Source of the DNA: a virus
IMG/VR virus record: IMGVR_UViG_3300044796_000662
Coordinates: 62,001-126,000 of that record
Length of the DNA stretch: 64,000 bases
Strand: one strand, 5' to 3'
Part shown: piece after piece, positions 1 to 64,000 of the stretch
How positions within the stretch are numbered: position 1 is the first letter of the stretch
Layout of the letters: every line of letters begins with the position of its first letter
Made by a program: the position numbers and the translations under genes
Notes under the pieces: generated by a model
What the model was told of the DNA's origin: nothing
Database searches by the model: none
What the model saw: only the letters and a program-made list of their open reading frames with translations

Positions 1-647
1 AGATCCTGCCCGACCCCGAGGTCAAGGCCAAGATCATGAACCGCAACGGCAAGTACGTCACCCGGCCCGACTCGGGCAATCCGGCCAGCATCCTGTGCGG
101 GATCCCGGGCTCGTACCGCAGCGACTACAACAAAACTCCCGCCGAGAAGGGCGTCATCGAGTTGCTGTGGGAGACCTTCGGCGGCACCGTGACTTCAACG
201 GGGCACCGCTTGCTCGACTCCCACGTGGGGGCCATCTACGGGGACTCGATCACCCGGGAGCGTGGACAGGAGATCACTAGCCGCCTCGATGAGCAGAGGT
301 TCGCTTCGGCCAACGTCGTCTACGGCATCGGCTCGTACACGTACCAGTACGTCACTCGCGATACCTACGGTTTCGCGATGAAGGCTACGTACGTCGAGAT
401 CAACGGCAAGGGCAAGGACATCTTCAAGAGCCCCAAGACCGACGACGGGGTGAAGCACTCCGCCCGCGGTCGCCTCGCTGTGCTCCGGGGCTCGGACGGC
501 GAGATGCACCTCGTCGAACAGGCGACGCCCGAGCAGGAGGCGATGTCCCTTCTGCGCCCCGTCTGGAAGGACGGCAAGCCGCTCCTGCACGAGACCTTCG
601 ACATGGTACGCGCAACCGCCAGGCTCGCCCTGGCAGAACCGGCCTGA
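1..647 (+). CDS. nadV: Nicotinamide phosphoribosyltransferase (NAMPT/NadV), C-terminal part
   Basis: Makes nicotinamide mononucleotide from nicotinamide and PRPP, the rate-limiting step of NAD salvage. The reading frame (from base 3) is open to the window edge, so the first visible ATG at 36 is internal and the N-terminal half lies outside. NAMPT hallmarks are visible: the GAIYGDSI strand that holds phosphoribosyl phosphate, the SYTYQYVTRDTYGFAMKATY core, and IFKSPKTDDG followed by a Lys/Arg-rich turn. NadV occurs in large phages such as KVP40. It stops 1 base before the next ATG, so it probably heads the small plus-strand operon. NAD synthesis is also a known phage answer to NAD-depleting defences; whether the partner gene is present upstream cannot be seen. 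Confidence 0.92.
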   Translation, partial: ILPDPEVKAKIMNRNGKYVTRPDSGNPASILCGIPGSYRSDYNKTPAEKGVIELLWETFGGTVTSTGHRLLDSHVGAIYGDSITRERGQEITSRLDEQRFASANVVYGIGSYTYQYVTRDTYGFAMKATYVEINGKGKDIFKSPKTDDGVKHSARGRLAVLRGSDGEMHLVEQATPEQEAMSLLRPVWKDGKPLLHETFDMVRATARLALAEPA

Positions 648-648
648 C

Positions 649-1290
649 ATGCCCCACATTGTCCCTCACGAAGAGACGAACGAGCAGCGGTACAAGCGCC
701 AGAACAAAGAGCGCGAGGACCGCATCGCCGCCTGCCCCATCAAGGAGACCAACCTCCTGTCGATCAGCCGGGGCACGGACAAGTGCATCTCGTACGTCAC
801 CCTCGATTGGGGAGATAACGACGACCGCATCACCTGGCTCACGTTCGGTGAGGCGTCCCTTCGCACGAACGATCGCCGGGATGGTCGGTGGAACCTCGAA
901 GCCCGCATGGGCCTCGGCGCCACGGACCCTGAGCACGACACCGCGTTCGCACTTCGGTTGCCGCTCATCGGCGTCGAGTTCGAATGGGCTGATCACCACC
1001 AGTTCCGGTTCCACGGGTTCGTGGACCCTAGCGCTGGGGAAGGGCGCCACCCGACCTTTCACGTCCCGCTGCCCGGATACAACCCGACCAAGCATCCCAA
1101 GGCCGAGATGTGCGACGGGATCTACAACGAAAAGGCGGGGAAGTATTGCAAGTGGAACGACAAGAAGAAGCACGTCATCGTGCCGGAGGGCTTCTACGTC
1201 CCACCGTTCAACGCTGACCTGTTCAAGCTCGTGGCGGGCCTGCGGGTCTCGATCATCATGGGCAAGAACCACGACAAGGACGACGAGTAG
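649..1290 (+). CDS. Hypothetical protein, 213 aa
   Basis: Follows nadV by one base and is probably translated with it. Soluble, mixed charged protein with no signal peptide or membrane segment. The N-terminus is Glu/Lys/Arg-rich and probably helical; the middle is rich in aromatic beta-type segments (TWLTFGE, FEWADHHQFRFHGF), and the C-terminus is charged. No family recognised. Codon use and tight packing support a real gene. Confidence 0.8.
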   Translation: MPHIVPHEETNEQRYKRQNKEREDRIAACPIKETNLLSISRGTDKCISYVTLDWGDNDDRITWLTFGEASLRTNDRRDGRWNLEARMGLGATDPEHDTAFALRLPLIGVEFEWADHHQFRFHGFVDPSAGEGRHPTFHVPLPGYNPTKHPKAEMCDGIYNEKAGKYCKWNDKKKHVIVPEGFYVPPFNADLFKLVAGLRVSIIMGKNHDKDDE

Positions 1291-1332
1291 GAAATTTGGC
1301 CCTCGAAACCTGAAGCCCGTACGCTCGGGGGC

Positions 1333-1572
1333 ATGAAGGTCACATTCGCTGTCGAACTAGACGTAGACGAAGAACTCCCGGCGTCCGAAGCCCACGACCG
1401 CATGACCGCCCTGCGTGTGCTCGTTCACGTGGCCGCCAAGTCTTGCTTCCAGGGCGTAACTGTGCGACCCATTCAAGCTCAACTGTCCGCTAGGGGAAAC
1501 CATGCTGAAGATCATCCGCGTCCTGCCTCTTGTCCTGTTCACCCTCCTCTTCTCCGGGCTCGGGCAGGCTGA
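1333..1572 (+). CDS. Hypothetical small protein, 79 aa
   Basis: ATG preceded by a G-rich stretch (GCTCGGGGGC). The first 50 residues are acidic/mixed and protein-like (EELPASEAHDRMTALRVLVH). The last 23 residues overlap the next gene in another frame and are Pro/Arg/His-rich, so the functional part is probably the N-terminal two thirds. No family recognised; the 71-base overlap lowers confidence that the annotated end is the true one. Confidence 0.5.
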   Translation: MKVTFAVELDVDEELPASEAHDRMTALRVLVHVAAKSCFQGVTVRPIQAQLSARGNHAEDHPRPASCPVHPPLLRARAG

Positions 1573-1873
1573 CAACAGCTCCGCGATCCTCAAGGCCATC
1601 TCGGAGTGCTTCCACCCGCTCTCGGACTACGTGGACGGGTACATCGGGAGCCCCTACCCGGTGGGCGAGCACACGCGGGCCATGGACGGAAGCCTCCGCT
1701 ACCGTCAGCTCGACAACCACGTGAAGCGGATGCCCTTCCAGCTTCAAGTGCGTGACGTGGACGGAGAGCGCATGTGGCGCGTCGTGCCCGACGACGAGGG
1801 TGACAACGGCCAGTTCGGACCCAGCGCCTCATGCAACATGCGGCAGTGGCATAGCAGCGGATCGGGAAACTGA
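1502..1873 (+). CDS. Secreted or periplasmic small protein, 123 aa
   Basis: Begins with a Sec signal peptide: MLKII, a hydrophobic core (VLPLVLFTLLFSG) and a probable cleavage site after GLGQA. The mature part has two Cys residues and a compact mixed sequence. A GGGGAAACC ribosome-binding stretch precedes the ATG. Function unknown; an exported phage protein of this size could modify the cell envelope or block superinfection, but nothing in the sequence proves that. Confidence 0.7.
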   Translation: MLKIIRVLPLVLFTLLFSGLGQADNSSAILKAISECFHPLSDYVDGYIGSPYPVGEHTRAMDGSLRYRQLDNHVKRMPFQLQVRDVDGERMWRVVPDDEGDNGQFGPSASCNMRQWHSSGSGN

Positions 1874-1885
1874 CTGACCTGCTCG

Positions 1886-2116
1886 ATGAACAACTACCTC
1901 GAACGCCGCGAGTTCCGCAGGTACGACCAGAGTACCGGGACTCTCAATCCGCCGCGCACCACAGCCCCGTGCTTCGTCGGACGGCATGACAGGTGTAAAG
2001 GGCGCTGCTTACCGCCTGTCGAATACTACCTCGCGAGTGAGATCGTTCCTGGCTCAGATGGGACCGTTGCGTGCGAATGTCCCTGCCATCCTGTGGTAGT
2101 GGTCCCGGAGGAGTGA
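1886..2116 (+). CDS. Hypothetical Cys-rich small protein, 76 aa
   Basis: Contains CFVGRHDRCKGRC and CECPCH, spacing suggestive of one metal-binding site. Lies 12 bases after the secreted protein and 1 base before the next gene, so it is part of the same plus-strand run. No family recognised. Confidence 0.65.
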   Translation: MNNYLERREFRRYDQSTGTLNPPRTTAPCFVGRHDRCKGRCLPPVEYYLASEIVPGSDGTVACECPCHPVVVVPEE

Positions 2117-2117
2117 C

Positions 2118-2768
2118 ATGATCCGCGCCATCGGCTTTGAAGGTGTCCCTGGTCCGCAGCGTCAACCCGCACGTCTCGCGGGCATCTTCGTGGACGAGGA
2201 CAACTGCCGTGTGACCTGGAAGGGCAACGGTTTTCGTCGCATGTCCAACCGGACCGTAACTCATCTCCCGGCCAGCTCCACAACCCGCATCGAGCCGCCC
2301 ATCGAGGCGATCGTGGACTCCGCCTTCCTCGTGCTCGATAGCCGTGACCTGGAAGTGTGGCAGGCTGCCGCTTTCCAGAACGAGCCCCCGAACGCTCTGC
2401 CCGGCCCCGAGAAAGTCCGCGACCAAATGCGGGCCATCGGTGGGATGTGCCATGCGTGGCTCTGCACGCCACCGGCCGCCCTGCGTGTGCTTGGCGTGCT
2501 CCGCGACGCCGCCATTTGGGACCTATCCGCAGCGCTGGCGAAGAGCGACGACATCCGGGTCTACGAGCTGGCTTGGCGCGTCCACCGCTGCGCTGTCAAC
2601 GACGACGACATCTTCATCGTCGCCGCTGCCCTGGAGCAGTCCATCCACCCTGACCGCGCTACCGACTTGCTCAAGGGGCACTTCTACGAGATGCCGCCCA
2701 CTGCTCAGGAGTCCGCACTCAGCCTCGCCAGGACACGGCTTGACGCGCTCAAGAGCCTAGTCCCCTAG
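2118..2768 (+). CDS. Hypothetical protein, 216 aa
   Basis: Last gene of the first plus-strand run; its stop overlaps the convergent HNH gene by 12 bases. The N-terminal half is beta-type; the C-terminal half is rich in Ala/Leu/Asp and probably all helical (LRVLGVLRDAAIWDLSAALA, TAQESALSLARTRLDALKSL). No known domain recognised. Confidence 0.75.
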   Translation: MIRAIGFEGVPGPQRQPARLAGIFVDEDNCRVTWKGNGFRRMSNRTVTHLPASSTTRIEPPIEAIVDSAFLVLDSRDLEVWQAAAFQNEPPNALPGPEKVRDQMRAIGGMCHAWLCTPPAALRVLGVLRDAAIWDLSAALAKSDDIRVYELAWRVHRCAVNDDDIFIVAAALEQSIHPDRATDLLKGHFYEMPPTAQESALSLARTRLDALKSLVP

Positions 2769-3098
2769 ATCATCTTCCTCAGGTCCGCGGTCTTCCAGGA
2801 CGATGTAACCCGGATGAAGACCATCATGAACCTCGCGATGGCATCGACAACAGAGCAGGACGCACTTGTCCAGCTCGCGTTGAACGCGAACCCATGAGGA
2901 CACGCCGGACGAGATTTCGAAGTCCTTCTCCTGCGGGTCGAGATGGTGGAAGTCGAAGGCGGCCGGCGACTTGTCGTAGCCGCAGATCGCACAGCGACCA
3001 CCCTTGTAAGCGACCGCTCGATCTCGTAGGTCCCGGCGACGACTAGCGGCCTTCTGTCGCCGCTGCCAGCGCTCCTCATCCGATTTCACCGAGGCCAT
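2757..3098 (-). CDS. HNH endonuclease, 113 aa
   Basis: Small free-standing HNH nuclease. The zinc pair CAIC (C36, C39) is followed by FDFHHLDPQEKDF carrying the general-base His (H51/H52), then LLCCRCHREVH with the second zinc pair and the last His (H91). The usual Asn of this last motif (LLCxNCH) is Arg here, which could weaken activity. The ATG at 3098 was chosen because upstream sequence in the same frame runs antisense through the next gene. It is a lone minus-strand gene between plus-strand genes, the usual position of a mobile phage nuclease, and overlaps its neighbour's stop tail to tail. Confidence 0.88.
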   Translation of the reverse strand: MASVKSDEERWQRRQKAASRRRDLRDRAVAYKGGRCAICGYDKSPAAFDFHHLDPQEKDFEISSGVSSWVRVQRELDKCVLLCCRCHREVHDGLHPGYIVLEDRGPEEDDLGD

Positions 3099-3106
3099 CG
3101 CCTGCC

Positions 3107-3114
3107 CCGGTGTA
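3107..3114 (+). promoter_or_regulatory. CGGTGTA-type element before the 3129 gene
   Basis: CCGGTGTA core 14 bases before the ATG at 3129; part of the twelve-copy family described under the element at 14603-14614. Here the trailing G-run is replaced by CAAGTAGGAAG, which can act as the ribosome-binding site, showing that the core is separable from the G-run. Confidence 0.5.
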
Positions 3115-3128
3115 CAAGTAGGAAGACG

Positions 3129-3746
3129 ATGTTCTTTCGAGACGAAGACGACGATCTGCGCCGCACACCGCCTCGCAACCTCGGCATCGAGGCAGGCTTG
3201 AACGATCGTGAACGAGCGCAGGCGGCGTACGACCGGATGATGCGGAGCCACCCCGGCCAGATGATGGACTCCGGGGTCACCGTGGACGATGTGCTGAAGA
3301 AGCCGTTGCCAACCCCGCCACCTCGTCCTGCCAAGCCTGAAGAACCCACGGGTGCGATGGCCCGCTACACCGCTCGCATCGAGAAGTTCGAGAAAGACGG
3401 GCGTCCCATGCCCCGTCTTCGGCATCATGCCCTCTGGCTCCTGCACAACTGCGTGGCGCACCCACTTCTGGCCGTGACAGGCAAGAACGTTCAGCCGCTC
3501 GCCGTCGAGTTCCACGAGTTGACGAGCCAGTGGCTCAATCACAAGAGGGCCGCCAATGTTCCAGGTGGCCCCGTGGAACGCCGTGACCGCTTCCTCCAGA
3601 TCATGATGCCCCAGGTCGAGAACGAAGGCTCCTGGTTCATCCACAATGTCCTCGCCCACGTGGCCATCGGCCTCGTGCCCTGCAAGACCACCTTCGACCT
3701 GCACGACTGGAGCGCCGAAGTGATGGGCGTTCCTGGATGGGTCTGA
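3129..3746 (+). CDS. Hypothetical protein with duplicated HN-x3-AH motif, 205 aa
   Basis: N-terminal 95 residues are charged and Pro-rich (LPTPPPRPAKPEEP). The C-terminal half holds two related blocks: WLLHNCVAHP at about 103-112 and WFIHNVLAHV at about 169-178, each followed by a basic or polar stretch and an aromatic-His segment (EFHEL, FDLHDW). This looks like an internal duplication of a small His-containing unit. Function unknown. Overlaps the RNase HII start by 10 bases, so the two are probably co-translated. Confidence 0.8.
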   Translation: MFFRDEDDDLRRTPPRNLGIEAGLNDRERAQAAYDRMMRSHPGQMMDSGVTVDDVLKKPLPTPPPRPAKPEEPTGAMARYTARIEKFEKDGRPMPRLRHHALWLLHNCVAHPLLAVTGKNVQPLAVEFHELTSQWLNHKRAANVPGGPVERRDRFLQIMMPQVENEGSWFIHNVLAHVAIGLVPCKTTFDLHDWSAEVMGVPGWV

Positions 3747-4432
3747 GCGAGAAGGTCGCCGCTGCCATCGAGGCCGCCGACTTCGTGGTGGGGTCGGACG
3801 AGTGCGGATACGGTGCCTGGGCCGGTCCCCTGGTCGTCTGCGCGGCCGTTCTGCCCAAGGCGTGGCCCTACGTCCACCTGGTCCGAGACTCGAAGCAGGT
3901 GCGGACTGAGGAGCAGCGCGAGGCCATTGCCAGGCAGATCCTCCCGCACCTCACCTACGAGATCCTGAGCGTCCCTCCCGAGGACATCGACCGCATCGGC
4001 GTGTCCAAGGTGCTGCCTTGGGCGCACGGCAAGGTGCTCGACCTGGTCATCGCGAAGCACGAGGCGTCGGGTGCCAGGGGCCAGCGTATCGTCATCGTAG
4101 ACGGCTCGCTGAGCATCCTCTACGGCGAAGGCCAGAAGGCGATCTCGGTCGTCAAGGGCGACTCCCTCGTCACAGCGGTGTCCGCGGCCAGCATCCTCGG
4201 CAAGGTCGCCAGAGACACGACCATGATCGCCTTGGCGGCCAAGTTCCCCGGCTACGGCTTCGAGAGCCATAAGGGCTACGGTGGCGGAGACGACCACGCG
4301 CACACCCTCGCGCTAGAGAAGCTCGGCCCCTGCGAGATCCACCGCAAGAGCTACAGCCCGGTCCGGAACCGGATGCAAGGCCCGAGCACGAGCCTCTTCG
4401 ATCTGGCGATGAGCGGAGAGCTGGACGACTAA
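3737..4432 (+). CDS. rnhB: Ribonuclease HII
   Basis: Cleaves the RNA strand of RNA-DNA hybrids, for example Okazaki primers. Signature GSDECGYGAWAGP gives catalytic D21 and E22; DSKQ follows at 51-54. The third and fourth acidic residues fall in VDG (D122) and the KGDSLVTAVSAASILGKVARD block (to D160), and the HKGYGGGDDH and HRKSYSPV motifs match the family. Length 231 aa is normal apart from an added tail. The last 14 residues, TSLFDLAMSGELDD, are identical to the end of the next protein (Dam) and resemble a clamp-binding peptide. Confidence 0.95.
   Translation: MGLSEKVAAAIEAADFVVGSDECGYGAWAGPLVVCAAVLPKAWPYVHLVRDSKQVRTEEQREAIARQILPHLTYEILSVPPEDIDRIGVSKVLPWAHGKVLDLVIAKHEASGARGQRIVIVDGSLSILYGEGQKAISVVKGDSLVTAVSAASILGKVARDTTMIALAAKFPGYGFESHKGYGGGDDHAHTLALEKLGPCEIHRKSYSPVRNRMQGPSTSLFDLAMSGELDD
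4388..4429 (+). repeat. Coding copy 1 of shared C-terminal tail
   Basis: Encodes TSLFDLAMSGELDD at the end of RNase HII. The second copy is at 5309-5350 in the Dam gene. The 42-base copies encode the same 14 residues but differ at several third positions (for example CTC/TTG, CTG/CTC, GAC/GAT), which suggests selection on the peptide rather than recent DNA copying. Confidence 0.85.
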
Positions 4433-4434
4433 CG

Positions 4435-4446
4435 CGGTGTAGGGGG
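4435..4446 (+). promoter_or_regulatory. CGGTGTAGGGGG element before dam
   Basis: CGGTGTAGGGGG lies 4 bases before the GTG start at 4451. It is one of twelve copies (see 14603-14614). It sits in the 18-base gap between rnhB and dam, so it could be either an internal promoter for dam or a strong ribosome-binding element. Confidence 0.55.
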
Positions 4447-4450
4447 TCGC

Positions 4451-5362
4451 GTGAAACACGCGCACCCGTTCATCAAGTGGGTTGGCGGCAAGACGCAGCT
4501 ATTGCCCAAGCTCCTGGGACTGATCCCGAAAGAGATCAAGACCTACTACGAGCCGTTCCTGGGAGGGGGTGCTGTCTTCTGGGCCCTCGCCAAAGAGGGG
4601 CGCTTCGAGCAGGCCATACTCAACGACTGGAACGAGGAGCTGACCAACACATACAAGGTCGTCCGCGACAAGCCGGAGTCCCTCATCGAGCAGCTCACTA
4701 TCTTCGCGGACGAGTACAAGGCCAACCCAGAGGAGACATTCAGTACCATCCGCGCGTACGACCGCGAGGACATCACGAAGTACAACCCCGTGGTCCGCGC
4801 AGCACGGATGATCTTCCTCAACAAGACCTGCTACAACGGCCTGTACCGGGTGAACAAGGCGGGCCAGTTCAACAGCCCGTTCGGCGAGTTCAAGACTCCG
4901 CCAACCGTCTGTGATGCGCAGAATATCCGGGACTGCTCTGCGGTACTCGAAAAGGTACCAACCATCCACACGGGGGACTTCGCCCTGATCGCAGAGATGG
5001 CGACCGAAGGGGATGTGGTCTACTTCGATCCCCCGTACGAGCCCGTCTCGGACACGGCCGACTTCACCTCATACACGGAGGTTGGCTTCGGACGAGAAGA
5101 CCAGCTCCGGCTGGCCTCCCTGTTCAAGAAGCTCGCCGAGCGTGGCGTCCGGGTGCTCATGTCCAACCACGACACGCCGAGCATCCGCGAGATGTACGCG
5201 GGCTTCGAGGTCATCCAAGTTCCGGCCCGACGCAACATCAACAGCAAGGGCTCGAAGCGCGGGCACGTCATGGAGGTTGTTGTTGTGAGCCACCCGGTGC
5301 CGAAGGACACCAGCTTGTTCGACCTCGCGATGAGCGGGGAGCTGGATGATGCAGCACCATGA
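4451..5362 (+). CDS. dam: DNA adenine methylase (Dam type, class D12)
   Basis: SAM-dependent N6-adenine methyltransferase. N-terminal FIKWVGGKTQLLP and YYEPFLGGGAVFW form the SAM site; the catalytic DPPYEPVSDTADFTSY motif lies in the C-terminal half and is followed by a GVRVLMSNHD strand. It starts with GTG. Without a visible restriction partner it probably protects phage DNA or marks it. The final AAP follows a 14-residue tail identical to that of RNase HII. It overlaps the next gene by 4 bases (ATGA). Confidence 0.95.
   Translation: MKHAHPFIKWVGGKTQLLPKLLGLIPKEIKTYYEPFLGGGAVFWALAKEGRFEQAILNDWNEELTNTYKVVRDKPESLIEQLTIFADEYKANPEETFSTIRAYDREDITKYNPVVRAARMIFLNKTCYNGLYRVNKAGQFNSPFGEFKTPPTVCDAQNIRDCSAVLEKVPTIHTGDFALIAEMATEGDVVYFDPPYEPVSDTADFTSYTEVGFGREDQLRLASLFKKLAERGVRVLMSNHDTPSIREMYAGFEVIQVPARRNINSKGSKRGHVMEVVVVSHPVPKDTSLFDLAMSGELDDAAP
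5309..5350 (+). repeat. Coding copy 2 of shared C-terminal tail
   Basis: Encodes TSLFDLAMSGELDD near the end of Dam (residues 287-300). Partner of 4388-4429. Confidence 0.85.
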
Positions 5363-5715
5363 GGCGGTTCTATCTACGGCGTGACGAAGATCTGAGCGGG
5401 GTCTCAGGGAGCGGAGTCGTCGCCGAGGGTGTGGTGTTCTGGAACGGCAAGTGCGTGCTCAACTGGCGCACGAAGTTCACGAGCACGGCGCACTACGACG
5501 ACCTGGAGACGCTCTTGAACGTGCACGGGCACGGCGGCAAGACCCGGCTCATCTGGTTCGACGACAAGCCTTCGGAGCCGAAGGCCAGCATGGGCGAAGC
5601 CGCTCAACCGGCTTGCTCATTCTGTAGCAAGCTCGCGAACGAGGTGAAGCTCCTCACCTCCGGGTTGCCTTCGTCGCACGCGTACATCTGCGACGAGTGC
5701 AAGGCCAAGCCTTAG
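5359..5715 (+). CDS. Small protein with ClpX-type zinc finger, 118 aa
   Basis: The N-terminal domain (1-70) resembles a small phage/actinobacterial family with FYLRRDEDLSGVSGSGVVAEG and a conserved HGHGGKTRLIWFD end. After a linker comes a four-Cys finger (C86, C89, C112, C115: CSFCSKLANEV to YICDEC) that closely matches the zinc-binding domain at the N-terminus of ClpX. In ClpX this domain binds substrates and adaptors and dimerises. The phage encodes its own ClpX at 26778, so a role as adaptor or decoy is possible but inferred. Confidence 0.8.
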   Translation: MRRFYLRRDEDLSGVSGSGVVAEGVVFWNGKCVLNWRTKFTSTAHYDDLETLLNVHGHGGKTRLIWFDDKPSEPKASMGEAAQPACSFCSKLANEVKLLTSGLPSSHAYICDECKAKP

Positions 5716-5734
5716 CCGAGCTTCGGCGGCTTGG
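5705..5734. terminator. Hairpin at convergent gene ends
   Basis: CCAAGCC (5705-5711) pairs with GGCTTGG (5728-5734), with an inner GCCGA/TCGGC stem and a three-base loop. It spans the two overlapping stop codons of convergent genes. No U-run is obvious, so it may be a weak or Rho-assisted two-way terminator. Confidence 0.45.
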
Positions 5735-6080
5735 GGAAGTGCAGCCACTTGTTGCGGGCGAGCAGGTCGTAGAGCACCGGCTCCAAGAAGGACACGACCA
5801 TCTCCTCGCGGGCGATCCGGGAGTCCCGAGTTCGGCCGCCGAGGACCTTCTCCTTCATGTCCCCGCTGTGCGCGTGGAAGCACACGTGAAGAAGCTCGTG
5901 GAGGAGCTTCATCTTGAGGAACGCCTCGTCGGGACACCACGAGATCTCGATGGTGCTGGTTTCCTCGTCGTAGTACGCGTCGCAGGGGATCCCATCGAGG
6001 ATGATGGGCTTCTTCGTCAGGTAGACGCGAACCTCACTCCCGTGAGCTGCAACCTTGCACCAGAGGCGACGCCCCTTCAT
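5712..6080 (-). CDS. Putative zinc metallopeptidase-like protein (HELLH), 122 aa
   Basis: A short protein with a central HELLH zinc motif in KLLHELLHVCFHAHSGDM and a downstream acidic helix (REEMVVSFLEPVLYDLL) that could supply the third ligand. This layout is like small phage HExxH proteins and some ImmA-type peptidases, though no helix-turn-helix partner is seen. One of four HExxH genes in the window. Proteolytic activity is inferred from the motif only. Confidence 0.75.
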   Translation of the reverse strand: MKGRRLWCKVAAHGSEVRVYLTKKPIILDGIPCDAYYDEETSTIEISWCPDEAFLKMKLLHELLHVCFHAHSGDMKEKVLGGRTRDSRIAREEMVVSFLEPVLYDLLARNKWLHFPKPPKLG

Positions 6081-6089
6081 CGCGGCCTC

Positions 6090-7382
6090 TCACTTCCCAC
6101 CCCGAGAGACGGGGATCTCCTCCCGGTAGGCCGTGTCGTCCTCGATGATCTGCGGCTTCTCCATCTCGAAGTACGCGCGGTACTCGTGGATGAAGGACCG
6201 CAAGGTCCCGTGTGACGTCAGGTCCCAGGAAAGGATCATCCCTCCGATCGCCGGCGCGCCGCCAAGCGACTTGGAGAAGGCGCTACCGCCACCTTGGAAC
6301 GTCGGACACGCCACCGCGTGGACTCCGCGCTCGTAGACGTGGCAGTACACGTGCCAGTGACCTGCCAGGAGGATGTTCGGCTTCTCGCCCGAAGCGTACT
6401 TCTCGACGTGCTTCTGGAGGGCGTACGAGCGGGCGTACGACACACCCGAACGCGGGTGCCAAAGGTGGACGATGGCGCCCTTGACCTTGAGGAAGGCCCC
6501 GCGGTTGCCGTAGAAGTGCAGGTCGTTGCGGCCGCGCTTGCGGAAGTAGCCGGTCAGGAAGTGGCCGACGTCCACGCCCGAGTTCTCGGTGAACGTGAAG
6601 TCGTGGTTGCCGGTGATGGCCCGGTAGTTGAGCCCCGGCAGTTGCGGTAGGGTCTCGAAGAGATCCCGCGCTTGGTCGTCCAGACCCACGTGCGATACCT
6701 CGAAGACGCCGTGCCTGTACATACCGTCGAGAACGTCGCCCGGGTGCAGGATCTCCCTCACACCTTGCTCGTAGGCGTAGTGGACGAACTCCTTGAGCTG
6801 CTCCCGCATGCAGTATTTGGAGCCGAGGTGCGTGTCCGAGATGACACCGACCTTCTGGCGCTCTCCGATGACCGGAGCGATGCCCACCTGGCGCACGCGC
6901 TCTTCAGGCTGCGCGGAGCGGATACCGACGTGGTTGTTCTCCACGTGCAGCCGGATCCCCATCTCCTTCGCTTGCTCGATGAGCCCGCGCGTCTTGGACG
7001 GAGACAGGTCCAGCTTGTCGCACAGGTCGGCGAAGACCACTGGACCACGCCGGGAGACCTGCACGAGCTTGTGTAGGGGACTTCCTGGGTCGAACCCGTT
7101 GTCGTCCTCGCCCTCGTCGTCATCCTCTTCGTCAGCGGCATTGTTGGGGCCGCTAGCGTTGGGGGACATTCTGTCCTGTTCATCGGACTCATCGTCCTCT
7201 GCACAGTACGTAGAGGGAGGTCCCAGCTCGTGTCTCAGGAACACTGACCTGAGCGCGTGTGCTGTTACATCACGGCCGATGACTCGTTGAATCTCTTCAA
7301 CTGCATCGCGAAAGCGCCCGACTGAGTATTTACGCAGGATCTCTTTGGCTCGCCTGAGATCCGCCCCCGTCCATACAACCAT
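6090..7382 (-). CDS. Calcineurin-like metallophosphoesterase with N-terminal winged helix, 430 aa
   Basis: Residues 1-60 are a helical domain, 60-100 a very acidic linker (EEDDDEGEDD), about 105-155 a probable winged helix (FADLCDKLDLSPSKTRGLIEQAKEMG), and 175-390 the phosphoesterase. Metal-binding motifs are complete: ISDTHLG (181-187), GDVLDG (215-220), GNHD (258-261) and GHWH (341-344). Substrate unknown; members include nucleases and cyclic-nucleotide or protein phosphatases. The DNA-binding module points to a nucleic-acid role. Confidence 0.88.
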   Translation of the reverse strand: MVVWTGADLRRAKEILRKYSVGRFRDAVEEIQRVIGRDVTAHALRSVFLRHELGPPSTYCAEDDESDEQDRMSPNASGPNNAADEEDDDEGEDDNGFDPGSPLHKLVQVSRRGPVVFADLCDKLDLSPSKTRGLIEQAKEMGIRLHVENNHVGIRSAQPEERVRQVGIAPVIGERQKVGVISDTHLGSKYCMREQLKEFVHYAYEQGVREILHPGDVLDGMYRHGVFEVSHVGLDDQARDLFETLPQLPGLNYRAITGNHDFTFTENSGVDVGHFLTGYFRKRGRNDLHFYGNRGAFLKVKGAIVHLWHPRSGVSYARSYALQKHVEKYASGEKPNILLAGHWHVYCHVYERGVHAVACPTFQGGGSAFSKSLGGAPAIGGMILSWDLTSHGTLRSFIHEYRAYFEMEKPQIIEDDTAYREEIPVSRGGK

Positions 7383-7429
7383 CGGAGTCTCCGGTTGGGT
7401 AGCGCCGTCGAGATCCGGATGCGGATTCG

Positions 7430-7467
7430 ATCTAGCAAGGCCCTGGATTTACCGAGCCTTGCTAGAT
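7430..7467. repeat. Perfect 12-base inverted repeat
   Basis: ATCTAGCAAGGC (7430-7441) and GCCTTGCTAGAT (7456-7467) with a 14-base spacer in the 104-base gap between the glycosyltransferase end and the phosphoesterase start. No U-run follows on either strand, so it is either a terminator without a tail or a protein-binding operator for the 7382 gene. Confidence 0.5.
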
Positions 7468-7486
7468 GAACCCTATAGAGAGAACC

Positions 7487-8578
7487 TTACGTGGGGTTCG
7501 AGTTCAGATACCCAATCCACTCGCAGACCCCCATTTTGATGTAGCGTTCGAGGTGGTGCAGTCCCTCTTCCGCTCCATGTGTGTCCCACAAGAGATGGGA
7601 GCCCACGCGAGAGATCTCCTCGGCGGAGTCGGGGTTCGCGTGCCACGAGCTGGGGGTCCATTCGATGGCCGGTCCGACAACGCTCGGAACACCTTCCGTA
7701 GCAGCGTCGGCGGTCACGATGTTGAACGTTTCCGTGAACGAGACCTGGAGGCAGAGGTCCATGTGCCCTACCGTGTGGCGGAACGAGGACCACTCCTCCC
7801 ACGGAACCTCAACGATCTTCGCCCAGCGCAGGCCGGAGAACATGTTGCGGACCGTGTGCAGAACGCTGCCGCCCTGCGAGTTCTCCTTGCGGCCGACGTT
7901 CATGTAGAACTCCAGATCGGAGCCCCGACGTTCGGCCATCATGAGAGCGGCCGCCGCAGCGGTCGAGTGGTTCTTCAAGAGGCGCAGCGCGCCGAAGCTG
8001 CCGATGCGCAGATTGCGGTGGCTGTGGCTCTCATCGCGCTTGCGGTTCACCCGCTCGACGTCGTAGAGGTTCGGCAGGTAGAGGCAGCGCGACGAGTACG
8101 TCTTCTGGAGGAACTCCTGGAGACGGCGCGTGTTGCAGGCAACGCTCAGATTGAGCTGCACATCCTGCAACTGGAGCATCTCGCGCAGAAGCTTCACTGC
8201 CCCCGGCTCCACCTGAAGGAACCCGATCTGGGAGTGCGACCGCACGATGAAGTGAACGTGGGGGAACTCCGTGAGAAGCTCCGCCATCTCGTTCGTCTTG
8301 ACCCAGAACGCCTCGATGAGGAGGTGTGAGGGCGCGTACTGTTGAAGAACCTTGCGCAGACCATCGACGTCCCAGACCGGGGCGATGTCGCAGCGAATGT
8401 GGTGCTTACGGAGCACCTTCGCCGTCTGCAACGCGTTGATACCGAGGCCGCGGTGACAGAAGTAACCGCCTCCCTCGCTGCCGTAGTCGTCGCCGTAATC
8501 CCCATACGACTTGAAGTCGCGGTAGCAGATGACGACGTGTGCTCGCTCTTTCTTGTGATCCAGATAGTGCATGTTCAT
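7487..8578 (-). CDS. Glycosyltransferase, GT-B fold (family 4-like), 363 aa
   Basis: Transfers a sugar from an activated donor; targets could be phage DNA, virion or host surface glycans. The C-terminal donor domain shows IGSFGALRLLKNHSTA and SFTETFNIVTADAATEGVPSVVG, which match the loop and the E-x7-E-like donor motif of GT4 enzymes. The N-terminal half has acceptor-domain features (SHLLIEAFWV, FIVRSHSQ). Two closely spaced ATGs exist (8578 and 8572); GGCAGG upstream suits the second slightly better. Confidence 0.8.
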   Translation of the reverse strand: MNMHYLDHKKERAHVVICYRDFKSYGDYGDDYGSEGGGYFCHRGLGINALQTAKVLRKHHIRCDIAPVWDVDGLRKVLQQYAPSHLLIEAFWVKTNEMAELLTEFPHVHFIVRSHSQIGFLQVEPGAVKLLREMLQLQDVQLNLSVACNTRRLQEFLQKTYSSRCLYLPNLYDVERVNRKRDESHSHRNLRIGSFGALRLLKNHSTAAAAALMMAERRGSDLEFYMNVGRKENSQGGSVLHTVRNMFSGLRWAKIVEVPWEEWSSFRHTVGHMDLCLQVSFTETFNIVTADAATEGVPSVVGPAIEWTPSSWHANPDSAEEISRVGSHLLWDTHGAEEGLHHLERYIKMGVCEWIGYLNSNPT

Positions 8579-8656
8579 CCTGCCGCCGGCCTTTGCCCTT
8601 AGGTCCCAGCGGCAACCTCGCTAAGGCGGTGGCAAAAGGTGAACTATCGCCAACAG

Positions 8657-9388
8657 TCAGGTGAGGAAACGAGCAGCGACACGCTCGGCGAGCCCAAGCG
8701 AAGCCGTTTTCGTTACGGCAGTTGACCCCTCGGTCGTGTAGGTGGATTCGAGCCCAGGATCGAGATAGTTGAAGCGAATCAAGTCCGCTTCCAGACCGAC
8801 CTCATCGGCCACCTTGTCGAGAGTCTTGAGGAACTCAGCGCGAAGCACCTTGGTACGAGCCCGGCGCTGCGTGGGAAGCGATTGCCCGGCCGACCGTGTT
8901 TCGTTCAGAGCCGAATGCATCCTGACGTTGGCGTTGTAGCCTCGGATGTCCTTCATCGAGAGCTTGTGCCGGCTCAAATAATCCCCGACCATCTCGGCCG
9001 TGACCCTGCCTGTGTCGTGGGCGAACAGCTCGTCGTTGTCGTCTTCTGTGGTCTCGAACGCCGTCTGAAGAGCCTGGATGATGGTCCGGTTCGCTATCGG
9101 CCGACGCTTGCCAGCGCTTCGGTAGGTCGCGGACCACTCTTCCTCCCCCAACTCGACGTTCTTCTTACGCCAACCCACGGGGTCCTCGTTGGTCTCCACC
9201 ATGAGGCCAACCGCCAAAGCCGTGAGGAACCTGTTCGGGTCTCCAGAACTCAAGTCGCGGCGGATGCGTCCCTGCATCGACTCGACCGCCGAACGAATGC
9301 GGCTCAAGCGTCGCGAGGTCGAGCGTGCCTTGCGCTCCTCGCTCATCATACCCTTGGCTTTCGCGCGTGCGAGAACGTTGAAGTTCAC
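8657..9388 (-). CDS. DNA topoisomerase IB-like protein, 243 aa
   Basis: Relaxes supercoils through a 3-prime phosphotyrosyl link. The catalytic-domain pattern of small bacterial/viral IB enzymes is present: FLTALAVGLMVETNEDPVG, a KKNVELG..YRSAGK strand, LFAHDTGRVTAEMV, and MKDIRGYNAN (145-154, with R149). The candidate nucleophile is Y208 in NYLDPGLESTY. It starts with GTG at 9388, overlapping the previous stop as GTGA; an ATG further upstream would run through the neighbouring gene. The last residues (GLAERVAARFLT) carry the RVAAR peptide found at the N-termini of other proteins here. Confidence 0.7.
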   Translation of the reverse strand: MNFNVLARAKAKGMMSEERKARSTSRRLSRIRSAVESMQGRIRRDLSSGDPNRFLTALAVGLMVETNEDPVGWRKKNVELGEEEWSATYRSAGKRRPIANRTIIQALQTAFETTEDDNDELFAHDTGRVTAEMVGDYLSRHKLSMKDIRGYNANVRMHSALNETRSAGQSLPTQRRARTKVLRAEFLKTLDKVADEVGLEADLIRFNYLDPGLESTYTTEGSTAVTKTASLGLAERVAARFLT

Positions 9389-11637
9389 GCTGTGGCCTCC
9401 TCGTCGGCGGGCGGCAAGCCCTCGGGAGCCTTGCCGGTCTTGATGACACTCAGGAGCCACTTCGAGGGCTCTTCCTTGAGGTGGCCAAGCACGAACGTTG
9501 TCAGCAACTCGGCGAACCATTCCATGTGGTTCTTGCGCGAGTAGGTCGTGGGGACCCAATCGTGGAGCTGCACTTCGTAGCGGTCGTCGGGCTTGCTGAT
9601 CTCTCCCTTCAGAGTCTCATAGACCTCGTGCCGTTCCTTCTCGACCTCTTTCAGCTCCCGCTCCTTCGCCTCGTCCTTCCCCACGTAAGTCAACGTGGAG
9701 GCAGACTCCGGCACGACAAGCGGGCCTGGCCCACGACGATACATCGAGCTGCGGAGGAGGTACTTCTCCGGCGCTTCGATGATCTCGATGAGGACGTCCC
9801 GGCCCTTCTTGCCGACGATCTTCCCCTTGATGTGGTACTGAACACCGTTTGACCAGGTGTCGTACTCGACCACGGTTCCCTTGCGTGGGAGCGGCCGGTG
9901 GATGTACTGCGTCTCTTCCAGTTCCTTGTAGCGCTTGTTGAGTACGTCGAGGCGCCGCTTCAGCACGTCTCGCGATCCCCCAGCTTGCGTGCGCTTCTGG
10001 CGCATGGCCCACATGAAGCGGGTCATGACCTCGACGTTGTTCTGGCCGCCCGGCACCACCTTGTCGTGGTAGTAGTGCGCCAGCTCGTGGATCAACGTGT
10101 GGAGGAAGCTTGCGTCCTCGTACGCCTTGGGTGCCACCTGGATCGCGGGTGGGCTCGAACCCATGTGGTACACGGCGGCTGCGTGCGAGCCGATGCCGCC
10201 ACCGTAGAGCGCCACAAGGATGTTGTCCTGAAGCGGCACCCCGGCGGCCTGGTACTTCTGCTCGGACTCCAGGAGTAGCTTGCCAACTTCTTCGAGGTGC
10301 TCGGCGTGCTGCTTGATGTAGCGCACCTTGAACCGACCGAACTGCTCCTCGTTGAACTGCACTGCCGCGTGCCGGTTCTTGAGGGCGTCGCGAAGGCTCT
10401 GGTCCGGGCCGATGCCGAGGTTGTTCCGAAGCGTGTTCGCCATCGAGTGGGCCTCGTTGTACGAGATCCCCATCTCCTGCATGATCTGACGGTCGCTCAT
10501 CCCTGACATGAACAGGTGGGCGAAGTCGTGGAGCTTCTTGTCGAAGGCCCCGCCACCCGTGCACTTGCAGCCGCCAGCGGTCTTGCCGGCCGCCTCGGCT
10601 TCCGCCTGTGCCTTGAGCGCGTTCTCCTTCACGTCTGCACGCCAGACCTTGTAGAGCCCGAAGACCTTGTTCTGCTTGCGGCCCTTGGGAATCGGCTCGA
10701 CTTCGATCGTGGGGTTGCCCCACTTGTCCGTACTGAAACCAACGATCTTGCCGCGCTTGTTCTTGTACTTGCCGTACAGAACGATGTCGCCCGGCTTGAA
10801 GTAGTTCGCGTACTTGAGTGCGACGCTGGCGGCGAGTCGGTCCATTCCCCCTTGCTCGTCGAAAAGTAGCTTAGCCTGCTCCATCCGGTCGTAGACGCCC
10901 TTGAGGATGGTCGCCTTGTTCTTCGGCGTCAGATGGTCCTCGATGACCTTCCACGTCGTGGACAGAAGCAGCGCGTAGTGCAGGAGTTTCTGATTGGGGT
11001 GGGGGTCCTTCTCGGCGCGCTCCCGTAGCATCACATGCATCTGGTCGCTCTTGCCGACGTTGTGGATCACCTCGTCGGCGATCTGCTGCATGAAGGCCCG
11101 GACCTCCGAGGGATCGTTGATGTATGGACCCCAGGCCGCCTCCCCCTTCTCCATGACTTCCTTGGGGGAGTAGGTCAGCCCTTTCATGTGATCCATCTCG
11201 GCGGCGTGCGTCGCCTCGTGGATCAGGAGTGAGTACAGGCCGTAGTTCAGGCACGTCTCAGCCCGGCACGAGTGAATGGGCTGGATGCGAAGAGGAGCCG
11301 TGAGGGACCCTTCTGTGTTCAGGTACTCGGCCGGAGTGAGCGCCCCGTTGATCTCCAGCTCGATCACCCCGGGACGTGTCCGGCCTCCGAGCACGGCAGC
11401 GTACTTGCCCTTAGCCTCACGAGCCGACACGTAAACGTCGTACCGAAGAGGGTAGCCTTTGACGGACTCGATCCGAAGCGGCTCTCCGCGGACGATCCCG
11501 TCCACATGCCCGATCGGCTCGTCTTGCTTCTGCCGGCGCAACCAGCGCACGATCTCCGGCACAAGCTGGCCTTCGACGAACTGCGCAATCGCGCCCTTGT
11601 CGAGCCAGATCGGTCGGGTAGCAGAGCGGTCCATCAT
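9385..11637 (-). CDS. Large protein with two HExxH metallopeptidase-like domains, 750 aa
   Basis: Residues 1-260 form a first domain with HEATH (140-144), clearly paralogous to the 242-aa protein at 26026: shared RPIxLDKG start, LIHExTHAAE, EVRAxMQQI and DHLTPxNKAxILKxVY. Residues 280-330 look like a small beta barrel (GDIVLYGKYKNKRGKIVGF). A Cys pair (CKC) and helices follow, then a second HELAH (517-521) in a different context. The C-terminal 200 residues are charged. Probably two zinc gluzincin-like units fused; whether it acts in the cell or in the virion is unknown. Confidence 0.8.
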   Translation of the reverse strand: MMDRSATRPIWLDKGAIAQFVEGQLVPEIVRWLRRQKQDEPIGHVDGIVRGEPLRIESVKGYPLRYDVYVSAREAKGKYAAVLGGRTRPGVIELEINGALTPAEYLNTEGSLTAPLRIQPIHSCRAETCLNYGLYSLLIHEATHAAEMDHMKGLTYSPKEVMEKGEAAWGPYINDPSEVRAFMQQIADEVIHNVGKSDQMHVMLRERAEKDPHPNQKLLHYALLLSTTWKVIEDHLTPKNKATILKGVYDRMEQAKLLFDEQGGMDRLAASVALKYANYFKPGDIVLYGKYKNKRGKIVGFSTDKWGNPTIEVEPIPKGRKQNKVFGLYKVWRADVKENALKAQAEAEAAGKTAGGCKCTGGGAFDKKLHDFAHLFMSGMSDRQIMQEMGISYNEAHSMANTLRNNLGIGPDQSLRDALKNRHAAVQFNEEQFGRFKVRYIKQHAEHLEEVGKLLLESEQKYQAAGVPLQDNILVALYGGGIGSHAAAVYHMGSSPPAIQVAPKAYEDASFLHTLIHELAHYYHDKVVPGGQNNVEVMTRFMWAMRQKRTQAGGSRDVLKRRLDVLNKRYKELEETQYIHRPLPRKGTVVEYDTWSNGVQYHIKGKIVGKKGRDVLIEIIEAPEKYLLRSSMYRRGPGPLVVPESASTLTYVGKDEAKERELKEVEKERHEVYETLKGEISKPDDRYEVQLHDWVPTTYSRKNHMEWFAELLTTFVLGHLKEEPSKWLLSVIKTGKAPEGLPPADEEATA

Positions 11638-12743
11638 CGTCTCCTGACCAGGATGCGGTCGCCCTGGCTGTTCATAAGGGCGATCTGATCGTCTGACAGA
11701 CGGTTGGGGTGCGTCGCGTAGAGCGTCACGGGTCCCTTTCGAAAGACGATCTTCACGCGAACCTCGCGGCCGCCCTTGTCCTGCCAGACATCGGCGACCG
11801 TGCCCTTCTCGCGCGCCCCGATGTCCAGGTCCCGGGAGCCTTTGAGCACTTCGATCGTGTCACGAGGCTTGAGTGCGAACTCGCCTCGGATCTTGTTCGG
11901 ATCGTCCTGGACCTCGAAGAGCTTCTCGTGCTTGCGCTTCTGTTGGAGGATCTGGAACGAGGTCGGGATGGGATTCGAGGGCCGAAGGTGGATCCCGATG
12001 CGTGCCGTCTCGATCGCATCGTCCTTGCTCGGAGCATCATCAACGATGACCTTACCGTCGTTCGTGAGCACCTTCCAGACGTTACCCTCCTCCGTGACCC
12101 GCACGTCCACGCCGAGGATAGAGCCCTGGAAGAGCTTGGGGTGCACCTCGCGCAAATCAATGTCCTTGACCGGACGTTTGGCGACGTACTCCTTGGCGTC
12201 CTCGATCGACATGGGCACCATCTTGTGATCCGGGTGCACCACAAAGAGGTCCACGTCATGTACCCCCACGGTCATCGAGCACCCAAGCCCGAAGTTGCAG
12301 ATGTTGGCGTCGATCACCGCAGGCTGCTTCTCGGGGCCGTTCGGGTCGAACTCCACCTTGGGGTCGAGATGGTGAAACGTGGTGCCGATCGCGTCGTACT
12401 TCGCGAGGAAGAGGTCGTCCCCGTAGCGGCCGCCCCGCAGCCGGTTGCCGACCTCGATGACCTCCGTAACGTTCTCGGCCCACGATGCTCCGTGAGCACG
12501 TTCAGCGGGAGTCGAGTAGGTGCCGCCCGTGATCTGGCCAGTCTTGAGGATGCGGACCAGCTCCTCCCCGTCGAAGATGCGGTAGAGGGTGAAGCTGGAA
12601 TCGAACTCGGCGACGATCTGGTTCGGCAGAGACGTGAACCGCTGGCGGATCTTGTTCGTCGCGTCACGGTCGATGAGGATGCGGACCGTGCGCGCGTAAC
12701 GCACTCGAAAGCGCGTCAGAACACGGGTAGTCAGCGCGTCCAT
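11634..12743 (-). CDS. Hypothetical protein, possibly ADP-ribosyltransferase-like N-terminal domain, 369 aa
   Basis: After a basic N-terminus (RVLTRFRVRYARTVR) comes LYRIFDGEELVRIL, then GGTYSTPAERAHGASWAE and a later FLAKYDAIG strand. An initial Y-R, a following S-T or S-x-S and an acidic patch recall ADP-ribosyltransferase folds, but no complete R-S-E or H-Y-E triad can be confirmed. The C-terminal third is beta-rich (IEVLKGSRDLDIGAREKGTVADV), like a KOW/SH3 barrel. Overlaps its neighbour by 4 bases. Confidence 0.75.
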   Translation of the reverse strand: MDALTTRVLTRFRVRYARTVRILIDRDATNKIRQRFTSLPNQIVAEFDSSFTLYRIFDGEELVRILKTGQITGGTYSTPAERAHGASWAENVTEVIEVGNRLRGGRYGDDLFLAKYDAIGTTFHHLDPKVEFDPNGPEKQPAVIDANICNFGLGCSMTVGVHDVDLFVVHPDHKMVPMSIEDAKEYVAKRPVKDIDLREVHPKLFQGSILGVDVRVTEEGNVWKVLTNDGKVIVDDAPSKDDAIETARIGIHLRPSNPIPTSFQILQQKRKHEKLFEVQDDPNKIRGEFALKPRDTIEVLKGSRDLDIGAREKGTVADVWQDKGGREVRVKIVFRKGPVTLYATHPNRLSDDQIALMNSQGDRILVRRR

Positions 12744-12746
12744 GCC

Positions 12747-13592
12747 CTACCGCCGGCATCGAAACAGAACCGCCCCAGGAGGGACGATGAGCTGTTCGAG
12801 CCAGCCGTAGAACCCGTTGATGTCCGCGAATTGAGGGAAGAATCTGGACGCGCCGCCGGCGTCGCCAGGGTCGGTCCCCCCGTCAGGCCCCACCCCCCAC
12901 CCCGTGATCCCGTCGCTCTGACGCCTCTTTGTAGGGGTCACGTTGCCCCGAGCCCGTAGTTCCCCGCTGAGGGCGTCCAGAGCGAGCCTGGGGCACCCTG
13001 GGACGCACGACCAGTCGTTGACGGTCTCCAACCCGTCCGCGTCGGCATAGCCCTCCCAGGCGCCTGTGCGGGTCGTCCGCGTGCCCTTCTGCGAGAACTG
13101 CGTCGAGCTACCCCCAGGACCGTTGGGGTAGCCCTTGTGGCCGGGGATGCGGGACTGTCCGGGGGTGCATTCGGGCGTGTGAACGATGGCTAGGTTGGTC
13201 GGCCATCGTCCTCCTGTATGGCTCTCCGTGTAATTCAAGTGCCCGTTTCCCCAAGCATCGTCACTATGGGGAAACGTTCCGCGAGGTCGCCCACGGTCCT
13301 CTGTGGTGGCAACTCGGCAGACGTCGATGTGGAGTCCCCCTGTACCCGTCGAGAGCACTTGCTCCGCCACCGTGGGAGCCTCCAGGGGCTTGCGAAAGAG
13401 CAACACAGGCTCAGCCCGCGGCCCAGGCAAGAGCACGAGCAGCGTGTCCCTCAGGTGCAGCCCCGCCTGCCTGGCATCCAGGGAGGCCATGGGGTTGTCA
13501 CCGAAGACGGCAACGAAGGCCCCAGGGGACAGCTCGTCGATGACCCCGAAAGCCGAGTCCCCGAAGAAGAGGAACGCAGCCCCGAAGGTCAC
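12747..13592 (-). CDS. Truncated or degenerate DNA methyltransferase-like protein, 281 aa
   Basis: Matches the C-terminal two thirds of site-specific N4/N6 DNA methylases: LRDTLLVLLPG, EPVLLFRKPLE, VAEQVLSTGTGGLHIDVCRV, GRWPTNL and a late SRFFPQ segment. The N-terminal part, which in intact enzymes holds the SAM-binding and catalytic DPPY motifs, is missing; the protein starts at the strand equivalent to the late-core GAFVAVFGD. It overlaps the DHH gene upstream by 4 bases, so no hidden N-terminal piece remains. Either a decayed gene or a non-catalytic DNA-recognition subunit. Confidence 0.75.
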   Translation of the reverse strand: MTFGAAFLFFGDSAFGVIDELSPGAFVAVFGDNPMASLDARQAGLHLRDTLLVLLPGPRAEPVLLFRKPLEAPTVAEQVLSTGTGGLHIDVCRVATTEDRGRPRGTFPHSDDAWGNGHLNYTESHTGGRWPTNLAIVHTPECTPGQSRIPGHKGYPNGPGGSSTQFSQKGTRTTRTGAWEGYADADGLETVNDWSCVPGCPRLALDALSGELRARGNVTPTKRRQSDGITGWGVGPDGGTDPGDAGGASRFFPQFADINGFYGWLEQLIVPPGAVLFRCRR

Positions 13593-14596
13593 TGCGCCGA
13601 CTCGTACCAGAGCACGAGCTGCTCGACCATCTTGTATGGGTTGAGGTCGTGCGGAACGACCGCACGATTGAACCCCGCGGCCCTCGTGTGGCCCCCACCA
13701 CCGTTGCTCTTCGCGAACGCGAGGCAGTCGAAGTCCGTGTGGCTGCGCGTCGAGAGGAGCATCTTGGGCGTGCCGTTCTCGACGATGTACGAGAAGCCGA
13801 TGATGAGGTCCGCCTCAGTGCCGAGCGCCTCAGCCGCGTCGCTCGTTGTCTTGAGGCCGTCGAACGTGACGACCTTCGTACCCTTGGCGCTCGTAAACCT
13901 GTAGGCGGACTCGATCGTCTTCTGGACCGACTTCTCCATGCGCTCGATGAGGAGTCGGCCGATAGCCCTGCGTTCCTCCCAGATGGGGACCATCGCCGAC
14001 GAGAAGGGGCTTCCGATGCTCAGCCAGTGCTCGACGGGGTAGAAGCGGAGCATCTCGGCCTGCGCACAGGCATCCCTCCACCACGGGTGTGTATTGAGCC
14101 AGGTGTCACGCACGCCCGCGAGGGTGGCAAACTCCTCGGCCCTCTTCTGCTCTTCGATGGCCACCGTGTCCGTGGCGTCCTCCACCGGATTTACCAGGCG
14201 CCACACGTGACGGAATGCGAGGACGGCGCCGCAGACACCCGGCTCGGTCTTCTCGTTGCCGAAGTGCCCTCGCTTGGGGCCGAAGGCTTCCACGACGTCC
14301 TGCACGCCCTTGTGGTGGTCGAGCACGAGGGTGCCGGCATCGATCCACGGCTTGAGGGCGTCGAGATCGTTCTTCAACACCCCATCGACGGTCTTGGTCG
14401 GCACGTACGGCACGAAGTCGCAGAAGAGGTAGCCGGGCTCTGGCACGAGAGCCTTGAGCGCGTCCGTGTTGTGCTGCATGAACCGGATCTCTGCCTGGGG
14501 CAGAGAGTCATGGAGCAGGATCGCGCTGGCCACCCCGTCCGGACAGTTGTCGTGGACAACGATGGTCTTGACCTGTGCAAGCTCGTGAACGTACAT
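13589..14596 (-). CDS. DHH-family phosphoesterase, 335 aa
   Basis: RecJ/nanoRNase-type fold. Motif I HDNCPDG (15-21), motif III DHH (93-95) in LVLDHHKG, and the DHHA1 signature GGGGH (299-303) followed by TRAAGF. Such enzymes degrade short single-stranded DNA or RNA, or dephosphorylate nucleotides. It lacks RecJ's extra OB domain, so an oligonucleotidase is more likely. A CCGGTGTAGGGG element lies 6 bases before its ATG, marking it as the first gene of a transcription unit. Confidence 0.9.
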   Translation of the reverse strand: MYVHELAQVKTIVVHDNCPDGVASAILLHDSLPQAEIRFMQHNTDALKALVPEPGYLFCDFVPYVPTKTVDGVLKNDLDALKPWIDAGTLVLDHHKGVQDVVEAFGPKRGHFGNEKTEPGVCGAVLAFRHVWRLVNPVEDATDTVAIEEQKRAEEFATLAGVRDTWLNTHPWWRDACAQAEMLRFYPVEHWLSIGSPFSSAMVPIWEERRAIGRLLIERMEKSVQKTIESAYRFTSAKGTKVVTFDGLKTTSDAAEALGTEADLIIGFSYIVENGTPKMLLSTRSHTDFDCLAFAKSNGGGGHTRAAGFNRAVVPHDLNPYKMVEQLVLWYESAQ

Positions 14597-14602
14597 GCCG
14601 CA

Positions 14603-14614
14603 CCCCTACACCGG
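14603..14614 (-). promoter_or_regulatory. CCGGTGTAGGGG element before the DHH gene
   Basis: Read on the minus strand: CCGGTGTAGGGG, 6 bases before ATG. This family has twelve members in the window (plus: 3107, 4435, 32653; minus: here, 21195, 24678, 28068, 32638, 36987, 37694, 44695, 46500), each 4-26 bases before a start codon. Consensus C-CGGTGTA-(A/T)-GGG(G). Two copies follow terminator-like hairpins, which favours a promoter (a -10-only phage type); the G-run could double as ribosome-binding site. No conserved -35 is seen. Confidence 0.6.
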
Positions 14615-14632
14615 GGCGCTATGCATGAGTCG

Positions 14633-15010
14633 CTAGAAGAGGTGCCGGTTCGTCCCAGCCTTCTTGTTGGCGGCGATGAGGAGGTCGCAGAGGGTCTTGG
14701 CGATTTGCGAGTCGGCGGTGTGGACCGGCACGACCTTGTCCTCGTACTCGTCCTTCTCGCGGTGGATCGCGATAGCGCCGAGCGAGATCGTCCCGTCGCC
14801 ACCCACACTGACCGTGCACATGCAGTAGTCACTGGACGGTACGTCCTTGAACGAGAGATTCATCTGCGCTTCGAGGCGGTCGTCCCCGACGTCCTCCATG
14901 TTCCAATCCTTGACGTTGGGGAACGCCTGCTTGACGTGCGTGAAGGTGCCCTCGAAGAGCGACGAGGCCCATGTGTCGAACGCGGCGTGAAGGGAATTTG
15001 CCTTGGCCAT
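14633..15010 (-). CDS. Hypothetical protein, 125 aa
   Basis: Start MAKANSLHAAFD chosen because residues further upstream in this frame are antisense to the zinc-ribbon gene. Mixed alpha/beta protein with a DYCMCTVSVGGDG strand and a helical C-terminus (IAKTLCDLLIAANKK). No family recognised. Confidence 0.75.
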   Translation of the reverse strand: MAKANSLHAAFDTWASSLFEGTFTHVKQAFPNVKDWNMEDVGDDRLEAQMNLSFKDVPSSDYCMCTVSVGGDGTISLGAIAIHREKDEYEDKVVPVHTADSQIAKTLCDLLIAANKKAGTNRHLF

Positions 15011-15015
15011 GTGGG

Positions 15016-15237
15016 TCACCCTGTAGCGAGGAGTCGAAGTCGGTTCGGGCAGGAATCGTGGTCGTGTGCCCGCATGGGGGAGCCGAAGCACGAGCAGGAC
15101 GCGTCCACGGTGGTGCCGCCGTTCCTGTGGTGCGTGACGATGACCCGTACGCCGTTGCGGCTCTGGTCTTCCTTCCACACGCCCGGGAGCTTGTGGCCGC
15201 ACTCCCTGCAATGCACGGCCTGCTTCTTGATCTTCAC
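15016..15237 (-). CDS. Zinc-ribbon-like small protein, 73 aa
   Basis: N-terminal CRECGHK and a later Cys group CSCFGSP..CP provide a possible metal site around a basic centre (SRNGVRVIVTHHRNGG). Its start overlaps the stop of the upstream gene by 4 bases, so the two are coupled. Function unknown. Confidence 0.7.
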   Translation of the reverse strand: MKIKKQAVHCRECGHKLPGVWKEDQSRNGVRVIVTHHRNGGTTVDASCSCFGSPMRAHDHDSCPNRLRLLATG

Positions 15238-16475
15238 TGTGCCTCCTGGGCGGCCTTCTTGGCGCGCGGCTTCGAGGTCTTGGGGGTCGGGGGCTCAGTT
15301 GAGAACTTGCAGCGCGTGAGGTTGGTCTGCGCCTCGCCCCTCCATTCCCCGTGCTTCGTGACGGTGCCCGTCACGTAGTAGGACGTTCCGGCTTTCAAGT
15401 CCTGTGCCCCCGAATTCCAGATGGCCTTGTTGCCCGTGACGTCCACGAACTGGTGGATGAACCGTGTACCGAAATCGTTGGTGTACGCGTTCGAGCCCGT
15501 GTACGTGAGCACGAAGGTCTCGCGCTTGTCGATCGTCCCGAAGTGCTGCGAGCGACCCCGGATGGCTGCCCGCGTCAGCTCGCGCCCATGGGCGGATGGG
15601 ATGGAGGCCGCAAGCCCGAGGGTGCGTCGGTCCACGAGACCGGAACACGCGATGGCCCGGATGTTGTGCAGGTAGTCATTGATGCCGGCCTGCTCCTCGG
15701 TAAGTCCTTCGGCCCATTCAAGAGCCGAGGCTGCGGTGACGAGATCGGCAGGACTCGGGTGCTCTTTCTTGAGGTCACGGTCGAGCAGACGTTCGAGAGC
15801 CCGATCAGCGGTCGCACGGCCGCCGATGTCGCGCACGGCACTCCGAGGGACCCAACCGTTGCGACGAACCTCCAGGGTGACGTAGCCGAGGTACTCCGCA
15901 AGGAGGATGGAGGACGCGCCGCCGCCCTTGTAGCCGCCGATGTCCTCGGCCGACTCCGCGAGGGCGCACGCGCTGGCGATGAGGCTCGCAGCCTGAGCGA
16001 CACGGACCACTTTGTCGCTGCCGACGAAGTCTTCCAGGCAGGTGGACCCGACCTGCGTGTGACGCCCGTCCTCGTGCTGAAGGATGTACGTGTCGTTGCG
16101 CTGGCGCTTGTGCTTGCAGTGATCGCAGACGGGGCCGCGAGACCAGTAGACCTTGGGGATGTCGATGGTCGAGACCTTGCGTACGATGGTCTCGTCGTCG
16201 ATGTGTTGAAGCGAGCCGATGAAGGCCCACCCGTTGAGGCGCGGGGTCTCGCCCAAGACGGTCAGCGGCACGCGCGTGACCATCGCGTAGAACTCGACCT
16301 GGTCACCGTACTCCGGATGCGGGACGCGTTCCTTCTTCTGGTACGCCTTGCCCCACTCCCAAGAGATGGGAGCGACGCCGAGCTTCTTGGCGCGCTTGAC
16401 CAGAGCGGCGAAGCCCTGCTCGACGGTTTCGCGGCGATCCGCGAGGATGCCGAAGACTCGGATGGCGGAGTTCAT
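15234..16475 (-). CDS. Phage protein with CxxC zinc site and C-terminal OB-like segment, 413 aa
   Basis: The centre carries VCDHCKHKRQRNDTYIL..DGRHTQVGSTCLEDF, a pattern I associate with an uncharacterised phage family: two Cys before a basic motif and a third in GSTCL. The C-terminal region (RETFVLTYTG, GTSYYVTGTVTKHGEWRG..TRCKF) looks like a five-strand OB barrel, as in DNA-binding proteins. It ends in a Lys/Pro tail. A nucleic-acid role is likely but unproven. Confidence 0.8.
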   Translation of the reverse strand: MNSAIRVFGILADRRETVEQGFAALVKRAKKLGVAPISWEWGKAYQKKERVPHPEYGDQVEFYAMVTRVPLTVLGETPRLNGWAFIGSLQHIDDETIVRKVSTIDIPKVYWSRGPVCDHCKHKRQRNDTYILQHEDGRHTQVGSTCLEDFVGSDKVVRVAQAASLIASACALAESAEDIGGYKGGGASSILLAEYLGYVTLEVRRNGWVPRSAVRDIGGRATADRALERLLDRDLKKEHPSPADLVTAASALEWAEGLTEEQAGINDYLHNIRAIACSGLVDRRTLGLAASIPSAHGRELTRAAIRGRSQHFGTIDKRETFVLTYTGSNAYTNDFGTRFIHQFVDVTGNKAIWNSGAQDLKAGTSYYVTGTVTKHGEWRGEAQTNLTRCKFSTEPPTPKTSKPRAKKAAQEAQ

Positions 16476-16705
16476 GACGGCACCTTCGGGGGGCGGATCA
16501 GGCCGTGCATCTGCGCAACTTCCAGAGCCAGGCGGGGGTTCTCACGAACATCGCGGAGCGCCTTGATGGCCTCGCGACGGAAAGTCTTCCTGTCCAGCGC
16601 ATCGAGCGTGCCGTAGATGGACCTCATGAAGCCCTCGACGAGCGGCGCCTCCTCGGGCTCGCACTTGGAAAGTTCGATGATGATGCGCTCGTACAGGGAA
16701 GCCAT
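16472..16705 (-). CDS. Hypothetical helical protein, 77 aa
   Basis: The sequence GGAGGATGCACATGGCT offers two ATGs; the second (16705, MASLYERI) has proper spacing from GGAGG, whereas the first touches it, so the second is preferred. Helical, charged, ending in Pro/Lys. Driven by the bipartite promoter at 16724-16752, with an untranslated leader. Unknown function. Confidence 0.75.
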   Translation of the reverse strand: MASLYERIIIELSKCEPEEAPLVEGFMRSIYGTLDALDRKTFRREAIKALRDVRENPRLALEVAQMHGLIRPPKVPS

Positions 16706-16723
16706 GTGCATCCTCCAAACGGA

Positions 16724-16752
16724 ACTACAACCCCAAGCGAGCGGGAATCAAC
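16724..16752 (-). promoter_or_regulatory. Bipartite promoter, copy D
   Basis: Minus-strand GTTGATTC (16752-16745), 11 bases, GGGTTGTAGT (16733-16724). One of five copies with identical 11-base spacing (see 17476-17504). The TGA in the first box is also the stop codon of the 49-aa membrane protein. Here a leader with GGAGG separates it from the start codon. Confidence 0.75.
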
Positions 16753-16897
16753 TCGACGCGAGGAAATCCAGAAGACCCCCGAACAACCACATGAGGAGCG
16801 GCACGACGACCTTGAAGAGCACCACCAGTTCCAGGCACAGCCTGAGGAAGTGCACCACCTTGTCGATAGCCGCGTCACTGACCAGTTCTCTTCCCAT
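16748..16897 (-). CDS. Small membrane protein, 49 aa
   Basis: MGRELVSDAAIDKVV leads into a hydrophobic helix (LCLELVVLFKVVVPLLMWLF) and ends in ASS. The ribosome-binding GAGGG overlaps the upstream gene's TGA, so translation is probably coupled. One membrane span, N-terminus charged: could be a small inhibitor, holin-like or superinfection-exclusion peptide. No homologue recognised. Confidence 0.6.
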   Translation of the reverse strand: MGRELVSDAAIDKVVHFLRLCLELVVLFKVVVPLLMWLFGGLLDFLASS

Positions 16898-16905
16898 GGC
16901 GTCCC

Positions 16906-17196
16906 TCATCCGTCCGAGTGGAAGTCCTCACGGTCGCTGTCGAAGTGCCCGTGCTGCACGTCTCCGTAGTCGAAGTATTCGTCCGAGGCGTCGTTCACCT
17001 CGAAGCCTTCCGTCGCCTTGTCATGGCACGACGTGCAGAGCCAGTTCGTCGAGGTGTCATGGACCTGCTTGCCCGTCAGGTTCTCGCCGCACTCCTCGCA
17101 TTCGGGAGTGGCGTCGTGCCCCGATTCCGCCCACTTCACGAGCAGGTGGTTGTACTCGGGGTTGAGGGTCGGGCCGCTCGGGAGGGGGCTAGACAT
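16906..17196 (-). CDS. Zinc-finger-like acidic protein, 96 aa
   Basis: Start MSSPLPSG chosen, since upstream codons are antisense to the next gene. CEECGENLTG and CTSCH form a four-ligand site resembling a short DksA/HNH-like ribbon (ECEECGxNL..W.C..CH). The C-terminal 35 residues are very acidic and His-rich (GDVQHGHFDSDREDFHSDG). Possible protein-binding or DNA-mimic tail. Confidence 0.7.
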   Translation of the reverse strand: MSSPLPSGPTLNPEYNHLLVKWAESGHDATPECEECGENLTGKQVHDTSTNWLCTSCHDKATEGFEVNDASDEYFDYGDVQHGHFDSDREDFHSDG

Positions 17197-17431
17197 AGGA
17201 GACCTCGATCCAGCGCAGGGTGTTGGTGTCCGTCTCCCGGATGACCCGCGCCTTCTTGAGCAGGGCCACCGCGCGCTGGAAGGCATCACGGCTCATGCCG
17301 CCCTTCGCCGCGAACCCGAACAGTTGCTCGCTCGGGATCTCGCCCTCCGAGCGCACGATGTCCGCCAGCACCTTGAGGAAGTCGAGCGCCTGCCCGATCT
17401 GCTCACGCGTGAATCCGTGGGGATTGCTCAT
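17189..17431 (-). CDS. Putative small helix-turn-helix protein, 80 aa
   Basis: ATG at 17431 chosen; the bipartite promoter leaves about 5 bases between its downstream box and this ATG, so the message may be leaderless. Sequence is helical, with GGMSRDAFQRAVALLKKARVIRE followed by a W-strand, as in a winged helix. It could be the regulator of the surrounding accessory cluster, but that rests on position and fold guess only. Confidence 0.7.
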   Translation of the reverse strand: MSNPHGFTREQIGQALDFLKVLADIVRSEGEIPSEQLFGFAAKGGMSRDAFQRAVALLKKARVIRETDTNTLRWIEVSYV

Positions 17432-17437
17432 GTAGCT

Positions 17438-17466
17438 ACTACAACCCAACCACGGGCAGAATCAAC
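17438..17466 (-). promoter_or_regulatory. Bipartite promoter, copy E (divergent)
   Basis: Minus-strand GTTGATTC (17466-17459), 11 bases, GGGTTGTAGT (17447-17438), then the ATG at 17431 after six bases. Back to back with copy A; the two GTTGATTC boxes form an inverted repeat 9 bases apart. Confidence 0.75.
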
Positions 17467-17475
17467 CGGACCAGG

Positions 17476-17504
17476 GTTGATTCCTGCGGCGCTCGGGTTG
17501 TAGT
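17476..17504 (+). promoter_or_regulatory. Bipartite promoter, copy A (divergent)
   Basis: GTTGATTC (17476-17483), 11 bases, GGGTTGTAGT (17495-17504), six bases, ATG at 17511. Read as a sigma-type promoter it is TTGATT, 17 bases, GTAGTN, which would start transcription at about the A of the ATG, giving a leaderless message. Other copies: 16724-16752 and 17438-17466 (minus), 18070-18098 and 57639-57667 (plus). The exact spacing in all five supports a functional site; the polymerase or activator is unknown. Confidence 0.8.
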
Positions 17505-17510
17505 ACCTTC

Positions 17511-18074
17511 ATGGCGACCCCCAAATACTGGATGCCCACACGGCCCTACAGTGTCATCGACGCCGTCAACAGGATGGCTGCGGCCACGGGCTCGACCGCC
17601 TACGCGATGCGGGCGGCCCACGCGGACTACAACGGCCACGCCGTGAGGGTTTACTGGAACGACTACCGCGGCTACTGGCTCGCCGAGTACCAGTGGGGCG
17701 AACGGGTCGTGCTGGCCCGAGGACAGCTCGCAGAGGCTCTGTACGCCGCTTGCCGGGAGTACAAGCGGGGCGCTCTGGGGGCGTCCGTACGGGCCGCCTA
17801 TCCGGAATCAGTCCGGGAAGGAAACGTGCCCAGCGAATCGATCCCCTACTTCGAGCAGATGTGCGTCGAGCACGGCCTCACGAGCGAGGCGGTGCTCTCC
17901 GAGGAGGCCCACCGTGACACGTGGTGGACTCCCCTGCACGCCAAGGTCAACGAGGCGCTGGACTACGAGCGGCGCGGCTTCGCGCCCGCTGTGGGCTTCC
18001 TGTGCAACTCTGCCACTCTGGACGAGTACGAGGCCAAGCTGAACGCACACTTTGCCGCAAGGCGTCGAGGTTGA
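17511..18074 (+). CDS. Hypothetical protein, 187 aa
   Basis: Likely leaderless, with its ATG 6 bases after promoter A. N-terminal third is Tyr/Trp-rich (VRVYWNDYRGYWLAEYQWGERV), the rest helical. The stop codon TGA is inside the GTTGATTC box of promoter B, so this gene and the next are read as overlapping units. No family recognised. Confidence 0.75.
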   Translation: MATPKYWMPTRPYSVIDAVNRMAAATGSTAYAMRAAHADYNGHAVRVYWNDYRGYWLAEYQWGERVVLARGQLAEALYAACREYKRGALGASVRAAYPESVREGNVPSESIPYFEQMCVEHGLTSEAVLSEEAHRDTWWTPLHAKVNEALDYERRGFAPAVGFLCNSATLDEYEAKLNAHFAARRRG

Positions 18075-18098
18075 TTCCGGGCGGGCTTGGGTTGTAGT
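18070..18098 (+). promoter_or_regulatory. Bipartite promoter, copy B
   Basis: GTTGATTC (18070-18077), 11 bases, GGGTTGTAGT (18089-18098), six bases, ATG at 18105. Same geometry as copies A and E, predicting a leaderless message. Confidence 0.78.
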
Positions 18099-18104
18099 CC
18101 AGGT

Positions 18105-18269
18105 ATGGACACGAACCTCTACAGCGCGATCGAGACGGGCCGCCTTTCGCTGGTCCTCTCGCTCGCAGCTAACCCGCCCGAGACCTACGAGAGCCACGAG
18201 AGCCAACCGGGGCCAGAGGCGGAGACTGTACGTCCCGCCTCCCGTTCCACGGAGGATGTGGCGGCCTAG
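18105..18269 (+). CDS. Hypothetical small protein, 54 aa
   Basis: MDTNLYSAIETGRLSLVLSL, then an acidic/polar tail (ESHESQPGPEAE). Start fixed by promoter B. The N-terminal part (YSAIETGRLSLVLSLAANP) is reminiscent of one ankyrin-like helix pair but is too short to call. Its stop overlaps the convergent gene by 4 bases. Confidence 0.6.
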   Translation: MDTNLYSAIETGRLSLVLSLAANPPETYESHESQPGPEAETVRPASRSTEDVAA

Positions 18270-18478
18270 TTGTCGAACGGGCGCCAGGCCAGGTGCGGCG
18301 CCTGTGCGAGGATGCTCGACCGAACGAGGTGCTCCTCGCGCTCTGCCAGCGTGCGATCGATCTCGATCTTCACCAGCGCCAGTTCTTGGAGAAGAGGGCG
18401 ATCCTGGACACGGACGAACGGGTGCGCGTCCTGCTCCTCGGTGATCTCTTGGACCTCAGGGTTGTCGCGGTAGTACAT
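18266..18478 (-). CDS. Hypothetical small protein, 70 aa
   Basis: Charged, helical protein (RPLLQELALVKIEIDRTLAEREEHLV), ending WRPFDN. It lies downstream of the SLOG gene and is preceded by the 13-base sequence ATAGAAGGACTAG (plus-strand reading) also present before the 25996 gene. No family recognised. Confidence 0.7.
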   Translation of the reverse strand: MYYRDNPEVQEITEEQDAHPFVRVQDRPLLQELALVKIEIDRTLAEREEHLVRSSILAQAPHLAWRPFDN

Positions 18479-18502
18479 GCCACCCTCCCCCTAAGGGGTC
18501 CG

Positions 18503-18515
18503 ATAGAAGGACTAG
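18503..18515 (-). repeat. 13-base repeat ATAGAAGGACTAG, copy 1
   Basis: Identical to 26017-26029; a near copy, ATAGGAAGACTA, is at 26769-26780. In each case the CTA is the (reverse-strand) stop codon of the upstream gene, and the repeat lies 14-24 bases before the next minus-strand ATG. Could be a promoter or processing signal; three copies are too few to decide. Confidence 0.4.
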
Positions 18516-19006
18516 CCTCCGACGACCTTGATCTTGTGGACCTGGAGTCCGTCCTTCTCCGCCATGCGCACGGTCTTACCCGTGCCGGTCTTGTAGTTGT
18601 CGTTGAAGAACGCCACGAGGTACGTCGCCACGTCCACGAGGTAACGGTCCCGGATCGTGAAGGACTGGAAGTAGTCGGCCTTGGTGATCTCGTTGCGCAG
18701 CTCGATGACCTCGTCAGCCTTGCGCGTCCAAAAGTGTGTCTCCACCGGCTGCTTCTCGACGCGGTCAGGCACGACTACCGTGAGCCATGGCCGCTGCCCC
18801 TGCCGGAAGTAGAGCGCCGCCTGTAGCGCGATCGTGTCTCCCCCACGAGCGCCACCGAAGTAGATCGCGTCCACGCTCGGGTGCGCCACGAGGGTCTGCA
18901 TGGCGCCCTGGATGACCGCAGCATCCGAGGGCGCCAAGTCTCTGTGGGCCGTGATGCTCGCGATCTCCCAATCGAGGCGATCGGCAGGTCGCGGCCCCGT
19001 GCTCAT
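18512..19006 (-). CDS. SLOG/LOG-type nucleotide-binding protein, 164 aa
   Basis: Rossmann-like fold with IYFGGARGGDTIALQAAL (phosphate-binding loop), then VVVPDRVE and RDRYLVDVATYLVAFFND..GTGKTVRMAEKDG, the order typical of SLOG proteins related to DprA and lysine-decarboxylase-like enzymes. Members bind nucleotide ligands or remove them from signalling molecules. Not assigned to a subfamily. Overlaps the upstream gene by 4 bases. Confidence 0.8.
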   Translation of the reverse strand: MSTGPRPADRLDWEIASITAHRDLAPSDAAVIQGAMQTLVAHPSVDAIYFGGARGGDTIALQAALYFRQGQRPWLTVVVPDRVEKQPVETHFWTRKADEVIELRNEITKADYFQSFTIRDRYLVDVATYLVAFFNDNYKTGTGKTVRMAEKDGLQVHKIKVVGG

Positions 19007-19692
19007 GCGTCAGCGGTGGGTGTGGTGAAAGACGCCTTCTTCGCCCGGATCGCGTCGAAGAGCGGGTTGCGGTAGTGGGCGCTCACCACCTGGTCGATGC
19101 GACCTCGGTTGGCGATGTACCACTGCTCGAACTGCTCGGAGGTCGTGATCATGATCAGCTCCGTGAGCAGTCCCTTCTGGACATCGTACTCCTGGAACTG
19201 CAACGGCGGCTGCTTGTAGTCCTCGGCAGCCTTGCTCGTCGCGGCCTCGGGGACCTCGCTGAGCTTCTCGGAAAGTTCGGTCACCTTGCTCGCGGCATCG
19301 AGCGCCTGATTGAGCGCCTCTCGCGCCTTGTCGGCCGCTTCCTTCTGGTTGAGGAAGGTCGAGTTCAGGAAGAGGCGCAGCGCATCGAAAGCCGTCATGA
19401 AGAGGTTGAACTGCGCCTGCGTCTGGATGCCCGGCATCTGCTGGCGCAGCGCCTCGACCATCATCTGGTCAGGGGGCAGACCGCCTGTCTTGGGAAGCGC
19501 GGGCTCTTTGTCGAGTGCCTCGAAGTCCACGATGTCCTTGAGCACCTCTCGTGCGACCTTCTCCATCTCGCCGCCTTGGCGAATGAGGAGCTTCGCGGCC
19601 TGGTTGGCGGCCTTCTGATAGGCCGTCTCCCCGTAGCGCTCCTTGATGGTGGAGAGCTGCGTCAACATCTGTTCGATCGCCGGGTGTGTCAT
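19003..19692 (-). CDS. Coiled-coil protein, 229 aa
   Basis: Start MTHPAIEQML chosen; earlier codons are Arg/Ser-rich antisense sequence. Mostly helical, with a long coiled-coil stretch (KEAADKAREALNQALDAASKVTELSEKLSEV). No enzymatic motif. Possibly structural or scaffold-like; no family recognised. Confidence 0.75.
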   Translation of the reverse strand: MTHPAIEQMLTQLSTIKERYGETAYQKAANQAAKLLIRQGGEMEKVAREVLKDIVDFEALDKEPALPKTGGLPPDQMMVEALRQQMPGIQTQAQFNLFMTAFDALRLFLNSTFLNQKEAADKAREALNQALDAASKVTELSEKLSEVPEAATSKAAEDYKQPPLQFQEYDVQKGLLTELIMITTSEQFEQWYIANRGRIDQVVSAHYRNPLFDAIRAKKASFTTPTADA

Positions 19693-19699
19693 CGCTTCC

Positions 19700-19993
19700 T
19701 CACGATACGGGCTTGTTCGATGCCTTCTGGAGCATCCGCTGGCGGATCTTCTCGGCCAGCGCTTCACTACCCCGTACACCGCCGCGGGCGAACTGTAGCT
19801 GGAGAAGTCCCTTCATGAGCTGCGGCCCCTGTGCCTTGTCCACGGACAGCTCCCAGCAAGCCTTGCAGTACACGTACTTGTCGAGGGGTTCCTTGCCCGT
19901 GAGCTGCGTGACGGCCTCTCGTTCACTCCCGCTGAGGACGACTTCCTTGAAGACCTCGCGGTCCCGTTTGCAGACGCAACACATGCTGCTCAT
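19700..19993 (-). CDS. Small zinc-finger protein, 97 aa
   Basis: CCVCKRDREVFKEVVLSGSE and YCKACW give two CxxC pairs about 38 residues apart, followed by a helical, basic tail (EKIRQRMLQKASNK). Typical of a treble-clef-like recognition protein. Overlaps the YkgJ-type gene by 4 bases. Confidence 0.75.
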   Translation of the reverse strand: MSSMCCVCKRDREVFKEVVLSGSEREAVTQLTGKEPLDKYVYCKACWELSVDKAQGPQLMKGLLQLQFARGGVRGSEALAEKIRQRMLQKASNKPVS

Positions 19994-20628
19994 AGGCTGC
20001 TCCCGAAGTATTGCTTGAGGACTTCGACATCGGCAGCCTCGATGTCGATCTCACCCGTGACGATCTTCTCGCCGATGAGCAAAGCAACGCTCAAGGGCAT
20101 GATGATCATGGTGATGCCGTGACGCTTGATGCTAGCGCGCACCCGTGCATGGAAGGTCTCGACTGGCTCCCGTTTGCTCACAAGCCCCGAGTCCGTGATC
20201 CGGTGGGGGTGACAGTTGTAGGGGTCTCCCGTCGAGAACGTCGTGCGACAGACCAAGGGGCGGGCATCGTAGGCCGTGCACATGGCCGTCTTCTCGTCGA
20301 GAAGGGGGCAAGGCATCATGCTGAGCAGCCAAAGCTCGTAGGGCAGATCGTAGGTGCGCGCCGCGTGCACCCTGATCGTCTCCTGGAAGGACGGTGTCCA
20401 GCGACCCCTCGCCACGAGCTGGCGGTACAGAACCGCGCCTTCCAAGGCCGTGATGTGGATCGGGTGGTAGCAACAGTGAGCGCAGCCGGACTCGCAGGAG
20501 ACAGGCTTGCCGGTCTTGGATGCCTCGTCTCGGAGCTTGCGCTCGAAGTCCGTGGAAACCTCGACTCGGGCCGAAACCACTGTGGCCAGGCTGTGCTCGA
20601 CGAGGAGGGGGAGCTTACGTCGGGCCAT
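19990..20628 (-). CDS. YkgJ-type cysteine-cluster protein, 212 aa
   Basis: Family of putative zinc- or iron-chelating proteins. The hallmark CESGCAHCC (C45, C49, C52, C53) is followed by HPIHITALEG, then CPLLDEKTAMCTAYDARPLVCR, matching the CPfL..g.C..Y..RP..CR pattern. Biochemical role is unsettled in bacteria; in phages it may assist metallo-enzymes. Good full-length match. Confidence 0.88.
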   Translation of the reverse strand: MARRKLPLLVEHSLATVVSARVEVSTDFERKLRDEASKTGKPVSCESGCAHCCYHPIHITALEGAVLYRQLVARGRWTPSFQETIRVHAARTYDLPYELWLLSMMPCPLLDEKTAMCTAYDARPLVCRTTFSTGDPYNCHPHRITDSGLVSKREPVETFHARVRASIKRHGITMIIMPLSVALLIGEKIVTGEIDIEAADVEVLKQYFGSSL

Positions 20629-20652
20629 GGGTGGGAGCTTTGCGTACGATCT

Positions 20653-21189
20653 TCATTCGTCTTCTCCCAGAGTATCGCCCAGAAGATGATCATACGCTGT
20701 CAGGTGCTTGGGTTCCCGTTTCACCCGACTGAACTGAGCGTCCGTCCCCTTACGGGCGATGGTGGTGAAGCGCTTCGGGATGACAACGCTGGTCTGACCC
20801 TTCTCGAACTTCACGACCACCCTTTGCGGGTGCACGAGCCTCAGCGAAGGCCGCAAGAGCAGTGCGCCCCCTGCACGCAGAGGCTCTCCCACCACCCAGC
20901 TCTGGAACTGTCGTAGCCAGAACAGGTCCCCCACTCTGTTGGGGAGCGCCACGCCCGTGACTCGGCCCGGGTTTCTAGTGCCTGGGGTCCGCACCGGCAA
21001 AAGAACGTGCGGCCAGTCCCGATACGGGTTGCACCGGACCTTGCAGTTGTCGGGGTCCGTCGTGTTGAGTGTGTCCGAGACACGACGAGTCGTGCCCTCG
21101 GCTGTTGCGACGTACGCGTTCCCGGCCTCATCCAGCCGGACCACGAGCCAGACCTTGCCCTGCATGTCAATGAGATCGCCCAGGTCCAT
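20653..21189 (-). CDS. Hypothetical protein, 178 aa
   Basis: First gene after a terminator hairpin (21213-21246) and a CGGTGTTAGGGGG element (21195-21207). Beta-rich with SH3/KOW-like start (IDMQGKVWLVVRLDEAGNAYVATAEG) and a basic C-terminal part. No family recognised. Confidence 0.75.
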   Translation of the reverse strand: MDLGDLIDMQGKVWLVVRLDEAGNAYVATAEGTTRRVSDTLNTTDPDNCKVRCNPYRDWPHVLLPVRTPGTRNPGRVTGVALPNRVGDLFWLRQFQSWVVGEPLRAGGALLLRPSLRLVHPQRVVVKFEKGQTSVVIPKRFTTIARKGTDAQFSRVKREPKHLTAYDHLLGDTLGEDE

Positions 21190-21194
21190 GCAGG

Positions 21195-21207
21195 CCCCCT
21201 AACACCG
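21195..21207 (-). promoter_or_regulatory. CGGTGTTAGGGGG element
   Basis: Member of the twelve-copy family, 5 bases before the ATG at 21189 and directly downstream of a strong terminator, which argues for promoter function. Confidence 0.6.
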
Positions 21208-21212
21208 AAAGC

Positions 21213-21246
21213 AAAAGGGCTGAAGCGTTTCCGCCTCAGCCCTTTT
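21213..21246 (-). terminator. Rho-independent terminator
   Basis: AAAAGGGCTGA (21213-21223) pairs perfectly with TCAGCCCTTTT (21236-21246), loop of 12 bases with an inner GCG/CGC. On the minus strand it follows the AT-hook gene and ends in TTTT; being symmetrical it could also act on plus-strand transcripts. Confidence 0.85.
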
Positions 21247-21260
21247 GACCTACCGTCCGC

Positions 21261-22004
21261 TCAGTTGGCGGGCGATGCTGAGGGGATCACTCCAGCTTCC
21301 TTGAGGACGTCGTCCACGTCGTCGGCCGTCGTGGTCGTGGTGACCTCGGTGGCGGCTGTCGTGGTCGTCGTCTCGGCCTTGGCCGCCTTCTTCTCGGTCT
21401 TCGCGGTGGTCGTCGCCACGTCGCGCTGGCGGTAGTAGCCCCGGCCCTTGCCCTCGACCCGCTCGAAGCTCTCCTTGAGCGACGAGAACAGGTACGAGAT
21501 GTACGCGCGGGGATCGGACGAGTCGGGCAGCCAGTTCTTGGCCTTGAGCGCCTCGTACATCTCGGAGGCGTTCATCGTCTTCTTGCCCATGACCTCGATC
21601 ATGGCCTTCTTGATCGGTGGACGGAGCCCCTGCGCGACCGCCCGGCGGCCCTGCGTTGCCCGGTTGTTGCCCTTGACCTTCGTGGCCTTGGTCGTCGTCT
21701 TGGCCGCTGCCTTCACCTTGACGGCCTTCGGCTTCGGACCCGGCTTGCGCCGTGTGGTGGTCTTGATGCCGTCCGTCTTCGCCGTGACCGTGGTCTTCGG
21801 CTTCGGACCCGGCTTGCGACGGGTCTTGGTCGGCACGCCGCCGACTGCGAAGACCTCGTCGAACTTGGCGATCCGCGCCCGGAGGGTCGCGATCTCTGCC
21901 GTGAGCTGCTTCTCGGCGCTCTGAAGCTTCGCCAGTCCGGCGGTCTTCTCGTTGAGCTGCTTCGTGAACTGTGATCTGAGTTGGTTTTCGACGCTGTCTG
22001 CCAT
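21261..22004 (-). CDS. AT-hook and winged-helix DNA-binding protein, 247 aa
   Basis: ATG at 22004 is preceded by AGAGGAGA; longer readings are antisense-like. Domains: coiled coil (5-50), two identical RRKPGPKPK AT-hook-like repeats (about 62-70 and 85-93) in a Lys/Thr/Ala-rich histone-H1-like region, then a compact helical domain (about 125-195: MNASEMYEALKAKNWLPDSS..YISYLF..GKGRGYYR) matching the HARE-HTH winged helix, and a Thr/Ala-rich acidic tail. Probably a nucleoid-type or transcription protein of the phage. Confidence 0.85.
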   Translation of the reverse strand: MADSVENQLRSQFTKQLNEKTAGLAKLQSAEKQLTAEIATLRARIAKFDEVFAVGGVPTKTRRKPGPKPKTTVTAKTDGIKTTTRRKPGPKPKAVKVKAAAKTTTKATKVKGNNRATQGRRAVAQGLRPPIKKAMIEVMGKKTMNASEMYEALKAKNWLPDSSDPRAYISYLFSSLKESFERVEGKGRGYYRQRDVATTTAKTEKKAAKAETTTTTAATEVTTTTTADDVDDVLKEAGVIPSASPAN

Positions 22005-22102
22005 GACGTGTGTCTCCTCTACATCCGTTTCGGGCCGGGCCTCTGCTTCTCGATGAACACCCTTCTGGCGTCCATCAAGGCTTCGTAGGTTGGCTATCCC
22101 CC

Positions 22103-22129
22103 ACTCTACTCTTCTGGTATGGGTGTCAA
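22103..22129 (-). promoter_or_regulatory. Possible sigma-70-like promoter for the AT-hook gene
   Basis: In the 121-base gap upstream, the minus strand has TTGACA (22129-22124), 15 bases and TAGAGT (22108-22103). The spacing is short and the -10 weak; nothing else in the gap stands out. Confidence 0.25.
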
Positions 22130-22356
22130 GGCTTTTCGTTGGGCCCAACGAGGTTTTGGAGAACCCTCAGATGCCTGGGGTTCTGATTCTCCTCCTTGAC
22201 GTTCGAGTAATTGCAGACGTGCACTTGAAAGCACGTGGCAATCACTCCGGGCCCAGCTTTCAGACCATCGCAGTTGTTGCAGATGTCCGTGCCGAAGTTG
22301 ACTTGGAAGCGCAGCTTGGCGGCCTCGTACTGCACGCGTTCGAACGCGCGCACCAT
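22126..22356 (-). CDS. Hypothetical Cys-containing protein, 76 aa or frameshift product
   Basis: The ATG at 22356 gives MVRAFERVQYEAAKLRFQ and a segment with CNNC and later Cys residues. However, convincing protein sequence in this frame begins before that ATG (DPAAELLGSFETGDPKKVYEAARV), right at the stop of the upstream gene, and there is no start codon there. A -1 slip on GGGG before the TAG at 22428 would join the two frames. Either a frameshifted fusion or an ATG-started short protein. Confidence 0.6.
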   Translation of the reverse strand: MVRAFERVQYEAAKLRFQVNFGTDICNNCDGLKAGPGVIATCFQVHVCNYSNVKEENQNPRHLRVLQNLVGPNEKP

Positions 22357-22427
22357 GACGCGAGCGGCTTCATAGACCTTCTTCGGATCTCCGGTCTCGA
22401 AAGAGCCCAGAAGCTCGGCCGCGGGGT

Positions 22428-22661
22428 CTACCCCTCCTGGAATTCCCTCTGGATGTCGGCGAGACAGATGATGTGGTGCTTGCGCAGGAACGCCTCTGCC
22501 TGCCCCGCCGACGCCGCCGCCTGCATTCCCTTGATGCGCGGGTCCTGGACCTTCATGGCCTTTTCCAGGGCCTTGATCATGAGGGAGTGCCACTCGTCGT
22601 GGCTCTTCGGAACCTTGACGCTGGACTTCGGGGGCTTGTTGAGTCGGCGGGCGGCTGCCAT
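22428..22661 (-). CDS. Hypothetical helical protein, 77 aa
   Basis: Basic start (MAAARRLNKPPKSSVKVPKS), then helices rich in Ala/Lys/Gln (LMIKALEKAMKVQDPRIKGMQAAASAGQAEAFLRKHH). Ends at EFQEG-TAG where the preceding bases GAGGGG allow a -1 slip into the frame of the next gene. Start abuts the upstream gene's stop. Confidence 0.75.
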   Translation of the reverse strand: MAAARRLNKPPKSSVKVPKSHDEWHSLMIKALEKAMKVQDPRIKGMQAAASAGQAEAFLRKHHIICLADIQREFQEG

Positions 22662-23090
22662 TCACGTTTCCTCCGGTTGCTTTGGCTCATCCTTCGAGAC
22701 GAAAGCGGAGACCAGTGCGAAGACGGCGTCGTACTCCCCACGGAGCTGGTCCTCGTACTCCAACATCGCTTGCATGAACTCTTCGTCCGATGCCTTGATC
22801 CGCTCCCCGTCACCTTCAATCCAGGCGACAGGAGCGCGACCGTTGCCGGCGTCGATCTGCATGCGCAGAGAGACCGCCCTCTGACGGCGCTGTTCGAAGT
22901 CGAGCACGTCCAGCTCACCGAGAACCTGGACGACCGCCTTCTGGGCATCTTCCAGGTTCTTGTGGAGATCCTTGATCAGGCTGAGCGCCTGCGGAAGAGT
23001 CTCGACCTGCTTCGCCAGCGCCTTCGTGTCGTGCTCTTTGGCCAGTCGCAGCGCTTGCTTCCTGGCGATCTTCCTACCGAACCCGCTCAT
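22662..23090 (-). CDS. Coiled-coil protein, 142 aa
   Basis: Basic N-terminus (RKIARKQALRLAKEHD), long coiled-coil middle, and acidic/Glu-rich end (DEPKQPEET). Contiguous with its neighbours. No family recognised. Confidence 0.75.
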   Translation of the reverse strand: MSGFGRKIARKQALRLAKEHDTKALAKQVETLPQALSLIKDLHKNLEDAQKAVVQVLGELDVLDFEQRRQRAVSLRMQIDAGNGRAPVAWIEGDGERIKASDEEFMQAMLEYEDQLRGEYDAVFALVSAFVSKDEPKQPEET

Positions 23091-23111
23091 TTGTCTGCAT
23101 CTCCATCTGAT

Positions 23112-23558
23112 TCATTCGTCGTCTACGTTGTCGTTGAGGCCGTGCGGCTGCGCTGTTGGGGGCTGACCCGCGAACAAGTCGTAGAACGGGTACGTCCCAG
23201 GCTTGCCCTCCTGGTTCTGCGCATCCTGCTCCATGTCCACCAGCTCTTCGGTAGGCAGAAGAGTCACGTTGGTGGCGAGGTAGCGCAGATACGGATCGCT
23301 TGTGATGGCGAGGAGCTGCCGAGCCGCCATGGGATTGTGCTCCAGTGTGTATACGATCTGCGACGGCTTCATCGTGTCGAGGAGACAGATCCCAGGGCGC
23401 AGCTCATCCCCGGGGTTCGGCCCACGCTCCAACCACATGTTGTTCGTCCGGTCGAGGTCGCACATCGTGCACCACACCGGAGGGTCGCAACCGCACGGCT
23501 TCGGGTTCTCGCATCCGCATCGACGGCGGTACTTGAGGTCTCGGATGTCGTCGGGCAT
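23112..23558 (-). CDS. Cys-rich small protein, 148 aa
   Basis: Start MPDDIRDLKYRRR chosen; earlier codons overlap the previous gene. CGCENPKPCGCDPPVWCTMC is a dense Cys group that could bind one or two metals; the rest is helical with an acidic, Pro-containing end. Unknown function. Confidence 0.75.
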   Translation of the reverse strand: MPDDIRDLKYRRRCGCENPKPCGCDPPVWCTMCDLDRTNNMWLERGPNPGDELRPGICLLDTMKPSQIVYTLEHNPMAARQLLAITSDPYLRYLATNVTLLPTEELVDMEQDAQNQEGKPGTYPFYDLFAGQPPTAQPHGLNDNVDDE

Positions 23559-23559
23559 G

Positions 23560-23844
23560 TCAGTTCTTCTTGCCGAGCCAGTCGATCTGGAAGGTCTTCC
23601 TCCACGTGTGCCCATTCGCGCAGGTCAAGTCGGTCCGTGAGAAGACGTGCGGCTTGCGGCGCTTGAGCGAGGAGTGGAACTTCGTGGCTGGGCCTCCACA
23701 TGACCCACAGGACAAGTGGATCAAGGCGTCATGCAGCTTGTCCCGGAAGTCGGGAGGATTGAGGGTCTCCGTAGCGCCCGCGATCTCCTCGTCCGTGAGG
23801 TCCAGGGAGTTCTCTTCGGGGTATGTCTTGTAATCGAGCGGCAT
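23560..23844 (-). CDS. Zinc-ribbon protein, 94 aa
   Basis: CGSCGG (centre) and a later LTCANGHTWRK give ribbon-like Cys/His spacing. The C-terminus is basic (WLGKKN). One base separates it from the next gene. Confidence 0.75.
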   Translation of the reverse strand: MPLDYKTYPEENSLDLTDEEIAGATETLNPPDFRDKLHDALIHLSCGSCGGPATKFHSSLKRRKPHVFSRTDLTCANGHTWRKTFQIDWLGKKN

Positions 23845-23847
23845 GTA

Positions 23848-24669
23848 CTACCTCACCACCGGCAAACCCTTGGTAGAATTGCGCTTCTTGTCGGCCAGGG
23901 TCTTGTCGGCCGCGTAGCAGTAGGTGCAGCCCATCGTGCAGGTCTCGTTGATCGTGAACGGGTCCACCATGATCGCGCACCCGCACTTCTCGGCAGCCGG
24001 CTTCGGGTCCCCCTCGCATGGGACACAGACACCCTTCGTGATGCTGTGAGCCTTCAAGTCGAACCAGTTCAAGGCTGAGTCGTCGTTGCAGAGTCGGACC
24101 AGCAACCCGCTGTCGTTGCCGATCTCAGTCAACAGTCCAGCAAGGCAAGCGCGGTCCGTGGTGCTCCGAGTCTCCGGCACCATGTCGTTCGGCTGGAGGA
24201 ACGACAGGAAGACGGTCTTGATCTTGGCGGCACCGGCCACGAGGGCGATGCGAGAGAACCGCTCGACGACGTTCTCCACGACTGGAACAGGAGAGAATCG
24301 CCAAGTCACGTTCTCGGCTCCGAAGACCATCACCGCGTCTTCGAGCATCCAGAGGGCGTCCTTGAGCAGCGGTGCCCCCTTCTCGACCTCTTCCCAGCCC
24401 GTGATGGTCATGTGAACCTTGACCTGGTAGGGCTTGAGCAGGTGGCGATCGAGAAGCAGGTTGCGGGGGTCCTTGGTCCAGAAGACAAGCGAGTGGGTGT
24501 CCTCCGGCTTCAGCGACCAACGCTCGGGAACCGCCGTCCGGGGGTCGAACGCTTCCATCTGGCCCGCGTTGAGGGACGCCTTGAACCACTCCCATTTGGC
24601 CGCGGGCAGGTCTGTCCAGCGCGACAGACTGTAAGGTACCGCTTCCAAACGTCCGGATCGAATGAGCAT
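23848..24669 (-). CDS. DUF1848-family (radical-SAM-like) protein, 273 aa
   Basis: Matches the DUF1848 layout: SRWTDLPA near the N-terminus, HSLVFWTKDPRNLL, a WRFSPVPV strand, IKTVFLSFLQP, and near the C-terminus CGC..CTMGCTYCYA, a CxxxCxxC iron-sulfur-type motif. Family members are suspected SPL-like radical SAM enzymes, possibly acting on nucleic acids; the reaction is unknown. A CCGGTGTAAGGGG element precedes its ATG. Confidence 0.85.
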   Translation of the reverse strand: MLIRSGRLEAVPYSLSRWTDLPAAKWEWFKASLNAGQMEAFDPRTAVPERWSLKPEDTHSLVFWTKDPRNLLLDRHLLKPYQVKVHMTITGWEEVEKGAPLLKDALWMLEDAVMVFGAENVTWRFSPVPVVENVVERFSRIALVAGAAKIKTVFLSFLQPNDMVPETRSTTDRACLAGLLTEIGNDSGLLVRLCNDDSALNWFDLKAHSITKGVCVPCEGDPKPAAEKCGCAIMVDPFTINETCTMGCTYCYAADKTLADKKRNSTKGLPVVR

Positions 24670-24677
24670 CCTGGCGA

Positions 24678-24690
24678 CCCCTTACACCGG
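24678..24690 (-). promoter_or_regulatory. CCGGTGTAAGGGG element
   Basis: 8 bases before the ATG at 24669; full-length member of the twelve-copy family. Confidence 0.6.
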
Positions 24691-24698
24691 GTCGGGGG

Positions 24699-25607
24699 TC
24701 ATTCAGCCTCGGCAGCGGCCTCCAAAGCCTCCTGGACCGTCTCGGGCTCCAGTTCCTTCAGCTCCTTGGCGACAGCGGCCGCGATCAACATCTGGAAGAC
24801 CTCATCCGGATCCACGTGATCCGACTTCTGGTCCTGCGTCGCGATTCGCTCCATCAGCTCGGAGAACAGCTCAATCGAGTGGTGCCCGATGTGAGCGATC
24901 TCCTCGAACGTCGGTAGGTGCTCCAGACGCTTGACCACGGCTTTGATGGCGATCTTCTTGGCCGTGCTCGAAATGAACGAGCCCATGACGCCCTTGGCCA
25001 GGAGACCCGCTCCGGCGCCGATCCCCGCCCCGAGCGCCCCTGCGGCCGTAGCGATGGCAACGTGAGTCGCCACCTTGCGGAACGCCGCCTTCTGGTGCTT
25101 GGACATCGGCTTGCCCTTCATCCAAGCGCTGACACCCTGCCCGGCCTCCTTGAACTCGTGGACCTCTTCCTTGGCGGCGTCCCAGGCGTTCTTGACGAAC
25201 TTGGTGGGCGCTTCCGTGATGGACTTGTGCGCCGACATGAGGGTCTTGAAGCGGAACTCCTCGTCGTGGACGAACTTCTGGACCTTCTCGGGGGCCGACG
25301 CCAAGAAGGACTTGGCCTTCGAGGACAGGCCCTTCATGACGTCCTTCCAAGACGACTTGGGCTTCTTGTCCTTGTGCTCGTCCTTGTGCTCGTGCTCGTG
25401 CTCGTGCTCGTCCTTGGCCTCACCCTCCGGCTTCTTCTCGTGCTCGCCCGGCTTCTTGACCGTGTGCTTGCTCTTGTCCGCGTCGGGGTGGTCGTGGAGG
25501 TACTTCTTCAGCGCCTCAGGCGAAGAGAACTCGAACGCTCGCTGGTATCGCGCGGCCACCCGCAGCGACAACCCCAGCTCGATTGCCCAACGCCCCGACG
25601 CGTTCAT
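24699..25607 (-). CDS. RVAAR-tagged protein with membrane-like segment, 302 aa
   Basis: Start MNASGRWAIELGLS chosen; earlier codons overlap the neighbour. Starts with LSLRVAARYQRAF. Then EALKKYLHDHPDAD, a Glu/His/Lys repeat tract (EHEHEHEHKDEHKDK), a basic helical domain (LSSKAKSFLASAPEKVQKFV), and a Gly/Ala hydrophobic segment (TAAGALGAGIGAGAGLLAKG) that could insert in or cross a membrane. Acidic end. Probably a virion or ejected internal protein, by analogy with large phages; not proven. Confidence 0.8.
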   Translation of the reverse strand: MNASGRWAIELGLSLRVAARYQRAFEFSSPEALKKYLHDHPDADKSKHTVKKPGEHEKKPEGEAKDEHEHEHEHKDEHKDKKPKSSWKDVMKGLSSKAKSFLASAPEKVQKFVHDEEFRFKTLMSAHKSITEAPTKFVKNAWDAAKEEVHEFKEAGQGVSAWMKGKPMSKHQKAAFRKVATHVAIATAAGALGAGIGAGAGLLAKGVMGSFISSTAKKIAIKAVVKRLEHLPTFEEIAHIGHHSIELFSELMERIATQDQKSDHVDPDEVFQMLIAAAVAKELKELEPETVQEALEAAAEAE

Positions 25608-25996
25608 CGGCGGTAGGTCTTGGCGAAGTGGCTGGACATCGGCTTCCCGTTCTCTTCCGCCGGCATGGGCGTGTCCGTGGGGATGATGTTGTCCATTCCT
25701 TCCTTCTTGCCGCCGGGCGTGTCGCCCTTGTTCTTCATGGACCAGGCCAGAGCCCAAGGGTTGTCGATCTCGTCATGCTTCTTCATCTTCTTGACGGTGT
25801 TCTCCCAACCGGGGGGCGCCACCGCGACCTGATCCATCTCGCCAGCCATGGGGGTCGGCCGAGAGATCGAAGCCTCTTCGTCGGCCTCCATCTCGGCATC
25901 GACGTACTCCGCCAGGTGCTCTTCGAGCAGGGGATTCTGCGCCTTCTTTTCCAGGAAACGCGCTGCTACACGTGCCGAAAGGGCCAGCTTGCTCAT
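25604..25996 (-). CDS. RVAAR-tagged small protein, 130 aa
   Basis: MSKLALSARVAARFLEKK, an acidic linker, then a compact motif PPGWENTVKKMKKHDEIDNP followed by WALAWSMKNKG, which I associate with an uncharacterised phage family, and a basic end (SSHFAKTYRR). Overlaps its downstream neighbour by 4 bases. Confidence 0.8.
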   Translation of the reverse strand: MSKLALSARVAARFLEKKAQNPLLEEHLAEYVDAEMEADEEASISRPTPMAGEMDQVAVAPPGWENTVKKMKKHDEIDNPWALAWSMKNKGDTPGGKKEGMDNIIPTDTPMPAEENGKPMSSHFAKTYRR

Positions 25997-26016
25997 GGGG
26001 CTACCACTCCTCGGGC

Positions 26017-26029
26017 ATAGAAGGACTAG
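26017..26029 (-). repeat. 13-base repeat ATAGAAGGACTAG, copy 2
   Basis: Identical to 18503-18515, and again lies between a stop codon and the next minus-strand start. Confidence 0.4.
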
Positions 26030-26754
26030 ACAAGCCCGTCCTCATCCAGCGCGCGGTAAACGGCCTTGAGGATGAGTGCCTTGTTCTGGGGCGTCAGGTG
26101 GTCCCGGATCTGGCGCCACTTGGGGAGCATGTCCAACACCTTGTTGACGAACTCCTGGGGAGAGGCGTGCGGCATCACGCGCTTGCGGTAGCCGGGGGCG
26201 ATGTTCCGCAGGTTGTCCACGATTTGCTGCATGTACGCGCGGACCTCGTGGGGCGAGTTGTAGTACCTGTCCGCGCTCTCCGGATCGGAGAGCACTGCAC
26301 TCTCCTGGACCAGGTCCTTGTGCGAGTGGTACCACCACTCGGCAGCATGCGTGAGTTCGTGGATCAGGTCGTTGAAGATGAGGTTCGACAGCGTGTGCGT
26401 GTCCACGTAATCGCCGTAGGTCTTGCTTCCGTTCAGACGGATCACAAGGTGTAGGTCCCCATCTTCGAGCAGGTCTGCCCTACGGATGTACGCGCCCGTG
26501 ATGAGCTGGTCGCTTTGGGAAGGCTCCGACGAGAAGGCGCCGTCGATGCGCATATCGTCCCCCCGCACGGACTTGATCTTCCAGGACCATGCGAGAACCT
26601 GAGAGTCGTGCCCAAGCTGCATGTCCTGCGGCTGGCGGCGGCAGTGGTCCTCAACCTTCTTGCCCAGCTCCTCGGCGAGCTGACGGATCTCACCCTTGTC
26701 CAGGGGGATCGGCCGGGTCGCGTACCGTGCGGCTACACGTAGGGTGAGCGTCAC
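26026..26754 (-). CDS. RVAAR-tagged metallopeptidase-like protein (HELTH), 242 aa
   Basis: MTLTLRVAARYATRPIPLDKG, then mixed alpha/beta sequence, HELTH (132-136) in LIHELTHAAEW, and HEVRAYMQQIVD and DHLTPQNKALILKAVY blocks that are shared with the N-terminal domain of the 750-aa protein at 9385. Clearly a paralogue. Third metal ligand is not obvious from sequence alone; peptidase activity inferred. Confidence 0.82.
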   Translation of the reverse strand: MTLTLRVAARYATRPIPLDKGEIRQLAEELGKKVEDHCRRQPQDMQLGHDSQVLAWSWKIKSVRGDDMRIDGAFSSEPSQSDQLITGAYIRRADLLEDGDLHLVIRLNGSKTYGDYVDTHTLSNLIFNDLIHELTHAAEWWYHSHKDLVQESAVLSDPESADRYYNSPHEVRAYMQQIVDNLRNIAPGYRKRVMPHASPQEFVNKVLDMLPKWRQIRDHLTPQNKALILKAVYRALDEDGLV

Positions 26755-26768
26755 AAGGAAGAGGCGAG

Positions 26769-26780
26769 ATAGGAAGACTA
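26769..26780 (-). repeat. Near copy of the 13-base repeat (ATAGGAAGACTA)
   Basis: Differs from ATAGAAGGACTA by local transposed bases; same position between a stop and a start. Confidence 0.3.
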
Positions 26781-28061
26781 CGCGCGGGCCTTCAGAGTCC
26801 GACGCCCATCGACGATGATCGGCACTCCCTTACCCGTGATCACGTCGGCCGTGATGCGGATGCTCGCGATGTCCATGCTTGGACCATCGTAGGCGTAGGG
26901 TGCGAGAGTCTCCTCCAGGATCGAACGGAGCCCACGCGCTCCCGTGGGTCGGCGCTTCGCCTCCTGGCCGATGGCCAGGAGAGCATCCGTGTCGAACTGC
27001 AAGTCGATGTCGTCCATGGCGAAGAGCGCCTGGTACTGCTTCACGAGGGCGTTCTTCGGCTCCGTGAGCACCTTGACCATGTCCTCGTCAGACAGCTCCA
27101 GCGTGCTCGTAACGATGGGCAGACGGCCGAGCATCTCGGGGATGATCCCGAACTCCAAGATGTCCTCGCCCTTGACCTCCGTGTAGACCTCGTTGAGCGT
27201 GAGCTTGCGCCGCTTCGTGTCCTCCGAGCCGAAGCCGAGCCGCGAGGACTTGTTCACCCGCTGCTCTACCACCTCGTCGATGCCCGCGAAGCTGCCCGCA
27301 GCAACGAACAGGATGTTGGTCGTATCGAGCACGTCCACGTTCGAGCGCACCTCGCCGTTGGGGCCTACAGACGTCACGGACACGTTCTTGCCCATCCCAC
27401 GCGTGACGGGCACAGAGCAGCCTTCCAAGGTCCGCAGCATGCCTTGCTGGACGCCTTCGCCCGTGATGTCGCGGTAACCGGAGGCGGAACGTCCGCTCTT
27501 GCGGGCGATCTTGTCGAATTCGTCGAGCAAGATGATGCCCCACTCGGCGCGCTGGATGTCCCCGCCGGCGTTCTGGACGAGCCCGCGAAGCATGTCGTCC
27601 GCGTCGTCGCCCACGTAGCCTTGCTGCGTCAGCCGGGTGCAGTCCTGCGTGTAGAACGGGACCTTCAGAAGCTCGCTGATCGCCCTGAACGTCTCGGTCT
27701 TGCCCGAGCCAGTGGGGCCGAGGATCAGCATGTTGGACTTCTGGACCTTGATCGAGCCCGCCTTCTTGGCCCGAGCCGCGTCCCTACGCTTGAAGTGGTG
27801 GTAGACCGCGGTGGAGACCGCCCTCTTCAGCCTTTCCTGCGCGATGATGTGCTCGTCGAGGTACGCCTTGATCTGATGGGGCGTCCCAAGGACGGGCTCC
27901 CGCTTCTTGTCGCCCTTGGGGGCCGACTGCTCGATGAGGTTCGAGGCTCCTTCCACGCACGTCTCGCAGATGTAGACGCCGTTGCCCTTGATCAGGCGGT
28001 TGTTGGGGACCTCGTTCTTCTCGGACCCACAGAAAGAGCACACCTCGTGGTCGGTCGGCAT
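26778..28061 (-). CDS. clpX: ClpX-type AAA+ unfoldase
   Basis: Unfolds proteins and, in bacteria, feeds them to ClpP. All parts are present in 427 aa: zinc-binding domain (C8, C11, C32, C35), Walker A GPTGSGKT (115-122), pore loop GYVG (148-151), Walker B IILLDE (176-181), the ClpP-docking IGF loop as LGFG (275-278), Arg finger near EMLGR (313) and sensor-2 GARGLR (374-379). No ClpP gene is seen in the window, so it may use host ClpP or act alone. A CCGGTGTAAGGG element precedes it. Confidence 0.95.
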   Translation of the reverse strand: MPTDHEVCSFCGSEKNEVPNNRLIKGNGVYICETCVEGASNLIEQSAPKGDKKREPVLGTPHQIKAYLDEHIIAQERLKRAVSTAVYHHFKRRDAARAKKAGSIKVQKSNMLILGPTGSGKTETFRAISELLKVPFYTQDCTRLTQQGYVGDDADDMLRGLVQNAGGDIQRAEWGIILLDEFDKIARKSGRSASGYRDITGEGVQQGMLRTLEGCSVPVTRGMGKNVSVTSVGPNGEVRSNVDVLDTTNILFVAAGSFAGIDEVVEQRVNKSSRLGFGSEDTKRRKLTLNEVYTEVKGEDILEFGIIPEMLGRLPIVTSTLELSDEDMVKVLTEPKNALVKQYQALFAMDDIDLQFDTDALLAIGQEAKRRPTGARGLRSILEETLAPYAYDGPSMDIASIRITADVITGKGVPIIVDGRRTLKARA

Positions 28062-28067
28062 CAGCCG

Positions 28068-28079
28068 CCCTTACACCGG
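28068..28079 (-). promoter_or_regulatory. CCGGTGTAAGGG element before clpX
   Basis: 6 bases before the ATG at 28061 and 1 base from the TAG of the preceding gene (28081). Confidence 0.58.
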
Positions 28080-28080
28080 G

Positions 28081-28665
28081 CTAGCAGTCTACCAGCACCC
28101 CATCCGTCAGAAACGCGTGGTAGCCGGGGTACTTACCGCGAGCGGGGATGAGGATGCTCGGCCGTACGGTGATCTTGGGGATCGTGCCGGTACGCGTCCA
28201 AGGCGTGCCATCCGAGGAGGACAGGTCCGGCATCCACTGACCGCCTGGGGTCATGATGCATAGGCACTTGCCATCCGGACCTCGATGGTCCATCGGGAAC
28301 CAAGGACAGTCCCACATTGCGCCCACGGGAGCGTCACGCAAGGTGATCTCCTCTTCGACGCCAGGGCGGTGATAGAGCACTTCCGGGAAGACCTGCCAGT
28401 GGTCCTCTTCCACGAAGACGTAGTCGCAGTCGTCGCACTTCTGCGGCCAGCGCGGATCGTCATGGGCGGGCATGGCATCTTCAGGGAACGGGGCCAAGGT
28501 ACCGTGCTCCGAGAAGACTGCTTGAACGGTGCCAAAGGGCGCATGTCCGTTGTGGTAGCCGAATCGACCGGGGCACTTGTCCTTGTCGTCAGAGCCTCTG
28601 TATCGCCGAAGCTGCTCACGGACGAAGCCCGTTTGCTCGATGAGAAAGCACTCGATCTGACTCAC
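28081..28665 (-). CDS. Hypothetical Cys/Trp-rich protein, 194 aa
   Basis: Contains CDDCDYVF, an MWDCPWFP segment, a C-rich turn (GKCLCIMTPGG), TVRPSILI and an aromatic YHAFLTDGVLVDC end. The order PSI..HxFxTDG resembles small phage proteins of the DUF6527 type, low certainty. Stop lies directly next to the clpX promoter element. Confidence 0.75.
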   Translation of the reverse strand: MSQIECFLIEQTGFVREQLRRYRGSDDKDKCPGRFGYHNGHAPFGTVQAVFSEHGTLAPFPEDAMPAHDDPRWPQKCDDCDYVFVEEDHWQVFPEVLYHRPGVEEEITLRDAPVGAMWDCPWFPMDHRGPDGKCLCIMTPGGQWMPDLSSSDGTPWTRTGTIPKITVRPSILIPARGKYPGYHAFLTDGVLVDC

Positions 28666-28961
28666 GACTCTTCTCCCCCCTCAGGGACCATCCCACGAAC
28701 CTTGATCTCGGCGGCGAGTTGCTTCTTCACCGCTTCGACCTGCTCGGGAACCATCACCGTCTTCGCGAGGTGACGTGCCCTGTAGTCTTCGCCGTCAGCA
28801 AGCGCACGAAAGTACGCCTTGGCGATGATGCTCTCGAAGGAGTTGTCAGGGAGCTTCGCTACGAGCCTTGCCGCCGCATCGCGCACCTCTGGCCCGCTCA
28901 AGATGACGAGCTTCTCGGCGATCCTGTTGAGGACGCGCTCTGCGGTGCTGGACGTCTTCAC
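28662..28961 (-). CDS. Hypothetical helical protein, 99 aa
   Basis: MKTSSTAERVLNRIAEKL is a distant variant of the RVAAR-type N-terminus. The rest is helical and charged. Overlaps the nitrilase gene's end by 4 bases. Confidence 0.75.
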   Translation of the reverse strand: MKTSSTAERVLNRIAEKLVILSGPEVRDAAARLVAKLPDNSFESIIAKAYFRALADGEDYRARHLAKTVMVPEQVEAVKKQLAAEIKVRGMVPEGGEES

Positions 28962-29779
28962 GACTCGCTCTTGCCCTTCGTGATCTCGCCGTAGACGATG
29001 CAGTCCTCGTTCCAGACGACACCCTGGCAGTGGACCTTGCCGCCCGGCTCGACGATGCAGATGCCGCCCTCACCGAAGTCGTTGCAGGTCTCCTTGCCGT
29101 AGCGGTTGGAGACTACCAGCGTGGCCCTGTTGTCCTTAGCGAACTCCATCCAGGACACGGCCGGAAAGCCACCGTCACCCCAGTTCGCGCTGAAGCAGAC
29201 CACGTCTGCGTCCCCTGGCTCGTAGAAGGACTTCCACTCAGAGTCTTTCTTGTCCCGGATGTCCCGGCAGATGAGGAGCCCGATCTTCCACTCTTCGCCG
29301 CCGATGGTCGTTCGCACGACCGGGGGGTTACTCTGCCCTCCGGTCGCCCAGATGAAGTCGTTACCCCACAGGTTGATCTTGCGTACGGTCTCGTAGTAGA
29401 TGCCCGCGATGCTGGGGTCTTCGGGGTTCTGCTCTATGAACATCTGCGAGTTGTAGAGCTTGCCCGTACCCTCGTCCTTCTCGACGAACCCCCAAACGAT
29501 CTTGACCCCCAGGCGCATCGCCATCTGCGCCATGAAGCCGATTGACCAGCCACGCTGCGCGAGTGCCATGGGCTCTTCTTGCTTCAAGAGCGAGGGCACC
29601 TCCGCAAAGGGCTCGGCCTCTTCGGTGCTCATGAACGAGTAGCCGGTCGTGACCAGCTCGGGCAGCACAATGAGCTGCGCGCCGTTCTCGGCCGCTTCGA
29701 TGATGAGGCGTCCAACCCGCTGGAGATTCTCCTTGGGCTTCTTGAACGCAGGGGCGAACTGTACCGCAGCTACCTTCAC
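28958..29779 (-). CDS. Carbon-nitrogen hydrolase (nitrilase superfamily), 273 aa
   Basis: Hydrolyses an amide or nitrile using a Glu-Lys-Cys triad, all visible: E41 in LPELVTTGY, K134 in ETVRKINLWG, C171 in GLLICRDIRD. The length equals a stand-alone amidase. Substrate unknown; candidates include N-carbamoyl compounds, formamide-type amides or glutamine for an amidotransferase. With NadV in the same genome an NAD-related deamidation is thinkable but unsupported. Confidence 0.92.
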   Translation of the reverse strand: MKVAAVQFAPAFKKPKENLQRVGRLIIEAAENGAQLIVLPELVTTGYSFMSTEEAEPFAEVPSLLKQEEPMALAQRGWSIGFMAQMAMRLGVKIVWGFVEKDEGTGKLYNSQMFIEQNPEDPSIAGIYYETVRKINLWGNDFIWATGGQSNPPVVRTTIGGEEWKIGLLICRDIRDKKDSEWKSFYEPGDADVVCFSANWGDGGFPAVSWMEFAKDNRATLVVSNRYGKETCNDFGEGGICIVEPGGKVHCQGVVWNEDCIVYGEITKGKSES

Positions 29780-29809
29780 GTAGTCTGCGAACTATCGAAG
29801 GAAATGTAG

Positions 29810-30202
29810 CTAAGCCGCCTCGAACTGTGCCGCCCACGACTCCGTGCGAGTGCCCCGATACTCGCGGAAATGCCCGGGTATTGGGGTGAGGTGCATCGGC
29901 GTCCCAGGCACCCTTCCACCCCGGTTGATGCTCGGCTGCCAGAGCAGGTACGACCCCAGGCCAGGCCCTACAACTCGACGACCAGCACGGAGCAAACGGT
30001 TCAGGATCGGGAAGGGATTGATCAGGTCAGCCCGGAACCTCACGTAGTCCCGACCGCCGACGTCGATGATGTCAAGGGTGTCGAGTCTGCGGAACAGAAC
30101 CCTCGCCTCAGAAGCGGTTCTGAGTACCTCAGCAGCTAGCTGATGTGGCGTCTCATGCCGTCGAAGTTGGACGGCGAAGAACGATTCTGTATGCGGCTCC
30201 AT
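29810..30202 (-). CDS. Hypothetical protein, 130 aa
   Basis: Arg-rich, mixed alpha/beta sequence (LFRRLDTLDIIDVGGRDYVRF, LLRAGRRVVGPGLGSYLL). ATG at 30202 after an 82-base gap in which I see no clear promoter. No family recognised. Confidence 0.65.
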   Translation of the reverse strand: MEPHTESFFAVQLRRHETPHQLAAEVLRTASEARVLFRRLDTLDIIDVGGRDYVRFRADLINPFPILNRLLRAGRRVVGPGLGSYLLWQPSINRGGRVPGTPMHLTPIPGHFREYRGTRTESWAAQFEAA

Positions 30203-30284
30203 GGCTCACGAGACTCGGCGTCTCCCTTTGCGTGTATCGTAACTGGGTTCACCAACGTGGGCCATGAAGAAGACTAGCGAGCTG

Positions 30285-30536
30285 TCACTTTGGTGTTCTG
30301 TTTCTACACGGCGCAGCAGGACCCATGATGTTGCGGAAACAGGAGCAGCAGACGTAGGCGGTCAGGTTGTGTCGCGGAAACGGCGTAGGGTCGTCGTACG
30401 GGATCTCCTCGCCGACCTTGTGCGTAGCATCTCGCAAGGTGCCAGAAGCTATCGCGCACACGTTGCACTTCTCCCCTCGGCACGAAGCCGAAACGAAGTG
30501 ATCGCACGAGCACGGGGGCACGAGGTGGTGCGTCAT
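30285..30536 (-). CDS. Cys-rich small protein, 83 aa
   Basis: CSCDHFVSASCRGEKCNVC and CCSCFRN provide many possible ligands; probably a metal-binding knuckle. Two bases from the thyX stop. Confidence 0.7.
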   Translation of the reverse strand: MTHHLVPPCSCDHFVSASCRGEKCNVCAIASGTLRDATHKVGEEIPYDDPTPFPRHNLTAYVCCSCFRNIMGPAAPCRNRTPK

Positions 30537-30538
30537 AG

Positions 30539-31897
30539 TCAGCCCTTGGCGGTGATGGTCTGGTCTCCGCGCCGCACCGTCCAGTCGTCTGGATCGGTGT
30601 CAACGTGAAGAGAGACGACGGGAAACATCTCGCGGAACGGTCGAATGAAGCTCTCATGCACCGCTCGCCGAAGCGTCGGGTGCACGGTCTTGCCGGACCT
30701 CAGCTCCATGACGTAGACCGCCGCAGACAACCCATAGGTCACGTGACAGGGGACGCGGAAGCCGAGCGGCGTGTAATACTGGCGCACCACCGGGTCATCG
30801 GAGAGGCCAGCGATTTGAACCGAAAGCTCCACGATGAGGTCTTTCGCAGCATGCGCGAGATCATCATCGAGCTGGTCTAGGTACCAGGGCTCGAAGCCGT
30901 GGGTAGTTGAGAGCAGTGGCATCCGGCAGACACCGTTGCGGTGACGCTGAAGGTCCCGGAAGGATCCGAAGTCGAGCAAGAACGAGAAGCTGAACTGCCC
31001 CAGGTCGTTCAAGAAGTGCGGAAGCACACAGCCACGAGGCCGTGTCTTGAGCACGTCCCGATACTGGAGTAGGTCGAACCGATTGATGCTCGCGTCGAAC
31101 TTCGAGCCGGACATGATGTCCGTGAAGTACGTGTACCTGTCGGCGACGAGCTGTTCCCACGAGGCCCGTGCTTCTCGCGCCTCGTCACCCCCTGTCGTGC
31201 CGACGCCGCTCACGGAGGCTAGCCCAAGACCCACACCGCTTGAGCGGTAGGTGTCTTGTAGCAAGCCCTGAAGACCAGTACCGATTCGCCGAATCTCCTC
31301 GGACGGGTGCTTCGAGAGCAGTAGCAGGTGATCTCCTGCCTGGCGAAGGTTCGTGTGCCAGGAGAGCTGAGTGCAGATGCCAGCGGGCAGGAAGCCGCGC
31401 AAGATGTCGAAGGCCCGTGCCTTGACCGCACGTTCGTAGGAGTCTTCCTTCTCCCCATCGCGCCGCGGGTAACGTTGACGAACCGTGTTCGCGACTCGGT
31501 CCATGTTGGACGTGTAGAAGGCCATCCAGCGCCGGAGCACCTCCTTGGACTTGTCAGTCCCCACGGGATCCTCGATGCGCTGCTTGCTCATGTCGATGTA
31601 GCGCGTGCTCGTCTCCTGCCCGCTGTAGAGAGGCCAGTCCTGAATGGCCTTTGCCGCGAGGGTGCTCACGCCTTCGATGAAAAGGGTCGTGGACCCGCAG
31701 TCCGCGATCGACTTGTGGCCGTAGCCGACATAGTAGCTCGACATGAACTTGCCCGAGCCGGACTTGGCGACCTTCTCCAAGTGCACCTCGGCACTCTCCG
31801 CACTGCGCGAGTAGAGAGCCTGCACCATCGCGATGTCCTCGGGCGAGAGGTCATCGACCACGATCAGCTTGACACCTTCGGTCTGTTGAACCTTCAT
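30539..31897 (-). CDS. thyX: Flavin-dependent thymidylate synthase, double ThyX-type protein, 452 aa
   Basis: Makes dTMP from dUMP with FAD and methylene-folate. Two related halves: the first has YYVGYGHKSIADCGSTTLFIEGVS and GQETSTRY (93-100), the second has FRDLQRHRNGVCRMPLLS with the RHR signature (318-320) in degenerate form. Tandem ThyX proteins of this length are known in bacteria and phages. The ATG at 31897 overlaps the upstream stop as ATGA. Divided motifs suggest the active site is built from both halves. Confidence 0.88.
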   Translation of the reverse strand: MKVQQTEGVKLIVVDDLSPEDIAMVQALYSRSAESAEVHLEKVAKSGSGKFMSSYYVGYGHKSIADCGSTTLFIEGVSTLAAKAIQDWPLYSGQETSTRYIDMSKQRIEDPVGTDKSKEVLRRWMAFYTSNMDRVANTVRQRYPRRDGEKEDSYERAVKARAFDILRGFLPAGICTQLSWHTNLRQAGDHLLLLSKHPSEEIRRIGTGLQGLLQDTYRSSGVGLGLASVSGVGTTGGDEAREARASWEQLVADRYTYFTDIMSGSKFDASINRFDLLQYRDVLKTRPRGCVLPHFLNDLGQFSFSFLLDFGSFRDLQRHRNGVCRMPLLSTTHGFEPWYLDQLDDDLAHAAKDLIVELSVQIAGLSDDPVVRQYYTPLGFRVPCHVTYGLSAAVYVMELRSGKTVHPTLRRAVHESFIRPFREMFPVVSLHVDTDPDDWTVRRGDQTITAKG

Positions 31898-32631
31898 GCC
31901 CGACTCCGGTAGTTCTTGAGAATCTCGTGCAGCCGGCAATCCGGCTTGTGCTTGGGGATCTTGGCGCCGCTTTCCTCAGCACTGCACACGCGGCAGTAGT
32001 TGCCCTCGTGGCTGTACGACCACGAGTCCCACTCGGCCTCGTCGAGCAACTCGATTGCGCTGGCCTTGCGTTGGAAGTGGATCACACGGTCGATGACGTC
32101 GGGCCAGTCCTTCACACGCCACTTGTCCATGGGCATGTTGCGCACGTTGGCGATGGGCCAGAGCATGGCGAGGCCGTCCGGATGCTCTGCCTGCCACGCC
32201 AGCACGTGGTCCGGCTTGTCATCCAGGCAGATGTCTGCCGAAATGAGGTACTTCGCCGCCGTGTGCACGATCTCGGACTTCGCGAAGTTGAAGTGCTCCA
32301 TGAGCCACCTGTCCCGCTCGTAGACCCACGTCATCGAGTGGAAATGCGAGGTCACGGCGAAGAGCTTGACGTGCTTGCGCAGCTCCCCGACAGCATGCTG
32401 AGCACCGGGCAGCGGCTTGAGCCCCGCGCACCACCCAGGCTTTTCGCATTCGGCGAGGAGTACCTTGGTCTCCTCGTTAGTGAAGATCGTGAACAGGTCC
32501 CAGACGGTGCCGTCAAAGGATTGAGGGCTCACATCCTTGCCAAACAGTCGCTTGGCGGCCTCGAAGACTGGGCCCTGGAAGTCGGCCAAGACCTCGTCCA
32601 CGTCGATCCACATACGCTTTTGGGTCGGCAT
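31894..32631 (-). CDS. 5'(3')-deoxyribonucleotidase (HAD fold) with Cys-rich tail, 245 aa
   Basis: HAD-type nucleotidase: motif I WIDVDEVLADF (D10, D12), PGWCAGLKPLPGA, motif II VTSHFHS, a conserved YERDRWLMEHF, and motif IV ICLDDKPDHV. It dephosphorylates deoxynucleoside monophosphates, fitting beside thyX in nucleotide metabolism. The last 60 residues add a Cys-containing tail (YCRVCSAEE..KPDCRLHE) not usual for the family, possibly a zinc knuckle. Confidence 0.88.
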   Translation of the reverse strand: MPTQKRMWIDVDEVLADFQGPVFEAAKRLFGKDVSPQSFDGTVWDLFTIFTNEETKVLLAECEKPGWCAGLKPLPGAQHAVGELRKHVKLFAVTSHFHSMTWVYERDRWLMEHFNFAKSEIVHTAAKYLISADICLDDKPDHVLAWQAEHPDGLAMLWPIANVRNMPMDKWRVKDWPDVIDRVIHFQRKASAIELLDEAEWDSWSYSHEGNYCRVCSAEESGAKIPKHKPDCRLHEILKNYRSRA

Positions 32632-32637
32632 GAGGCG

Positions 32638-32647
32638 CCCCTACACC
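32638..32647 (-). promoter_or_regulatory. GGTGTAGGGG element (divergent pair)
   Basis: 6 bases before the minus-strand ATG at 32631. Together with 32653-32660 it forms a back-to-back pair feeding the nucleotidase and the Nudix gene. Confidence 0.58.
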
Positions 32648-32652
32648 ACAAG

Positions 32653-32660
32653 CGGTGTAG
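32653..32660 (+). promoter_or_regulatory. CGGTGTAG element (divergent pair)
   Basis: 8 bases before the plus-strand ATG at 32669. The divergent placement with both gene starts fits a promoter better than a ribosome-binding site, since this copy lacks the G-run. Confidence 0.58.
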
Positions 32661-32668
32661 AAACAGGC

Positions 32669-33085
32669 ATGCGCCGCACGTTCACCTCTTCGATCTACGT
32701 CCGCCACAACGACACTGTCCTGCTCGTGCTCCACAAGCGCTTCAACATGTGGGTGCCCGTTGGGGGCGAGCTACTGGACAACGAACGTCCCCTCGACGGG
32801 GCAATGCGCGAACTGTTCGAGGAGACGAAGATCAAGGACGCGATCTTCCCTCACATCGACAGCTCCATCCTGCCGAACACGCCTTGGGGCCTCATGGCCT
32901 ACGAAGAGCACGATGCCGGAAGCAAGGGCTGGCACATGAATTTCGCCTTTCTCGCAAAGGTCGGCAGCCCGGACATCACCCCGAACAACGAGTTCACGGA
33001 GCACCGATGGTGGACCCGTGGAACCCTGCCCGCCATGATGCCGTCCAACGTTCGGCGGCTCGCGGAGATGGCGCTCTCGATCTAG
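32669..33085 (+). CDS. Nudix hydrolase, 138 aa
   Basis: Removes a nucleoside-diphosphate-linked group. Nudix box at about 33-55: GELLDNERPLDGAMRELFEE then TKI, matching Gx5Ex7REUxEExGU except K in place of the last G. Start MRRTFTSSI set by the CGGTGTAG element; the same frame is open earlier but without fitting signals. It is an isolated plus-strand gene. Substrates could be dNTPs, NADH or capped RNA. Confidence 0.9.
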   Translation: MRRTFTSSIYVRHNDTVLLVLHKRFNMWVPVGGELLDNERPLDGAMRELFEETKIKDAIFPHIDSSILPNTPWGLMAYEEHDAGSKGWHMNFAFLAKVGSPDITPNNEFTEHRWWTRGTLPAMMPSNVRRLAEMALSI

Positions 33086-33591
33086 TAGTCCGTGTCGCCC
33101 TGAACGAGGAACCCACGGCAGGCGCGCCGGGCCAAGAGCTTCTTGGTCCCGGTCTCGTCCATGAACTTCATGAAGCGGGAGAGGCCGTCCGCGAACTCCG
33201 CGTCCGAATGCACGAGACCGTGCGGTTCCTCCCGATAGTCCTCCAACTGGAAGAGGGCGTGGTCCCCCTCTTGTGGCACGACTTCGAGAGCGAGCCCAAG
33301 GGGGTGCAGCACCCGCCTGTTCAACTCGAACAAGAGCCCGGTATCGACCAAGTAGCCCGCCGGATCGTCCACGAACGGTGGGGGCGGGGGCGGACGGGTC
33401 GAGGGGTCCCGTGTGAAGCTGAACTCCAAGTCCTCGGGAGGCTCGGCACGCAGCTCCTCTGACACATGCTGGATACCCTCGGAGGCGTCCGTGGGAATGC
33501 GCAGAGGGTAGAGGTCTACCTCGCCATGACCCTCAAGATTGAATCGGGGGTCTGTCTTTGACTCGACGCGCCATCGGCCGCTCTTCGGCAT
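33082..33591 (-). CDS. Hypothetical phage protein, 169 aa
   Basis: Start MPKSGRWRVES preferred over an ATG 5 codons earlier. A GRWRVESKTDPRFN start, a Pro-rich linker (TRPPPPPPF), and LLFELNRRVLHPLGLALEVV, a segment I associate with an uncharacterised family in phage genomes. Ends within the convergent Nudix gene by 4 bases. Confidence 0.75.
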   Translation of the reverse strand: MPKSGRWRVESKTDPRFNLEGHGEVDLYPLRIPTDASEGIQHVSEELRAEPPEDLEFSFTRDPSTRPPPPPPFVDDPAGYLVDTGLLFELNRRVLHPLGLALEVVPQEGDHALFQLEDYREEPHGLVHSDAEFADGLSRFMKFMDETGTKKLLARRACRGFLVQGDTDY

Positions 33592-33628
33592 ACTTGATCT
33601 GTACACCGACTACACGCCGGAGTGAACC

Positions 33629-33940
33629 CTAGACCAACCCCTCGGGGATCGAGTCCACATCCCCCATGGGGATGAGCGCTGGATTTGACAGGACGAACGC
33701 GAAGCCCTTGTGCGCCTTGAAGGTGCGCAGCTCCTCGTCCGTCAGCTCACGAACCAGCTCCCTCTCGACCAGCTCCTCCAGAAGCTTCTTCGTCTGCTTC
33801 AGGTTCAGCCCGATCCAGAGCGAGATCTCCCCGACCAGGAGCGGCCTGTTCTGGTTGCGCAAATAGGAGAGCACCCGCCTCTTGACGGTCCCCCAAAATT
33901 GTGCGGTCGATGTCTGCGGAGTGGACGAACGTGTCGCCAT
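33629..33940 (-). CDS. Winged-helix-like protein, 103 aa
   Basis: Start MATRSSTPQ chosen because AGGGGG precedes it. The body is a typical winged helix: RRVLSYLRNQNRPLLVGEIS, then LNLKQTKKLLEELVERELVREL and a short strand. Likely a transcription regulator or nucleic-acid-binding protein. Overlaps the extended frame of its upstream neighbour by about 190 bases. Confidence 0.75.
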   Translation of the reverse strand: MATRSSTPQTSTAQFWGTVKRRVLSYLRNQNRPLLVGEISLWIGLNLKQTKKLLEELVERELVRELTDEELRTFKAHKGFAFVLSNPALIPMGDVDSIPEGLV

Positions 33941-34196
33941 TACCCCCTGCGAGTTCATGAGTAGGAAGTTCACGCGTTTCCTCGGCTGAGAGTTGGGGGA
34001 GTGGCACCACTTCGTACTCGTCCAACCTGTACTGCGCGACGACACGTACACCGTTGGTCGTGAGCTTCGCTACAAACTCGCCCACGTCTTCGAGCACGAG
34101 GTTGAACGTGTTCGGGCCGCGTTCGAGCAGGAGACTGTGATCCGGAAGTGGGACCTCAGAGGTTGCGAAGACCGTGAAACTGTAAAAGCCCATCAC
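33747..34196 (-). CDS. Hypothetical protein, 149 aa as annotated
   Basis: The first 80 residues are convincing (GFYSFTVFATSEVPLPDHSL..FNLVLEDVGEFVAKLTTNGVRVV). The last 65 overlap the winged-helix gene in another frame and are Glu/Ala/Gly-rich, like translated antisense. Either a true long overlap, a sequencing frameshift, or a -1/+1 fused product with the next gene. Confidence 0.6.
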   Translation of the reverse strand: MMGFYSFTVFATSEVPLPDHSLLLERGPNTFNLVLEDVGEFVAKLTTNGVRVVAQYRLDEYEVVPLPQLSAEETRELPTHELAGGNGDTFVHSADIDRTILGDRQEAGALLFAQPEQAAPGRGDLALDRAEPEADEEASGGAGREGAGS

Positions 34197-35374
34197 ACCA
34201 CCTCGGCCCGGTACTCGATGTCCGGCATGTCCGTGAGCTGGACAGCGTGCAACCGAGGCAGGTTGATGTCGAGGTCGTAGTCGATGGTCGCCACGACCTC
34301 CCAGCGGTCGTGGATCTCGCGCGATGCGATCTGCGTCTGCCCGCAGTGCAGGCGGCCGATGGGGAAGGCCAGGTCCCGAACGAGGATCGTAGGGCAGTCC
34401 TCGATGGGAATGCAGAACTCGTGAGCCACGTGCTGCTTGCGCAGCGCCATCGCTTCAGTCGGCGTGGTCAGCCAGAGGCCCCCGCTGTAGCGAAAGTCCA
34501 GAAGGGACACGATCGCGGGCGTCGTGTTCGCGTGCGCGAGCTTGCCGATCGTGAGAGCGATCTCCCGACCCCATTGCGTGGCGATGGTGGCCCGGTGCGA
34601 CGAGAGCACGTCGAAGAGCAGGTTCCGGGCCTTGTGGTCCATGAGCGGCATGGTCATCCGCGCGTACGCCTTGAACCCCCTGAAGCTCGTGAGCGCCTCG
34701 GGGCGTACCACAGGTTCACGACCCTCTTCGCGAACGCCATCCAGGAGTCGGATGAAGCGCCCGAGCGAGCCCCCGAGGGCGTCATGCAGCAAGGTGGGCA
34801 GAGCGTCCTTGAGATCCTGGACGATGACCTCGCGTCCACGCCTCGTGGTCGGCAGAAGGCGCCGGTCTTCGTCGCGGGTGATAGAGGGCACCTGCGGGAA
34901 GTTGAGCGCCAACTCATCAACGAGCTTTTCCTCGCGCTCCCGCTCGAACTCCCACCGGATGAGGAAGCCTTGCAGCTCTGGACGGATGCGCGCCGCCGGC
35001 AGCACCATGTCGCCACCGAACCGGGGCACCGCGTCTGGCTGCCACATGTCCTTGTCCGTGATGCGTGCGATGGCCTTGCCAGTCTGCCGCGAGATGATGA
35101 GCACCGCGTCGCCGACCTGGAGATACTCGTCCGCCAGGTATCGGCAGACCTCCTGAAGCGACTCGGGTGAGCAGGATAGGCGCTCCGAGAGCTGCCCGGA
35201 GATCTCGTCCGCAAGTTGCGCCGGCGCCTCGGCGTCCTTGCGCCCCTTGTACTTCTCGAAGGTCGCACGGACCTCGGCGTTGCGTTGCACCTCGAAGCGG
35301 GCGTCCAGGAGCGGGCGCCCGTCAGGCTTCGCCAGCGTGGTGACTTGAGGTACCCGAGCAAGATCGTCCGACAC
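34193..35374 (-). CDS. Hypothetical protein next to the Ycf46-like ATPase, 393 aa
   Basis: GTG start at 35374 with GGAGGG five bases upstream and 1 base after the ATPase stop; translationally coupled. Charged N-terminus (NAEVRATFEKYKGRKD), a helical middle, basic beta segments, and acidic ends. No family recognised, but its fixed position after the ATPase suggests a partner or substrate. Confidence 0.8.
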   Translation of the reverse strand: MSDDLARVPQVTTLAKPDGRPLLDARFEVQRNAEVRATFEKYKGRKDAEAPAQLADEISGQLSERLSCSPESLQEVCRYLADEYLQVGDAVLIISRQTGKAIARITDKDMWQPDAVPRFGGDMVLPAARIRPELQGFLIRWEFEREREEKLVDELALNFPQVPSITRDEDRRLLPTTRRGREVIVQDLKDALPTLLHDALGGSLGRFIRLLDGVREEGREPVVRPEALTSFRGFKAYARMTMPLMDHKARNLLFDVLSSHRATIATQWGREIALTIGKLAHANTTPAIVSLLDFRYSGGLWLTTPTEAMALRKQHVAHEFCIPIEDCPTILVRDLAFPIGRLHCGQTQIASREIHDRWEVVATIDYDLDINLPRLHAVQLTDMPDIEYRAEVV

Positions 35375-35375
35375 G

Positions 35376-36977
35376 TCAGCCCTCCACGAGTGAGAGACCG
35401 CTTGCGTTCTTGCCGACAATCGGAGGCGCCGCGAAGCGCGCACGGATGCCGTCGTCGGACTCCTTGTCGTAGCCGACCCACTCTTTGAGCGACGCAACCT
35501 CGTCAACCATGGTCTTGAAGATGCGCGGCTTCTTGATGAGCTGCGTCTTGAGGATGTCGTAGTCGAGCGCGGGCTTCTTCGCATGGAAGCTGTCGGTCAG
35601 AGCGGCTTTGATCGCCTGCTCGATCTCGCGCCCCACCATGTTCTCCGCCCTGTCGGACAGCGCGTCGAGGTCGAACCGACGCCAGTCCTGCTTGATCTTC
35701 GACAGGTGGATCTTGAGGATGTCGATCCGGTCCTTCTTGGACGGCAGGTCGAAGAAGAACCGCTCGTCCATGCGGTTGATGAACTCGATCGGCATCGTAC
35801 CGAGGCTGTTGGCGGTGAGCGCCAGGCAGACCGGCGCATCGGTTTCCTGAAGCCAGGTGCTCAGGATGCCGATCATGCGGCTGGTCGTGCCGTTGTCCGT
35901 CTGCGCGCTCGACTGCCCACCAGAGAGGCTCTTCTCGGCCTCGTCGATCCAGACGATGCAGGGAGCGACTCGCTCGATGAGGTTGATGGCGGCGTAGACG
36001 TTGTTCTCGGAGGCGCCGGACAGGGACCCTCGCAGCTTGCCCATCTCCAAGCTCACGACAGGGAGCTTCCAGGTGCTCCCCATGGCCTTGACGCTGAGGG
36101 ACTTGCCGCAGCCCCAGATACCGACCGCGAGAACGCCCTTGGGCGGAACGAGACCGTACTCCCGGCCCTTCTCTGTCCAGGTGGCGGCTGTCTTGACGAC
36201 CCAATCCTTGAACCTGGAGGCACCGCCCACCTGGTCGAACGTGAACTTGCTCGTGTCCACGTACTGAATGAGATCGGTCTTCTTGAGCGCCCTACGTCGG
36301 TAAGCGGTGATGATCTCCGGGTCGATGCGGAACCTCTTGGCAGGGTCCGCATCCTTCTTCGTGACGGAGATGCTGTGGGCAATCGCCATCTCGATTTCCC
36401 AGCTCGTGAGCCCGCGGAAGATCTGCGCTGCGTCGGGGGGCGCTGAAACGACCATCTCCTCGTTGCTGAGCGAGGAGCACGTCGTCTCAACGAGGCCCTT
36501 GATCTGGTCATTGGAGAGCCCCTTGTCGTAGACGACCTCCATGTACCGCGAGAGCTTCTCGGGGATCGCACGGCGCGGCCCGACGAAGATCAAGATCTTG
36601 ATCGTCTTCACGTCGTTGTGGAGCGAGTGTATGATGTTCAGGATGCGACGGCAGACGTTCTCGTCCTTGAACACACGCTCGGGGTCCAGGATGACGTAGA
36701 AGTTCTGCTCGTTGCGCGGGTCGTCCGTGTAGATCTTCTGGAAGACCTTGTTGACCTCGAACTGTTCCTTGTTCTCCGGGTGCTTGTGTTGGGTCCAGTC
36801 GCCGATGACGTCCTGAATCGGCAGGAGCCCCATCGTATAGTTGAAGACCCACATCCGGTGCTTGTACTTCTTGACGCTCTCCGGCAGGTCAATGAGGAAG
36901 CGGTCTTCCTCGTCCGTCACGTAGTAGACGAGACGGTTCAAGGCACGCAGGTGTTGCATGAGTTCTTCGGGCAGCAT
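35376..36977 (-). CDS. Ycf46-type AAA+ ATPase, 533 aa
   Basis: Residues 1-240 form the Ycf46-specific N-terminal region (VFNYTMGLLP, FYVILDPERVF, a helical domain with SNEEM). The AAA core has Walker A GIWGCGKS (286-293), Walker B IVWIDEAEKS (341-350), LTANSLGTMPIEFINRMDE with sensor-1 Asn and Arg finger. In cyanobacteria Ycf46 travels with Ycf35 (DUF1257); the same pairing is seen here. Function in phages unknown; protein remodelling is presumed. Confidence 0.88.
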   Translation of the reverse strand: MLPEELMQHLRALNRLVYYVTDEEDRFLIDLPESVKKYKHRMWVFNYTMGLLPIQDVIGDWTQHKHPENKEQFEVNKVFQKIYTDDPRNEQNFYVILDPERVFKDENVCRRILNIIHSLHNDVKTIKILIFVGPRRAIPEKLSRYMEVVYDKGLSNDQIKGLVETTCSSLSNEEMVVSAPPDAAQIFRGLTSWEIEMAIAHSISVTKKDADPAKRFRIDPEIITAYRRRALKKTDLIQYVDTSKFTFDQVGGASRFKDWVVKTAATWTEKGREYGLVPPKGVLAVGIWGCGKSLSVKAMGSTWKLPVVSLEMGKLRGSLSGASENNVYAAINLIERVAPCIVWIDEAEKSLSGGQSSAQTDNGTTSRMIGILSTWLQETDAPVCLALTANSLGTMPIEFINRMDERFFFDLPSKKDRIDILKIHLSKIKQDWRRFDLDALSDRAENMVGREIEQAIKAALTDSFHAKKPALDYDILKTQLIKKPRIFKTMVDEVASLKEWVGYDKESDDGIRARFAAPPIVGKNASGLSLVEG

Positions 36978-36986
36978 CTTGAGGGT

Positions 36987-36998
36987 CCCTTACACCGG
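36987..36998 (-). promoter_or_regulatory. CCGGTGTAAGGG element before the ATPase gene
   Basis: 9 bases before the ATG at 36977 and just downstream of the hairpin 37007-37039. Confidence 0.6.
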
Positions 36999-37006
36999 AA
37001 ATGATT

Positions 37007-37039
37007 GAAGGCTTGTCCCCTTGTCGAGAACAAGCCTTC
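37007..37039 (-). terminator. Hairpin after the DUF1257-like gene
   Basis: GAAGGCTTGT (37007-37016) pairs with ACAAGCCTTC (37030-37039), loop of 13 bases. On the minus strand it follows the gene ending at 37080, with only a weak T-rich tail (ATCATTTCC). Confidence 0.5.
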
Positions 37040-37079
37040 GAGGAGCCGAACGGAGGGCCGACGTTCGGCCCAGCGGAGA

Positions 37080-37403
37080 TCAGCCGGTCTGGTACGTGAG
37101 GATGATGTTGCCGTCGCGATCGACTTCGCGGCTGTGGATCGAAGCGCCGATGCGGCGCAGCTCCGTCATGTACTTCTGCTCGCCGTAGTGCTGCACGAGA
37201 TTCGTGAAGTCGTCCTTGCGGAAGCTCATGTCGTCGCCCTCGATCTGCCCAGTACGCAGGTCGAGCACGCCGTGTGAGTGGCCCGCGCGAACCTCGAAGG
37301 TGTCGCCGGTGATCTCGCGGAAGTTCGTGCCCGACGCCTTGAAGGCATCGAGAGCGATTGCGCGGTCCTTGATTTCGGTCTGAGTCGTTACCCTCTTCGA
37401 CAT
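37080..37403 (-). CDS. DUF1257/Ycf35-like protein, 107 aa
   Basis: N-terminus TTQTEIKDRAIALDAFKASG matches the start of Ycf35/DUF1257 (short beta strand, then KxxLxxALxxLG). The remainder is alpha/beta with a late NLVQHYGEQKYMTELRRIG helix and DGNIILTY strand. Next to Ycf46 and a DUF2997-like gene, a known trio. Confidence 0.75.
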   Translation of the reverse strand: MSKRVTTQTEIKDRAIALDAFKASGTNFREITGDTFEVRAGHSHGVLDLRTGQIEGDDMSFRKDDFTNLVQHYGEQKYMTELRRIGASIHSREVDRDGNIILTYQTG

Positions 37404-37490
37404 GTGCGTATCCTCTCAGTCTCTCGTTGTCTCGGCGTACCGAGCAATAGCATTCTTGAAAAAACTGGCCTGGGGCGTTTGGAACCGCGG

Positions 37491-37676
37491 TCAGTTGCCG
37501 TCAACCGTGGTCTCGGTCTGCGGATCGCATTCCGGCCCGGTGTCCTCGTCGCTGACCTGGCGACCGACGCTGTTGGTGATGTTGTACACCGACGAGCAGA
37601 GGTGCTCCTGGCGGTCGATGACCTCGGTGACGATCTGCCCTGCGGGCTTCCTCATGATGGTGGCTTTGACGAGCAT
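37491..37676 (-). CDS. DUF2997-like small protein, 61 aa
   Basis: Strand TIMRKPAGQIVTEVID, then a Cys and a helix (HLCSSVYNITNSVG) and an acidic tail, the pattern of DUF2997 (strand, turn with Cys, helix, lGxxxxxxxxxP). First gene of the trio, with a CGGTGTATAGGG element upstream. Confidence 0.65.
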   Translation of the reverse strand: MLVKATIMRKPAGQIVTEVIDRQEHLCSSVYNITNSVGRQVSDEDTGPECDPQTETTVDGN

Positions 37677-37693
37677 GGTCTATCTCCTTGCGT

Positions 37694-37705
37694 CCCTATA
37701 CACCG
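37694..37705 (-). promoter_or_regulatory. CGGTGTATAGGG element
   Basis: 17 bases before the ATG at 37676, with AAGGAG between, so here a separate ribosome-binding site exists and the motif is free to be a promoter. The TGTATAG core looks more like a -10 box than the other copies. Confidence 0.6.
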
Positions 37706-38298
37706 CTGCCGCTACCGCCCAGCTTCACCGTCGCACCTGCGGTGACAACCGTGTCTTTAGAGTCGGCAGGTTGCGCAGGCGAGGGATTGGGGGCTCCCCA
37801 CGGATCAGGTGCGGGAGCAGCTTTCGGCGGTGGCGCGCCCCCAAGCATCCTCGGACCACGGTTCGGCGTGTTCACGGGGGCCGTCATTACAGGACGGATC
37901 AGAGCCGAAGGCGCGATGATTCGAGGCTCAACCTCGACTGGAACTGGGGGTGCTGAAGCGGTCACGGGCGGGGTTGAGACTGAAGACGGCCCCTTCTCGG
38001 TCAGATCACGGGGATCCAACCATGACGACCGGATCTCGGGGGTTGGTCCCGCATCGATCGCGATGAACCCCTGCGCGGCGATCTTGCCGTACCTTGGGTC
38101 TGAAGGGTCGAGCCGAGGGACGTTCGCGTAGTAGTCGTCGTACCAGCGAGCGACGCGCTGCTCGAAGCTGGACTGACCGACCTTGCTCCGCGTGCATTCC
38201 GGCTGCATGCAACGATCGCAGAACATCGCCTTGAAGTCGTCCAAGGGGACCTTCTGGTCGTTGCACACAGAGAGCCAATCTTTGCGGGCGGGGTTCAT
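37696..38298 (-). CDS. Pol A-adjacent Cys-motif protein, 200 aa
   Basis: ATG at 38298; a TTG overlapping the Pol A stop is an alternative. The N-terminal domain has FCDRCMQPECTRS and ARWYDDYYANVPRLDPSDPR, a pattern I associate with phage genes adjacent to DNA polymerase; the C-terminal half is a Pro/Ala/Val-rich linker with a Gly-Ser end. Role unknown; possibly a replisome accessory. Confidence 0.75.
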   Translation of the reverse strand: MNPARKDWLSVCNDQKVPLDDFKAMFCDRCMQPECTRSKVGQSSFEQRVARWYDDYYANVPRLDPSDPRYGKIAAQGFIAIDAGPTPEIRSSWLDPRDLTEKGPSSVSTPPVTASAPPVPVEVEPRIIAPSALIRPVMTAPVNTPNRGPRMLGGAPPPKAAPAPDPWGAPNPSPAQPADSKDTVVTAGATVKLGGSGSGV

Positions 38299-38330
38299 GC
38301 CTTTCCATAGGCTTTTGATAAGTGGAACCC

Positions 38331-41270
38331 TCAAGCGCGGGGGTACGGATAGATCGCCCCATCGCTCAGGTTGAGGTCCCTCAAGAGGCTTGCGAGCCGC
38401 TCTGGCATGACCTTCACCTGAAGACCCGGGTCGATGAGGATGTTGCCCACTGCATCCGTGAGGAAGAGGATCTTCCCCATGTCCGGGTCGCTCGCATCGG
38501 AGCACGCGGAGCGCACTTGCCTGACGGTCTGCCTCGTGAGCACGCTGACCTTCATCCAGACGATAGACGTGGAGGCCACGTCATCGCGTTTGATGGTCGT
38601 CTTGGGGGTCTCCATCCGGGGGGAGGGCGGCGGCCGCGGGGCCTCCGGAGTCGGCGCTACCTGAATCGAGACGTCCTCTACTGTGCTCACGGGGGCAGAG
38701 ACCGCGTGTCCAGCGGCCCCGTTCGTGTCCCCTCCGTTCTTGGGCGGTTCATGGCCGCCACCCTGCCATCCGGGGATGAAGAGCCCTTCAAGCCATGCGG
38801 GAACCCGGTGGTAGATCCGATCTCCCACCACAATCTCGATGTCCTTCGAGATGCCGCAGTCGCAGTTGGCCGCCCCCTCGCAGCCCTCGAAGTGCAGCCA
38901 GGCTCCTTCAGACCACTGCGTTGTCTTGTTCTCGTACTTCTTGTTCTTGCCGGCGTAGTTCTTCTTGCCCGAGTACGGCTTGCCGTGCATGAGCATCCCG
39001 TAGTCGTACTCACCGGCCCACGTCGTTCCGATGAGCGGCTCGACGATGAGGGGCACGCGCCAGACGGGCGAGTACGGGGGACGTGCCAAGCCTGACGGCG
39101 AGGCCATGACCCGGACGATGACCGCAAGGGCCTCCTGCACGCGAGCGTGCTTGATCTCGAACACGATTTCGTCGTGCACCGTGAGCAGCATGCGAACCGA
39201 GTCGTCTCCGCCGCCCTGCTTGAGCCAGCCGTGCTTGTAGAACTCCTTGCAGAGCAGCACGAGGCTGATCTTCATGATGTCCGCGCCGGTTCCCTGGATG
39301 GGGAAGTTCGTGCTCTTGCGCTCGCACGCCGCTTGGACGGCCTTATCCGGGTTGTCGATGTCCGGGATGGCCACCCAGCGCTGGAGAGCCGTGTACACGC
39401 CCTTGTCCTTGCGGACCTTGACGTGCTGACCCTTGATCCAGTTGGCGAAGGTCGGGACCGCCTTGTCGAACGCGCCTTTGCGGCGGGAGGCTTCCAGCTT
39501 GTCGCAGCCGGTCGCCCGCATGATCGCAGCCGGCCCGCCTCCGTACAAGAGCGCGAAGTTGGCGATCTTGCCCATCTTGCGCAGCTCCTTCTGCCGGTCC
39601 TTCGACTCCTTGTCGAACTCCGGGAAGAACGCGCGAGCCGTGATGGTGTGCAGGTCCCCGTCGCCTTCGAGGAACTCCTTGATCCAGACCATCTCGTTCG
39701 AGACGTTGGCTGCGATACGAAGCTCCTGACCGGCGTAGTCGGCCTTGAGCATCGTGTAGCCCTCGCGGGCCTCGAAGCACTTGCGCAGCTCCGAGGTCGA
39801 GGGGATGCCGTGGATGGGGATGCCCGACATCCCCTGATCTGCCTCTCCTGCGGGCGCAGAGAAGCGTCCCGTAGCGGCTCCAGTCTGCTTGAACTGGAAG
39901 CGCATCTCCGAGCGCTCGTCCACGTTGTTGTACATGTTCTGGAGGTACGTGGAGTCGAGCTTCTCGAACTCGCGCCACTTCACGATCCACTTGAGCACCT
40001 CGGGGACTCCCGGGTTCTCTTTGACGAGCGTCTCCAGCGTCTCGGCGTCCGTCTTGAACTGCTTGCTCGCCTCGTTGATGGGCGGCTTGGGGCTGATGTT
40101 GAGCCCCTTGTCCGAGAAGAGGAACTCGGAGAGCACCTTCGTACTGGCCGGGTCGAAGTTGAAGTAGCCCTTCGCTTCCGCAAGGTTCTTGATCTTGGCG
40201 AGGATCTCGTCGCGCTTCTTCGCGTTCTCGTCCATCGCGGCCTTGATGCGGTCGCGGTTGACCCGCACGCGAGGGCGTTCCATCCAACGGCCAGCGCACG
40301 CTGTCTGCTTCTCGACGCGATAGGTGAAGAGGTGCTTGTCGCGCACCTGCGCAAGCGTGAACGAACGCTTCTCATGTGAACGTGGCTGCGTGCAAAGCAG
40401 GTACGTGCAGATGGCATCCGAGCACGCGTACTTGAGGCAGCCGGGTTCATCCGGGGACAGGCGACCGAACTCGATCTTCGTCCCCTTGATGGGGAAGAGA
40501 TCTTTCAGCTCGATCATCTCGTACGGGTTGTTATCGGGGTCCCGCAGAAGCTCGAACGCCTTCCACTTGAGGCCAAGCTTCTTGTCGTCCGAGAAATGCG
40601 TGTAGTGGAAGAGGTTGCCGTCCTCAAAGCTCTCCGGATGCCACCAGTCGATGCCCGTGACCGGGTAGAGGAACTCGTGATCGAACTTGGCGTTCCAGAA
40701 GTACAGGAGCACCTTGGGGGGCTCCAACCACTCCTTGGCGGAGAGCGGGTCCTTCTCCATCGCCTCCGGCTTCATCACCGGCTGCGCGGCTCGACAGAGA
40801 CGTGTGATGGACGCCTCGGCACGCTCGACGGGCAGGTTCAAGCTCGGGCCGCCGTCATTCGGATTGTGACGCACGGGCGCGTAGAACCCGGACTTGCCGT
40901 CGTAGGAGAGGCAGAACCCCACGATCTTGTGCTTCGTGTATGGCTTGCCGCTCTCGTCGTAGAAGATGCGGTTGTCGAGACCCTCGGTTTCCAGGTCGAG
41001 AGCGCACTCCTTGGCGGCGATGGCCGCGTCCACGATCTGGTCAAGCTCGTCAGCCGTCCGGACGAGCTTGAACGTGTGGTGCTTCATCCAGGGCCGGGTG
41101 ATGTCCGGGACCGCACGCTCATTCTGGAGGCCCGCTGCCGCCATGAAGTCCTCCGGGGACTCCTCGGGCTCCGTCGAGATGATGGACGTAGCCGGCTTCA
41201 CCACCGGCCCTGGGCTCACTTCCGTAGAGAGCCCGAGCATCTCGTCAATGTCGTCGATCTCGTTGGGCAT
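38331..41270 (-). CDS. DNA polymerase I family A, with 3'-5' exonuclease and long C-terminal extension, 979 aa
   Basis: Replicative polymerase. Exonuclease motif ALDLETEGLD (D92, E94), Exo II and III in YFWNAKFDHEF and YACSDAICTYL. Polymerase motif A LKADYAGQELR (D511), motif B RKMGKIANFALLYG (K568, F572, Y576), motif C LTVHDEIVFE (699-701). About 230 residues follow: a Lys/Gly/Tyr-rich segment, a Cys group (EGCEGAANCDCG), a Pro-rich linker, and a small terminal domain (VSVLTRQTVRQVRSACSDAS) resembling the end module of some Pol III alpha subunits. Such a long tail is unusual. Confidence 0.95.
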   Translation of the reverse strand: MPNEIDDIDEMLGLSTEVSPGPVVKPATSIISTEPEESPEDFMAAAGLQNERAVPDITRPWMKHHTFKLVRTADELDQIVDAAIAAKECALDLETEGLDNRIFYDESGKPYTKHKIVGFCLSYDGKSGFYAPVRHNPNDGGPSLNLPVERAEASITRLCRAAQPVMKPEAMEKDPLSAKEWLEPPKVLLYFWNAKFDHEFLYPVTGIDWWHPESFEDGNLFHYTHFSDDKKLGLKWKAFELLRDPDNNPYEMIELKDLFPIKGTKIEFGRLSPDEPGCLKYACSDAICTYLLCTQPRSHEKRSFTLAQVRDKHLFTYRVEKQTACAGRWMERPRVRVNRDRIKAAMDENAKKRDEILAKIKNLAEAKGYFNFDPASTKVLSEFLFSDKGLNISPKPPINEASKQFKTDAETLETLVKENPGVPEVLKWIVKWREFEKLDSTYLQNMYNNVDERSEMRFQFKQTGAATGRFSAPAGEADQGMSGIPIHGIPSTSELRKCFEAREGYTMLKADYAGQELRIAANVSNEMVWIKEFLEGDGDLHTITARAFFPEFDKESKDRQKELRKMGKIANFALLYGGGPAAIMRATGCDKLEASRRKGAFDKAVPTFANWIKGQHVKVRKDKGVYTALQRWVAIPDIDNPDKAVQAACERKSTNFPIQGTGADIMKISLVLLCKEFYKHGWLKQGGGDDSVRMLLTVHDEIVFEIKHARVQEALAVIVRVMASPSGLARPPYSPVWRVPLIVEPLIGTTWAGEYDYGMLMHGKPYSGKKNYAGKNKKYENKTTQWSEGAWLHFEGCEGAANCDCGISKDIEIVVGDRIYHRVPAWLEGLFIPGWQGGGHEPPKNGGDTNGAAGHAVSAPVSTVEDVSIQVAPTPEAPRPPPSPRMETPKTTIKRDDVASTSIVWMKVSVLTRQTVRQVRSACSDASDPDMGKILFLTDAVGNILIDPGLQVKVMPERLASLLRDLNLSDGAIYPYPRA

Positions 41271-41700
41271 CGTGCTCCTCCTGAACCAGGACCACGTACA
41301 CCCCTTCGCGCCAGCTCTTAACGATCTCTGACATCAATCGTCGCACTTCTGGGTCTTCCGACCCATCCGGCTCGTAGCACCACGGCATACGCTTGGCCGT
41401 TGGGAAACACCGGGCCTTATCGTAGAAAGGGCAGCGGTCGCGCAGTGTACATACACGCGCACTCTCAGGCAGCTTGATGAGGGCGCCCTGAGGTGGGAGC
41501 CCCAGCGACTTGACGAGTGGGCTCGTCCAACCGCGCAGAGCATGCTCGATCGTGTCCTTGGGAACGGTGGTGAGCAGGCTTGCGATCTCGTTACCCTGAA
41601 GAGGGCGCCAGTTCTGCTCCCAGACGCCCCCCTCATCGTAGATGAGGTACAGCTCCAGGAACCCCATCTCGGTTGTCGAGACCCTCAGTCGCCTGGACAC
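41245..41700 (-). CDS. Hypothetical Cys-containing protein, 151 aa
   Basis: Beta-type start, a helical middle, then a Cys group (CTLRDRCPFYDKARCFP..PWCYE) that could bind iron-sulfur or zinc. Overlaps both neighbours (26 and 16 bases), so firmly in the replication operon. Confidence 0.8.
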   Translation of the reverse strand: MSRRLRVSTTEMGFLELYLIYDEGGVWEQNWRPLQGNEIASLLTTVPKDTIEHALRGWTSPLVKSLGLPPQGALIKLPESARVCTLRDRCPFYDKARCFPTAKRMPWCYEPDGSEDPEVRRLMSEIVKSWREGVYVVLVQEEHDAQRDRRH

Positions 41701-42329
41701 GACCGCACTACCTCGCCGATCTTGTCGAGCACCTGGCGAAGCACGACCTTCGCCTTCTCGTAGTCGATTTTGCGCTCATCGAGTCGATGACGTAGCCGGT
41801 CGAGAATGACCCCGAGCTTGAGGAATGGCACCATCTCGAAGTTGTGCTTCGCGCTCCGTAGCCGTTTCTCGCACGCCTCGAACAGAGTGGCGACTTCCAG
41901 AACGAGCGGGTCCTCCTCCGGCTCGTAGTCCCCGGACACGCCTTCCGGCATGGGAGGAGGCACGATGCCGTAGGCAGACTCGATGTCACGCAAGACCGCG
42001 GCGAACTTGAGGTCTTCGCGGCCATCGAACTTCTTCCAAAGTCCGATGGCGTCCCAGTTCTTCTGACAGACGAAGCACCAGACGTGACTCGGGCTGCGCG
42101 CCGATGCCTCGTAGACGCGAGCGGACGGCTTCGTGTCCCGACCATGGAAGGGGCAGGAGATCTGCTCCTCACGGCCGCCGTACTTGAGCCGGATGCCGTT
42201 GCGTGTGAGCACGTCGTGCGCCGTGACCGTCTGGTGGATGGTCGCCACCCGCTCGGCAATCCACTGACGCCAGACGTCATGACGCTCGTTACGCCGGATG
42301 TTCTGATCGAAGACGTTAGCCACGGTCAC
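41685..42329 (-). CDS. Primase zinc-finger (CHC2) protein, 214 aa
   Basis: Resembles the DnaG zinc-binding domain: SCPFHGRDTKPS (C59, H62) then VWCFVCQKNWDAIGL (C85, C88). No TOPRIM or polymerase domain follows; the C-terminal half is helical. Either a stand-alone template-recognition subunit with the catalytic part elsewhere, or a helicase-associated adaptor. Confidence 0.88.
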   Translation of the reverse strand: MTVANVFDQNIRRNERHDVWRQWIAERVATIHQTVTAHDVLTRNGIRLKYGGREEQISCPFHGRDTKPSARVYEASARSPSHVWCFVCQKNWDAIGLWKKFDGREDLKFAAVLRDIESAYGIVPPPMPEGVSGDYEPEEDPLVLEVATLFEACEKRLRSAKHNFEMVPFLKLGVILDRLRHRLDERKIDYEKAKVVLRQVLDKIGEVVRSCPGD

Positions 42330-43798
42330 ACGTTGTTGAGAAGGTCGGTTTCGTCCTGCACGCCCATGCCCGGAGCCGAGTTGTAGAGGTCGAGGTTACG
42401 CATGCGCCGGCAGGTGAAGTCCACCTCGGCGAGGAACGGCTCGAAGAGCGGGTTGTCCCGGTTCTTGAGGCACGAGAACTTCGTCTGCCCCTGTGCACGC
42501 AGTTCCTGGCTGAGATAGGTAGCCGTGACCACGTCTGCGGAGCGCTCGGCCTCGTTCGAGTACGAGAGCGCTTGCAAGTTCTTGTAGATGCCGTCGTTCT
42601 TCTCCGCCTCGGTCTTGCCGGTACGGTTGATCTGGAAGAGCAGGAGCGTCGGCATCCCCTCGCCGTGGTTGAAGTGCAAGGCGAACTTCTTGGCGTCGCG
42701 GAGGATGGTGTTCAGCTCGATCGTGTAGTCCTTCTTGCTGCGGTTCTTCTTGCGGGCTTCCATGAGGCCACCGTGGTCCAGAACCGTGAACCCGATCTCG
42801 GATTGCTTGTGAAGCAGCTCCACTTCGATCCGCGCTTCGTCGAAGTCCACGTCGTGGTCGGGAGCCCACGTGTGGAACTCGCAGTAGTCCGGGTTGTGCG
42901 TGAAGTCGTCGATGACCTTCTGGTAGAAGATCTCTTCCTCGGGCGTGAGGTCCCCGTCGCGCACCTTGCGGTAATCGAGTGCCTTGTAGCCCTCCAACGC
43001 CCAACGAGGGTGCGAGGAGTGCATGACGTAGATGAGCCGGCGGATGTGCTCGTAGCCCATCTCGAACGTCGCATACATGACGTTCGTGCGGTAGCGAGTG
43101 ACCAGGTTGTAGCACCAGTTGGTTGCGAAGGTGCTCTTCAACTCCCCGGCGAACGCCGCGTGGATGTGCAGCTCCTTCTTCTTCAAGCCGTGACAGATGG
43201 TGTCGATCCGGTCGATGCCCGTGAAGCGGCCCCAGACCTTGTCCTTGTTCAGCTTCGCTGTCAGGTACTCGTCCCAGACCTCTTGACCATCCTTGCGGAT
43301 GTCACCCCTTTGGCGTGACCCGCCTTCGAGGACGATCAGGTCGTTGGCCTTGCTGACGAAGTGCATGATGCCGTCTTGCACTCCGCGGCGCTGGATCTCC
43401 TCCCGACCCTCCTTGATGGTCAGGCCCTTCGTGACAATCTGATGGGCCTCCTTGAGAAGCTCCGTCACCTTGCGCTGATTCTGCTGCTCGATGAGAGTCT
43501 TGAGCAGGTGCGCGAAGTTGGTACGGATGTAGAACTGCGCTGCCTCGATGTCCTTGAGGCGCTCGGTAACTTCCGTGTCCTTCTCGAAGTAGTCCCGGAC
43601 CGTCTCGATGGACGGCATCTCCATGTTCGGCTGGAAGTACGACCCGAGGAACTTGTAGATCGCCGTGTCCTCTGGCAGCTCCCACTCCAGGGGTGACTCC
43701 CGGATGCGCTGGAAGTTGAGCAGGAGGTTGTCCTGCGTGAGACCACGTTCTTGCGAGGTCGCGCCGAAGTCGATAACGGAGCGGAGCAGGCGCTTCAT
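42326..43798 (-). CDS. DnaB-like replicative helicase, 490 aa
   Basis: N-terminal helical domain (1-160), then RecA fold: FTGIDRIDTICHGLKKKELHIHA leading to AGELKST (217-223) at the Walker A position, where Gly before Lys is Leu; MYATFEMGYEHIRRLIYVMHS; a VLDHGGL Walker B strand; a late LLLFQINRTG sensor-like strand. Spacing fits DnaB. The altered P-loop seems a feature of one phage subfamily; ATPase activity should be treated as likely, not certain. Confidence 0.85.
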   Translation of the reverse strand: MKRLLRSVIDFGATSQERGLTQDNLLLNFQRIRESPLEWELPEDTAIYKFLGSYFQPNMEMPSIETVRDYFEKDTEVTERLKDIEAAQFYIRTNFAHLLKTLIEQQNQRKVTELLKEAHQIVTKGLTIKEGREEIQRRGVQDGIMHFVSKANDLIVLEGGSRQRGDIRKDGQEVWDEYLTAKLNKDKVWGRFTGIDRIDTICHGLKKKELHIHAAFAGELKSTFATNWCYNLVTRYRTNVMYATFEMGYEHIRRLIYVMHSSHPRWALEGYKALDYRKVRDGDLTPEEEIFYQKVIDDFTHNPDYCEFHTWAPDHDVDFDEARIEVELLHKQSEIGFTVLDHGGLMEARKKNRSKKDYTIELNTILRDAKKFALHFNHGEGMPTLLLFQINRTGKTEAEKNDGIYKNLQALSYSNEAERSADVVTATYLSQELRAQGQTKFSCLKNRDNPLFEPFLAEVDFTCRRMRNLDLYNSAPGMGVQDETDLLNNV

Positions 43799-44688
43799 CG
43801 TGAACCCCTCTTGCTCTTGAACTTGAACTTCTTGGGCGCTTTGGGCGCATCCAGGTCCGCGAGGTCAGGTCGGCCGAGGTCATCTCCCCCGGACGCTGGC
43901 TCCGGATCTGGATCGGACGATGGTTCCCACTCCTCGACGCTCAGAGCCGCATCCGGGGGTGCAGAGACAAGGACGTTCTGCGGTCCAGAGTAGACGTACG
44001 GCGCAGGCCGGTCATCTTGCTCCTCGGAGGGCGTCGAGGTGCTGGGCACATCGAGCACTTCGAAGTGCGAGAAGATGTAGTCGGCGACATCCTCGCTGTA
44101 CGAGTGATGGCCGACAACGAATGGGTAGTCTGCCTTGTCCACGATCCACGTCGCCTTGTGGGCGACTTCGCGAAGCATGAGTGCTTCCTTCAACGCGCCG
44201 GCCATCGCGACGTTCTTGTGGCCCAGATACCCGAGAAGAAGAATCACGAGGTCGTGGTCGCAGACCAGATCTGAGAGCGAGTTGTACGACTTGGTCGTCT
44301 CACGCTCTTCCTTCGGCTTGACCCGTGCCGACTCGTTGCCGACGAACACATTCTTGATCCTCTCGTCGGTGACGATGAGAAAGCGGAACATCAACCCCTT
44401 GCAGATGAGCGCGTAACGGAAGTGAGCGATCATGTCGCTCCACCGGCCGCGCAAGAAGAGGTTGTCCGCAGTCTTGTCATCGAGCGGCGGATCATCTGGG
44501 ACTGGCCCACGCACGAACAGCGGCGAGGACTGGATCTTCCTGGCGCGAGCGATCTCCGGCCCCAAGTGCTGCCGCATCATCCGGCGCCGTGCGCAACTGC
44601 ACAGGCGACTGTGCATGTCGTCCACACGGATCTTCCCTCGCCCGTTGCAAATCTCGCAGACTGTCTCTCGCTCGATAGGGGGCGCCAT
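43795..44688 (-). CDS. Helicase-loader-like protein with zinc finger, 297 aa
   Basis: Cys pairs CEIC (11, 14) and CSC (30, 32) form an N-terminal finger, then a RecA/DnaC-like core (FRFLIVTDERIKNVF, DLVILLLGYLGHKNVAMAG, KATWIVDKADYPF). A Walker A P-loop is not evident, so it may be a non-hydrolysing or inactive relative of DnaC. C-terminus: Pro/Asp-rich linker with a basic tip (PKKFKFKSKRG). Its place directly before the helicase supports a loading role. Confidence 0.65.
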   Translation of the reverse strand: MAPPIERETVCEICNGRGKIRVDDMHSRLCSCARRRMMRQHLGPEIARARKIQSSPLFVRGPVPDDPPLDDKTADNLFLRGRWSDMIAHFRYALICKGLMFRFLIVTDERIKNVFVGNESARVKPKEERETTKSYNSLSDLVCDHDLVILLLGYLGHKNVAMAGALKEALMLREVAHKATWIVDKADYPFVVGHHSYSEDVADYIFSHFEVLDVPSTSTPSEEQDDRPAPYVYSGPQNVLVSAPPDAALSVEEWEPSSDPDPEPASGGDDLGRPDLADLDAPKAPKKFKFKSKRGSR

Positions 44689-44694
44689 CGGGAA

Positions 44695-44705
44695 CCCCTA
44701 CACCG
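44695..44705 (-). promoter_or_regulatory. CGGTGTAGGGG element
   Basis: 6 bases before the ATG at 44688, between the loader-like gene and the SNF2 gene. Confidence 0.58.
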
Positions 44706-44713
44706 AACGGACG

Positions 44714-46492
44714 TCAGGTAGCGCGCATTCGGCCGAGCAAATCCTTCGCCGAAGACTTCTCCTTCTCGAACGAAAGTGCCCCCAGCGCGGCCTCTCCGAG
44801 CACTGTATCTACGAGGTTCTTCTTGCCATGGAGAAGCTCAAGCACATGGTGATCGATGGTCTTCTTCTCCTTGGCGGTCTTGCCGGGACGCACTGCCACG
44901 ATGTGGTAGACCATGACCGTCGAGTGGATTGACCCGATGCGTACGGGCCTGCCGAGAAGCTGCACATAGTTGCCGTAGGACCAGGGCGCGTCCATGAAGA
45001 CCATGGCGCTCGCTGCCTGAAGGTTGATCGCTTCCGAGCCGGCGTCCGTGATGAAGACCACCTTCGTGTCGGAGGCCAGGTCTTGAAAGCGCTTCTGCGC
45101 CTCCTGGCGGGCCTTGTCGTTCTCCTTGCCCGTGATTCGAACGCTCTTGATCTTCAGCTTGTTGAGTACCTCGACGAGCCGGGTCACGTACTTCTCGAAG
45201 CGCGTGTAGATGATGACCTTCTCGTCCTCCAGCTCCGTCGTCAGAAGCTCGACCAGGGCCTCTTCCTTGGCGCTCTGCTCGTTGACCTTGTCAGGGTTCT
45301 CGTCGAGAGCGAACTCGGACACCTCGTCGCCCGCCTTGAACTTGAGCAGGGCGAGCGAGTTGACGATCTCCTGGCAGTAGATGAGCGAGGCCATCGCCTT
45401 CGCCTCGGAGTAGTCCTTGACCTCCCCGTCGCCGAGCATGAGCACGCCCGAGAGAGCCTCACCGTACTTCGTGTCCTCCGCAGGAGACAGCTCGCAGACG
45501 ATCTCTTTCGTGATGAGCTTCGGCAGCTCGTTGGAGACCATGTGCTTGGCCCGGCCGATGAAGAACGGGTCGATCTTGTTCCGGAACTCCGCCAGGCGGC
45601 GATAGCCAACGACGATGGGGATCTTTCGACCCCCTGGGACGGACTGAAGCTTGACGACGCAGTATTCGTCCATGAACGCCGACTTCGTACCGAAGAGCGG
45701 CGGCTGGATGACCTTGAAGATGGAGAACCCCTCCATGAGGTTGTTCTTCAACAGCGTCGCGGTCAGGCCGTAACAACGACTCGCCCTGTCGGACAGGTAG
45801 CGGCACACCTGCCAGCGCTTGGTCCCCGTGTTCTTGAAAGCCGTGGCCTCGTCGTAAATGATGCAAAGACCCTTCATGTCCGCCGTGATGCGGTCGAAGA
45901 GCCCCGCCGCGACCGGGGCCTTGGGGTCCGGCTTGCCGTTCGGCAGCGTGGGCTTGAACGATCCGGAGTCCCAATCGCGCACGAGGATCGAGTAATTGAC
46001 GAGCAGGACCACCTTCTCGGCGTCCGGGCCAGTGGGAGCGTTGCGGAACTCCTCGTAGGCGCGGATCCTCTCCTCGGGCTTGCCGGCGGCAACGATGGGT
46101 CGGATGCCTGTCGTGAACCGCTTGATCTCCCCGGCCCACTGCCACAGGGCGCTCTTCGGGGTCACAACGATGACCTTGTTGTCCGGCTCCTTGGGCCAGA
46201 GGTAGGCCAGAGCCGCGAGCACCTGGATGGTCTTGCCGAGCCCAGTACCATCTCCCAGGATCAGCCGCTTCATCGCGAGCAGGTGGTAGATGCCGATGTA
46301 CTGGTAGTAGCGGAGCTTGAACGGGATGATGGCCCCGTCCTTCTCGATCTCCGTCCGCAGAAGCGGTGTAGGCTTCAACGTGAGGGTCGTGGACTTGCGG
46401 ACCTCAAGCAAGTGCTCATAGGTCTTCCGAAGCTTCTCCAGCCCCGCCCTCTCTTCGGCAGTCGGTTCCCGGGTCTTCTTCTTGGCTGCCAT
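44714..46492 (-). CDS. SNF2/DEAD-like helicase, 592 aa
   Basis: SF2 ATPase: Walker A LGDGTGLGKT (79-88), IVVTPKSALWQW (Ia), Walker B CIIYDEATAF (DEAT instead of DEAH), GLTATL (III), and in the C-terminal lobe IIYTRFEKYV, FITDAGSEAINLQAAS (V) and LLGRPVRIGS (VI). Such phage proteins resemble T4 UvsW-type enzymes, for recombination or stalled-fork rescue. C-terminal tail basic. Confidence 0.92.
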   Translation of the reverse strand: MAAKKKTREPTAEERAGLEKLRKTYEHLLEVRKSTTLTLKPTPLLRTEIEKDGAIIPFKLRYYQYIGIYHLLAMKRLILGDGTGLGKTIQVLAALAYLWPKEPDNKVIVVTPKSALWQWAGEIKRFTTGIRPIVAAGKPEERIRAYEEFRNAPTGPDAEKVVLLVNYSILVRDWDSGSFKPTLPNGKPDPKAPVAAGLFDRITADMKGLCIIYDEATAFKNTGTKRWQVCRYLSDRASRCYGLTATLLKNNLMEGFSIFKVIQPPLFGTKSAFMDEYCVVKLQSVPGGRKIPIVVGYRRLAEFRNKIDPFFIGRAKHMVSNELPKLITKEIVCELSPAEDTKYGEALSGVLMLGDGEVKDYSEAKAMASLIYCQEIVNSLALLKFKAGDEVSEFALDENPDKVNEQSAKEEALVELLTTELEDEKVIIYTRFEKYVTRLVEVLNKLKIKSVRITGKENDKARQEAQKRFQDLASDTKVVFITDAGSEAINLQAASAMVFMDAPWSYGNYVQLLGRPVRIGSIHSTVMVYHIVAVRPGKTAKEKKTIDHHVLELLHGKKNLVDTVLGEAALGALSFEKEKSSAKDLLGRMRAT

Positions 46493-46499
46493 CGCCCCG

Positions 46500-46511
46500 C
46501 CCCTACACCGG
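46500..46511 (-). promoter_or_regulatory. CCGGTGTAGGGG element
   Basis: 7 bases before the ATG at 46492. Confidence 0.58.
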
Positions 46512-46531
46512 GCGCTGGGGCTCCTGGGCGC

Positions 46532-47890
46532 TTAGCTCAGGATGGGCAGAAGCAGATCTAGCTGTTCCTTCGGGAGCTTACCGATGGCGTAGAACGAGAC
46601 CATCTCGGCGAAGTTCTCGCCGGGGCCGCCCTTCTTGGCGTAGCCCGTGATGAAGTCCAGCGGGTCCACCTTCTGCTCAACACCGTTGAGCTTGAAGAAC
46701 ATGGCCGCCGGCATGACGATCGTCTCCCTGCGGGCGATGGGGAACTTGTGCTCCTCATCGGGCTCGTGCTCAGCCCGGCCCTTCTCTGCGCAGACGAAGC
46801 ACCGCAGAGGGTTGGCCGGGGCGAGCTTCACGGAGCGGCGACGGGTATCGCGCTCGATGACCTTCCAAGGCTCCCCCTTATAGGGGACTGACGCGCCAAA
46901 CGCGGGCAGCTCGGTTTCCGACATGAAGCCCGTGTGCGTGTTGATCGTGGAGTAGAGCTGCGAGATCTCGTGCTCTTTGCCTTGCAGGAACTTGTGCTCC
47001 AGCCGGTGCGTCAGCTCGTGACAGAGAACCCGGACGGTGTCCATGTTCACCTTCGAGTCGGCACGAATGAACATCTCGTCCTTGGCGACGACGTAGAACG
47101 CCGCCCAGTTGGGCCGCTCGATGCGGTTGGACAGGATGATGTCCCCGTAGTTGACCTTCCCCAAGCCGATGCCTGCCATCTTTTGAGCGGCCTCTTCGGC
47201 GAGCTTGGCGATGTTCTGCATCTGCTCCGTGCTGAAGCCGCCCGAGTTGACGAGCGTGAAAGGCCCGGCCTTGAACCGCGTTGCGCCCTCTCCCTCGCCT
47301 GCGTGCTGCTTGCCCTGGCTGATCGCGATCTCGAAGACCTTCTCCTGCTTGCGGAAGTCTTCGAGGAAGTCGAGGTAGATCTGGACAGCCTTGGCTCGCG
47401 CCTCTTCGTAGGTGCGGCCCCGTGTGCTGAAGCGCGGCGTACGGGCGTAGAACTTCGCGATAGCCTCAATCGCTTTGCGAGGCTTCGGCGGCAGCACAAG
47501 CTGTTGCAGGATGGCCCAGCACAGGTTCTGCGCGACGTCCTGGATCTTGCCCCATCCGTGCTGCATCGAGTGAGTGGTGATCTCGTACGACAGGTCGCGC
47601 TCTTTGCGACGCTTGCCGTCCTGGGACTCTTCGATGGTCTGGACCAGCGCGTTCTCACGGACGGCCTTGATCTTCTCGGCGGGGGCGCCTTCGGCCTGTA
47701 GCTTCGTGACCTCGGCGAATGCCTCCACGTACTTCTTGGCCATCGCCTCCTTCTCGGCGTACTTGGCCACGGCCCTCTTGAACTGCGCAAGCAGATCCCC
47801 GGGGTCGCCGAAAGAGTCGGCCCGCTTCGAACGTTCGGCGACCCGCGAGGCGAGGACGACGCGCTCTACAACTCGATCCAAGGACTTCAT
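46532..47890 (-). CDS. HELTH metallopeptidase-like protein with RVA-type N-terminus, 452 aa
   Basis: Start MKSLDRVVERVVLASRVAER holds a variant of the RVAAR peptide. A long helical region (30-200) precedes HELTH (291-295) in VRVLCHELTHRLEH. Further motifs: CFVCAEKGRAEHEPD and a C-terminal IGKLP helix. Not an obvious paralogue of the 9385/26026 pair outside the HExxH. Catalysis inferred. Confidence 0.82.
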   Translation of the reverse strand: MKSLDRVVERVVLASRVAERSKRADSFGDPGDLLAQFKRAVAKYAEKEAMAKKYVEAFAEVTKLQAEGAPAEKIKAVRENALVQTIEESQDGKRRKERDLSYEITTHSMQHGWGKIQDVAQNLCWAILQQLVLPPKPRKAIEAIAKFYARTPRFSTRGRTYEEARAKAVQIYLDFLEDFRKQEKVFEIAISQGKQHAGEGEGATRFKAGPFTLVNSGGFSTEQMQNIAKLAEEAAQKMAGIGLGKVNYGDIILSNRIERPNWAAFYVVAKDEMFIRADSKVNMDTVRVLCHELTHRLEHKFLQGKEHEISQLYSTINTHTGFMSETELPAFGASVPYKGEPWKVIERDTRRRSVKLAPANPLRCFVCAEKGRAEHEPDEEHKFPIARRETIVMPAAMFFKLNGVEQKVDPLDFITGYAKKGGPGENFAEMVSFYAIGKLPKEQLDLLLPILS

Positions 47891-49146
47891 GGTGTGGCCT
47901 TACCACCCTTGATCTGCTCTGCGGCCTTCACGAGAACGGCCATCGCAGGCGCAGGCAGATCCTTGAAACGCTCCACGAACGCCTCCAGGATGAGCGCGGC
48001 CTTGGCCTTGGGCATCCGGGTGATGTTCTTCTTGGTCCCCGAGTAATAGCGGTCGCCGAAGATCGCGTCGATGAGCTTCTTGCCCCCGAGCTTGAGCCGA
48101 CAGAAGGTGTTCCAGTCGGTCTCCGACAGGTCGTGATCCTTACCGTTGAGCACGAGGCTGATCTTGTAGTAGTCGCCGTGGTACCCGCCATCCCAGTACA
48201 TGTGTGAAGGCGGTGGCACCGGGAAGTAGCCCGGCTTGCGCTCCTCCCCGCCGAAACGGTGGTCAAGGTCCACCTTCATCTCGACGACATGCTTGCGATT
48301 CGCCACGGAGGGATCGTCATCGGAGACCATCCCAAGTTCGACCATCATGTGCTTGGTGGACAGCGAGGGAGTGCCTGTTGCGGGCATCGTTTCGGTGAAC
48401 TGCTTGCCGCGGGCGTCGCGCACCTTGTGATTGAAGTGAACGGTGATGTCCATGCCCTGGAGGGCCTTGACGATGTTACCCACGAGCCAAGACGGCGTCA
48501 CGTTCGCGGGCTTGGGGTGCTCGTAGACGCGGATCTTGTAGATGTCCTCCCCGCGACCGCCACCGATGTAGTACGCCTTGTACGCCTGGTTCTCCACGCC
48601 AACGAAGACGTAGTTCGAGCCCGTCTGGCCCACGGCCACCCACCCGCGCTTGCGGCTGGTGGACTCGTCTCCGGAGTAGTCGCCCTCGCCCTTCTGCATC
48701 TCCGTGACGAAGAGCCACTCGACACCAGCAGGGACGCCCGCCTTGGCCTTGGCCTCGTCGAACGTAACCTTCAGGTCCGGTGGAGGAGGCTGAGGCGGCG
48801 TGTAGTCCCGAGGGGTGCTGTAGTTGTGCGGCGAGTGCGACGGTCCGGCGTCCCGATCAGCATCCATGCGGCCGCGCAGGATTTCCGCAGCAACGTTGAT
48901 CTCCGTTGCTTCCTTGGGGTCGGCTGCGCCGCCCAAGCCCTTGTAGTTGATCGCGATGAGCTTGTCGCGCTGACGCTTGCGTACTTCGTCTTCGCTCGGG
49001 GTTGCCCCGGACGGGAAGCCGAGCGTTTCGAGGGCCTGGCTCCAGCTCATCGCCTTCACGAGGCGTCCGTAGAACTTGCGGTAGTGCGCCGAGCCACGAC
49101 GGTCGTAATCGTAGCCCTGACCCTGTCTGTCTTGCAACGACCTCAT
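47887..49146 (-). CDS. Hypothetical protein with degenerate J-like N-terminus, 419 aa
   Basis: Residues about 30-90 (WSQALETLGFPSGATPSEDEVRKRQ..ATEINVAAEIL) resemble a DnaJ domain, but the HPD tripeptide needed to stimulate Hsp70 is absent. A Pro-rich linker follows, then a mixed domain with a GGGRGEDIYKIRVYEHP strand and a basic C-terminus. Overlaps the next gene by 4 bases. Confidence 0.75.
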   Translation of the reverse strand: MRSLQDRQGQGYDYDRRGSAHYRKFYGRLVKAMSWSQALETLGFPSGATPSEDEVRKRQRDKLIAINYKGLGGAADPKEATEINVAAEILRGRMDADRDAGPSHSPHNYSTPRDYTPPQPPPPDLKVTFDEAKAKAGVPAGVEWLFVTEMQKGEGDYSGDESTSRKRGWVAVGQTGSNYVFVGVENQAYKAYYIGGGRGEDIYKIRVYEHPKPANVTPSWLVGNIVKALQGMDITVHFNHKVRDARGKQFTETMPATGTPSLSTKHMMVELGMVSDDDPSVANRKHVVEMKVDLDHRFGGEERKPGYFPVPPPSHMYWDGGYHGDYYKISLVLNGKDHDLSETDWNTFCRLKLGGKKLIDAIFGDRYYSGTKKNITRMPKAKAALILEAFVERFKDLPAPAMAVLVKAAEQIKGGKATP

Positions 49147-49150
49147 GATC

Positions 49151-49558
49151 TCACCTCAGGGTCGGCTTGAGCCGATTGAGCACCGTGATGTTCGCGTCCA
49201 GGACCCCGAGCTTGTGGCGCATGATGTCGAGCGCCTTCACGTGGTCGAACTCCTTGCACGAGAAGATGTCGAGGCTGAAGAAGCGCTGGAGCGGCCAGCA
49301 ATGCACGCTCAGATGGCTCGTCGAGATGATGCAGGTGCCGGTGATGCCGCCCTCATCCTCGAACTTGCCCGTCTCCTCGACGCGCTTGAGCACTTCGGGA
49401 TCCACGGGAACCTCGATGAAGTCGGGTCCCTTGAGGATCGCCATGTCGAGTGCCTTCACCACGTCGCGGAAGAGCCCCGTCAGGTTCTCCGCCGTGAAGA
49501 CCTTCGCGTCCTTGACGTACCCGTCCACCACCACGTGGCGGCCTGCCGATGCGTTCAT
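49151..49558 (-). CDS. speD: S-adenosylmethionine decarboxylase homologue, 135 aa
   Basis: Family makes decarboxylated SAM for spermidine synthesis and self-cleaves to form a pyruvoyl group. Residues align in exact spacing with the bacterial 1b enzyme: cleavage Ser S81, His H86, Cys C101 in IISTSHLSVHCWPLQRFFSL then DIFSC. The Glu before the Ser is Thr here, so processing may differ. N-terminus GRHVVVDGYVKD matches the family's first strand. Known in some phages. Confidence 0.88.
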   Translation of the reverse strand: MNASAGRHVVVDGYVKDAKVFTAENLTGLFRDVVKALDMAILKGPDFIEVPVDPEVLKRVEETGKFEDEGGITGTCIISTSHLSVHCWPLQRFFSLDIFSCKEFDHVKALDIMRHKLGVLDANITVLNRLKPTLR

Positions 49559-49573
49559 CTCTCTTGGGGCCCT

Positions 49574-50032
49574 TCATGCACGCTTGGACGTTGGAATGAA
49601 CAGACTACCAGCCGAGCGCATCTCGACTTCGGGCCTTGCGGCCACCCCCTGATACTGCTCCAGTGCCGCGTTCACGATCTGCGTGATGAAGTGTCCAGGT
49701 GACGCCTTGGGCGACAGATCGAAGGCCAGCTCGTGCTTCCGACCACCGCCACCGTGCGCTCCCATAGACTGGTAGTCCAGGACGGCGATGACCTGCAAAC
49801 CCTCATCGAACGAGAGAGTCACGCGGAACTGGTGCATGAGGTCCCCCGCGCGTGCGAGCACCTCGACTTCGGCCCGCATGTGGCCCTCGTTGAACTTCGC
49901 ACCGGACACATGCGCGTGCGTGCCGCTCGCGATACCTGCCCCGATCTTCTCGGCGATCGAGGTGAGGTAGTTCGCGACCAGGCTTTCCAGCCCCGCATCC
50001 GCGACCTTGCGACGATCGTAGGTGTAGCTCAC
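49574..50032 (-). CDS. Hypothetical protein, 152 aa
   Basis: GTG start at 50032 overlaps the upstream stop (GTGA). The sequence is beta-rich (QFRVTLSFDEGLQVIAVLDYQSM), has a Gly/His turn (GAHGGGGRKHEL) and a helical end. No family recognised. Confidence 0.75.
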   Translation of the reverse strand: MSYTYDRRKVADAGLESLVANYLTSIAEKIGAGIASGTHAHVSGAKFNEGHMRAEVEVLARAGDLMHQFRVTLSFDEGLQVIAVLDYQSMGAHGGGGRKHELAFDLSPKASPGHFITQIVNAALEQYQGVAARPEVEMRSAGSLFIPTSKRA

Positions 50033-50313
50033 GGCTCGCTCTCCTCGCGTCGTGTCTCTTGCCGCTCTTCGCGACGAAAACGATGACTGCCTCCGGGCTT
50101 GTGAGCCCAAACGCCAGCCTCAATGTACCCGATGTTGAACCTGGCCAAGATCGTCTCGATCTCGGCGGCAACGGGCAGCTCCGCAGGGTCTTCAACCCAA
50201 CCACGGCTACGCCCCTTGCGAACTACCTCACTGGCGATGAAGGCAGCATCCTCCAGCGCGCCGTCGTAGTGAAGGTTCGCCCGACGTTCGAAGGAAGAGC
50301 GACGGTCGTACAT
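50029..50313 (-). CDS. Hypothetical basic/acidic protein, 94 aa
   Basis: ATG at 50313 preferred because it follows the lipoprotein stop at 50319. Arg-rich N-terminus (MYDRRSSFERR), helical middle, and an Arg/Glu tail (RREERQETRREESEP). Unknown. Confidence 0.65.
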   Translation of the reverse strand: MYDRRSSFERRANLHYDGALEDAAFIASEVVRKGRSRGWVEDPAELPVAAEIETILARFNIGYIEAGVWAHKPGGSHRFRREERQETRREESEP

Positions 50314-50318
50314 CTCCG

Positions 50319-50645
50319 TCAGTTCTTGCACGCCCAGCCGCACGCGCGAATCGCTGCTTGCGACTTCGCTGCGGAGAGGCAAAGAGTGTTGGGGTGCGGC
50401 ATCCCGGGATCAGCCAGCATGTTGGAACATGTCGAGGCGCAATCCGCGAAGGCACCCTCAGGGCACCCGACTGCGGCCGCTGCTGCACACGCCGCAGCGC
50501 ACGGGCTCGAAGCCGGTGCGGGAGTGGGCACAGGAACGGGCACGGAAGAGTCCGTGGCGTCGGGGGGAGGCGTGACGTTCGACGGCGTGCAACCTGGCAT
50601 CGCCATGAAAGCCGACAGGCATGCGAGAAAAGCGAGGGTCTTCAT
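50319..50645 (-). CDS. Lipoprotein with Pro-rich linker and Cys-rich domain, 108 aa
   Basis: Type II signal peptide MKTLAFLACLSAFMAMPGC with lipid Cys C19. Linker VPVPVPTPAPASSP. C-terminal domain with regular Cys spacing (CAAACAAAA..GCPEG..DCASTC..LC..CGWAC). Located by the peptidase and holin-like gene, it could be an o-spanin (Rz1-like) or envelope-modifying protein; the Cys domain is unusual for Rz1. Overlaps the peptidase stop by 4 bases. A clear AGGAG precedes the ATG. Confidence 0.75.
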   Translation of the reverse strand: MKTLAFLACLSAFMAMPGCTPSNVTPPPDATDSSVPVPVPTPAPASSPCAAACAAAAAVGCPEGAFADCASTCSNMLADPGMPHPNTLCLSAAKSQAAIRACGWACKN

Positions 50646-51520
50646 GTGCTGCTCCTGACGGTCCATCCGTAGAGGTCCGTGGCGCTCTGGATCCAGGACT
50701 GTTGTGCCCAGAAGTGGCCAGCGTCACCGTAGCCGGCACCCCACGAGTTGCAGATCTCCCAATCGACCGTACCCGGATTCACGGTCGAGGGTCGGTAGCC
50801 CACGATGCAGATCCAGTGGCCGCCGCCGTTGGGGTCGCTCGTGTTCGGAGAGCCGACAGGAGCGCTCGTGGAGGTGAAGTTCATCACCTGGCTGTCCACG
50901 AAGATGCCGATGCCGACCGGAGCCTTCGCAACCGCGAGGCACTGTTGAACGAGAGACACGACATCCGAGGAGGACTCGTCGATGCGGTACTCGCCGACGA
51001 TGAGCTTCTGCCCGGCCTGTTCGAGGGACAGAAAGTCCACCTCGGAGTTGACGTTCGGCGCCGGCGCGTTGGGGATTCCAGCGACGTCCACTGCGGACCA
51101 GATGTCCGAGTTGCGTCCGTCTGGCGTGGGGCCTTGCATCGCACGGATGCCGTAACGCCCAACCGCGATCATGACGTCCGAGGGCATGGCGCCCGAGTCG
51201 GTCAGCGGCACGGTGTTGACCGCGCGCTCCATCGACCGGGTCACGCCGTAGGTCGTGAGGGGAGAGGGAACGAAGCTGAGAGGCACGCCTTGCAAGGCAC
51301 TGCCAATCACGATGCCTTGAGCCGTGCCGTGCCCCGTGCAGGAGCCGGTCTGACCCTGGTCCAGAATCGGAGCTTCGTTGGAACGGTAGCTCACTGCGCT
51401 GGGAAGGGCCGTAGAGCCCATCTTCGCGAGCAGAGCGCGAACGTCCTTCTGAGTCCGCTTCTCGGGAGCGTCGGGGGTGTAGCCGAAGAAACGGCCGCCG
51501 GATTGCTGAACGCCAGGCAT
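50642..51520 (-). CDS. Papain-like cysteine peptidase (C1 fold), 292 aa
   Basis: The whole papain set is visible: oxyanion Gln Q55 and nucleophile C61 in LDQGQTGSCTGHG, His H235 in GGGHWICIVGY, and Asn N258 in ICNSWGAGYG. Spacing Q to C is six, as in papain. No signal peptide; release may depend on the holin. It may cut host peptide cross-links or proteins, or mature virion parts. A terminator precedes it. Confidence 0.92.
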   Translation of the reverse strand: MPGVQQSGGRFFGYTPDAPEKRTQKDVRALLAKMGSTALPSAVSYRSNEAPILDQGQTGSCTGHGTAQGIVIGSALQGVPLSFVPSPLTTYGVTRSMERAVNTVPLTDSGAMPSDVMIAVGRYGIRAMQGPTPDGRNSDIWSAVDVAGIPNAPAPNVNSEVDFLSLEQAGQKLIVGEYRIDESSSDVVSLVQQCLAVAKAPVGIGIFVDSQVMNFTSTSAPVGSPNTSDPNGGGHWICIVGYRPSTVNPGTVDWEICNSWGAGYGDAGHFWAQQSWIQSATDLYGWTVRSST

Positions 51521-51537
51521 CGGAACCTCTGGGGGTG

Positions 51538-51574
51538 AAAAAGCCGACTGCGAGGGTCGTCCCCGCAGTCGGCT
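51538..51574 (-). terminator. Rho-independent terminator
   Basis: Minus strand: AGCCGACTGCG (51574-51564) and CGCAGTCGGCT (51552-51542) with an AGGG/CCC inner loop, then TTTTT (51542-51538). It sits between the holin-like gene's end and the peptidase start, limiting read-through. Confidence 0.9.
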
Positions 51575-51580
51575 AGATCG

Positions 51581-51925
51581 TCACTTCGCGGCGGGAGGAG
51601 CCGGGACGGGCGCCGGGGCCGGCTTCGGCGGGGCGACGTTGCCGGTCAGAGACTCCAGGTGTAGCGATGCGGCACCGCCCGTGATCATGCCCATGAAGGC
51701 TTGAGCGATCGAGTAGCCGATGGTGTCTCCCTGCTGGAGACCTGCGACGAAACCGGCACCGAGACCGAGCACGAGGCCGAGGTACGGCGCTGCCTTCGGG
51801 GGAAGGCTCGGGATCGAATACGTGGCGAGCCACGCATTGAGGGTGTTGCTCTGGAGCGCTCCCAGAAGCACGTGGATTGCCGCTGCGATGCTAGCAAGCC
51901 AGATGGCGGTGGTCGTGAGGTTCAT
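51581..51925 (-). CDS. Holin-like membrane protein, 114 aa
   Basis: ATG at 51925 after AGAGGAAA; a longer reading has no fitting signals. Probably two or three membrane spans (TAIWLASIAAAIHVLLGAL; YLGLVLGLGAGFVAGL; AQAFMGMITGG), and a Pro/Ala-rich charged tail (APPKPAPAPVPAPPAAK). Size, topology and place beside the peptidase suit a holin. Confidence 0.7.
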   Translation of the reverse strand: MNLTTTAIWLASIAAAIHVLLGALQSNTLNAWLATYSIPSLPPKAAPYLGLVLGLGAGFVAGLQQGDTIGYSIAQAFMGMITGGAASLHLESLTGNVAPPKPAPAPVPAPPAAK

Positions 51926-52001
51926 AGGGGTTTCCTCTGTGGGTTCGAGCCACAAGCGCTCGACTTCTCACAGACGCCCGCTATGAGAGGAAAACCGCCG
52001 A

Positions 52002-52295
52002 CTACTTGCTGTGGTCGTGAACCTCAGCGTTGTCGCTGACTTCCACCACGTGATGTTCTGGGGTGCGCTCAGGCAACTGAGCCGGGACCTTGTGAGGAGC
52101 CGGATGAGCCGGGTGCTCCGGCATCTTGCCATGCTCCCAGAGGTCCAGATCTGCCAGCCTCTTGTTCACCATGGCAGCGCTCTCGGGCGTCATCACGGTG
52201 TTCGTAAGGACCGCCCGCAGTTGGGTCCTGGCCCGCTCAGCGGCCTGCGCACGCACGCGGGGATTGAGCTGCAAGTAGGAGATGTGCTTGATCAT
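52002..52295 (-). CDS. Hypothetical small protein, 97 aa
   Basis: Arg-rich helices (VRAQAAERARTQLRAVLT), then a His/Pro-rich stretch (HGKMPEHPAHPAPHKVP) and an acidic end. First base of the gene overlaps the stop of the large virion gene; the 76 bases downstream, before the holin-like gene, hold no clear signal. Confidence 0.7.
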   Translation of the reverse strand: MIKHISYLQLNPRVRAQAAERARTQLRAVLTNTVMTPESAAMVNKRLADLDLWEHGKMPEHPAHPAPHKVPAQLPERTPEHHVVEVSDNAEVHDHSK

Positions 52296-55200
52296 CAGAC
52301 CGCCCTCTGAGAGAGCGTGATGGTCGCCGGGTTCGTGTCGAGACGAACGTTGTCGTTCGTGATTGGGTGTCCGTCGAGGCGGTACAGGTCCGCCGCGGAG
52401 TACCCTTCGAGGGACCCGTTGGTGCTGATCTGCACGATACCTGCATGGGGGTTCGAATCCGTGAGCCTCTGCACGGTCGTCACGACCAGCATCATCAGCT
52501 CGTTGCCCGCACTGACCTCTTGCGCGCCGACGCTCGTTGGCATGTTGCGCACGAGGTAAGCACGGCCTTGCAGAACGTTGGTCGTTCCCGAAGGCGAGAT
52601 CACCACGGGATGCAACGTCCCCACTTCGCCGCCCGGGTTGGGGCCGCTCACGGTGAAGGCCGACCCACCACGGTTGACACGGTAGTTGACGAGGAGGGAG
52701 TAGTTCGTAGGCTCACCGTCAACCTGAGCGATGACTGCGCCTGCGTTGCCGGTCGCGGACGTCGCGGTGTCCAAGACAGCAGCCGTCTGCTCGTAGACCG
52801 TGGACGACGTCAGGTTCGAGAAGAGAACACCCTCCCCGATGTCGGGGAAGACGTTGAGCGCCGACAGATTCGTGAGGGGCTCACCTCGGAAGTCCTTGTC
52901 CCGGAAGAGCGCGCCGAGCGGCAGCCGCTCCGTCGCCCCGAGGTAGTCGGTAGCGACTTCCGGCGGGCTGGGGATGAAGCCCGTCAGAACGTTCGGCCTC
53001 GGCTGCGTCGAGGACGTCGGCGGGTACTGCAAGAAGTTCTCGATGCCGACGTTGCGGAAGTCCATGGGCAGCGAGCCCGTCTGAAGCCGCTGGTTGGCAC
53101 CAATCGGGCTGTCACCTGCGTAGCGCCCCGTCCCAAGGGTCGTCGCAAAGCCGACCGAGGCGAGGACTTGAAGGGCCTTCTGGTTCGGCCGCGTGAGCGC
53201 ACTCTGCGTCAGCTCCGTCGAATCGAGCTGGTAGGCAGTCGCCGTCTGAAGAGGCCCGAGAGCCTGCTGGACGTCGATGTAGTTCGTCTGGCTGCCCCAC
53301 GGGTCACCCTGGTACGGCGTGCGGCTGTAGTTGACCAGCATCGAGTCCGTGGCCGTTGCCGGGCCAGGGAGAACGCTCGTCGGACCTGCGATGGGCAGGT
53401 TGATGTTCGCCGAGTTGTCCGAGCCTGCATTGATCGCCTGCGTACGGTTACGCGACAGAACGATGCGGCACTCTTGCGAGATGTCGAAGGCGCTGCGGTC
53501 GAACCCGAAGACGCTCGCTTCGATGATGTAGTTGCCCGCCGCGAAGTTCGCGATCGGGTTCACAGTCGAGCGGGTGATGTCGATCGAGTTCGCGTTCAAG
53601 ATGAACGTCGAGTCGCCGTCCTGGTCGATCTCGATCCAGAAGGTGGCGGTCGAGTTGTCCTGACGGAGCAGGTTGGTCGCCCCTGCGCCACGAGCCGTAC
53701 GGTCCGGACCGTTGTAGGCCGAGCCGTTGAGCTTGTAGTCGCCAGCCTCGTACACGGCGAAGAGCCGTGCGATGCCGTAGAAGGGCGGCAGTTGCAGACC
53801 TTGGCGTCCAAGGTTGCGCGTGTCCGAGAAGAACTGCATACCGGCGAACTCAAGGCCGCCGACGAGGTACTTCGTGTTGTACGTCGCCGGTCCAGGGGTC
53901 GGGGTTGCGTAGTTCGTCGTGCTGAACACAGCCCACGTCAGGCCACCCAGGGAGGCGTAGGAGACGTAGTTGCTGCTCCCGACAGGGGGCGTGGCGCCCT
54001 TGTTCGAGAGCAACATGAAGTTGATGCCCTCGTTGAAGGTCGAGTTGTCCCCGTGGAGGATGGGCACGTCCACCTCGCCCCAGTTCGGGACGAAGCTACG
54101 CGGCAGCGTGATGTACACGTTGCGCGTGTTGGGGTTGTCCGTGTTGCCCGAGAAGATCTGGAGCGGGTCGGTGGTGGTCCACTTGGGGGTCACACCGTCC
54201 TGCGCCTTCAGAGGCATGAGCCCTTGCGCGACGTTGACCGTGTAGATGAGACCCGAGCCTGTAGCGACAGGACGGTCAAGCGTGACGCTCGTAGAGCTGG
54301 AGTACGCCTTGATCGTGTAGCGTCCAGGCTGCGGCCCTGAGCCTAGCTGAAGAGCGTAGCCCACCATGCCGGACGTAAAAGGTGCCGACGAATCCGTGAA
54401 GGTCGTGCCGCCAGAGGTCGCACCTGTGGAGCTAGTCACCACAGCCGCCTGCGTGGACACGTTGGCTGCCGTGCCGTCGATCGTGGTCGCCGTTGCCGGC
54501 CAGATGATCTGGCGGAACGGTTGGATGACCACGGACTTGGAGCCAAGGTCCGCGTAGGTCGAGGTCGTGACCGGAAGATTCATCCGGTAGGGGGTGTTGC
54601 GGTACTTGCTCCAGAGCAGAACCCAGCTCGTGTTCACCGGAATGTTCGACGCAGGCGCGCCCACCGGGTTGAGCAGAAGCTCCGTGCTCGGAGTCGTGAA
54701 GGTGATGTTCTGAACCGACGTGGGACGACGAGCGAGGCCGCGTCCCGCACCGTACATCACGTTCAACGTGACGTAGATGTTGTTGGAGGTCGCCGGGAAC
54801 CCAGCCGCGAAAATAACCCAAAGGTCATCGTTGGGCGTCAGGTTCGGACCTTGGATGTAGCCGCCGCTCGTGTAGGCGCCCGAGAAGGACGAGCCGTTGA
54901 GCGTGAAGTGCGTGGGGTCGATGACCGTGACGGTCCAGATGGCGTTCGCAGCCGAGACGCCCACAACACCCGTGATCTTGACGATCTGGTTGGTCACCAG
55001 CCCGTGCGGGAACGAGGTGGTGATCTCGATCAGACCGCTGTTATTCGTGACGTTGGACACACCCGGAGAAGAGGGTGTCGCACCGCCCACCGAGCTGGAG
55101 CCGACCACCGTGTACAGCGTGTTCGGGATCGGTGCCGTCTGCCCGTCGATGCGAAGTGTGACCGCGGTGTGGAGGCTGTCGAAGACCCACCGGATCTGGT

Positions 55201-56857
55201 CCGCGTCACCGCCAGAAACGCCTGTCTTGAGGGACGAGACCGGGAAGACGATGATGTCGTTGGGACCGAAAGTGCTTGCGGTGTTGCCGACGCCACGGAA
55301 GGTCTGGTTCGCAGCAATCGTCAGCGAGTAGGTGGCATCTGCCACCGAGGCCGGCGGCGTAGCGCTGGTCGGGTCGATCACCATCTCGACCTTCTGCATC
55401 GTCGCAGCGTCCGAGAAGATCATCCGGATGTTGTCCGGAGCGTCCAGCTTGTTGATGCCGAGGGAGGCCGACGAAGACGAGATCTTGTCCTGGTAGTTGA
55501 CGAAGGGTCCCTGAGGTCCCGCGCCCGAGCGCTTCCAGGTCCCTTGCAGGTTGCCGCGAAGCAGCCTGTCGAGCCCCTGCGCCAGAACCGACTCGTAGTC
55601 GAACCCGTTGGGGTTCACGACGTGACGGAGATCGAGCAGGTCGGTCCGAGCGATCTGGTCCGAGAAGAGCCCATCCGGACGACCCGAGATGACCGTGATC
55701 GTGGAGTTGGCCACGTGCTGTTCCGCACGCGAACCGTTCACACCACGGGTCAGGCCGCCGAGCGTTGTGCCCGTGATGGCCGAGTACGTCATGTACTCGT
55801 CGCCGATCTTGATGAGGACAGGCGTCGAGGGCGTTGCCGGCAGCGGGATGTTCGTGGCCGAGACAAGCGTTGCGCTCGTAGACGTAGCCGAGAGGGTGCT
55901 CGCGATCTGCGGCACCGTGGAGAACGTCTTGAACCCCGTCGCATCGACCGCAAGCGGGTTGCGGTTGAAGCCGCCGTTGAGGTTCTGGGACGGATCTCCG
56001 TTCCAGGCGCTTGCGTTGCGACGGAAGACCGCAGAGAGCGGGATGGCGTACGTGTACCCATCCACCGTTGCGAGGGTGTTGGAAGTGTTCCCATCGCCCG
56101 CACGCCAGAGACCAGGGTCTCCGAGTGCCGAGCGCATGTTCGAGAACGTGTACGTGGTCGGAGAAGCCGAGGTGCCCTGACCGAAGACGGTCGTGGGGTC
56201 GAAGCCGTCAGGGTTCGTTGAAAGACCGACGATGCCCGGAACGACTCGAATGCGGTACTGGAGCTGAACACGCTCGGTCGTTTCGAATCCGATGGACGGA
56301 TCCTGGATGTCGTCCGCCAGGTAGCTCATGCCACCGAGGACGTTGCCGTACGTGTAGATGGCCGAAACCGAGGGCTTGTTCAGTGACGACGGGTTCGGTG
56401 GGACGCGCGCAAGCCACGCTTCGAGGAAGACGAAGTCGATGCGCGTGTCGCCCGCGTTGTTCGGCGGCGGGTTCATCGCGACGACGTTGTACGTGTCCAC
56501 GTTGTCCGGAGAGCCCGGAGGCGTGCCGGTGAGCGTGCCCGTGACAGGGATGAGCCAGCCGTTGACGACGGCCCACTCGACCGCCTGGGACTCACCCGTG
56601 CGCTGACGACCAAACCTCCACCAGTTCGACCACGTGGGGTTCGTGATGAGCGCAGCGGAGTTGTTGGTCTCGTTGCCGAGCCATCCCGAAGGCGTACCGC
56701 GAGAAACGAGGATCTGTTGCCAGTTGCTCGCGAGGTCCTGGAGGAGATTCAGCTCCGCATCGAGCGGGGGCTTGCCTTGCTGCCAGATGACATCAAGGAA
56801 CTGCCTCGCAATCGGGCTGAGAACCCTGCTGGTCCCGGGACCATAGTTGTTGCCCAT
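52295..56857 (-). CDS. Large virion appendage or baseplate-type protein, 1520 aa
   Basis: The start (ARQFLDVIWQQGKPPLDAEL, then NLLQ) matches the opening of phage baseplate/fibre-hub proteins that begin with a QxGRxxxDAELN-type segment. The rest is Ser/Thr/Asn/Gly-rich beta sequence. Around 600-680 it holds a repeat of the type NNSGLIEITTSFPHGLVTNQ..VVGVSAANAIWTV..FTLNGSSFSGAYTSGGYI, also found in fibre-type proteins here. Probably a wedge or fibre that contacts the host. Confidence 0.85.
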   Translation of the reverse strand: MGNNYGPGTSRVLSPIARQFLDVIWQQGKPPLDAELNLLQDLASNWQQILVSRGTPSGWLGNETNNSAALITNPTWSNWWRFGRQRTGESQAVEWAVVNGWLIPVTGTLTGTPPGSPDNVDTYNVVAMNPPPNNAGDTRIDFVFLEAWLARVPPNPSSLNKPSVSAIYTYGNVLGGMSYLADDIQDPSIGFETTERVQLQYRIRVVPGIVGLSTNPDGFDPTTVFGQGTSASPTTYTFSNMRSALGDPGLWRAGDGNTSNTLATVDGYTYAIPLSAVFRRNASAWNGDPSQNLNGGFNRNPLAVDATGFKTFSTVPQIASTLSATSTSATLVSATNIPLPATPSTPVLIKIGDEYMTYSAITGTTLGGLTRGVNGSRAEQHVANSTITVISGRPDGLFSDQIARTDLLDLRHVVNPNGFDYESVLAQGLDRLLRGNLQGTWKRSGAGPQGPFVNYQDKISSSSASLGINKLDAPDNIRMIFSDAATMQKVEMVIDPTSATPPASVADATYSLTIAANQTFRGVGNTASTFGPNDIIVFPVSSLKTGVSGGDADQIRWVFDSLHTAVTLRIDGQTAPIPNTLYTVVGSSSVGGATPSSPGVSNVTNNSGLIEITTSFPHGLVTNQIVKITGVVGVSAANAIWTVTVIDPTHFTLNGSSFSGAYTSGGYIQGPNLTPNDDLWVIFAAGFPATSNNIYVTLNVMYGAGRGLARRPTSVQNITFTTPSTELLLNPVGAPASNIPVNTSWVLLWSKYRNTPYRMNLPVTTSTYADLGSKSVVIQPFRQIIWPATATTIDGTAANVSTQAAVVTSSTGATSGGTTFTDSSAPFTSGMVGYALQLGSGPQPGRYTIKAYSSSTSVTLDRPVATGSGLIYTVNVAQGLMPLKAQDGVTPKWTTTDPLQIFSGNTDNPNTRNVYITLPRSFVPNWGEVDVPILHGDNSTFNEGINFMLLSNKGATPPVGSSNYVSYASLGGLTWAVFSTTNYATPTPGPATYNTKYLVGGLEFAGMQFFSDTRNLGRQGLQLPPFYGIARLFAVYEAGDYKLNGSAYNGPDRTARGAGATNLLRQDNSTATFWIEIDQDGDSTFILNANSIDITRSTVNPIANFAAGNYIIEASVFGFDRSAFDISQECRIVLSRNRTQAINAGSDNSANINLPIAGPTSVLPGPATATDSMLVNYSRTPYQGDPWGSQTNYIDVQQALGPLQTATAYQLDSTELTQSALTRPNQKALQVLASVGFATTLGTGRYAGDSPIGANQRLQTGSLPMDFRNVGIENFLQYPPTSSTQPRPNVLTGFIPSPPEVATDYLGATERLPLGALFRDKDFRGEPLTNLSALNVFPDIGEGVLFSNLTSSTVYEQTAAVLDTATSATGNAGAVIAQVDGEPTNYSLLVNYRVNRGGSAFTVSGPNPGGEVGTLHPVVISPSGTTNVLQGRAYLVRNMPTSVGAQEVSAGNELMMLVVTTVQRLTDSNPHAGIVQISTNGSLEGYSAADLYRLDGHPITNDNVRLDTNPATITLSQRAV

Positions 56858-56910
56858 CTACATTCCCTCTCGCACTCGCCGTCTATCAGTAAGTTAGTGG
56901 GCGAAAACCC

Positions 56911-57564
56911 TTAGTACAGAAGCGCCCAGCTACCGACCCAGAGCGTGCTCGCACTCGCGTTCGTGATCTGAACGATGAGCTGATTGCTCTGATCGGGGGC
57001 AGGAACGTTCCCAGGGGCACTGTCCACCGCAGCCACGTAATTGGCGCCGTTGTTGAAGCTCACCTGAGCAGTCGTGTACGCGCCCGTCGTCGGCAGCTCG
57101 TTGTAGTTGCGCATGAAGCGGCTGTTACTGGGGTCCGTCGTCACGAAGTTGAAGACCTCCCAGGTGAAGAGGAAGGCCGAGGGCGTCGAAGCGAGGGTCT
57201 GCACGTTGCTCGTGAGCGTTGCCCCAGGCGCCAGAGAGATCGTGCTGCGCTGCCCGAACGTCCCCTTCGTGTTCGAGGCGCTCAGGTTGACACCGCTCGT
57301 ATCGAGCAGGTCGTCGTAGATGACGTGCGTGAAGCCCGCGTAGATCGAGAGAAGCCCCTCGTACTTCTTCGTGAGAAGGTCCCCACAGTTCGTCGGGATC
57401 GCTGGGTTGCCCGTTGATGGGTCGATCAGCGGGATGTTCTTGGGGAGCCGGACAACGAAACCGCCGTTGAGAAGCGTCTGGTTGTTCTCGGGCGTGTCCA
57501 CGCCGATGATCGGGGACGAGGCCACGGGGCTCGTGAAGGCATCGATCAGGTAGTGCTCGCTCAT
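56911..57564 (-). CDS. Virion structural-type protein, 217 aa
   Basis: Polar, beta-rich, Ser/Thr/Asn-rich, with no catalytic motif. It sits between the large appendage gene and the plus-strand lipoprotein and resembles a small receptor-binding or decoration protein. The upstream 20-40 bases (ACTGATAG then ATGTAG before the ATG) are similar to those before the 56857 gene, suggesting shared control. Confidence 0.75.
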   Translation of the reverse strand: MSEHYLIDAFTSPVASSPIIGVDTPENNQTLLNGGFVVRLPKNIPLIDPSTGNPAIPTNCGDLLTKKYEGLLSIYAGFTHVIYDDLLDTSGVNLSASNTKGTFGQRSTISLAPGATLTSNVQTLASTPSAFLFTWEVFNFVTTDPSNSRFMRNYNELPTTGAYTTAQVSFNNGANYVAAVDSAPGNVPAPDQSNQLIVQITNASASTLWVGSWALLY

Positions 57565-57638
57565 CTACATCCTCGCGATCCCTCCCCTATCAGTGGAATC
57601 GTGATGTAGGATAGCTACCCACCCTAAAGAGGGGTCAG

Positions 57639-57667
57639 GTTGATTCGGGACCGTCTTGGGTTGTAGT
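57639..57667 (+). promoter_or_regulatory. Bipartite promoter, copy C
   Basis: GTTGATTC (57639-57646), 11 bases, GGGTTGTAGT (57658-57667). 21 bases later comes the lipoprotein ATG, with GGAAGGAG between, so this copy has a leader and ribosome-binding site. It links the lipoprotein gene to the same control as the 16.7-18.1 kb cluster. Confidence 0.78.
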
Positions 57668-57688
57668 TCCTGTGGAAGGAGCCCGATC

Positions 57689-59077
57689 ATGTGGTGCAAT
57701 TTTTTGGGGGTCTCGGCGGCGGTTGTTTTCTCGGCGGTTCTCGCGGGATGCGGAGGCGCACCGTTCACGGCGGGTGACGCTGTCGGTGACCCCCCGGACT
57801 CTGGCGCTGGCACGGTCGATTCCGGATGCTGCGGCGACGTTCTGAGCCCCGAGGCGGGCCAGGACTCGCAGCCGACCCCCGAGGCCGGACAGGACTCGAA
57901 CCCCGGCCAGGGCCAGGACAGCGGCTCCTGCGTGACCTGCCAGGACGCGGCTCCCGAAGCGGCTCCTCAAGACAGCGGTCACGTCGAGACGGACTCCGGC
58001 TCCTCGAACCATGACAGCGGAACGGACCAGGACTCTGGCACGCCGGATTCCGGCACCGTTCTCTCGGACTCGGGCACGACCTCGCAGGACTCGGGCACGA
58101 CGACCCTTGACAGTGGGACTGGATGCTCGACCGGCGAGACCCTCTGCAACGGTTCCTGCCAGCCTGGCGTCTGCGTCCTCGCGACCGGCACGGTGGGCTC
58201 CTACAACTCCGGGATCGCGGTGGCCTCCGGCTCTGTGTTCTGGTCTTCGTCAACGGCGGTCCTGGACGAGCCGACTTCGGGCGGTTCGCCTTCTACCTTC
58301 GTCCCGAGCGCCAGCGAGTACGTCGCTGTGGACGCCACGAACGTCTACTGGACGACCTCGGACTCCGTCCTCAAGTCTCCGCTGATTGGCGGAAGCGTCA
58401 CCACGCTCGCTACAGGGTTGAAGACTCCCATGGGCATCACCGTGGACGCCGCGAACGTCTACTGGACCAACCAGGGCACCCTGAACAATGACGGCACGGT
58501 GGTGAAGTGCGCGAAGAGCGGGTGCAATCTGCTTCCCACGGTGCTCGCGGCCGGACAGAGTGACCCTGAGGGTATCGCCGTAGACGCCACGAACGTCTAC
58601 TGGACCAACATCAACCCCTCGGATGCCACCAGCGGTTCTATTGCGAGCGTGTCGATTGGCGGCAGCATTCCGACCACGATCGCCACGAACCAGTTCAACC
58701 CTGTCGCTGTTGTCTCGGATGGAACGAACCTGTACTGGACCAACACCGGGGACAACTCCGCCGCCAACGGTCAGATTGTGGAGTGTGTGATCGGGTCTTG
58801 TGCCGGCACGCAGGTCGCTCTCGCAATCTCGCAGCATCGCCCGTACGGTCTCGTCGTGGATGCAACGAACGTGTATTGGACCAACGTCGGCACGACCACC
58901 GCGAACTCCGGCTCCGTCCTGAGCGTTCCGATCTCCGGCCAGGGTCAGGTGGCCCCCAAGGTTCTTGCTTCTGGTCAGGGTGAGCCCACGAGCCTCACCA
59001 TGGATGCATCGAACCTCTACTGGATCGACATCTACCAGAGCGCTGTCGGTCCCACGGTGAACAAGGTCGCGAAGTAG
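57689..59077 (+). CDS. Beta-propeller lipoprotein of myxobacterial type, 462 aa
   Basis: Lipobox MWCNFLGVSAAVVFSAVLAGC (C21). Then a long Asp/Ser/Gly linker (QDSGTDQDSG-like), a CSTGETLCNGSCQPGVCV Cys motif, and about six propeller blades, each with VDATNVYWTN-like WT-N signature. Likely exported and anchored to the outer membrane. The only plus-strand gene in the virion region, converging with the fibre gene so that the two stops touch. Looks like a host-derived extra (moron) gene; roles in lysogeny, exclusion or host surface change are open. Confidence 0.88.
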   Translation: MWCNFLGVSAAVVFSAVLAGCGGAPFTAGDAVGDPPDSGAGTVDSGCCGDVLSPEAGQDSQPTPEAGQDSNPGQGQDSGSCVTCQDAAPEAAPQDSGHVETDSGSSNHDSGTDQDSGTPDSGTVLSDSGTTSQDSGTTTLDSGTGCSTGETLCNGSCQPGVCVLATGTVGSYNSGIAVASGSVFWSSSTAVLDEPTSGGSPSTFVPSASEYVAVDATNVYWTTSDSVLKSPLIGGSVTTLATGLKTPMGITVDAANVYWTNQGTLNNDGTVVKCAKSGCNLLPTVLAAGQSDPEGIAVDATNVYWTNINPSDATSGSIASVSIGGSIPTTIATNQFNPVAVVSDGTNLYWTNTGDNSAANGQIVECVIGSCAGTQVALAISQHRPYGLVVDATNVYWTNVGTTTANSGSVLSVPISGQGQVAPKVLASGQGEPTSLTMDASNLYWIDIYQSAVGPTVNKVAK

Positions 59078-60166
59078 TTACTGCGTCCAATCGACGCGCA
59101 GGTACCCAGGCCCACCGACACCACCTGCGCGTCCAACTCGGCTTGCAGTCGCATCGTCTTGGATGCCACCACCGCCACCACCACCGCCACCGACAAGCCC
59201 GGGAGAACCGTTAGCCGAACTGGCGTACACGCCGCCCGCACCACCGTTGCCACCGGCCGTACCTGGAACGTTACCAGCCCCACCGCCACCACCGCCCATA
59301 GCAGTGCCGAAAGTGTAGCTCGTCGAACCGCCACTTCCGAAAGCAGTGCTACCACCGATGACCGCAGGCTGACCTGTGGTGCCTATCGCGAAGTTGGTAA
59401 GGTCGTTCGATCCGAGACCGCCGGCCGAGGCAACCGTTGGGAGGAAAGGCGGCACGGTGGTGTTGTATCCCGGTGCCCCGTTGGAAGTCGCGGGACTGCC
59501 ACCCGGCGAGTAGGCTGTACCGCTGTTGCTTCCGATCCCTCCCGAGCCTCCTTGGCCACCCGTTGCGAGAATGTTACCGCCCCAAGTGGTGCTGCCACCA
59601 TTACCCCCGCTCTGACCGTTACCGTCCGGAGCAGTGCCACCGTTGCCGCTCGTCCCACCAGCCCCAACGATGATGATGTACGAGGAACCGGGTGCGATGG
59701 CCGGGGTCGTGGTCGAGTCCAAGATCAGGCGGGTTGCCAAAGCTCCGGCCCCACCCCCACCACTTCCGCTCTTGTTGGTACCCGACAAGAGCGTTCCGCC
59801 CGACCCACCGCCGCCACCGCCGCCACCGCACGCTGTCACAACAACGCTCGTCACACCCGCAGGGACGTAGAATGCGAAGCGCCAGGTGATGGTGCCGGGG
59901 TCCTCGATCACCGCGCTCGGGTTGTAGACGATGGCCTCGTAGATGGACGAGACAGCGATGATGGGGAAGGTACCGTTGTTGACCGAGTTGGCTGCCCCCG
60001 AAAGAATGAGGGACTGTCCAATCATCGTGTTGTTCATGGTCCCAGAACCATCCGGGTTCTGAAGACCGCCAACGGCCATACCGATGCCGCCGAACTGGCC
60101 AACGGCCGGAACGTAGCCCGTAGAGGCAAAGCGAGAGGTGAAAATAGCGTAGTGCGAGCGTGCCAT
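59078..60166 (-). CDS. Gly-rich tail fibre or receptor-binding-type protein, 362 aa
   Basis: Start MARSHYAIFTS chosen. N-terminal 130 residues contain the SGAANSVNNGTFPIIAVSS module shared with the last gene of the window. From about 135 onward it is poly-Gly loops (GGGGGGGGSGG, GGGGGGAGNVPG) with hydrophobic strands, the layout of a polyglycine sandwich fold seen in phage adhesins. Probably the host-binding tip. Confidence 0.82.
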   Translation of the reverse strand: MARSHYAIFTSRFASTGYVPAVGQFGGIGMAVGGLQNPDGSGTMNNTMIGQSLILSGAANSVNNGTFPIIAVSSIYEAIVYNPSAVIEDPGTITWRFAFYVPAGVTSVVVTACGGGGGGGGSGGTLLSGTNKSGSGGGGAGALATRLILDSTTTPAIAPGSSYIIIVGAGGTSGNGGTAPDGNGQSGGNGGSTTWGGNILATGGQGGSGGIGSNSGTAYSPGGSPATSNGAPGYNTTVPPFLPTVASAGGLGSNDLTNFAIGTTGQPAVIGGSTAFGSGGSTSYTFGTAMGGGGGGAGNVPGTAGGNGGAGGVYASSANGSPGLVGGGGGGGGGIQDDATASRVGRAGGVGGPGYLRVDWTQ

Positions 60167-60173
60167 GTTTACC

Positions 60174-62759
60174 TCAGCTCGATGAAACGAACCAGTTGGT
60201 CCCATCCGACGTGAGCTGCCAGGTACCCCAGGCAGAATCCAACAGGTACGGACCCGTAGTACCGTTGATGGTCTGAGACCCCGTGGGCAGAAGCAAAAAC
60301 GGGTAAGTCCCAAGGTTGCCGGTCTGGTCGATGAAGGCCACGCGGCGACCGGCGTACTTCCCAGCGGTCAAATCTGGCAGAGTGAACGTGATCGCGGCAA
60401 CGCCCGTTTGCAGGAAGACAGTGGCGTCGTCGTACCCCGCAGAGTCCAACGAGTACGGGCCGGTGGACGGACCGCAAACACGTGTGTTGCTGTAGGGCGT
60501 CCGACCTTGAAGGACGTACCAAGAGGTTCCGTCGCACTCCAGGATGTACTGAGCGTTGGGGCTTGTGAGCGGGTAGGTAGTGTGACCCTGAATGAGTTCT
60601 GCGCTCTTCGCCGTGCCGCCGCTCACGTACGCGTTGACGAACGTGGTCCCGTCGAGCAGGAAAGTGAACGAGTCAATCACAGTGACGAAGAAGGTACCGT
60701 TCGCTTCTGTCGTGCCGGTGACCCCAGAGATGGTCACCTGTCCGTGCGTGACGAAGGTGTGCGAAGCCGTGAAGACTTCGATCTGACCACCTGCACCCGA
60801 GACGATGTTGCTGACTGCGACCGCACCGCCCGTACCGTTGAAAGGCTGCAACGTGACTGCGGAAGACGTGCTCACGGAGCTGTCCGTCATCAGGTAGATG
60901 CGCTGACCCGACCTCGTGTAGGGGTCCTGAAGATTGAAGTTGGAGCTACCTGATCCCGTGAGCGTGACCGTCGAGTCACCCTGCTGGAGGTTCGTGCCGC
61001 CAGAAGCCTTGCGGACAGCGAAACGGTCGTTGATGTACCCCAGGAGGAACGAGAGCTGCACGCCGAGCGCGTACTCGGGCAGGTTGTAGGGCGGGCTCAA
61101 GCCCGTGCCGCTGTTCGCAATCGCCCCCGAGCCGACACGATCGCTACCCGAAGTGGAGAAGTACGACGCCGTTGCCGACTGCGCCGTATACGAACCCGTG
61201 TAGGTCGAGCTGAAGAGCGTGTAGTGAGTCGAATCGATCCGCGTCGCTGCCCAACCGCCGTTGAGCACCATGCCGCCGGACGTCACCGCGCCCGAGATGA
61301 CGAGGTACAACACAGACGAGAAGGGGAACGCCGGCAAGAGAGGCTCTTGCGTGTGGATCTGGATGAGACCACCGTTGTTGGAGACGTCGAGGACAGTGGT
61401 CCCCACGAGGGTCCCGTACTGGAACGTGCCCCCGCCGATGTAGTTTTTGTTGAACGTCGAGCTTTGCAGGTCGTAGGTGTACGCGTTGATCTGCGTGACG
61501 ACCCACAACCCGTTGGCTTCCCCGGCACCAGAAACGTTCTGGATGATGACGTGACTACCCGTGGGGACGCTGACACTGGAGGCCAGCGTCACACGAATGA
61601 GCCCAGACCCATTGTTTGCAACGTTGACGATCTGAGCGTTACCACCCGTCTGGCTGCCCATCGCAGAGACGAAGCTCTCGATGAGGCTCTGCACCGAGCC
61701 CGCGGTCGGAGCCCCTGGACCCTGAGAAACGGTGGGTGTGGTGCCGTCTGCAAGAGTCGCGAGCGTCTGGCGAGCGCCGATACGGTCGCTACCCGTGGCC
61801 AATGCCCAGGAGATTTGCGGAAGGGAGCCCGTTGCGGTGAAGGTGGTCGGGCCAGGGAAGTTGGCCGTCAGCACGATAGCCGTACCCGTAACACTGAGCA
61901 CCGTGGCCGAGTAGTACGTGCCGCTGCAATCGAACAGGATGATGTCGCCCGGGATGATGACACCCGTCTGACTGGTGGTAGCCGTGACGTTCGGGCTCAA
62001 GCCCACGACACTGAACGTACCGGAGAGCGGGACACCGATGTCCGTGACAGCGCTGGCCCAAGACCCGCCCGGAACTGACGCGGAGAACTGGCTCGTTGGC
62101 GTCAACGGGAACGTCCCATTGTTGCCCGCGTGCACTGAATCGTAGACGGTGATGTTCCAGCCGTAGTAGTTCAGCCAGTTCGAACCGAGGTTGATGCCCT
62201 GGATCAGGACGTTCGGACCACCGGCCACGATGGACATGGCGGTGCCGCTCGTCTCCTGAGCCAGCATCCGGATCACCTGATCGAGCAGGTTTTGGAGCGT
62301 ACCGGCGCCCGTGTTCAAGCTCGGGGCGAGACCGTCCACGAACGCCACGTCGAGAGACGACGCACCGATCGCGCTCATGCCCTGTGTACCAGTCGGGGAA
62401 CCGAGCTGCGTGATCAAGTTCTCAAGCAGCGCTTGGAGTGTGCCACCCGTGACCGTGTTGCTGTTTGCGAGAGTTGCGGTCGTCGGGCTCGTACCGCTGA
62501 TCCTGTCCGCAGCGGAGTGCAGACGGGTCAGGTTGGTCAGGTCCGTGATGAACTTCGTGAGCTGCGCCCCGACGTTCGTTGCGGGGTTCGTGGTCCCGTC
62601 CAACCAAGGGCCGTCACCGACCCAAGAGACCTGGCTCGCAAGAGCAGCTCCACCACCGCCGCCGCTGGGGGCGAGGAGTGCCGAAGCCGGAACCGTGCCG
62701 ACCGAGAGCTTGCCCGGCCCCGGGTTGACCGAGGAAAGGGGGTCAGAAGTGGACGGCAT
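60174..62759 (-). CDS. Tail fibre-type protein with repeated modules, 861 aa
   Basis: Beta-rich, with three or four copies of a roughly 65-residue repeat: VANNGSGLIRVTLASS..SGAGEANGLWVVTQINAYTYDL; DVSNNGGLIQIHT; SGAGGQIEVFTAS..VTGTTEANGTFFVTVIDSFTF. The same module occurs once in the 1520-aa protein. The first 40 residues are Pro/Gly-rich. Fibre shaft is the most likely role. Confidence 0.82.
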   Translation of the reverse strand: MPSTSDPLSSVNPGPGKLSVGTVPASALLAPSGGGGGAALASQVSWVGDGPWLDGTTNPATNVGAQLTKFITDLTNLTRLHSAADRISGTSPTTATLANSNTVTGGTLQALLENLITQLGSPTGTQGMSAIGASSLDVAFVDGLAPSLNTGAGTLQNLLDQVIRMLAQETSGTAMSIVAGGPNVLIQGINLGSNWLNYYGWNITVYDSVHAGNNGTFPLTPTSQFSASVPGGSWASAVTDIGVPLSGTFSVVGLSPNVTATTSQTGVIIPGDIILFDCSGTYYSATVLSVTGTAIVLTANFPGPTTFTATGSLPQISWALATGSDRIGARQTLATLADGTTPTVSQGPGAPTAGSVQSLIESFVSAMGSQTGGNAQIVNVANNGSGLIRVTLASSVSVPTGSHVIIQNVSGAGEANGLWVVTQINAYTYDLQSSTFNKNYIGGGTFQYGTLVGTTVLDVSNNGGLIQIHTQEPLLPAFPFSSVLYLVISGAVTSGGMVLNGGWAATRIDSTHYTLFSSTYTGSYTAQSATASYFSTSGSDRVGSGAIANSGTGLSPPYNLPEYALGVQLSFLLGYINDRFAVRKASGGTNLQQGDSTVTLTGSGSSNFNLQDPYTRSGQRIYLMTDSSVSTSSAVTLQPFNGTGGAVAVSNIVSGAGGQIEVFTASHTFVTHGQVTISGVTGTTEANGTFFVTVIDSFTFLLDGTTFVNAYVSGGTAKSAELIQGHTTYPLTSPNAQYILECDGTSWYVLQGRTPYSNTRVCGPSTGPYSLDSAGYDDATVFLQTGVAAITFTLPDLTAGKYAGRRVAFIDQTGNLGTYPFLLLPTGSQTINGTTGPYLLDSAWGTWQLTSDGTNWFVSSS

Positions 62760-64000
62760 TACGTATTCCTCTTGGTGAGCAAGTTGCCCTTGATTCGGAA
62801 GATGCTCGCGGTAGTCGTGTTCAAGGCAAGGTTGCTCTCGAAGTAGACCCCGTTGTCCTCGTCGAACACAGCCCAGCGGATGAGAAGAATCAGCACGAGC
62901 TGACCCTTGTGTCCGTACGCCGATGCCGTGGGCAGCTCAGCGAGGATCGGCTGGATGACCTTGTGCTTGATCGGGTCCGACAGATCTTGAGCGAAGGCGT
63001 TCGGAACGTACCCAGATGGCACGCTCTTGAAGAACGTGCGCCCCTCTGCGTCGATGTCCGAGCCAGACGCGCGGTTGAACGTGACCGCTTCAGGGTCAGG
63101 CGTGAAGGGGACGAACACGGGCAGCCTGAGCATGCCGGTCGTCGCGTTGAAGTCCGCGATCGAGATAGCCGACCTGGAGTTCAACTCGTGCTCGCCCGTG
63201 TACGAGCCGCCCGAGGTGTTGTAGATGCCGCCCGTTTGCACGTAGGCCGTGGGGAACGGGTAGCCCACATCTTCCGAGGCAGGTCCCTGCGTCAGCGTGT
63301 AGAGCGACGGAGAGATGTACCGGGGAATGACCGTCTGCGTCGTCCCGATGATCGAATCGCGCCCTGTCTGCGGAGCCCGGGTCTCGTACCAGACGATCAG
63401 CTCGACTGCGGTAGGCGCAGCCGGTACCGGGCGAAGCGCCGAGTAGGAGTAGCTGAGGGTGTCCCCCGAAACCGTCCAGTCAGCCGTGTTCGTGAAGGTG
63501 GCGATGCGCCCCGTGGCGTCGAGCGTCACGGAACCTGCGATGGGCGTACCGTTCTTCTGGATCGACGTAGGAATGGCCGAAGCGCGTTCCGGGATACGGA
63601 AGGAGATCCCGTTCATCGTCCAGGAGATCGATCCGCTGTTCGCGTCAGGGAAGACGCCTCCAGAGTTCGTGATCTGAACCGACGTAGGCGACAACCATGC
63701 CGCGATCGGGAAGGAGCCGTTGTTGCCACCGTTCGCTGCCCCCGAGAAGAGAATGCGCTGGCCCACCATCTCGGGCACCATCGCCGTCAGACCTGTGATG
63801 GTCACGAGGGGCGAAGAGAACGCTGAGATCGTGGCCGCAGCGCCAGAACCCGTCAGGGCGTTCTGCGTCGCAATCGCGATCGAAGAGGTCGTGTACTGGA
63901 TCTGCGCTTCACGGTGCGTGTTGTCGATCGACTCGTTCGCGTAGGCGCTGAAGTTGTACGGCGTCCCCGAGGGGATCGCCTGCACGACCTGGAAGCTCGA
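62759..64000 (-). CDS. Virion fibre/baseplate-type protein, C-terminal part
   Basis: The frame is open to the window edge beyond the possible GTG at 63985, so the start lies outside. Carries FSGAANGGNNGSFPIAAWLS, the module shared with the 60166 gene, and beta-rich polar sequence. The C-terminus (SAYGHKGQLVLILLIRWAV) is more hydrophobic. Overlaps the next gene by 1 base. Confidence 0.8.
   Translation of the reverse strand, partial: SSFQVVQAIPSGTPYNFSAYANESIDNTHREAQIQYTTSSIAIATQNALTGSGAAATISAFSSPLVTITGLTAMVPEMVGQRILFSGAANGGNNGSFPIAAWLSPTSVQITNSGGVFPDANSGSISWTMNGISFRIPERASAIPTSIQKNGTPIAGSVTLDATGRIATFTNTADWTVSGDTLSYSYSALRPVPAAPTAVELIVWYETRAPQTGRDSIIGTTQTVIPRYISPSLYTLTQGPASEDVGYPFPTAYVQTGGIYNTSGGSYTGEHELNSRSAISIADFNATTGMLRLPVFVPFTPDPEAVTFNRASGSDIDAEGRTFFKSVPSGYVPNAFAQDLSDPIKHKVIQPILAELPTASAYGHKGQLVLILLIRWAVFDEDNGVYFESNLALNTTTASIFRIKGNLLTKRNT

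Follow-up and report, generated by a model that had tools for sequence, protein, structure and literature searches.

In a jumbo phage, two adjacent DNA enzymes, ribonuclease HII (RNase HII) and a Dam-type methyltransferase, carry the same 14-residue peptide at their C-terminal ends, and this peptide is maintained by selection. Judged from the sequences of related phages, the tail represents a short linear motif that belongs to DNA methyltransferases and, in some phages, to RNase HII as well, because the tails of the relatives and the ranking of C-termini by a tail profile agree; by the same comparison, the 14-mer in its exact form is confined to this phage, but its class is not. We hypothesize, with moderate confidence, that the tail is a family-specific clamp-binding motif, which would tether RNase HII and DNA methyltransferases to a divergent sliding clamp of the DnaN type that the phage encodes itself.

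The window analyzed here is a stretch of 64,000 nucleotides, bases 62001-126000 of a virus record of 362,937 bases (G000), and positions are given below either in the window or in the genome, i.e., the whole record. Relatives of the G000 portal protein include those of Bacillus phage G and Tunturiibacter phage Tunturi_5, and 54 portal loci are present in IMG/VR, many of them on contigs of 250-530 kb. Besides G000, six relatives were read, G001, G002, G007 and G014 as whole genomes and G004 and G020 to 400 kb. Genes were called with a rough codon-usage script that gave a coding density of 0.58-0.82, so that some genes are missed.

The RNase HII gene (window 3737-4432, + strand) encodes 231 amino acids with a Pfam PF01351 domain at residues 18-207 (E = 3.9e-23), beyond which the protein ends in TSLFDLAMSGELDD (window 4388-4429, + strand), directly followed by the stop codon. 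The neighboring gene (window 4451-5362, + strand) starts with GTG and encodes a 303-amino-acid N6-adenine DNA methyltransferase of the Dam type (D12 class; PF02086, E = 1.3e-65, residues 10-263), in which TSLFDLAMSGELDD recurs beyond the Pfam domain (window 5309-5350, + strand) and precedes an extra AAP and the stop. A preliminary description of this region had reported the shared tail over window 4388-5350, where the identity is exact, and had taken the synonymous DNA differences as a sign of selection, which is borne out: the tail-coding sequences differ at 8 of 42 bases, in seven codons, and every difference is silent, whereas in a simulation eight random substitutions leave the peptide intact about once in 1e6 trials. 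Further, among the 50,086 pairs of C-terminal 25-mers in the genome this pair scores highest (69), the best shuffled score being 45 (n = 100,172 pairs).

It is very unlikely that the identical tails are functionless, as a result of recent tandem copying or chance. The adjacency of the two genes and the restriction of the exact 14-mer to this phage would suit such an origin, but the wholly silent divergence (P ~1e-6), the unrelated flanks (3-6 of 15 bases matching per upstream block) and the recurrence of similar tails on other methyltransferases across the family argue against it. The exact identity of the two copies most likely reflects the copying of one tail onto the neighbor gene, followed by purifying selection. 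No third exact copy was found in a search of the whole G000 genome, and DNA pattern scans for the core tail peptide found none in IMG/VR or GTDB contigs, from which the records nearest to G000 may be excluded. Both tails sit in a flexible segment outside the fold, as indicated by their position outside the Pfam domains and by the low pLDDT at the RNase HII end: in an AlphaFold2 model, the last 21 residues have a pLDDT of 52-60, most of the core exceeds 80, and a short helix is predicted at residues 220-225, over LFDLAM.

RNase HII orthologues were found in 17 and Dam orthologues in 15 of the 27 related records searched, and the two genes are often near neighbors. The literal tail TSLFDLAMSGELDD is absent throughout from the relatives' RNase HII and Dam. 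Absence from close relatives and from any other replication protein had been named beforehand as outcomes that would count against a shared clamp code; both apply in part, to the letters of the tail, whereas the class persists in the family. RNase HII ends in QPDLFDLLAEVD in G020, APDIMELLDSLE in G007, DEPLFSWEVDL in G001 and PERSWELLDD in G014, and in about five relatives it has no such tail. The RNase HII tails that clearly beat shuffled sequences against the methyltransferase profile described below are those of G000, G020 (P = 0.0002) and G007 only. The Dam C-termini of relatives are likewise diverse: that of G001 is PFTYMNALMEEF, those of four records resemble a zinc ribbon, and others have no tail.

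The same kind of tail is found on an N4/N6-class DNA methyltransferase of G000 (g265; genome 305521-308331, - strand), whose C-terminus is SQKDLFDEMADLPE and whose tail reads QKDLFDEMADLPE. In most relatives the motif stands at the C-terminus of the N4/N6 methyltransferase, for example as QQESFNLMLDLPEDE, QREAFDLMLELESE, QREAFELMFDLEQDD, QREGFDLMASLPQEK, QMSLFDFMMELD, SLFDLMMEEGT and AFDLAMSLGDDE, the last two of which almost spell the RNase HII/Dam tail. To rank C-termini, a tail profile was trained on the methyltransferase tails of relatives, excluding in each case the genome under test. Among 323 C-termini of G000, g265 ranks first, Dam second (P = 0.0003-0.0008) and RNase HII fifth (P = 0.002-0.003). 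In G002, ranks 1-3 of 328 are taken by three unrelated DNA methyltransferases, namely the N4/N6 enzyme, a DUF6094 enzyme with a weak SNF2 match, and Dam, and in G020 ranks 1-2 are likewise held by methyltransferases. By a post hoc, simple-motif count with four methyltransferases, the chance of the G002 enzymes filling ranks 1-3 is about 7e-7, or about 6e-5 on the same post hoc count when the methyltransferase homologous to the training set is removed. The DUF6094/SNF2 enzyme has the tail ADLFEFAMSLG in G002 (272886-276878, - strand) but none in G000 (genome 353620-357504, - strand), indicating that tails are gained or lost enzyme by enzyme. The preliminary description had regarded the tail as shared by replication-linked enzymes and had looked to further C-termini, such as those of polymerase and ligase. 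The tail class does extend to other DNA enzymes, as g265 illustrates, but the putative clients are mainly DNA methyltransferases, joined by RNase HII, and neither polymerase nor ligase has the tail.

Two other features of these methyltransferase genes were observed. An intein apparently interrupts the G000 N4/N6 methyltransferase at genome 305521-308331 (- strand; CYDEHTEVLTRKGW...AVWCGN). A 281-amino-acid open frame in the window (12747-13592, - strand) resembles only the middle of this N4/N6 methyltransferase (FRKP...TGTGGLHID) and is perhaps left over from such a gene or part of a split one; when the genome was searched at the DNA level for other copies, the frame itself was the only match.

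No clamp gene had been recognised in the window, and the clamp gene that we identified lies outside it. Profile matches and the structural model of an orthologue show that the phage encodes its own clamp, a divergent DnaN-type protein of 434 amino acids (genome 244949-246253, - strand), along with clamp-loader genes. The neighbors of the clamp gene are genes for an exonuclease, SbcD, SbcC and RecA/UvsX. The PF02767 (DnaN) and PF02916 (gp45) models gave no match in G000-G003, while the DnaN C-terminal model PF02768 gave weak, sub-threshold matches in relatives (G013, E = 6.8e-4; G021, E = 0.024) to a protein of about 420 amino acids, an orthologue of which is present in all seven genomes read; roughly 20 clamps of this kind were found altogether. 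A PF02768 match in G020 was discarded, as comparison with the other genomes placed it in an unrelated protein family. A profile of nine clamp orthologues matched T. maritima DnaN best among PDB entries (1vpk, E = 1.9e-5), and six of its seven matches are beta clamps. The AlphaFold2 model of the G002 orthologue, rather than of the G000 protein itself, has a pLDDT of 91.9 and was aligned by Foldseek with a beta clamp over 435 columns as a full-length three-domain fold (E = 7e-17, TM 0.71/0.81); all 50 PDB matches listed for this model are pol III beta clamps. The phage clamp model resembles the bacterial DnaN clamp along its whole length, although the sequence is far diverged (about 11-16% identity over the structural alignments), and it is this divergence that leaves the Pfam matches below threshold. 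Tblastn with the clamp found no relative among 50,697 phage records, and hhalign of the clamp profile against the single E. coli DnaN sequence returned nothing useful. At the C-terminus, [MAT]P is common to the clamp and DnaN (VTRFMPSYE vs. VVMPMRL).

The loader genes are a DnaX-like gene at genome 241063-241866, which matches phrog_168 (clamp loader, E = 3.8e-23) and, at 241333-241812, PF13177 (E = 2.8e-26), and a delta'-like gene at genome 261785-262231 (PF13177, E = 2.2e-38). An AAA ATPase in the window (35376-36977) was dropped as a loader candidate, since its match is a generic AAA one and DnaX- and delta'-like genes are found elsewhere. T4 gp43 and gp62 had no match among the G000 proteins.

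As described in the literature (PMC11139829), the beta-clamp binding motif (CBM) has the consensus Qphi-x-[LM][FL] and lies in flexible regions or at C-termini with mostly acidic flanks, and its Q is helpful but non-essential, the delta subunit having AMSLF without Q. The tails of the phage family resemble the bacterial CBM in being short, C-terminal and flexible, with an F-containing hydrophobic core and acidic flanks, and several of them (QPDLF, QKDLF and QMSLF) fit the motif, whose narrower form is QL[SD]LF. The resemblance between the SLF of the RNase HII/Dam tail and QL-S-LF, which had been proposed earlier, is a partial one: LF occupies positions 4-5 in both copies, whereas the Q of position 1 is replaced by S in one and D in the other, as E. 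coli delta also lacks it. Q does occur in g265, in the methyltransferases of at least seven relatives and in RNase HII of G020. Most methyltransferase tails depart from the host consensus in that A, S, T or G takes the place of L or M before F, and many members of the family have a core extended to F-[DEN]-L-M-x-x-L. The RNase HII tail of G020, QPDLFDLLAEVD, parallels the clamp motif of E. coli DnaE (Pol III), QADMFGVLAEEPE, the latter read from the genome. Therefore, because the tails are C-terminal and acidic with LF or F, several with Q four residues before F, because of this DnaE parallel, and because the clients make sense when set beside eukaryotic RNase H2 and DNMT1 on PCNA, the clamp is probably the partner of the tail.

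Alternatively, the tail might bind the beta clamp of the host, so that the enzymes of the phage would be carried by the replication rings of the host. Ligands are shared between the beta clamps of different bacteria (PMC11139829), and two C-termini of G001 are canonical (QQDMFAGVEEQ in G001_180 and QLSLF in G001_96). We nevertheless consider this unlikely, since the phage has its own clamp and loader genes and the drift of the tails between phages suits a co-evolving phage partner.

Binding to the phage's own clamp would have precedents in other replication systems. DNMT1, through a PIP box, and archaeal RNase HII bind PCNA, and in T4 the hydrophobic C-terminal tail of the polymerase gp43 (...KASLDFLFG) binds the phage's own clamp in the gp45 system. 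Eukaryotic RNase H2 likewise binds PCNA by PIP boxes (PMC11731006). The PCNA systems thus place the same two activities on a sliding clamp by short, often C-terminal motifs; here, by contrast, the clamp would be of the DnaN type, and the tail is not a PIP box (Qxx-phi-xx-aromatic-aromatic), as TSLFDLAMSGELDD has neither the aromatic pair nor the Q. The C-terminal hydrophobic position of the tail is shared with T4 gp43, but no gp45-type clamp was detected here, and the polymerase belongs to family A and is tailless. This presumed replicase (window 38331-41270, - strand; 979 amino acids; Pfam DNA_pol_A, E = 4.8e-68) ends in ...NLSDGAIYPYPRA, and the motif is absent from it and from its six orthologues. 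The examined C-termini of ligase, primase, helicase and clamp-loader proteins are also without the tail. The passages of a beta-clamp review that were consulted have no entry for DNA methyltransferases or RNase HII, the putative clients here, and the RNase HII of E. coli reportedly does not bind the beta clamp (PMC11253446). Our searches of the open-access literature retrieved no description of a clamp motif in a phage RNase HII or in a DNA methyltransferase of prokaryotes, and none of a methyltransferase or RNase HII bound to a bacterial clamp.

Several of these observations speak against docking on a clamp: the RNase HII and Dam copies lack Q, the residue before F is often small, the polymerase and other replisome proteins are tailless, and many RNase HII and Dam orthologues have different tails or none. 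It is possible, if rather unlikely, that the tail docks on another phage hub instead, such as an SSB-like protein, a helicase, a replication-compartment or nucleus-like scaffold, or a ClpX-type unfoldase. The straying of several members from the canonical clamp motif and the tailless core replisome would suit such a hub, as would the ClpX-like protein of the phage (an ATPase with PF06689 and AAA_2; window 26778-28061, - strand), the second, small ClpX-type zinc-finger protein directly after Dam (window 5359-5715, + strand), and a second class of tails on unrelated small proteins, which shows that C-terminal addressing is common here. On the other hand, the members of the Qx[SD]LF type and the DnaE-like C-terminus of RNase HII in G020 suggest a clamp, the functions of RNase HII and DNA methyltransferases are typical of clamp clients, and a clamp with loader genes is present. 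Known C-terminal ClpX signals also differ from the acidic, amphipathic make-up of the tail, which bears on the further idea that it is a regulated degradation signal (C-degron). That idea, for which the C-terminal position and the ClpX-like genes could be cited, is highly improbable, since the Dam copy has AAP after the tail and nothing ties the tail to turnover.

The second tail class comprises unrelated, mostly small proteins ending in [TNS][LA][WYHF]xx[LIM]xxDD in the same genomes. In G000 its form is [TS]A[WHY]xxL..DDE, with the tails TAWRRLMGDDEY, TAHRRLMGDDEY, TAHQRLMSDDEY, TAWKRLMSTDDDD, SAWDHLRDDDEG and TAYDHLLGDTLGEDE on six proteins (genome 6446-6982, - strand; 27370-28413, + strand; 33271-33771, + strand; 36844-37455, - strand; 43022-43486, - strand; and window 20653-21189, - strand). 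G007 has about ten proteins with TLWDHLxxDE tails, and the relatives tag their own sets of small proteins. Such C-termini exceed expectation in G001 (11 observed vs. 1.7 expected), G002 (14 vs. 2.8), G007 (9 vs. 3.6) and G000 (7 vs. 2.1), and the excess is small or nil in G014 and G004. When built from the other genomes, a profile of these tryptophan-type tails (W-tags) picks out four of the six G000 tails, each with P of ~0.001 or lower against shuffles. The same profile leaves the RNase HII/Dam tail outside the best C-termini, and the idea that the two are one motif was rejected; in the reverse test, the W-tags show a weak tendency toward the methyltransferase profile (Fisher P = 2e-5, median P = 0.16), and the relation between the two classes is suggestive at best. 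It is conceivable, although we find it doubtful, that these jumbo phages use C-terminal tails as a general address code, in which the F-type tail tethers methyltransferases and RNase HII and the [LA]W[DE]xL..DD type, on many small proteins, docks on the same clamp or another common hub. Interchangeable tags, drifting together within each phage, would then recruit much of the accessory protein set to replicating phage DNA.

Other recurrent features were seen in these genomes. Two adjacent, apparently unrelated proteins of 282 and 277 amino acids (genome 251754-252602 and 252761-253594, both - strand) end in GGDFTELLDNV and DNDFTDLFDNL and have no Pfam or PHROG match; all seven genomes encode both, the first protein always with a tail of this kind, and this first protein is possibly a single-strand binding protein whose tail addresses a hub. 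The motif [RQ]V[AL][AT]R[YF] (e.g., RVAARYL and RVLARYL) recurs near the N- or C-termini of many proteins, such as those at window 8657-9559 and 11634-12743 (both - strand), with nine cases in G000 and twelve in G002 by one pattern, and might act as a signal for targeting or processing. Among the other genes of the phage is one for a chaperonin of the Cpn60/TCP-1 family (genome 263979-265628, - strand; E = 5.8e-70).

Taken together, the reading we favor is that this jumbo-phage family uses the tail as a short linear docking motif, in the manner of the CBM of a beta-clamp client. Each enzyme would fold independently, while its flexible acidic C-terminus would sit in the peptide pocket of the clamp. 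The hydrophobic core of this C-terminus is F-[DEN]-x-[LMA], commonly with an L ahead of it, and many clients have a Q four residues before F. Such tethering would keep ribonucleotide and primer removal and remethylation on the freshly replicated DNA that trails the fork, much as RNase H2 and DNMT1 are kept there by PCNA.

Some jumbo phages that have a T7-like family A polymerase were noted to encode an RFC-like clamp loader although no PCNA-like clamp could be detected in them (Iyer et al., 2021; PMC7824862). The cryptic DnaN-type clamp described here bears on this gap, as the present phages combine a family A polymerase, loader genes and a DnaN-type clamp, and the strong divergence of the DnaN-like clamp may explain why such clamps go unseen. 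The tail, the clamp and the clients are small enough for direct testing. If the tails bind, these phages would have reached the eukaryotic solution, in which RNase H2 and DNMT1 work on PCNA, with a bacterial-type ring, and the remethylation of phage DNA, hence its protection, would be coupled to the fork.

What the first reader, a model, noticed from the sequence alone, without database searches (positions are those of the whole stretch)
8657..47890. RVAAR-F/Y peptide at the ends of unrelated proteins
Nearly the same peptide appears in SLRVAARYQ (24699-25607), SARVAARFL (25604-25996), TLRVAARYA (26026-26754), and at the C-terminus of the topoisomerase-like protein as ERVAARFLT. Variants occur at the starts of the 46532 peptidase (ASRVAERS), 28662 (AERVLNRI) and 11634 (TRVLTRF). 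Folds differ completely, so it acts like a sorting tag. Candidate roles: packaging into the capsid, membrane or compartment targeting, or a protease-processing signal.
Basis: partly seen in the sequence, partly recalled or inferred. Interest (0 to 1): 0.78.

Follow-up and report, generated by a model that had tools for sequence, protein, structure and literature searches.

The report
Megaphage tag on head-cargo effector proteins
A short peptide (about LAxRVAARY) is fixed to the ends of many unrelated enzymes in a group of giant, uncultured phages, and gene fusions and gene order in relatives suggest that it is an address label for proteins carried inside the phage head and injected with the DNA.

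Summary
The window is part of a 363-kb phage contig. A 14-residue motif, about D-P-[LI]-A-x-R-V-A-A-R-[YF]-L-x-A, marks 88 proteins in seven megaphage genomes: 72 matches N-terminal, 12 C-terminal, 12 internal. At the same score there are 96 matches against 1 in reversed and 0.2 in shuffled proteins. Two genomes held out of training show it too. It moves: orthologous type IB topoisomerases carry it at the N-terminus, the C-terminus, or both.

Identifiable carriers resemble 'polyvalent' effectors injected with phage DNA: zincin-like peptidases, ADP-ribosyltransferases, 2H phosphoesterases (LigT/Acb1), zeta-type kinase, topoisomerase. Replication enzymes dominate matched controls. In relatives the same enzymes are domains of 1,000-2,250-residue proteins, often with the tag at domain junctions, several joined to a head-operon protein and encoded between portal and maturation protease. 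Topoisomerase genes outside that operon carry the tag more often (16/26 versus 3/17).

Best explanation (0.7): a virion-cargo tag acting like, but not shown related to, T4's capsid-targeting sequence. No virion data exist, and cleavage of the tag is unproven. Other mutually exclusive terminal tags occur in the same phages.

The parts
8657..9388 (-). Type IB topoisomerase-like protein g109 (243 aa) with C-terminal tag ...KTASLGLAERVAARFLT; tag core 8666-8683
   Evidence: Topoisom_I E 1.9e-5; orthologs A_014 (C-tag), A_104 and D_023 (N-tag), B_194 (both ends)
9385..11634 (-). g110: two zincin-like domains (HEATH, HELAH) with a degenerate internal tag-like stretch (MDRLAASVALKYANYF) at the domain junction; its N-terminal domain is an untagged paralog of g138
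   Evidence: Sequence; BLAST to g138 (31%, E 1e-25) and to tagged A_015/B_405
11634..12743 (-). g111 (369 aa, fold unresolved) with N-terminal tag MDALTTRVLTRFRVR (tag 12699-12740)
   Evidence: PSSM 17.7 bits; 63% ortholog A_016 also tagged and extended by a second tagged module; tag predicted as a detached low-confidence helix
24699..25607 (-). g136 (302 aa, glycine-zipper-like hydrophobic segment) with N-terminal tag; tag 25536-25577, core 25545-25562
   Evidence: PSSM 26.6; tagged ortholog A_032; the tag-containing N-terminal block is shared with g081
25604..25996 (-). g137 (130 aa) with N-terminal tag MSKLALSARVAARFLEK; core 25955-25972
   Evidence: PSSM 25.3; tagged homolog A_033
26026..26754 (-). 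g138 (242 aa) zincin-like protein (HELTHAAEWW) with N-terminal tag MTLTLRVAARYATR; core 26722-26739
   Evidence: PSSM 28.2; tagged ortholog A_034; untagged paralog domain in g110; fused to topoisomerase in L130 and L161
28662..28961 (-). g141 (99 aa) with divergent N-terminal tag STAERVLNRIAEK (28911-28952)
   Evidence: PSSM 18.7; 72% ortholog A_036 has canonical MSIADRVAARVAER
46532..47890 (-). g160 (452 aa) zincin-like protein (HELTHRLEHKF) with N-terminal tag VVLASRVAERSKRA (47819-47860)
   Evidence: PSSM 17.0; 49% ortholog A_056 has two tandem tags; homologous domain lies beside topoisomerase in L126, L141, L143, L146
49574..50032 (-). g163 with the second tag type, MSYTYDRRKVA (N-terminal YDRR tag)
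   Evidence: this tag never shares a protein with RVAARF in seven genomes

Best explanation
RVAARF/Y is a portable targeting tag for virion cargo. It has the spacing of a cationic amphipathic helix (hydrophobic L..V..F and basic R..R..R, each every fourth residue) and sits at the free N- or C-terminus of stand-alone proteins, or at domain junctions when modules are fused. During head assembly it would bind a receptor inside the prohead (inner core, scaffold or portal-protease region), so that the attached enzymes are enclosed and later ejected with the DNA. There they would act as first-minute counter-defence and takeover enzymes. The maturation protease may clip the tag or separate modules at the junctions. 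Shown: the motif, its portability, carrier types, fusion to a head-operon protein, gene position beside portal and protease. Inferred: packaging, ejection, receptor and cleavage.
For: Portability: topoisomerase orthologs carry the tag at the N-end (A_104, D_023), C-end (g109, A_014) or both (B_194). In the B_194 model both tags are helices of lower confidence outside a well-folded core matching topoisomerase IB structures. Carrier types: HExxH in 16/88 carriers vs 52/2410 others (p 5e-10). Pfam hits on carriers are Topoisom_I, ART-PolyVal, DRAT-like ART, 2H/LigT/Acb1, HAD_SAK, zeta toxin, zincins; length-matched controls give DnaB, RecA, AAA, ABC, RNase HII and similar. Fusions: L146 joins a g160-like domain, topoisomerase, a g069-like domain and the start of head-operon protein g270/A_160; L141, L121, L132, L134, L149 and L154 also join topoisomerase to that protein; L130 joins topoisomerase, g138 and g085. 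Position: 27 of 63 topoisomerase loci lie within 3 kb of portal, protease, terminase or other head-operon genes, e.g. L155 portal-topoisomerase-g268-protease and LR745208 protease-(HAD+tag+topoisomerase)-portal. Topoisomerases away from the head operon are tagged more often (16/26 vs 3/17, p 0.005). The g279 family, between terminase and head genes, has the tag in all seven genomes, weakest in D. Precedents: T4 CTS on Alt/IP proteins (PMC9026906, PMC5694885) and injected polyvalent proteins (PMC5512222).
Against: There is no virion proteome for any phage with this tag; the nearest cultured relative found (Tunturi_5) lacks it. Many carriers have no recognisable domain. The receptor is unknown. 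Several head-operon topoisomerases lack the tag, so it is not always needed there. A cationic amphipathic helix could also bind membrane or DNA. Orthologs are counted several times in the statistics, so p-values are optimistic. 'Away from the head operon' means no head gene within 3 kb.
Confidence: 0.7

Rival explanations
1. The motif is mainly a maturation-protease recognition and cleavage site. It separates modules of virion polyproteins and trims ends, and cargo enters the head by other means.
For: Tags lie at domain junctions of giant proteins. [KR][TVMS]A[AS] sites are denser in head-operon proteins (1.83 vs 0.53 per 1000 residues; some are tags themselves) and one is conserved in the major head protein N-terminus (IKTAAGR) in all eight genomes. 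C-terminal tags often follow KTA[AS] (g109, A_014, B_263).
Against: Many small stand-alone proteins have one tag within 15 residues of the start or end, where cutting would free nothing else. The most conserved tag positions (R, V, A, R, Y/F) differ from KTA[AS]. No cleavage data.
Confidence: 0.15
2. The motif brings proteins to an intracellular site during infection (replication compartment or membrane), not into the virion.
For: N-terminal cationic amphipathic helix: moment 0.54 vs 0.38 shuffled, mean net charge +2.1. Some large phages sort proteins into a nucleus-like compartment (PMC11087766).
Against: Recognisable carriers are host-directed or DNA-entry enzymes, not replication proteins. 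No multisubunit RNA polymerase beta match, which nucleus-forming phages encode, in this genome. Fusion and operon position point to the head. Chimallin itself was not searched for.
Confidence: 0.1
3. The motif is a passive evolutionary remnant of an ancestral polyprotein junction with no present function.
For: The same enzymes are joined in polyproteins in relatives.
Against: The peptide is kept on small independent genes while the DNA spelling is randomised, it appears on families not seen in fusions, and the same enzyme has it at different ends. This needs selection.
Confidence: 0.05

Closest known systems
T4 capsid-targeting sequence (CTS) of IPI-III and Alt
   Same: Short terminal peptide on unrelated internal proteins that are ejected into the host; Alt has propeptides at both ends (PMC9026906)
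   Different: Consensus differs (not aligned here); also found at domain junctions; cleavage, sufficiency and packaging untested; far more cargo families
Polyvalent proteins of phages and conjugative elements (Iyer et al. 2017, PMC5512222)
   Same: Same catalytic repertoire: zincin-like peptidases as the commonest, ART, GNAT and others, multi-domain, injected early
   Different: In this phage the domains are mostly separate genes joined by a shared tag, not one polypeptide; no such tag was found in the passages of that paper retrieved by term search
P1 Dar antirestriction proteins
   Same: Multiple head-internal, DNA-co-injected defence proteins; DarA N-terminus cut by the head protease (PMC12810830)
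   Different: Packaged by ordered protein-protein assembly; no common terminal tag described in the passages read
Long N-terminal propeptides of giant-phage ejection proteins (SPN3US, phiKZ)
   Same: Terminal sequence proposed to target ejection proteins to the prohead (PMC5694885)
   Different: Mostly over 100 residues in SPN3US, processed; no shared 14-residue motif described in the passages read

Membership tests
T4-type capsid-targeting sequence | Short terminal peptide shared by several unrelated proteins | tested here: met
   88 carriers in 7 genomes, 72 N-terminal and 12 C-terminal matches
T4-type capsid-targeting sequence | Carriers are head-internal proteins | tested here: inconclusive
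   Genomic only: fusions to a head-operon protein and position beside portal/protease
T4-type capsid-targeting sequence | Tag removed by the maturation protease | not testable with these tools
   Candidate KTA[AS] sites only; needs virion peptide data
T4-type capsid-targeting sequence | Tag is sufficient to package a foreign protein | not testable with these tools
   Needs experiment
T4-type capsid-targeting sequence | Sequence homology to T4 CTS | not tested
   T4 CTS was not aligned; membership by descent is not claimed
Polyvalent proteins | Domain repertoire (zincin peptidase, ART, other effector domains) | tested here: met
   ART-PolyVal E 2.4e-9, HExxH enrichment p 5e-10, weaker zeta and GNAT hits
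Polyvalent proteins | Several disparate domains in one polypeptide | tested here: met
   Met in relatives (L121, L130, L141, L146) and partly here (g110); most carriers in this phage are single-module
Phage-nucleus import substrates (Chimalliviridae) | Host phage encodes the multisubunit RNA polymerase typical of nucleus-forming phages | tested here: not met
   No PF00562 match in the 363-kb contig; all 14 control genomes positive; contig may be incomplete

The most novel reading that the evidence does not exclude
These megaphages use a multi-address terminal peptide code: mutually exclusive tags (RVAARF/Y; N-terminal YxYDRRTA; N-terminal RWKTA; N-terminal NPRKAFEE; C-terminal acidic [LV]W[DE][HR]L / AWxRLMxDDEY whose wording is uniform within a phage but differs between phages) each send a different set of proteins to a different receptor or place.
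Probability: 0.35. Interest if true: 0.92.

Novelty: new variant of a known kind. Interest (0 to 1): 0.75.

Why it matters
If right, a 14-residue pattern lets one list candidate head-delivered proteins of uncultured giant phages directly from sequence, and so find new counter-defence and takeover enzymes. It also offers an evolutionary link between giant polyvalent proteins and dispersed single effectors: the tag would replace covalent linkage to a head protein. Tags of this kind could be useful for loading chosen proteins into phage heads.

Tried and rejected
DNA-level explanation (repeat or mobile element): rejected, 11 copies have 11 DNA spellings. One homologous N-terminal domain: rejected, tags at C-termini and internal junctions of unrelated folds. 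g111 as an ADP-ribosyltransferase: not supported; the model is weak and Foldseek gave no significant match. Extending the tag to Tunturi_5 and the distant topoisomerase branch (G020): not found. Finding a cultured or chromosomal relative with the tag: none. g103, g126 and C_124 score in the PSSM but are probably false positives. No literature match to the peptide.

Full report
What the window is. The window is bases 62001-126000 of a 362,937-base virus contig. Gene calls were made with a simple codon-usage caller of my own. The head operon lies outside the window at about 214-236 kb: major head protein g262 (PHROG E 2.5e-51), maturation protease g265, portal g271, terminase g277. Seven related or comparison genomes were gene-called from fetched stretches: A (407 kb), B (312 kb), C (182 kb, fragment), D (251 kb), E (529 kb), F (417 kb) and the distant H (162 kb). 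The cultured Acidobacteriota phage Tunturi_5 served as an outgroup.

The observation. All quoted peptides exist. An unbiased comparison of protein ends recovered LRVAARY/F without being told of it. A PSSM from strong copies gives the consensus [MD][SP][LI][AS]x R V A A R [YF] [LA] x [AR]. At 17 bits or more there are 96 matches in seven genomes against 1 in reversed and 0.2 in shuffled proteins. This figure is partly circular, so genomes E and F were held out of training: at 12 bits they gave 26 vs 1.5 and 15 vs 1.25. At DNA level, 20 contigs gave 85 matches to a degenerate core pattern against 20 for the reversed-pattern control. Matches are N-terminal (72), C-terminal (12) or internal (12), against 15% and 8% expected for the two ends if placement were uniform. 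Most N-terminal tags begin at residues 1-5. The weak variants in the window are supported by orthologs that are more canonical.

It acts on the peptide level and moves. Eleven copies in this phage have eleven DNA spellings, and synonymous agreement is not above codon-usage expectation. The type IB topoisomerase has the tag at the C-terminus in this phage and in A_014, at the N-terminus in A_104 and D_023, and at both in B_194. In the AlphaFold2 model of B_194 both tags are helices of lower confidence outside a core that matches topoisomerase IB structures. The zincin-like protein g138 is tagged while its paralog, the N-terminal domain of g110, is not. A_016 is g111 plus a second, internally tagged module.

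What is tagged. HExxH peptidase motifs occur in 16 of 88 carriers against 52 of 2,410 non-carriers; at least one of the 16 (g136) is a histidine-rich linker, not a peptidase. Pfam on carriers finds topoisomerase IB, ART-PolyVal, a DRAT-like ART, 2H phosphoesterase/LigT/Acb1, HAD_SAK, weak zeta toxin, GNAT and M78, and DnaJ. Length-matched non-carriers give AAA, DnaB, RecA, ABC transporter, RNase HII and similar families. The first list resembles that of polyvalent proteins, which are predicted to be injected early in infection (PMC5512222). Orthologs are counted more than once, so the p-value is optimistic, and a few carriers (for example C_124, probably the thymidylate synthase hit) are likely false positives.

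Fusions. In relatives the topoisomerase ORF is often a giant protein that contains homologs of other proteins tagged separately here. L146: g160-like, tag, topoisomerase, g069-like, then the start of the head-operon protein g270/A_160. L141: g110/B_405-like, g160-like, tag, topoisomerase, g270/A_160 start. L121: B_405-like, topoisomerase, g270/A_160 start. L130: topoisomerase, g138, g085. L143: topoisomerase, A_006 (a YDRR-tagged peptidase), g160-like, with three RVAAR tags. In LR745208 a HAD domain and topoisomerase are joined exactly at a tag (RNVAAKYQ), in a gene between protease and portal. In genome E the homologous HAD protein (E_248) is separate and tagged at its C-terminus.

Position. 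Of 63 topoisomerase loci, 27 have portal, protease, terminase or other head-operon genes within 3 kb, typically portal - topoisomerase or polyprotein - g268/g269 - protease, the place g270 has in this phage. In the main branch, topoisomerases away from the head operon carry a tag of 15 bits or more in 16 of 26 cases, those in it in 3 of 17 (Fisher p 0.005). This fits the idea that the tag replaces linkage to the head operon once a cargo gene has moved away. It is not corrected for phylogeny, and 'away' means not seen within 3 kb. The g279 family, encoded between terminase and head genes, has the tag in all seven genomes, weakest in D.

Mechanism. The tag has the repeat of a cationic amphipathic helix (moment 0.54 vs 0.38 shuffled, net charge +2.1). 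I infer that it binds a receptor inside the assembling head so that cargo is enclosed and later ejected. T4 is the precedent: ten N-terminal residues of IPIII suffice for packaging, and Alt has propeptides at both ends (PMC9026906). Cleavage is plausible but open: [KR][TVMS]A[AS] is denser in head-operon proteins, is conserved in the major head protein N-terminus, and precedes several C-terminal tags. A compartment signal is less likely: recognisable carriers are not replication enzymes, and no multisubunit RNA polymerase beta was found.

Limits. There is no virion proteome, no cultured member, unknown completeness of the contigs, home-made gene calls, and no receptor. The packaging role is therefore an inference from fusion, gene order and enzyme type.

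Noticed in passing
Own contig: g163 (window 49574-50032), g164 (window 50029-50343), g333, g341, g344, g380; relatives A, C, F: A second N-terminal tag, YxYDRR(T/K)xA, sometimes C-terminal (g219, A_103, C_123). It never shares a protein with RVAARF in seven genomes and also marks a zincin-like peptidase (A_006) that is fused to topoisomerase in L136, L138 and L143.
   Followed up: partly
Own contig g015, g049, g059, g063, g066, g074; genomes A, B, C, E, F: A C-terminal tag on many otherwise unrelated proteins, uniform within a phage but different between phages: TAWRRLMGDDEY (own), KSVWEHLLEDE (A), AYDKLMDEDLF (B), PTLWERL (C), LWDHL (F, with 304 similar pairs of ends). This looks like a motif co-evolving with one receptor per phage.
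   Followed up: partly
Genome F (G008), several genes: N-terminal NPRKAFEE on eight proteins, and DHLRWKT(A/G) on two (RWKxAA also in own g337 and g390).
   Followed up: no
Major head protein N-terminus, own g262 and orthologs: IKTAAGR is conserved at residues 17-24 (E_443: about 35-41) in eight genomes, including Tunturi_5 as LKSAAGR; a candidate maturation cleavage site.
   Followed up: partly
Own g303/g304 and g103/g104 C-termini: Shared C-terminal endings DFT(E/D)L(L/F)DN(V/L) on neighbouring g303 and g304, and LFDLAMSGELDD on neighbouring g103 and g104.
   Followed up: no
Own g136 (window 24699-25607) and g081: Both share, right after the tag, a block FEFSSPEALKKYLHDHPDADKSKHTVKK followed by a charged linker; function unknown.
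   Followed up: no
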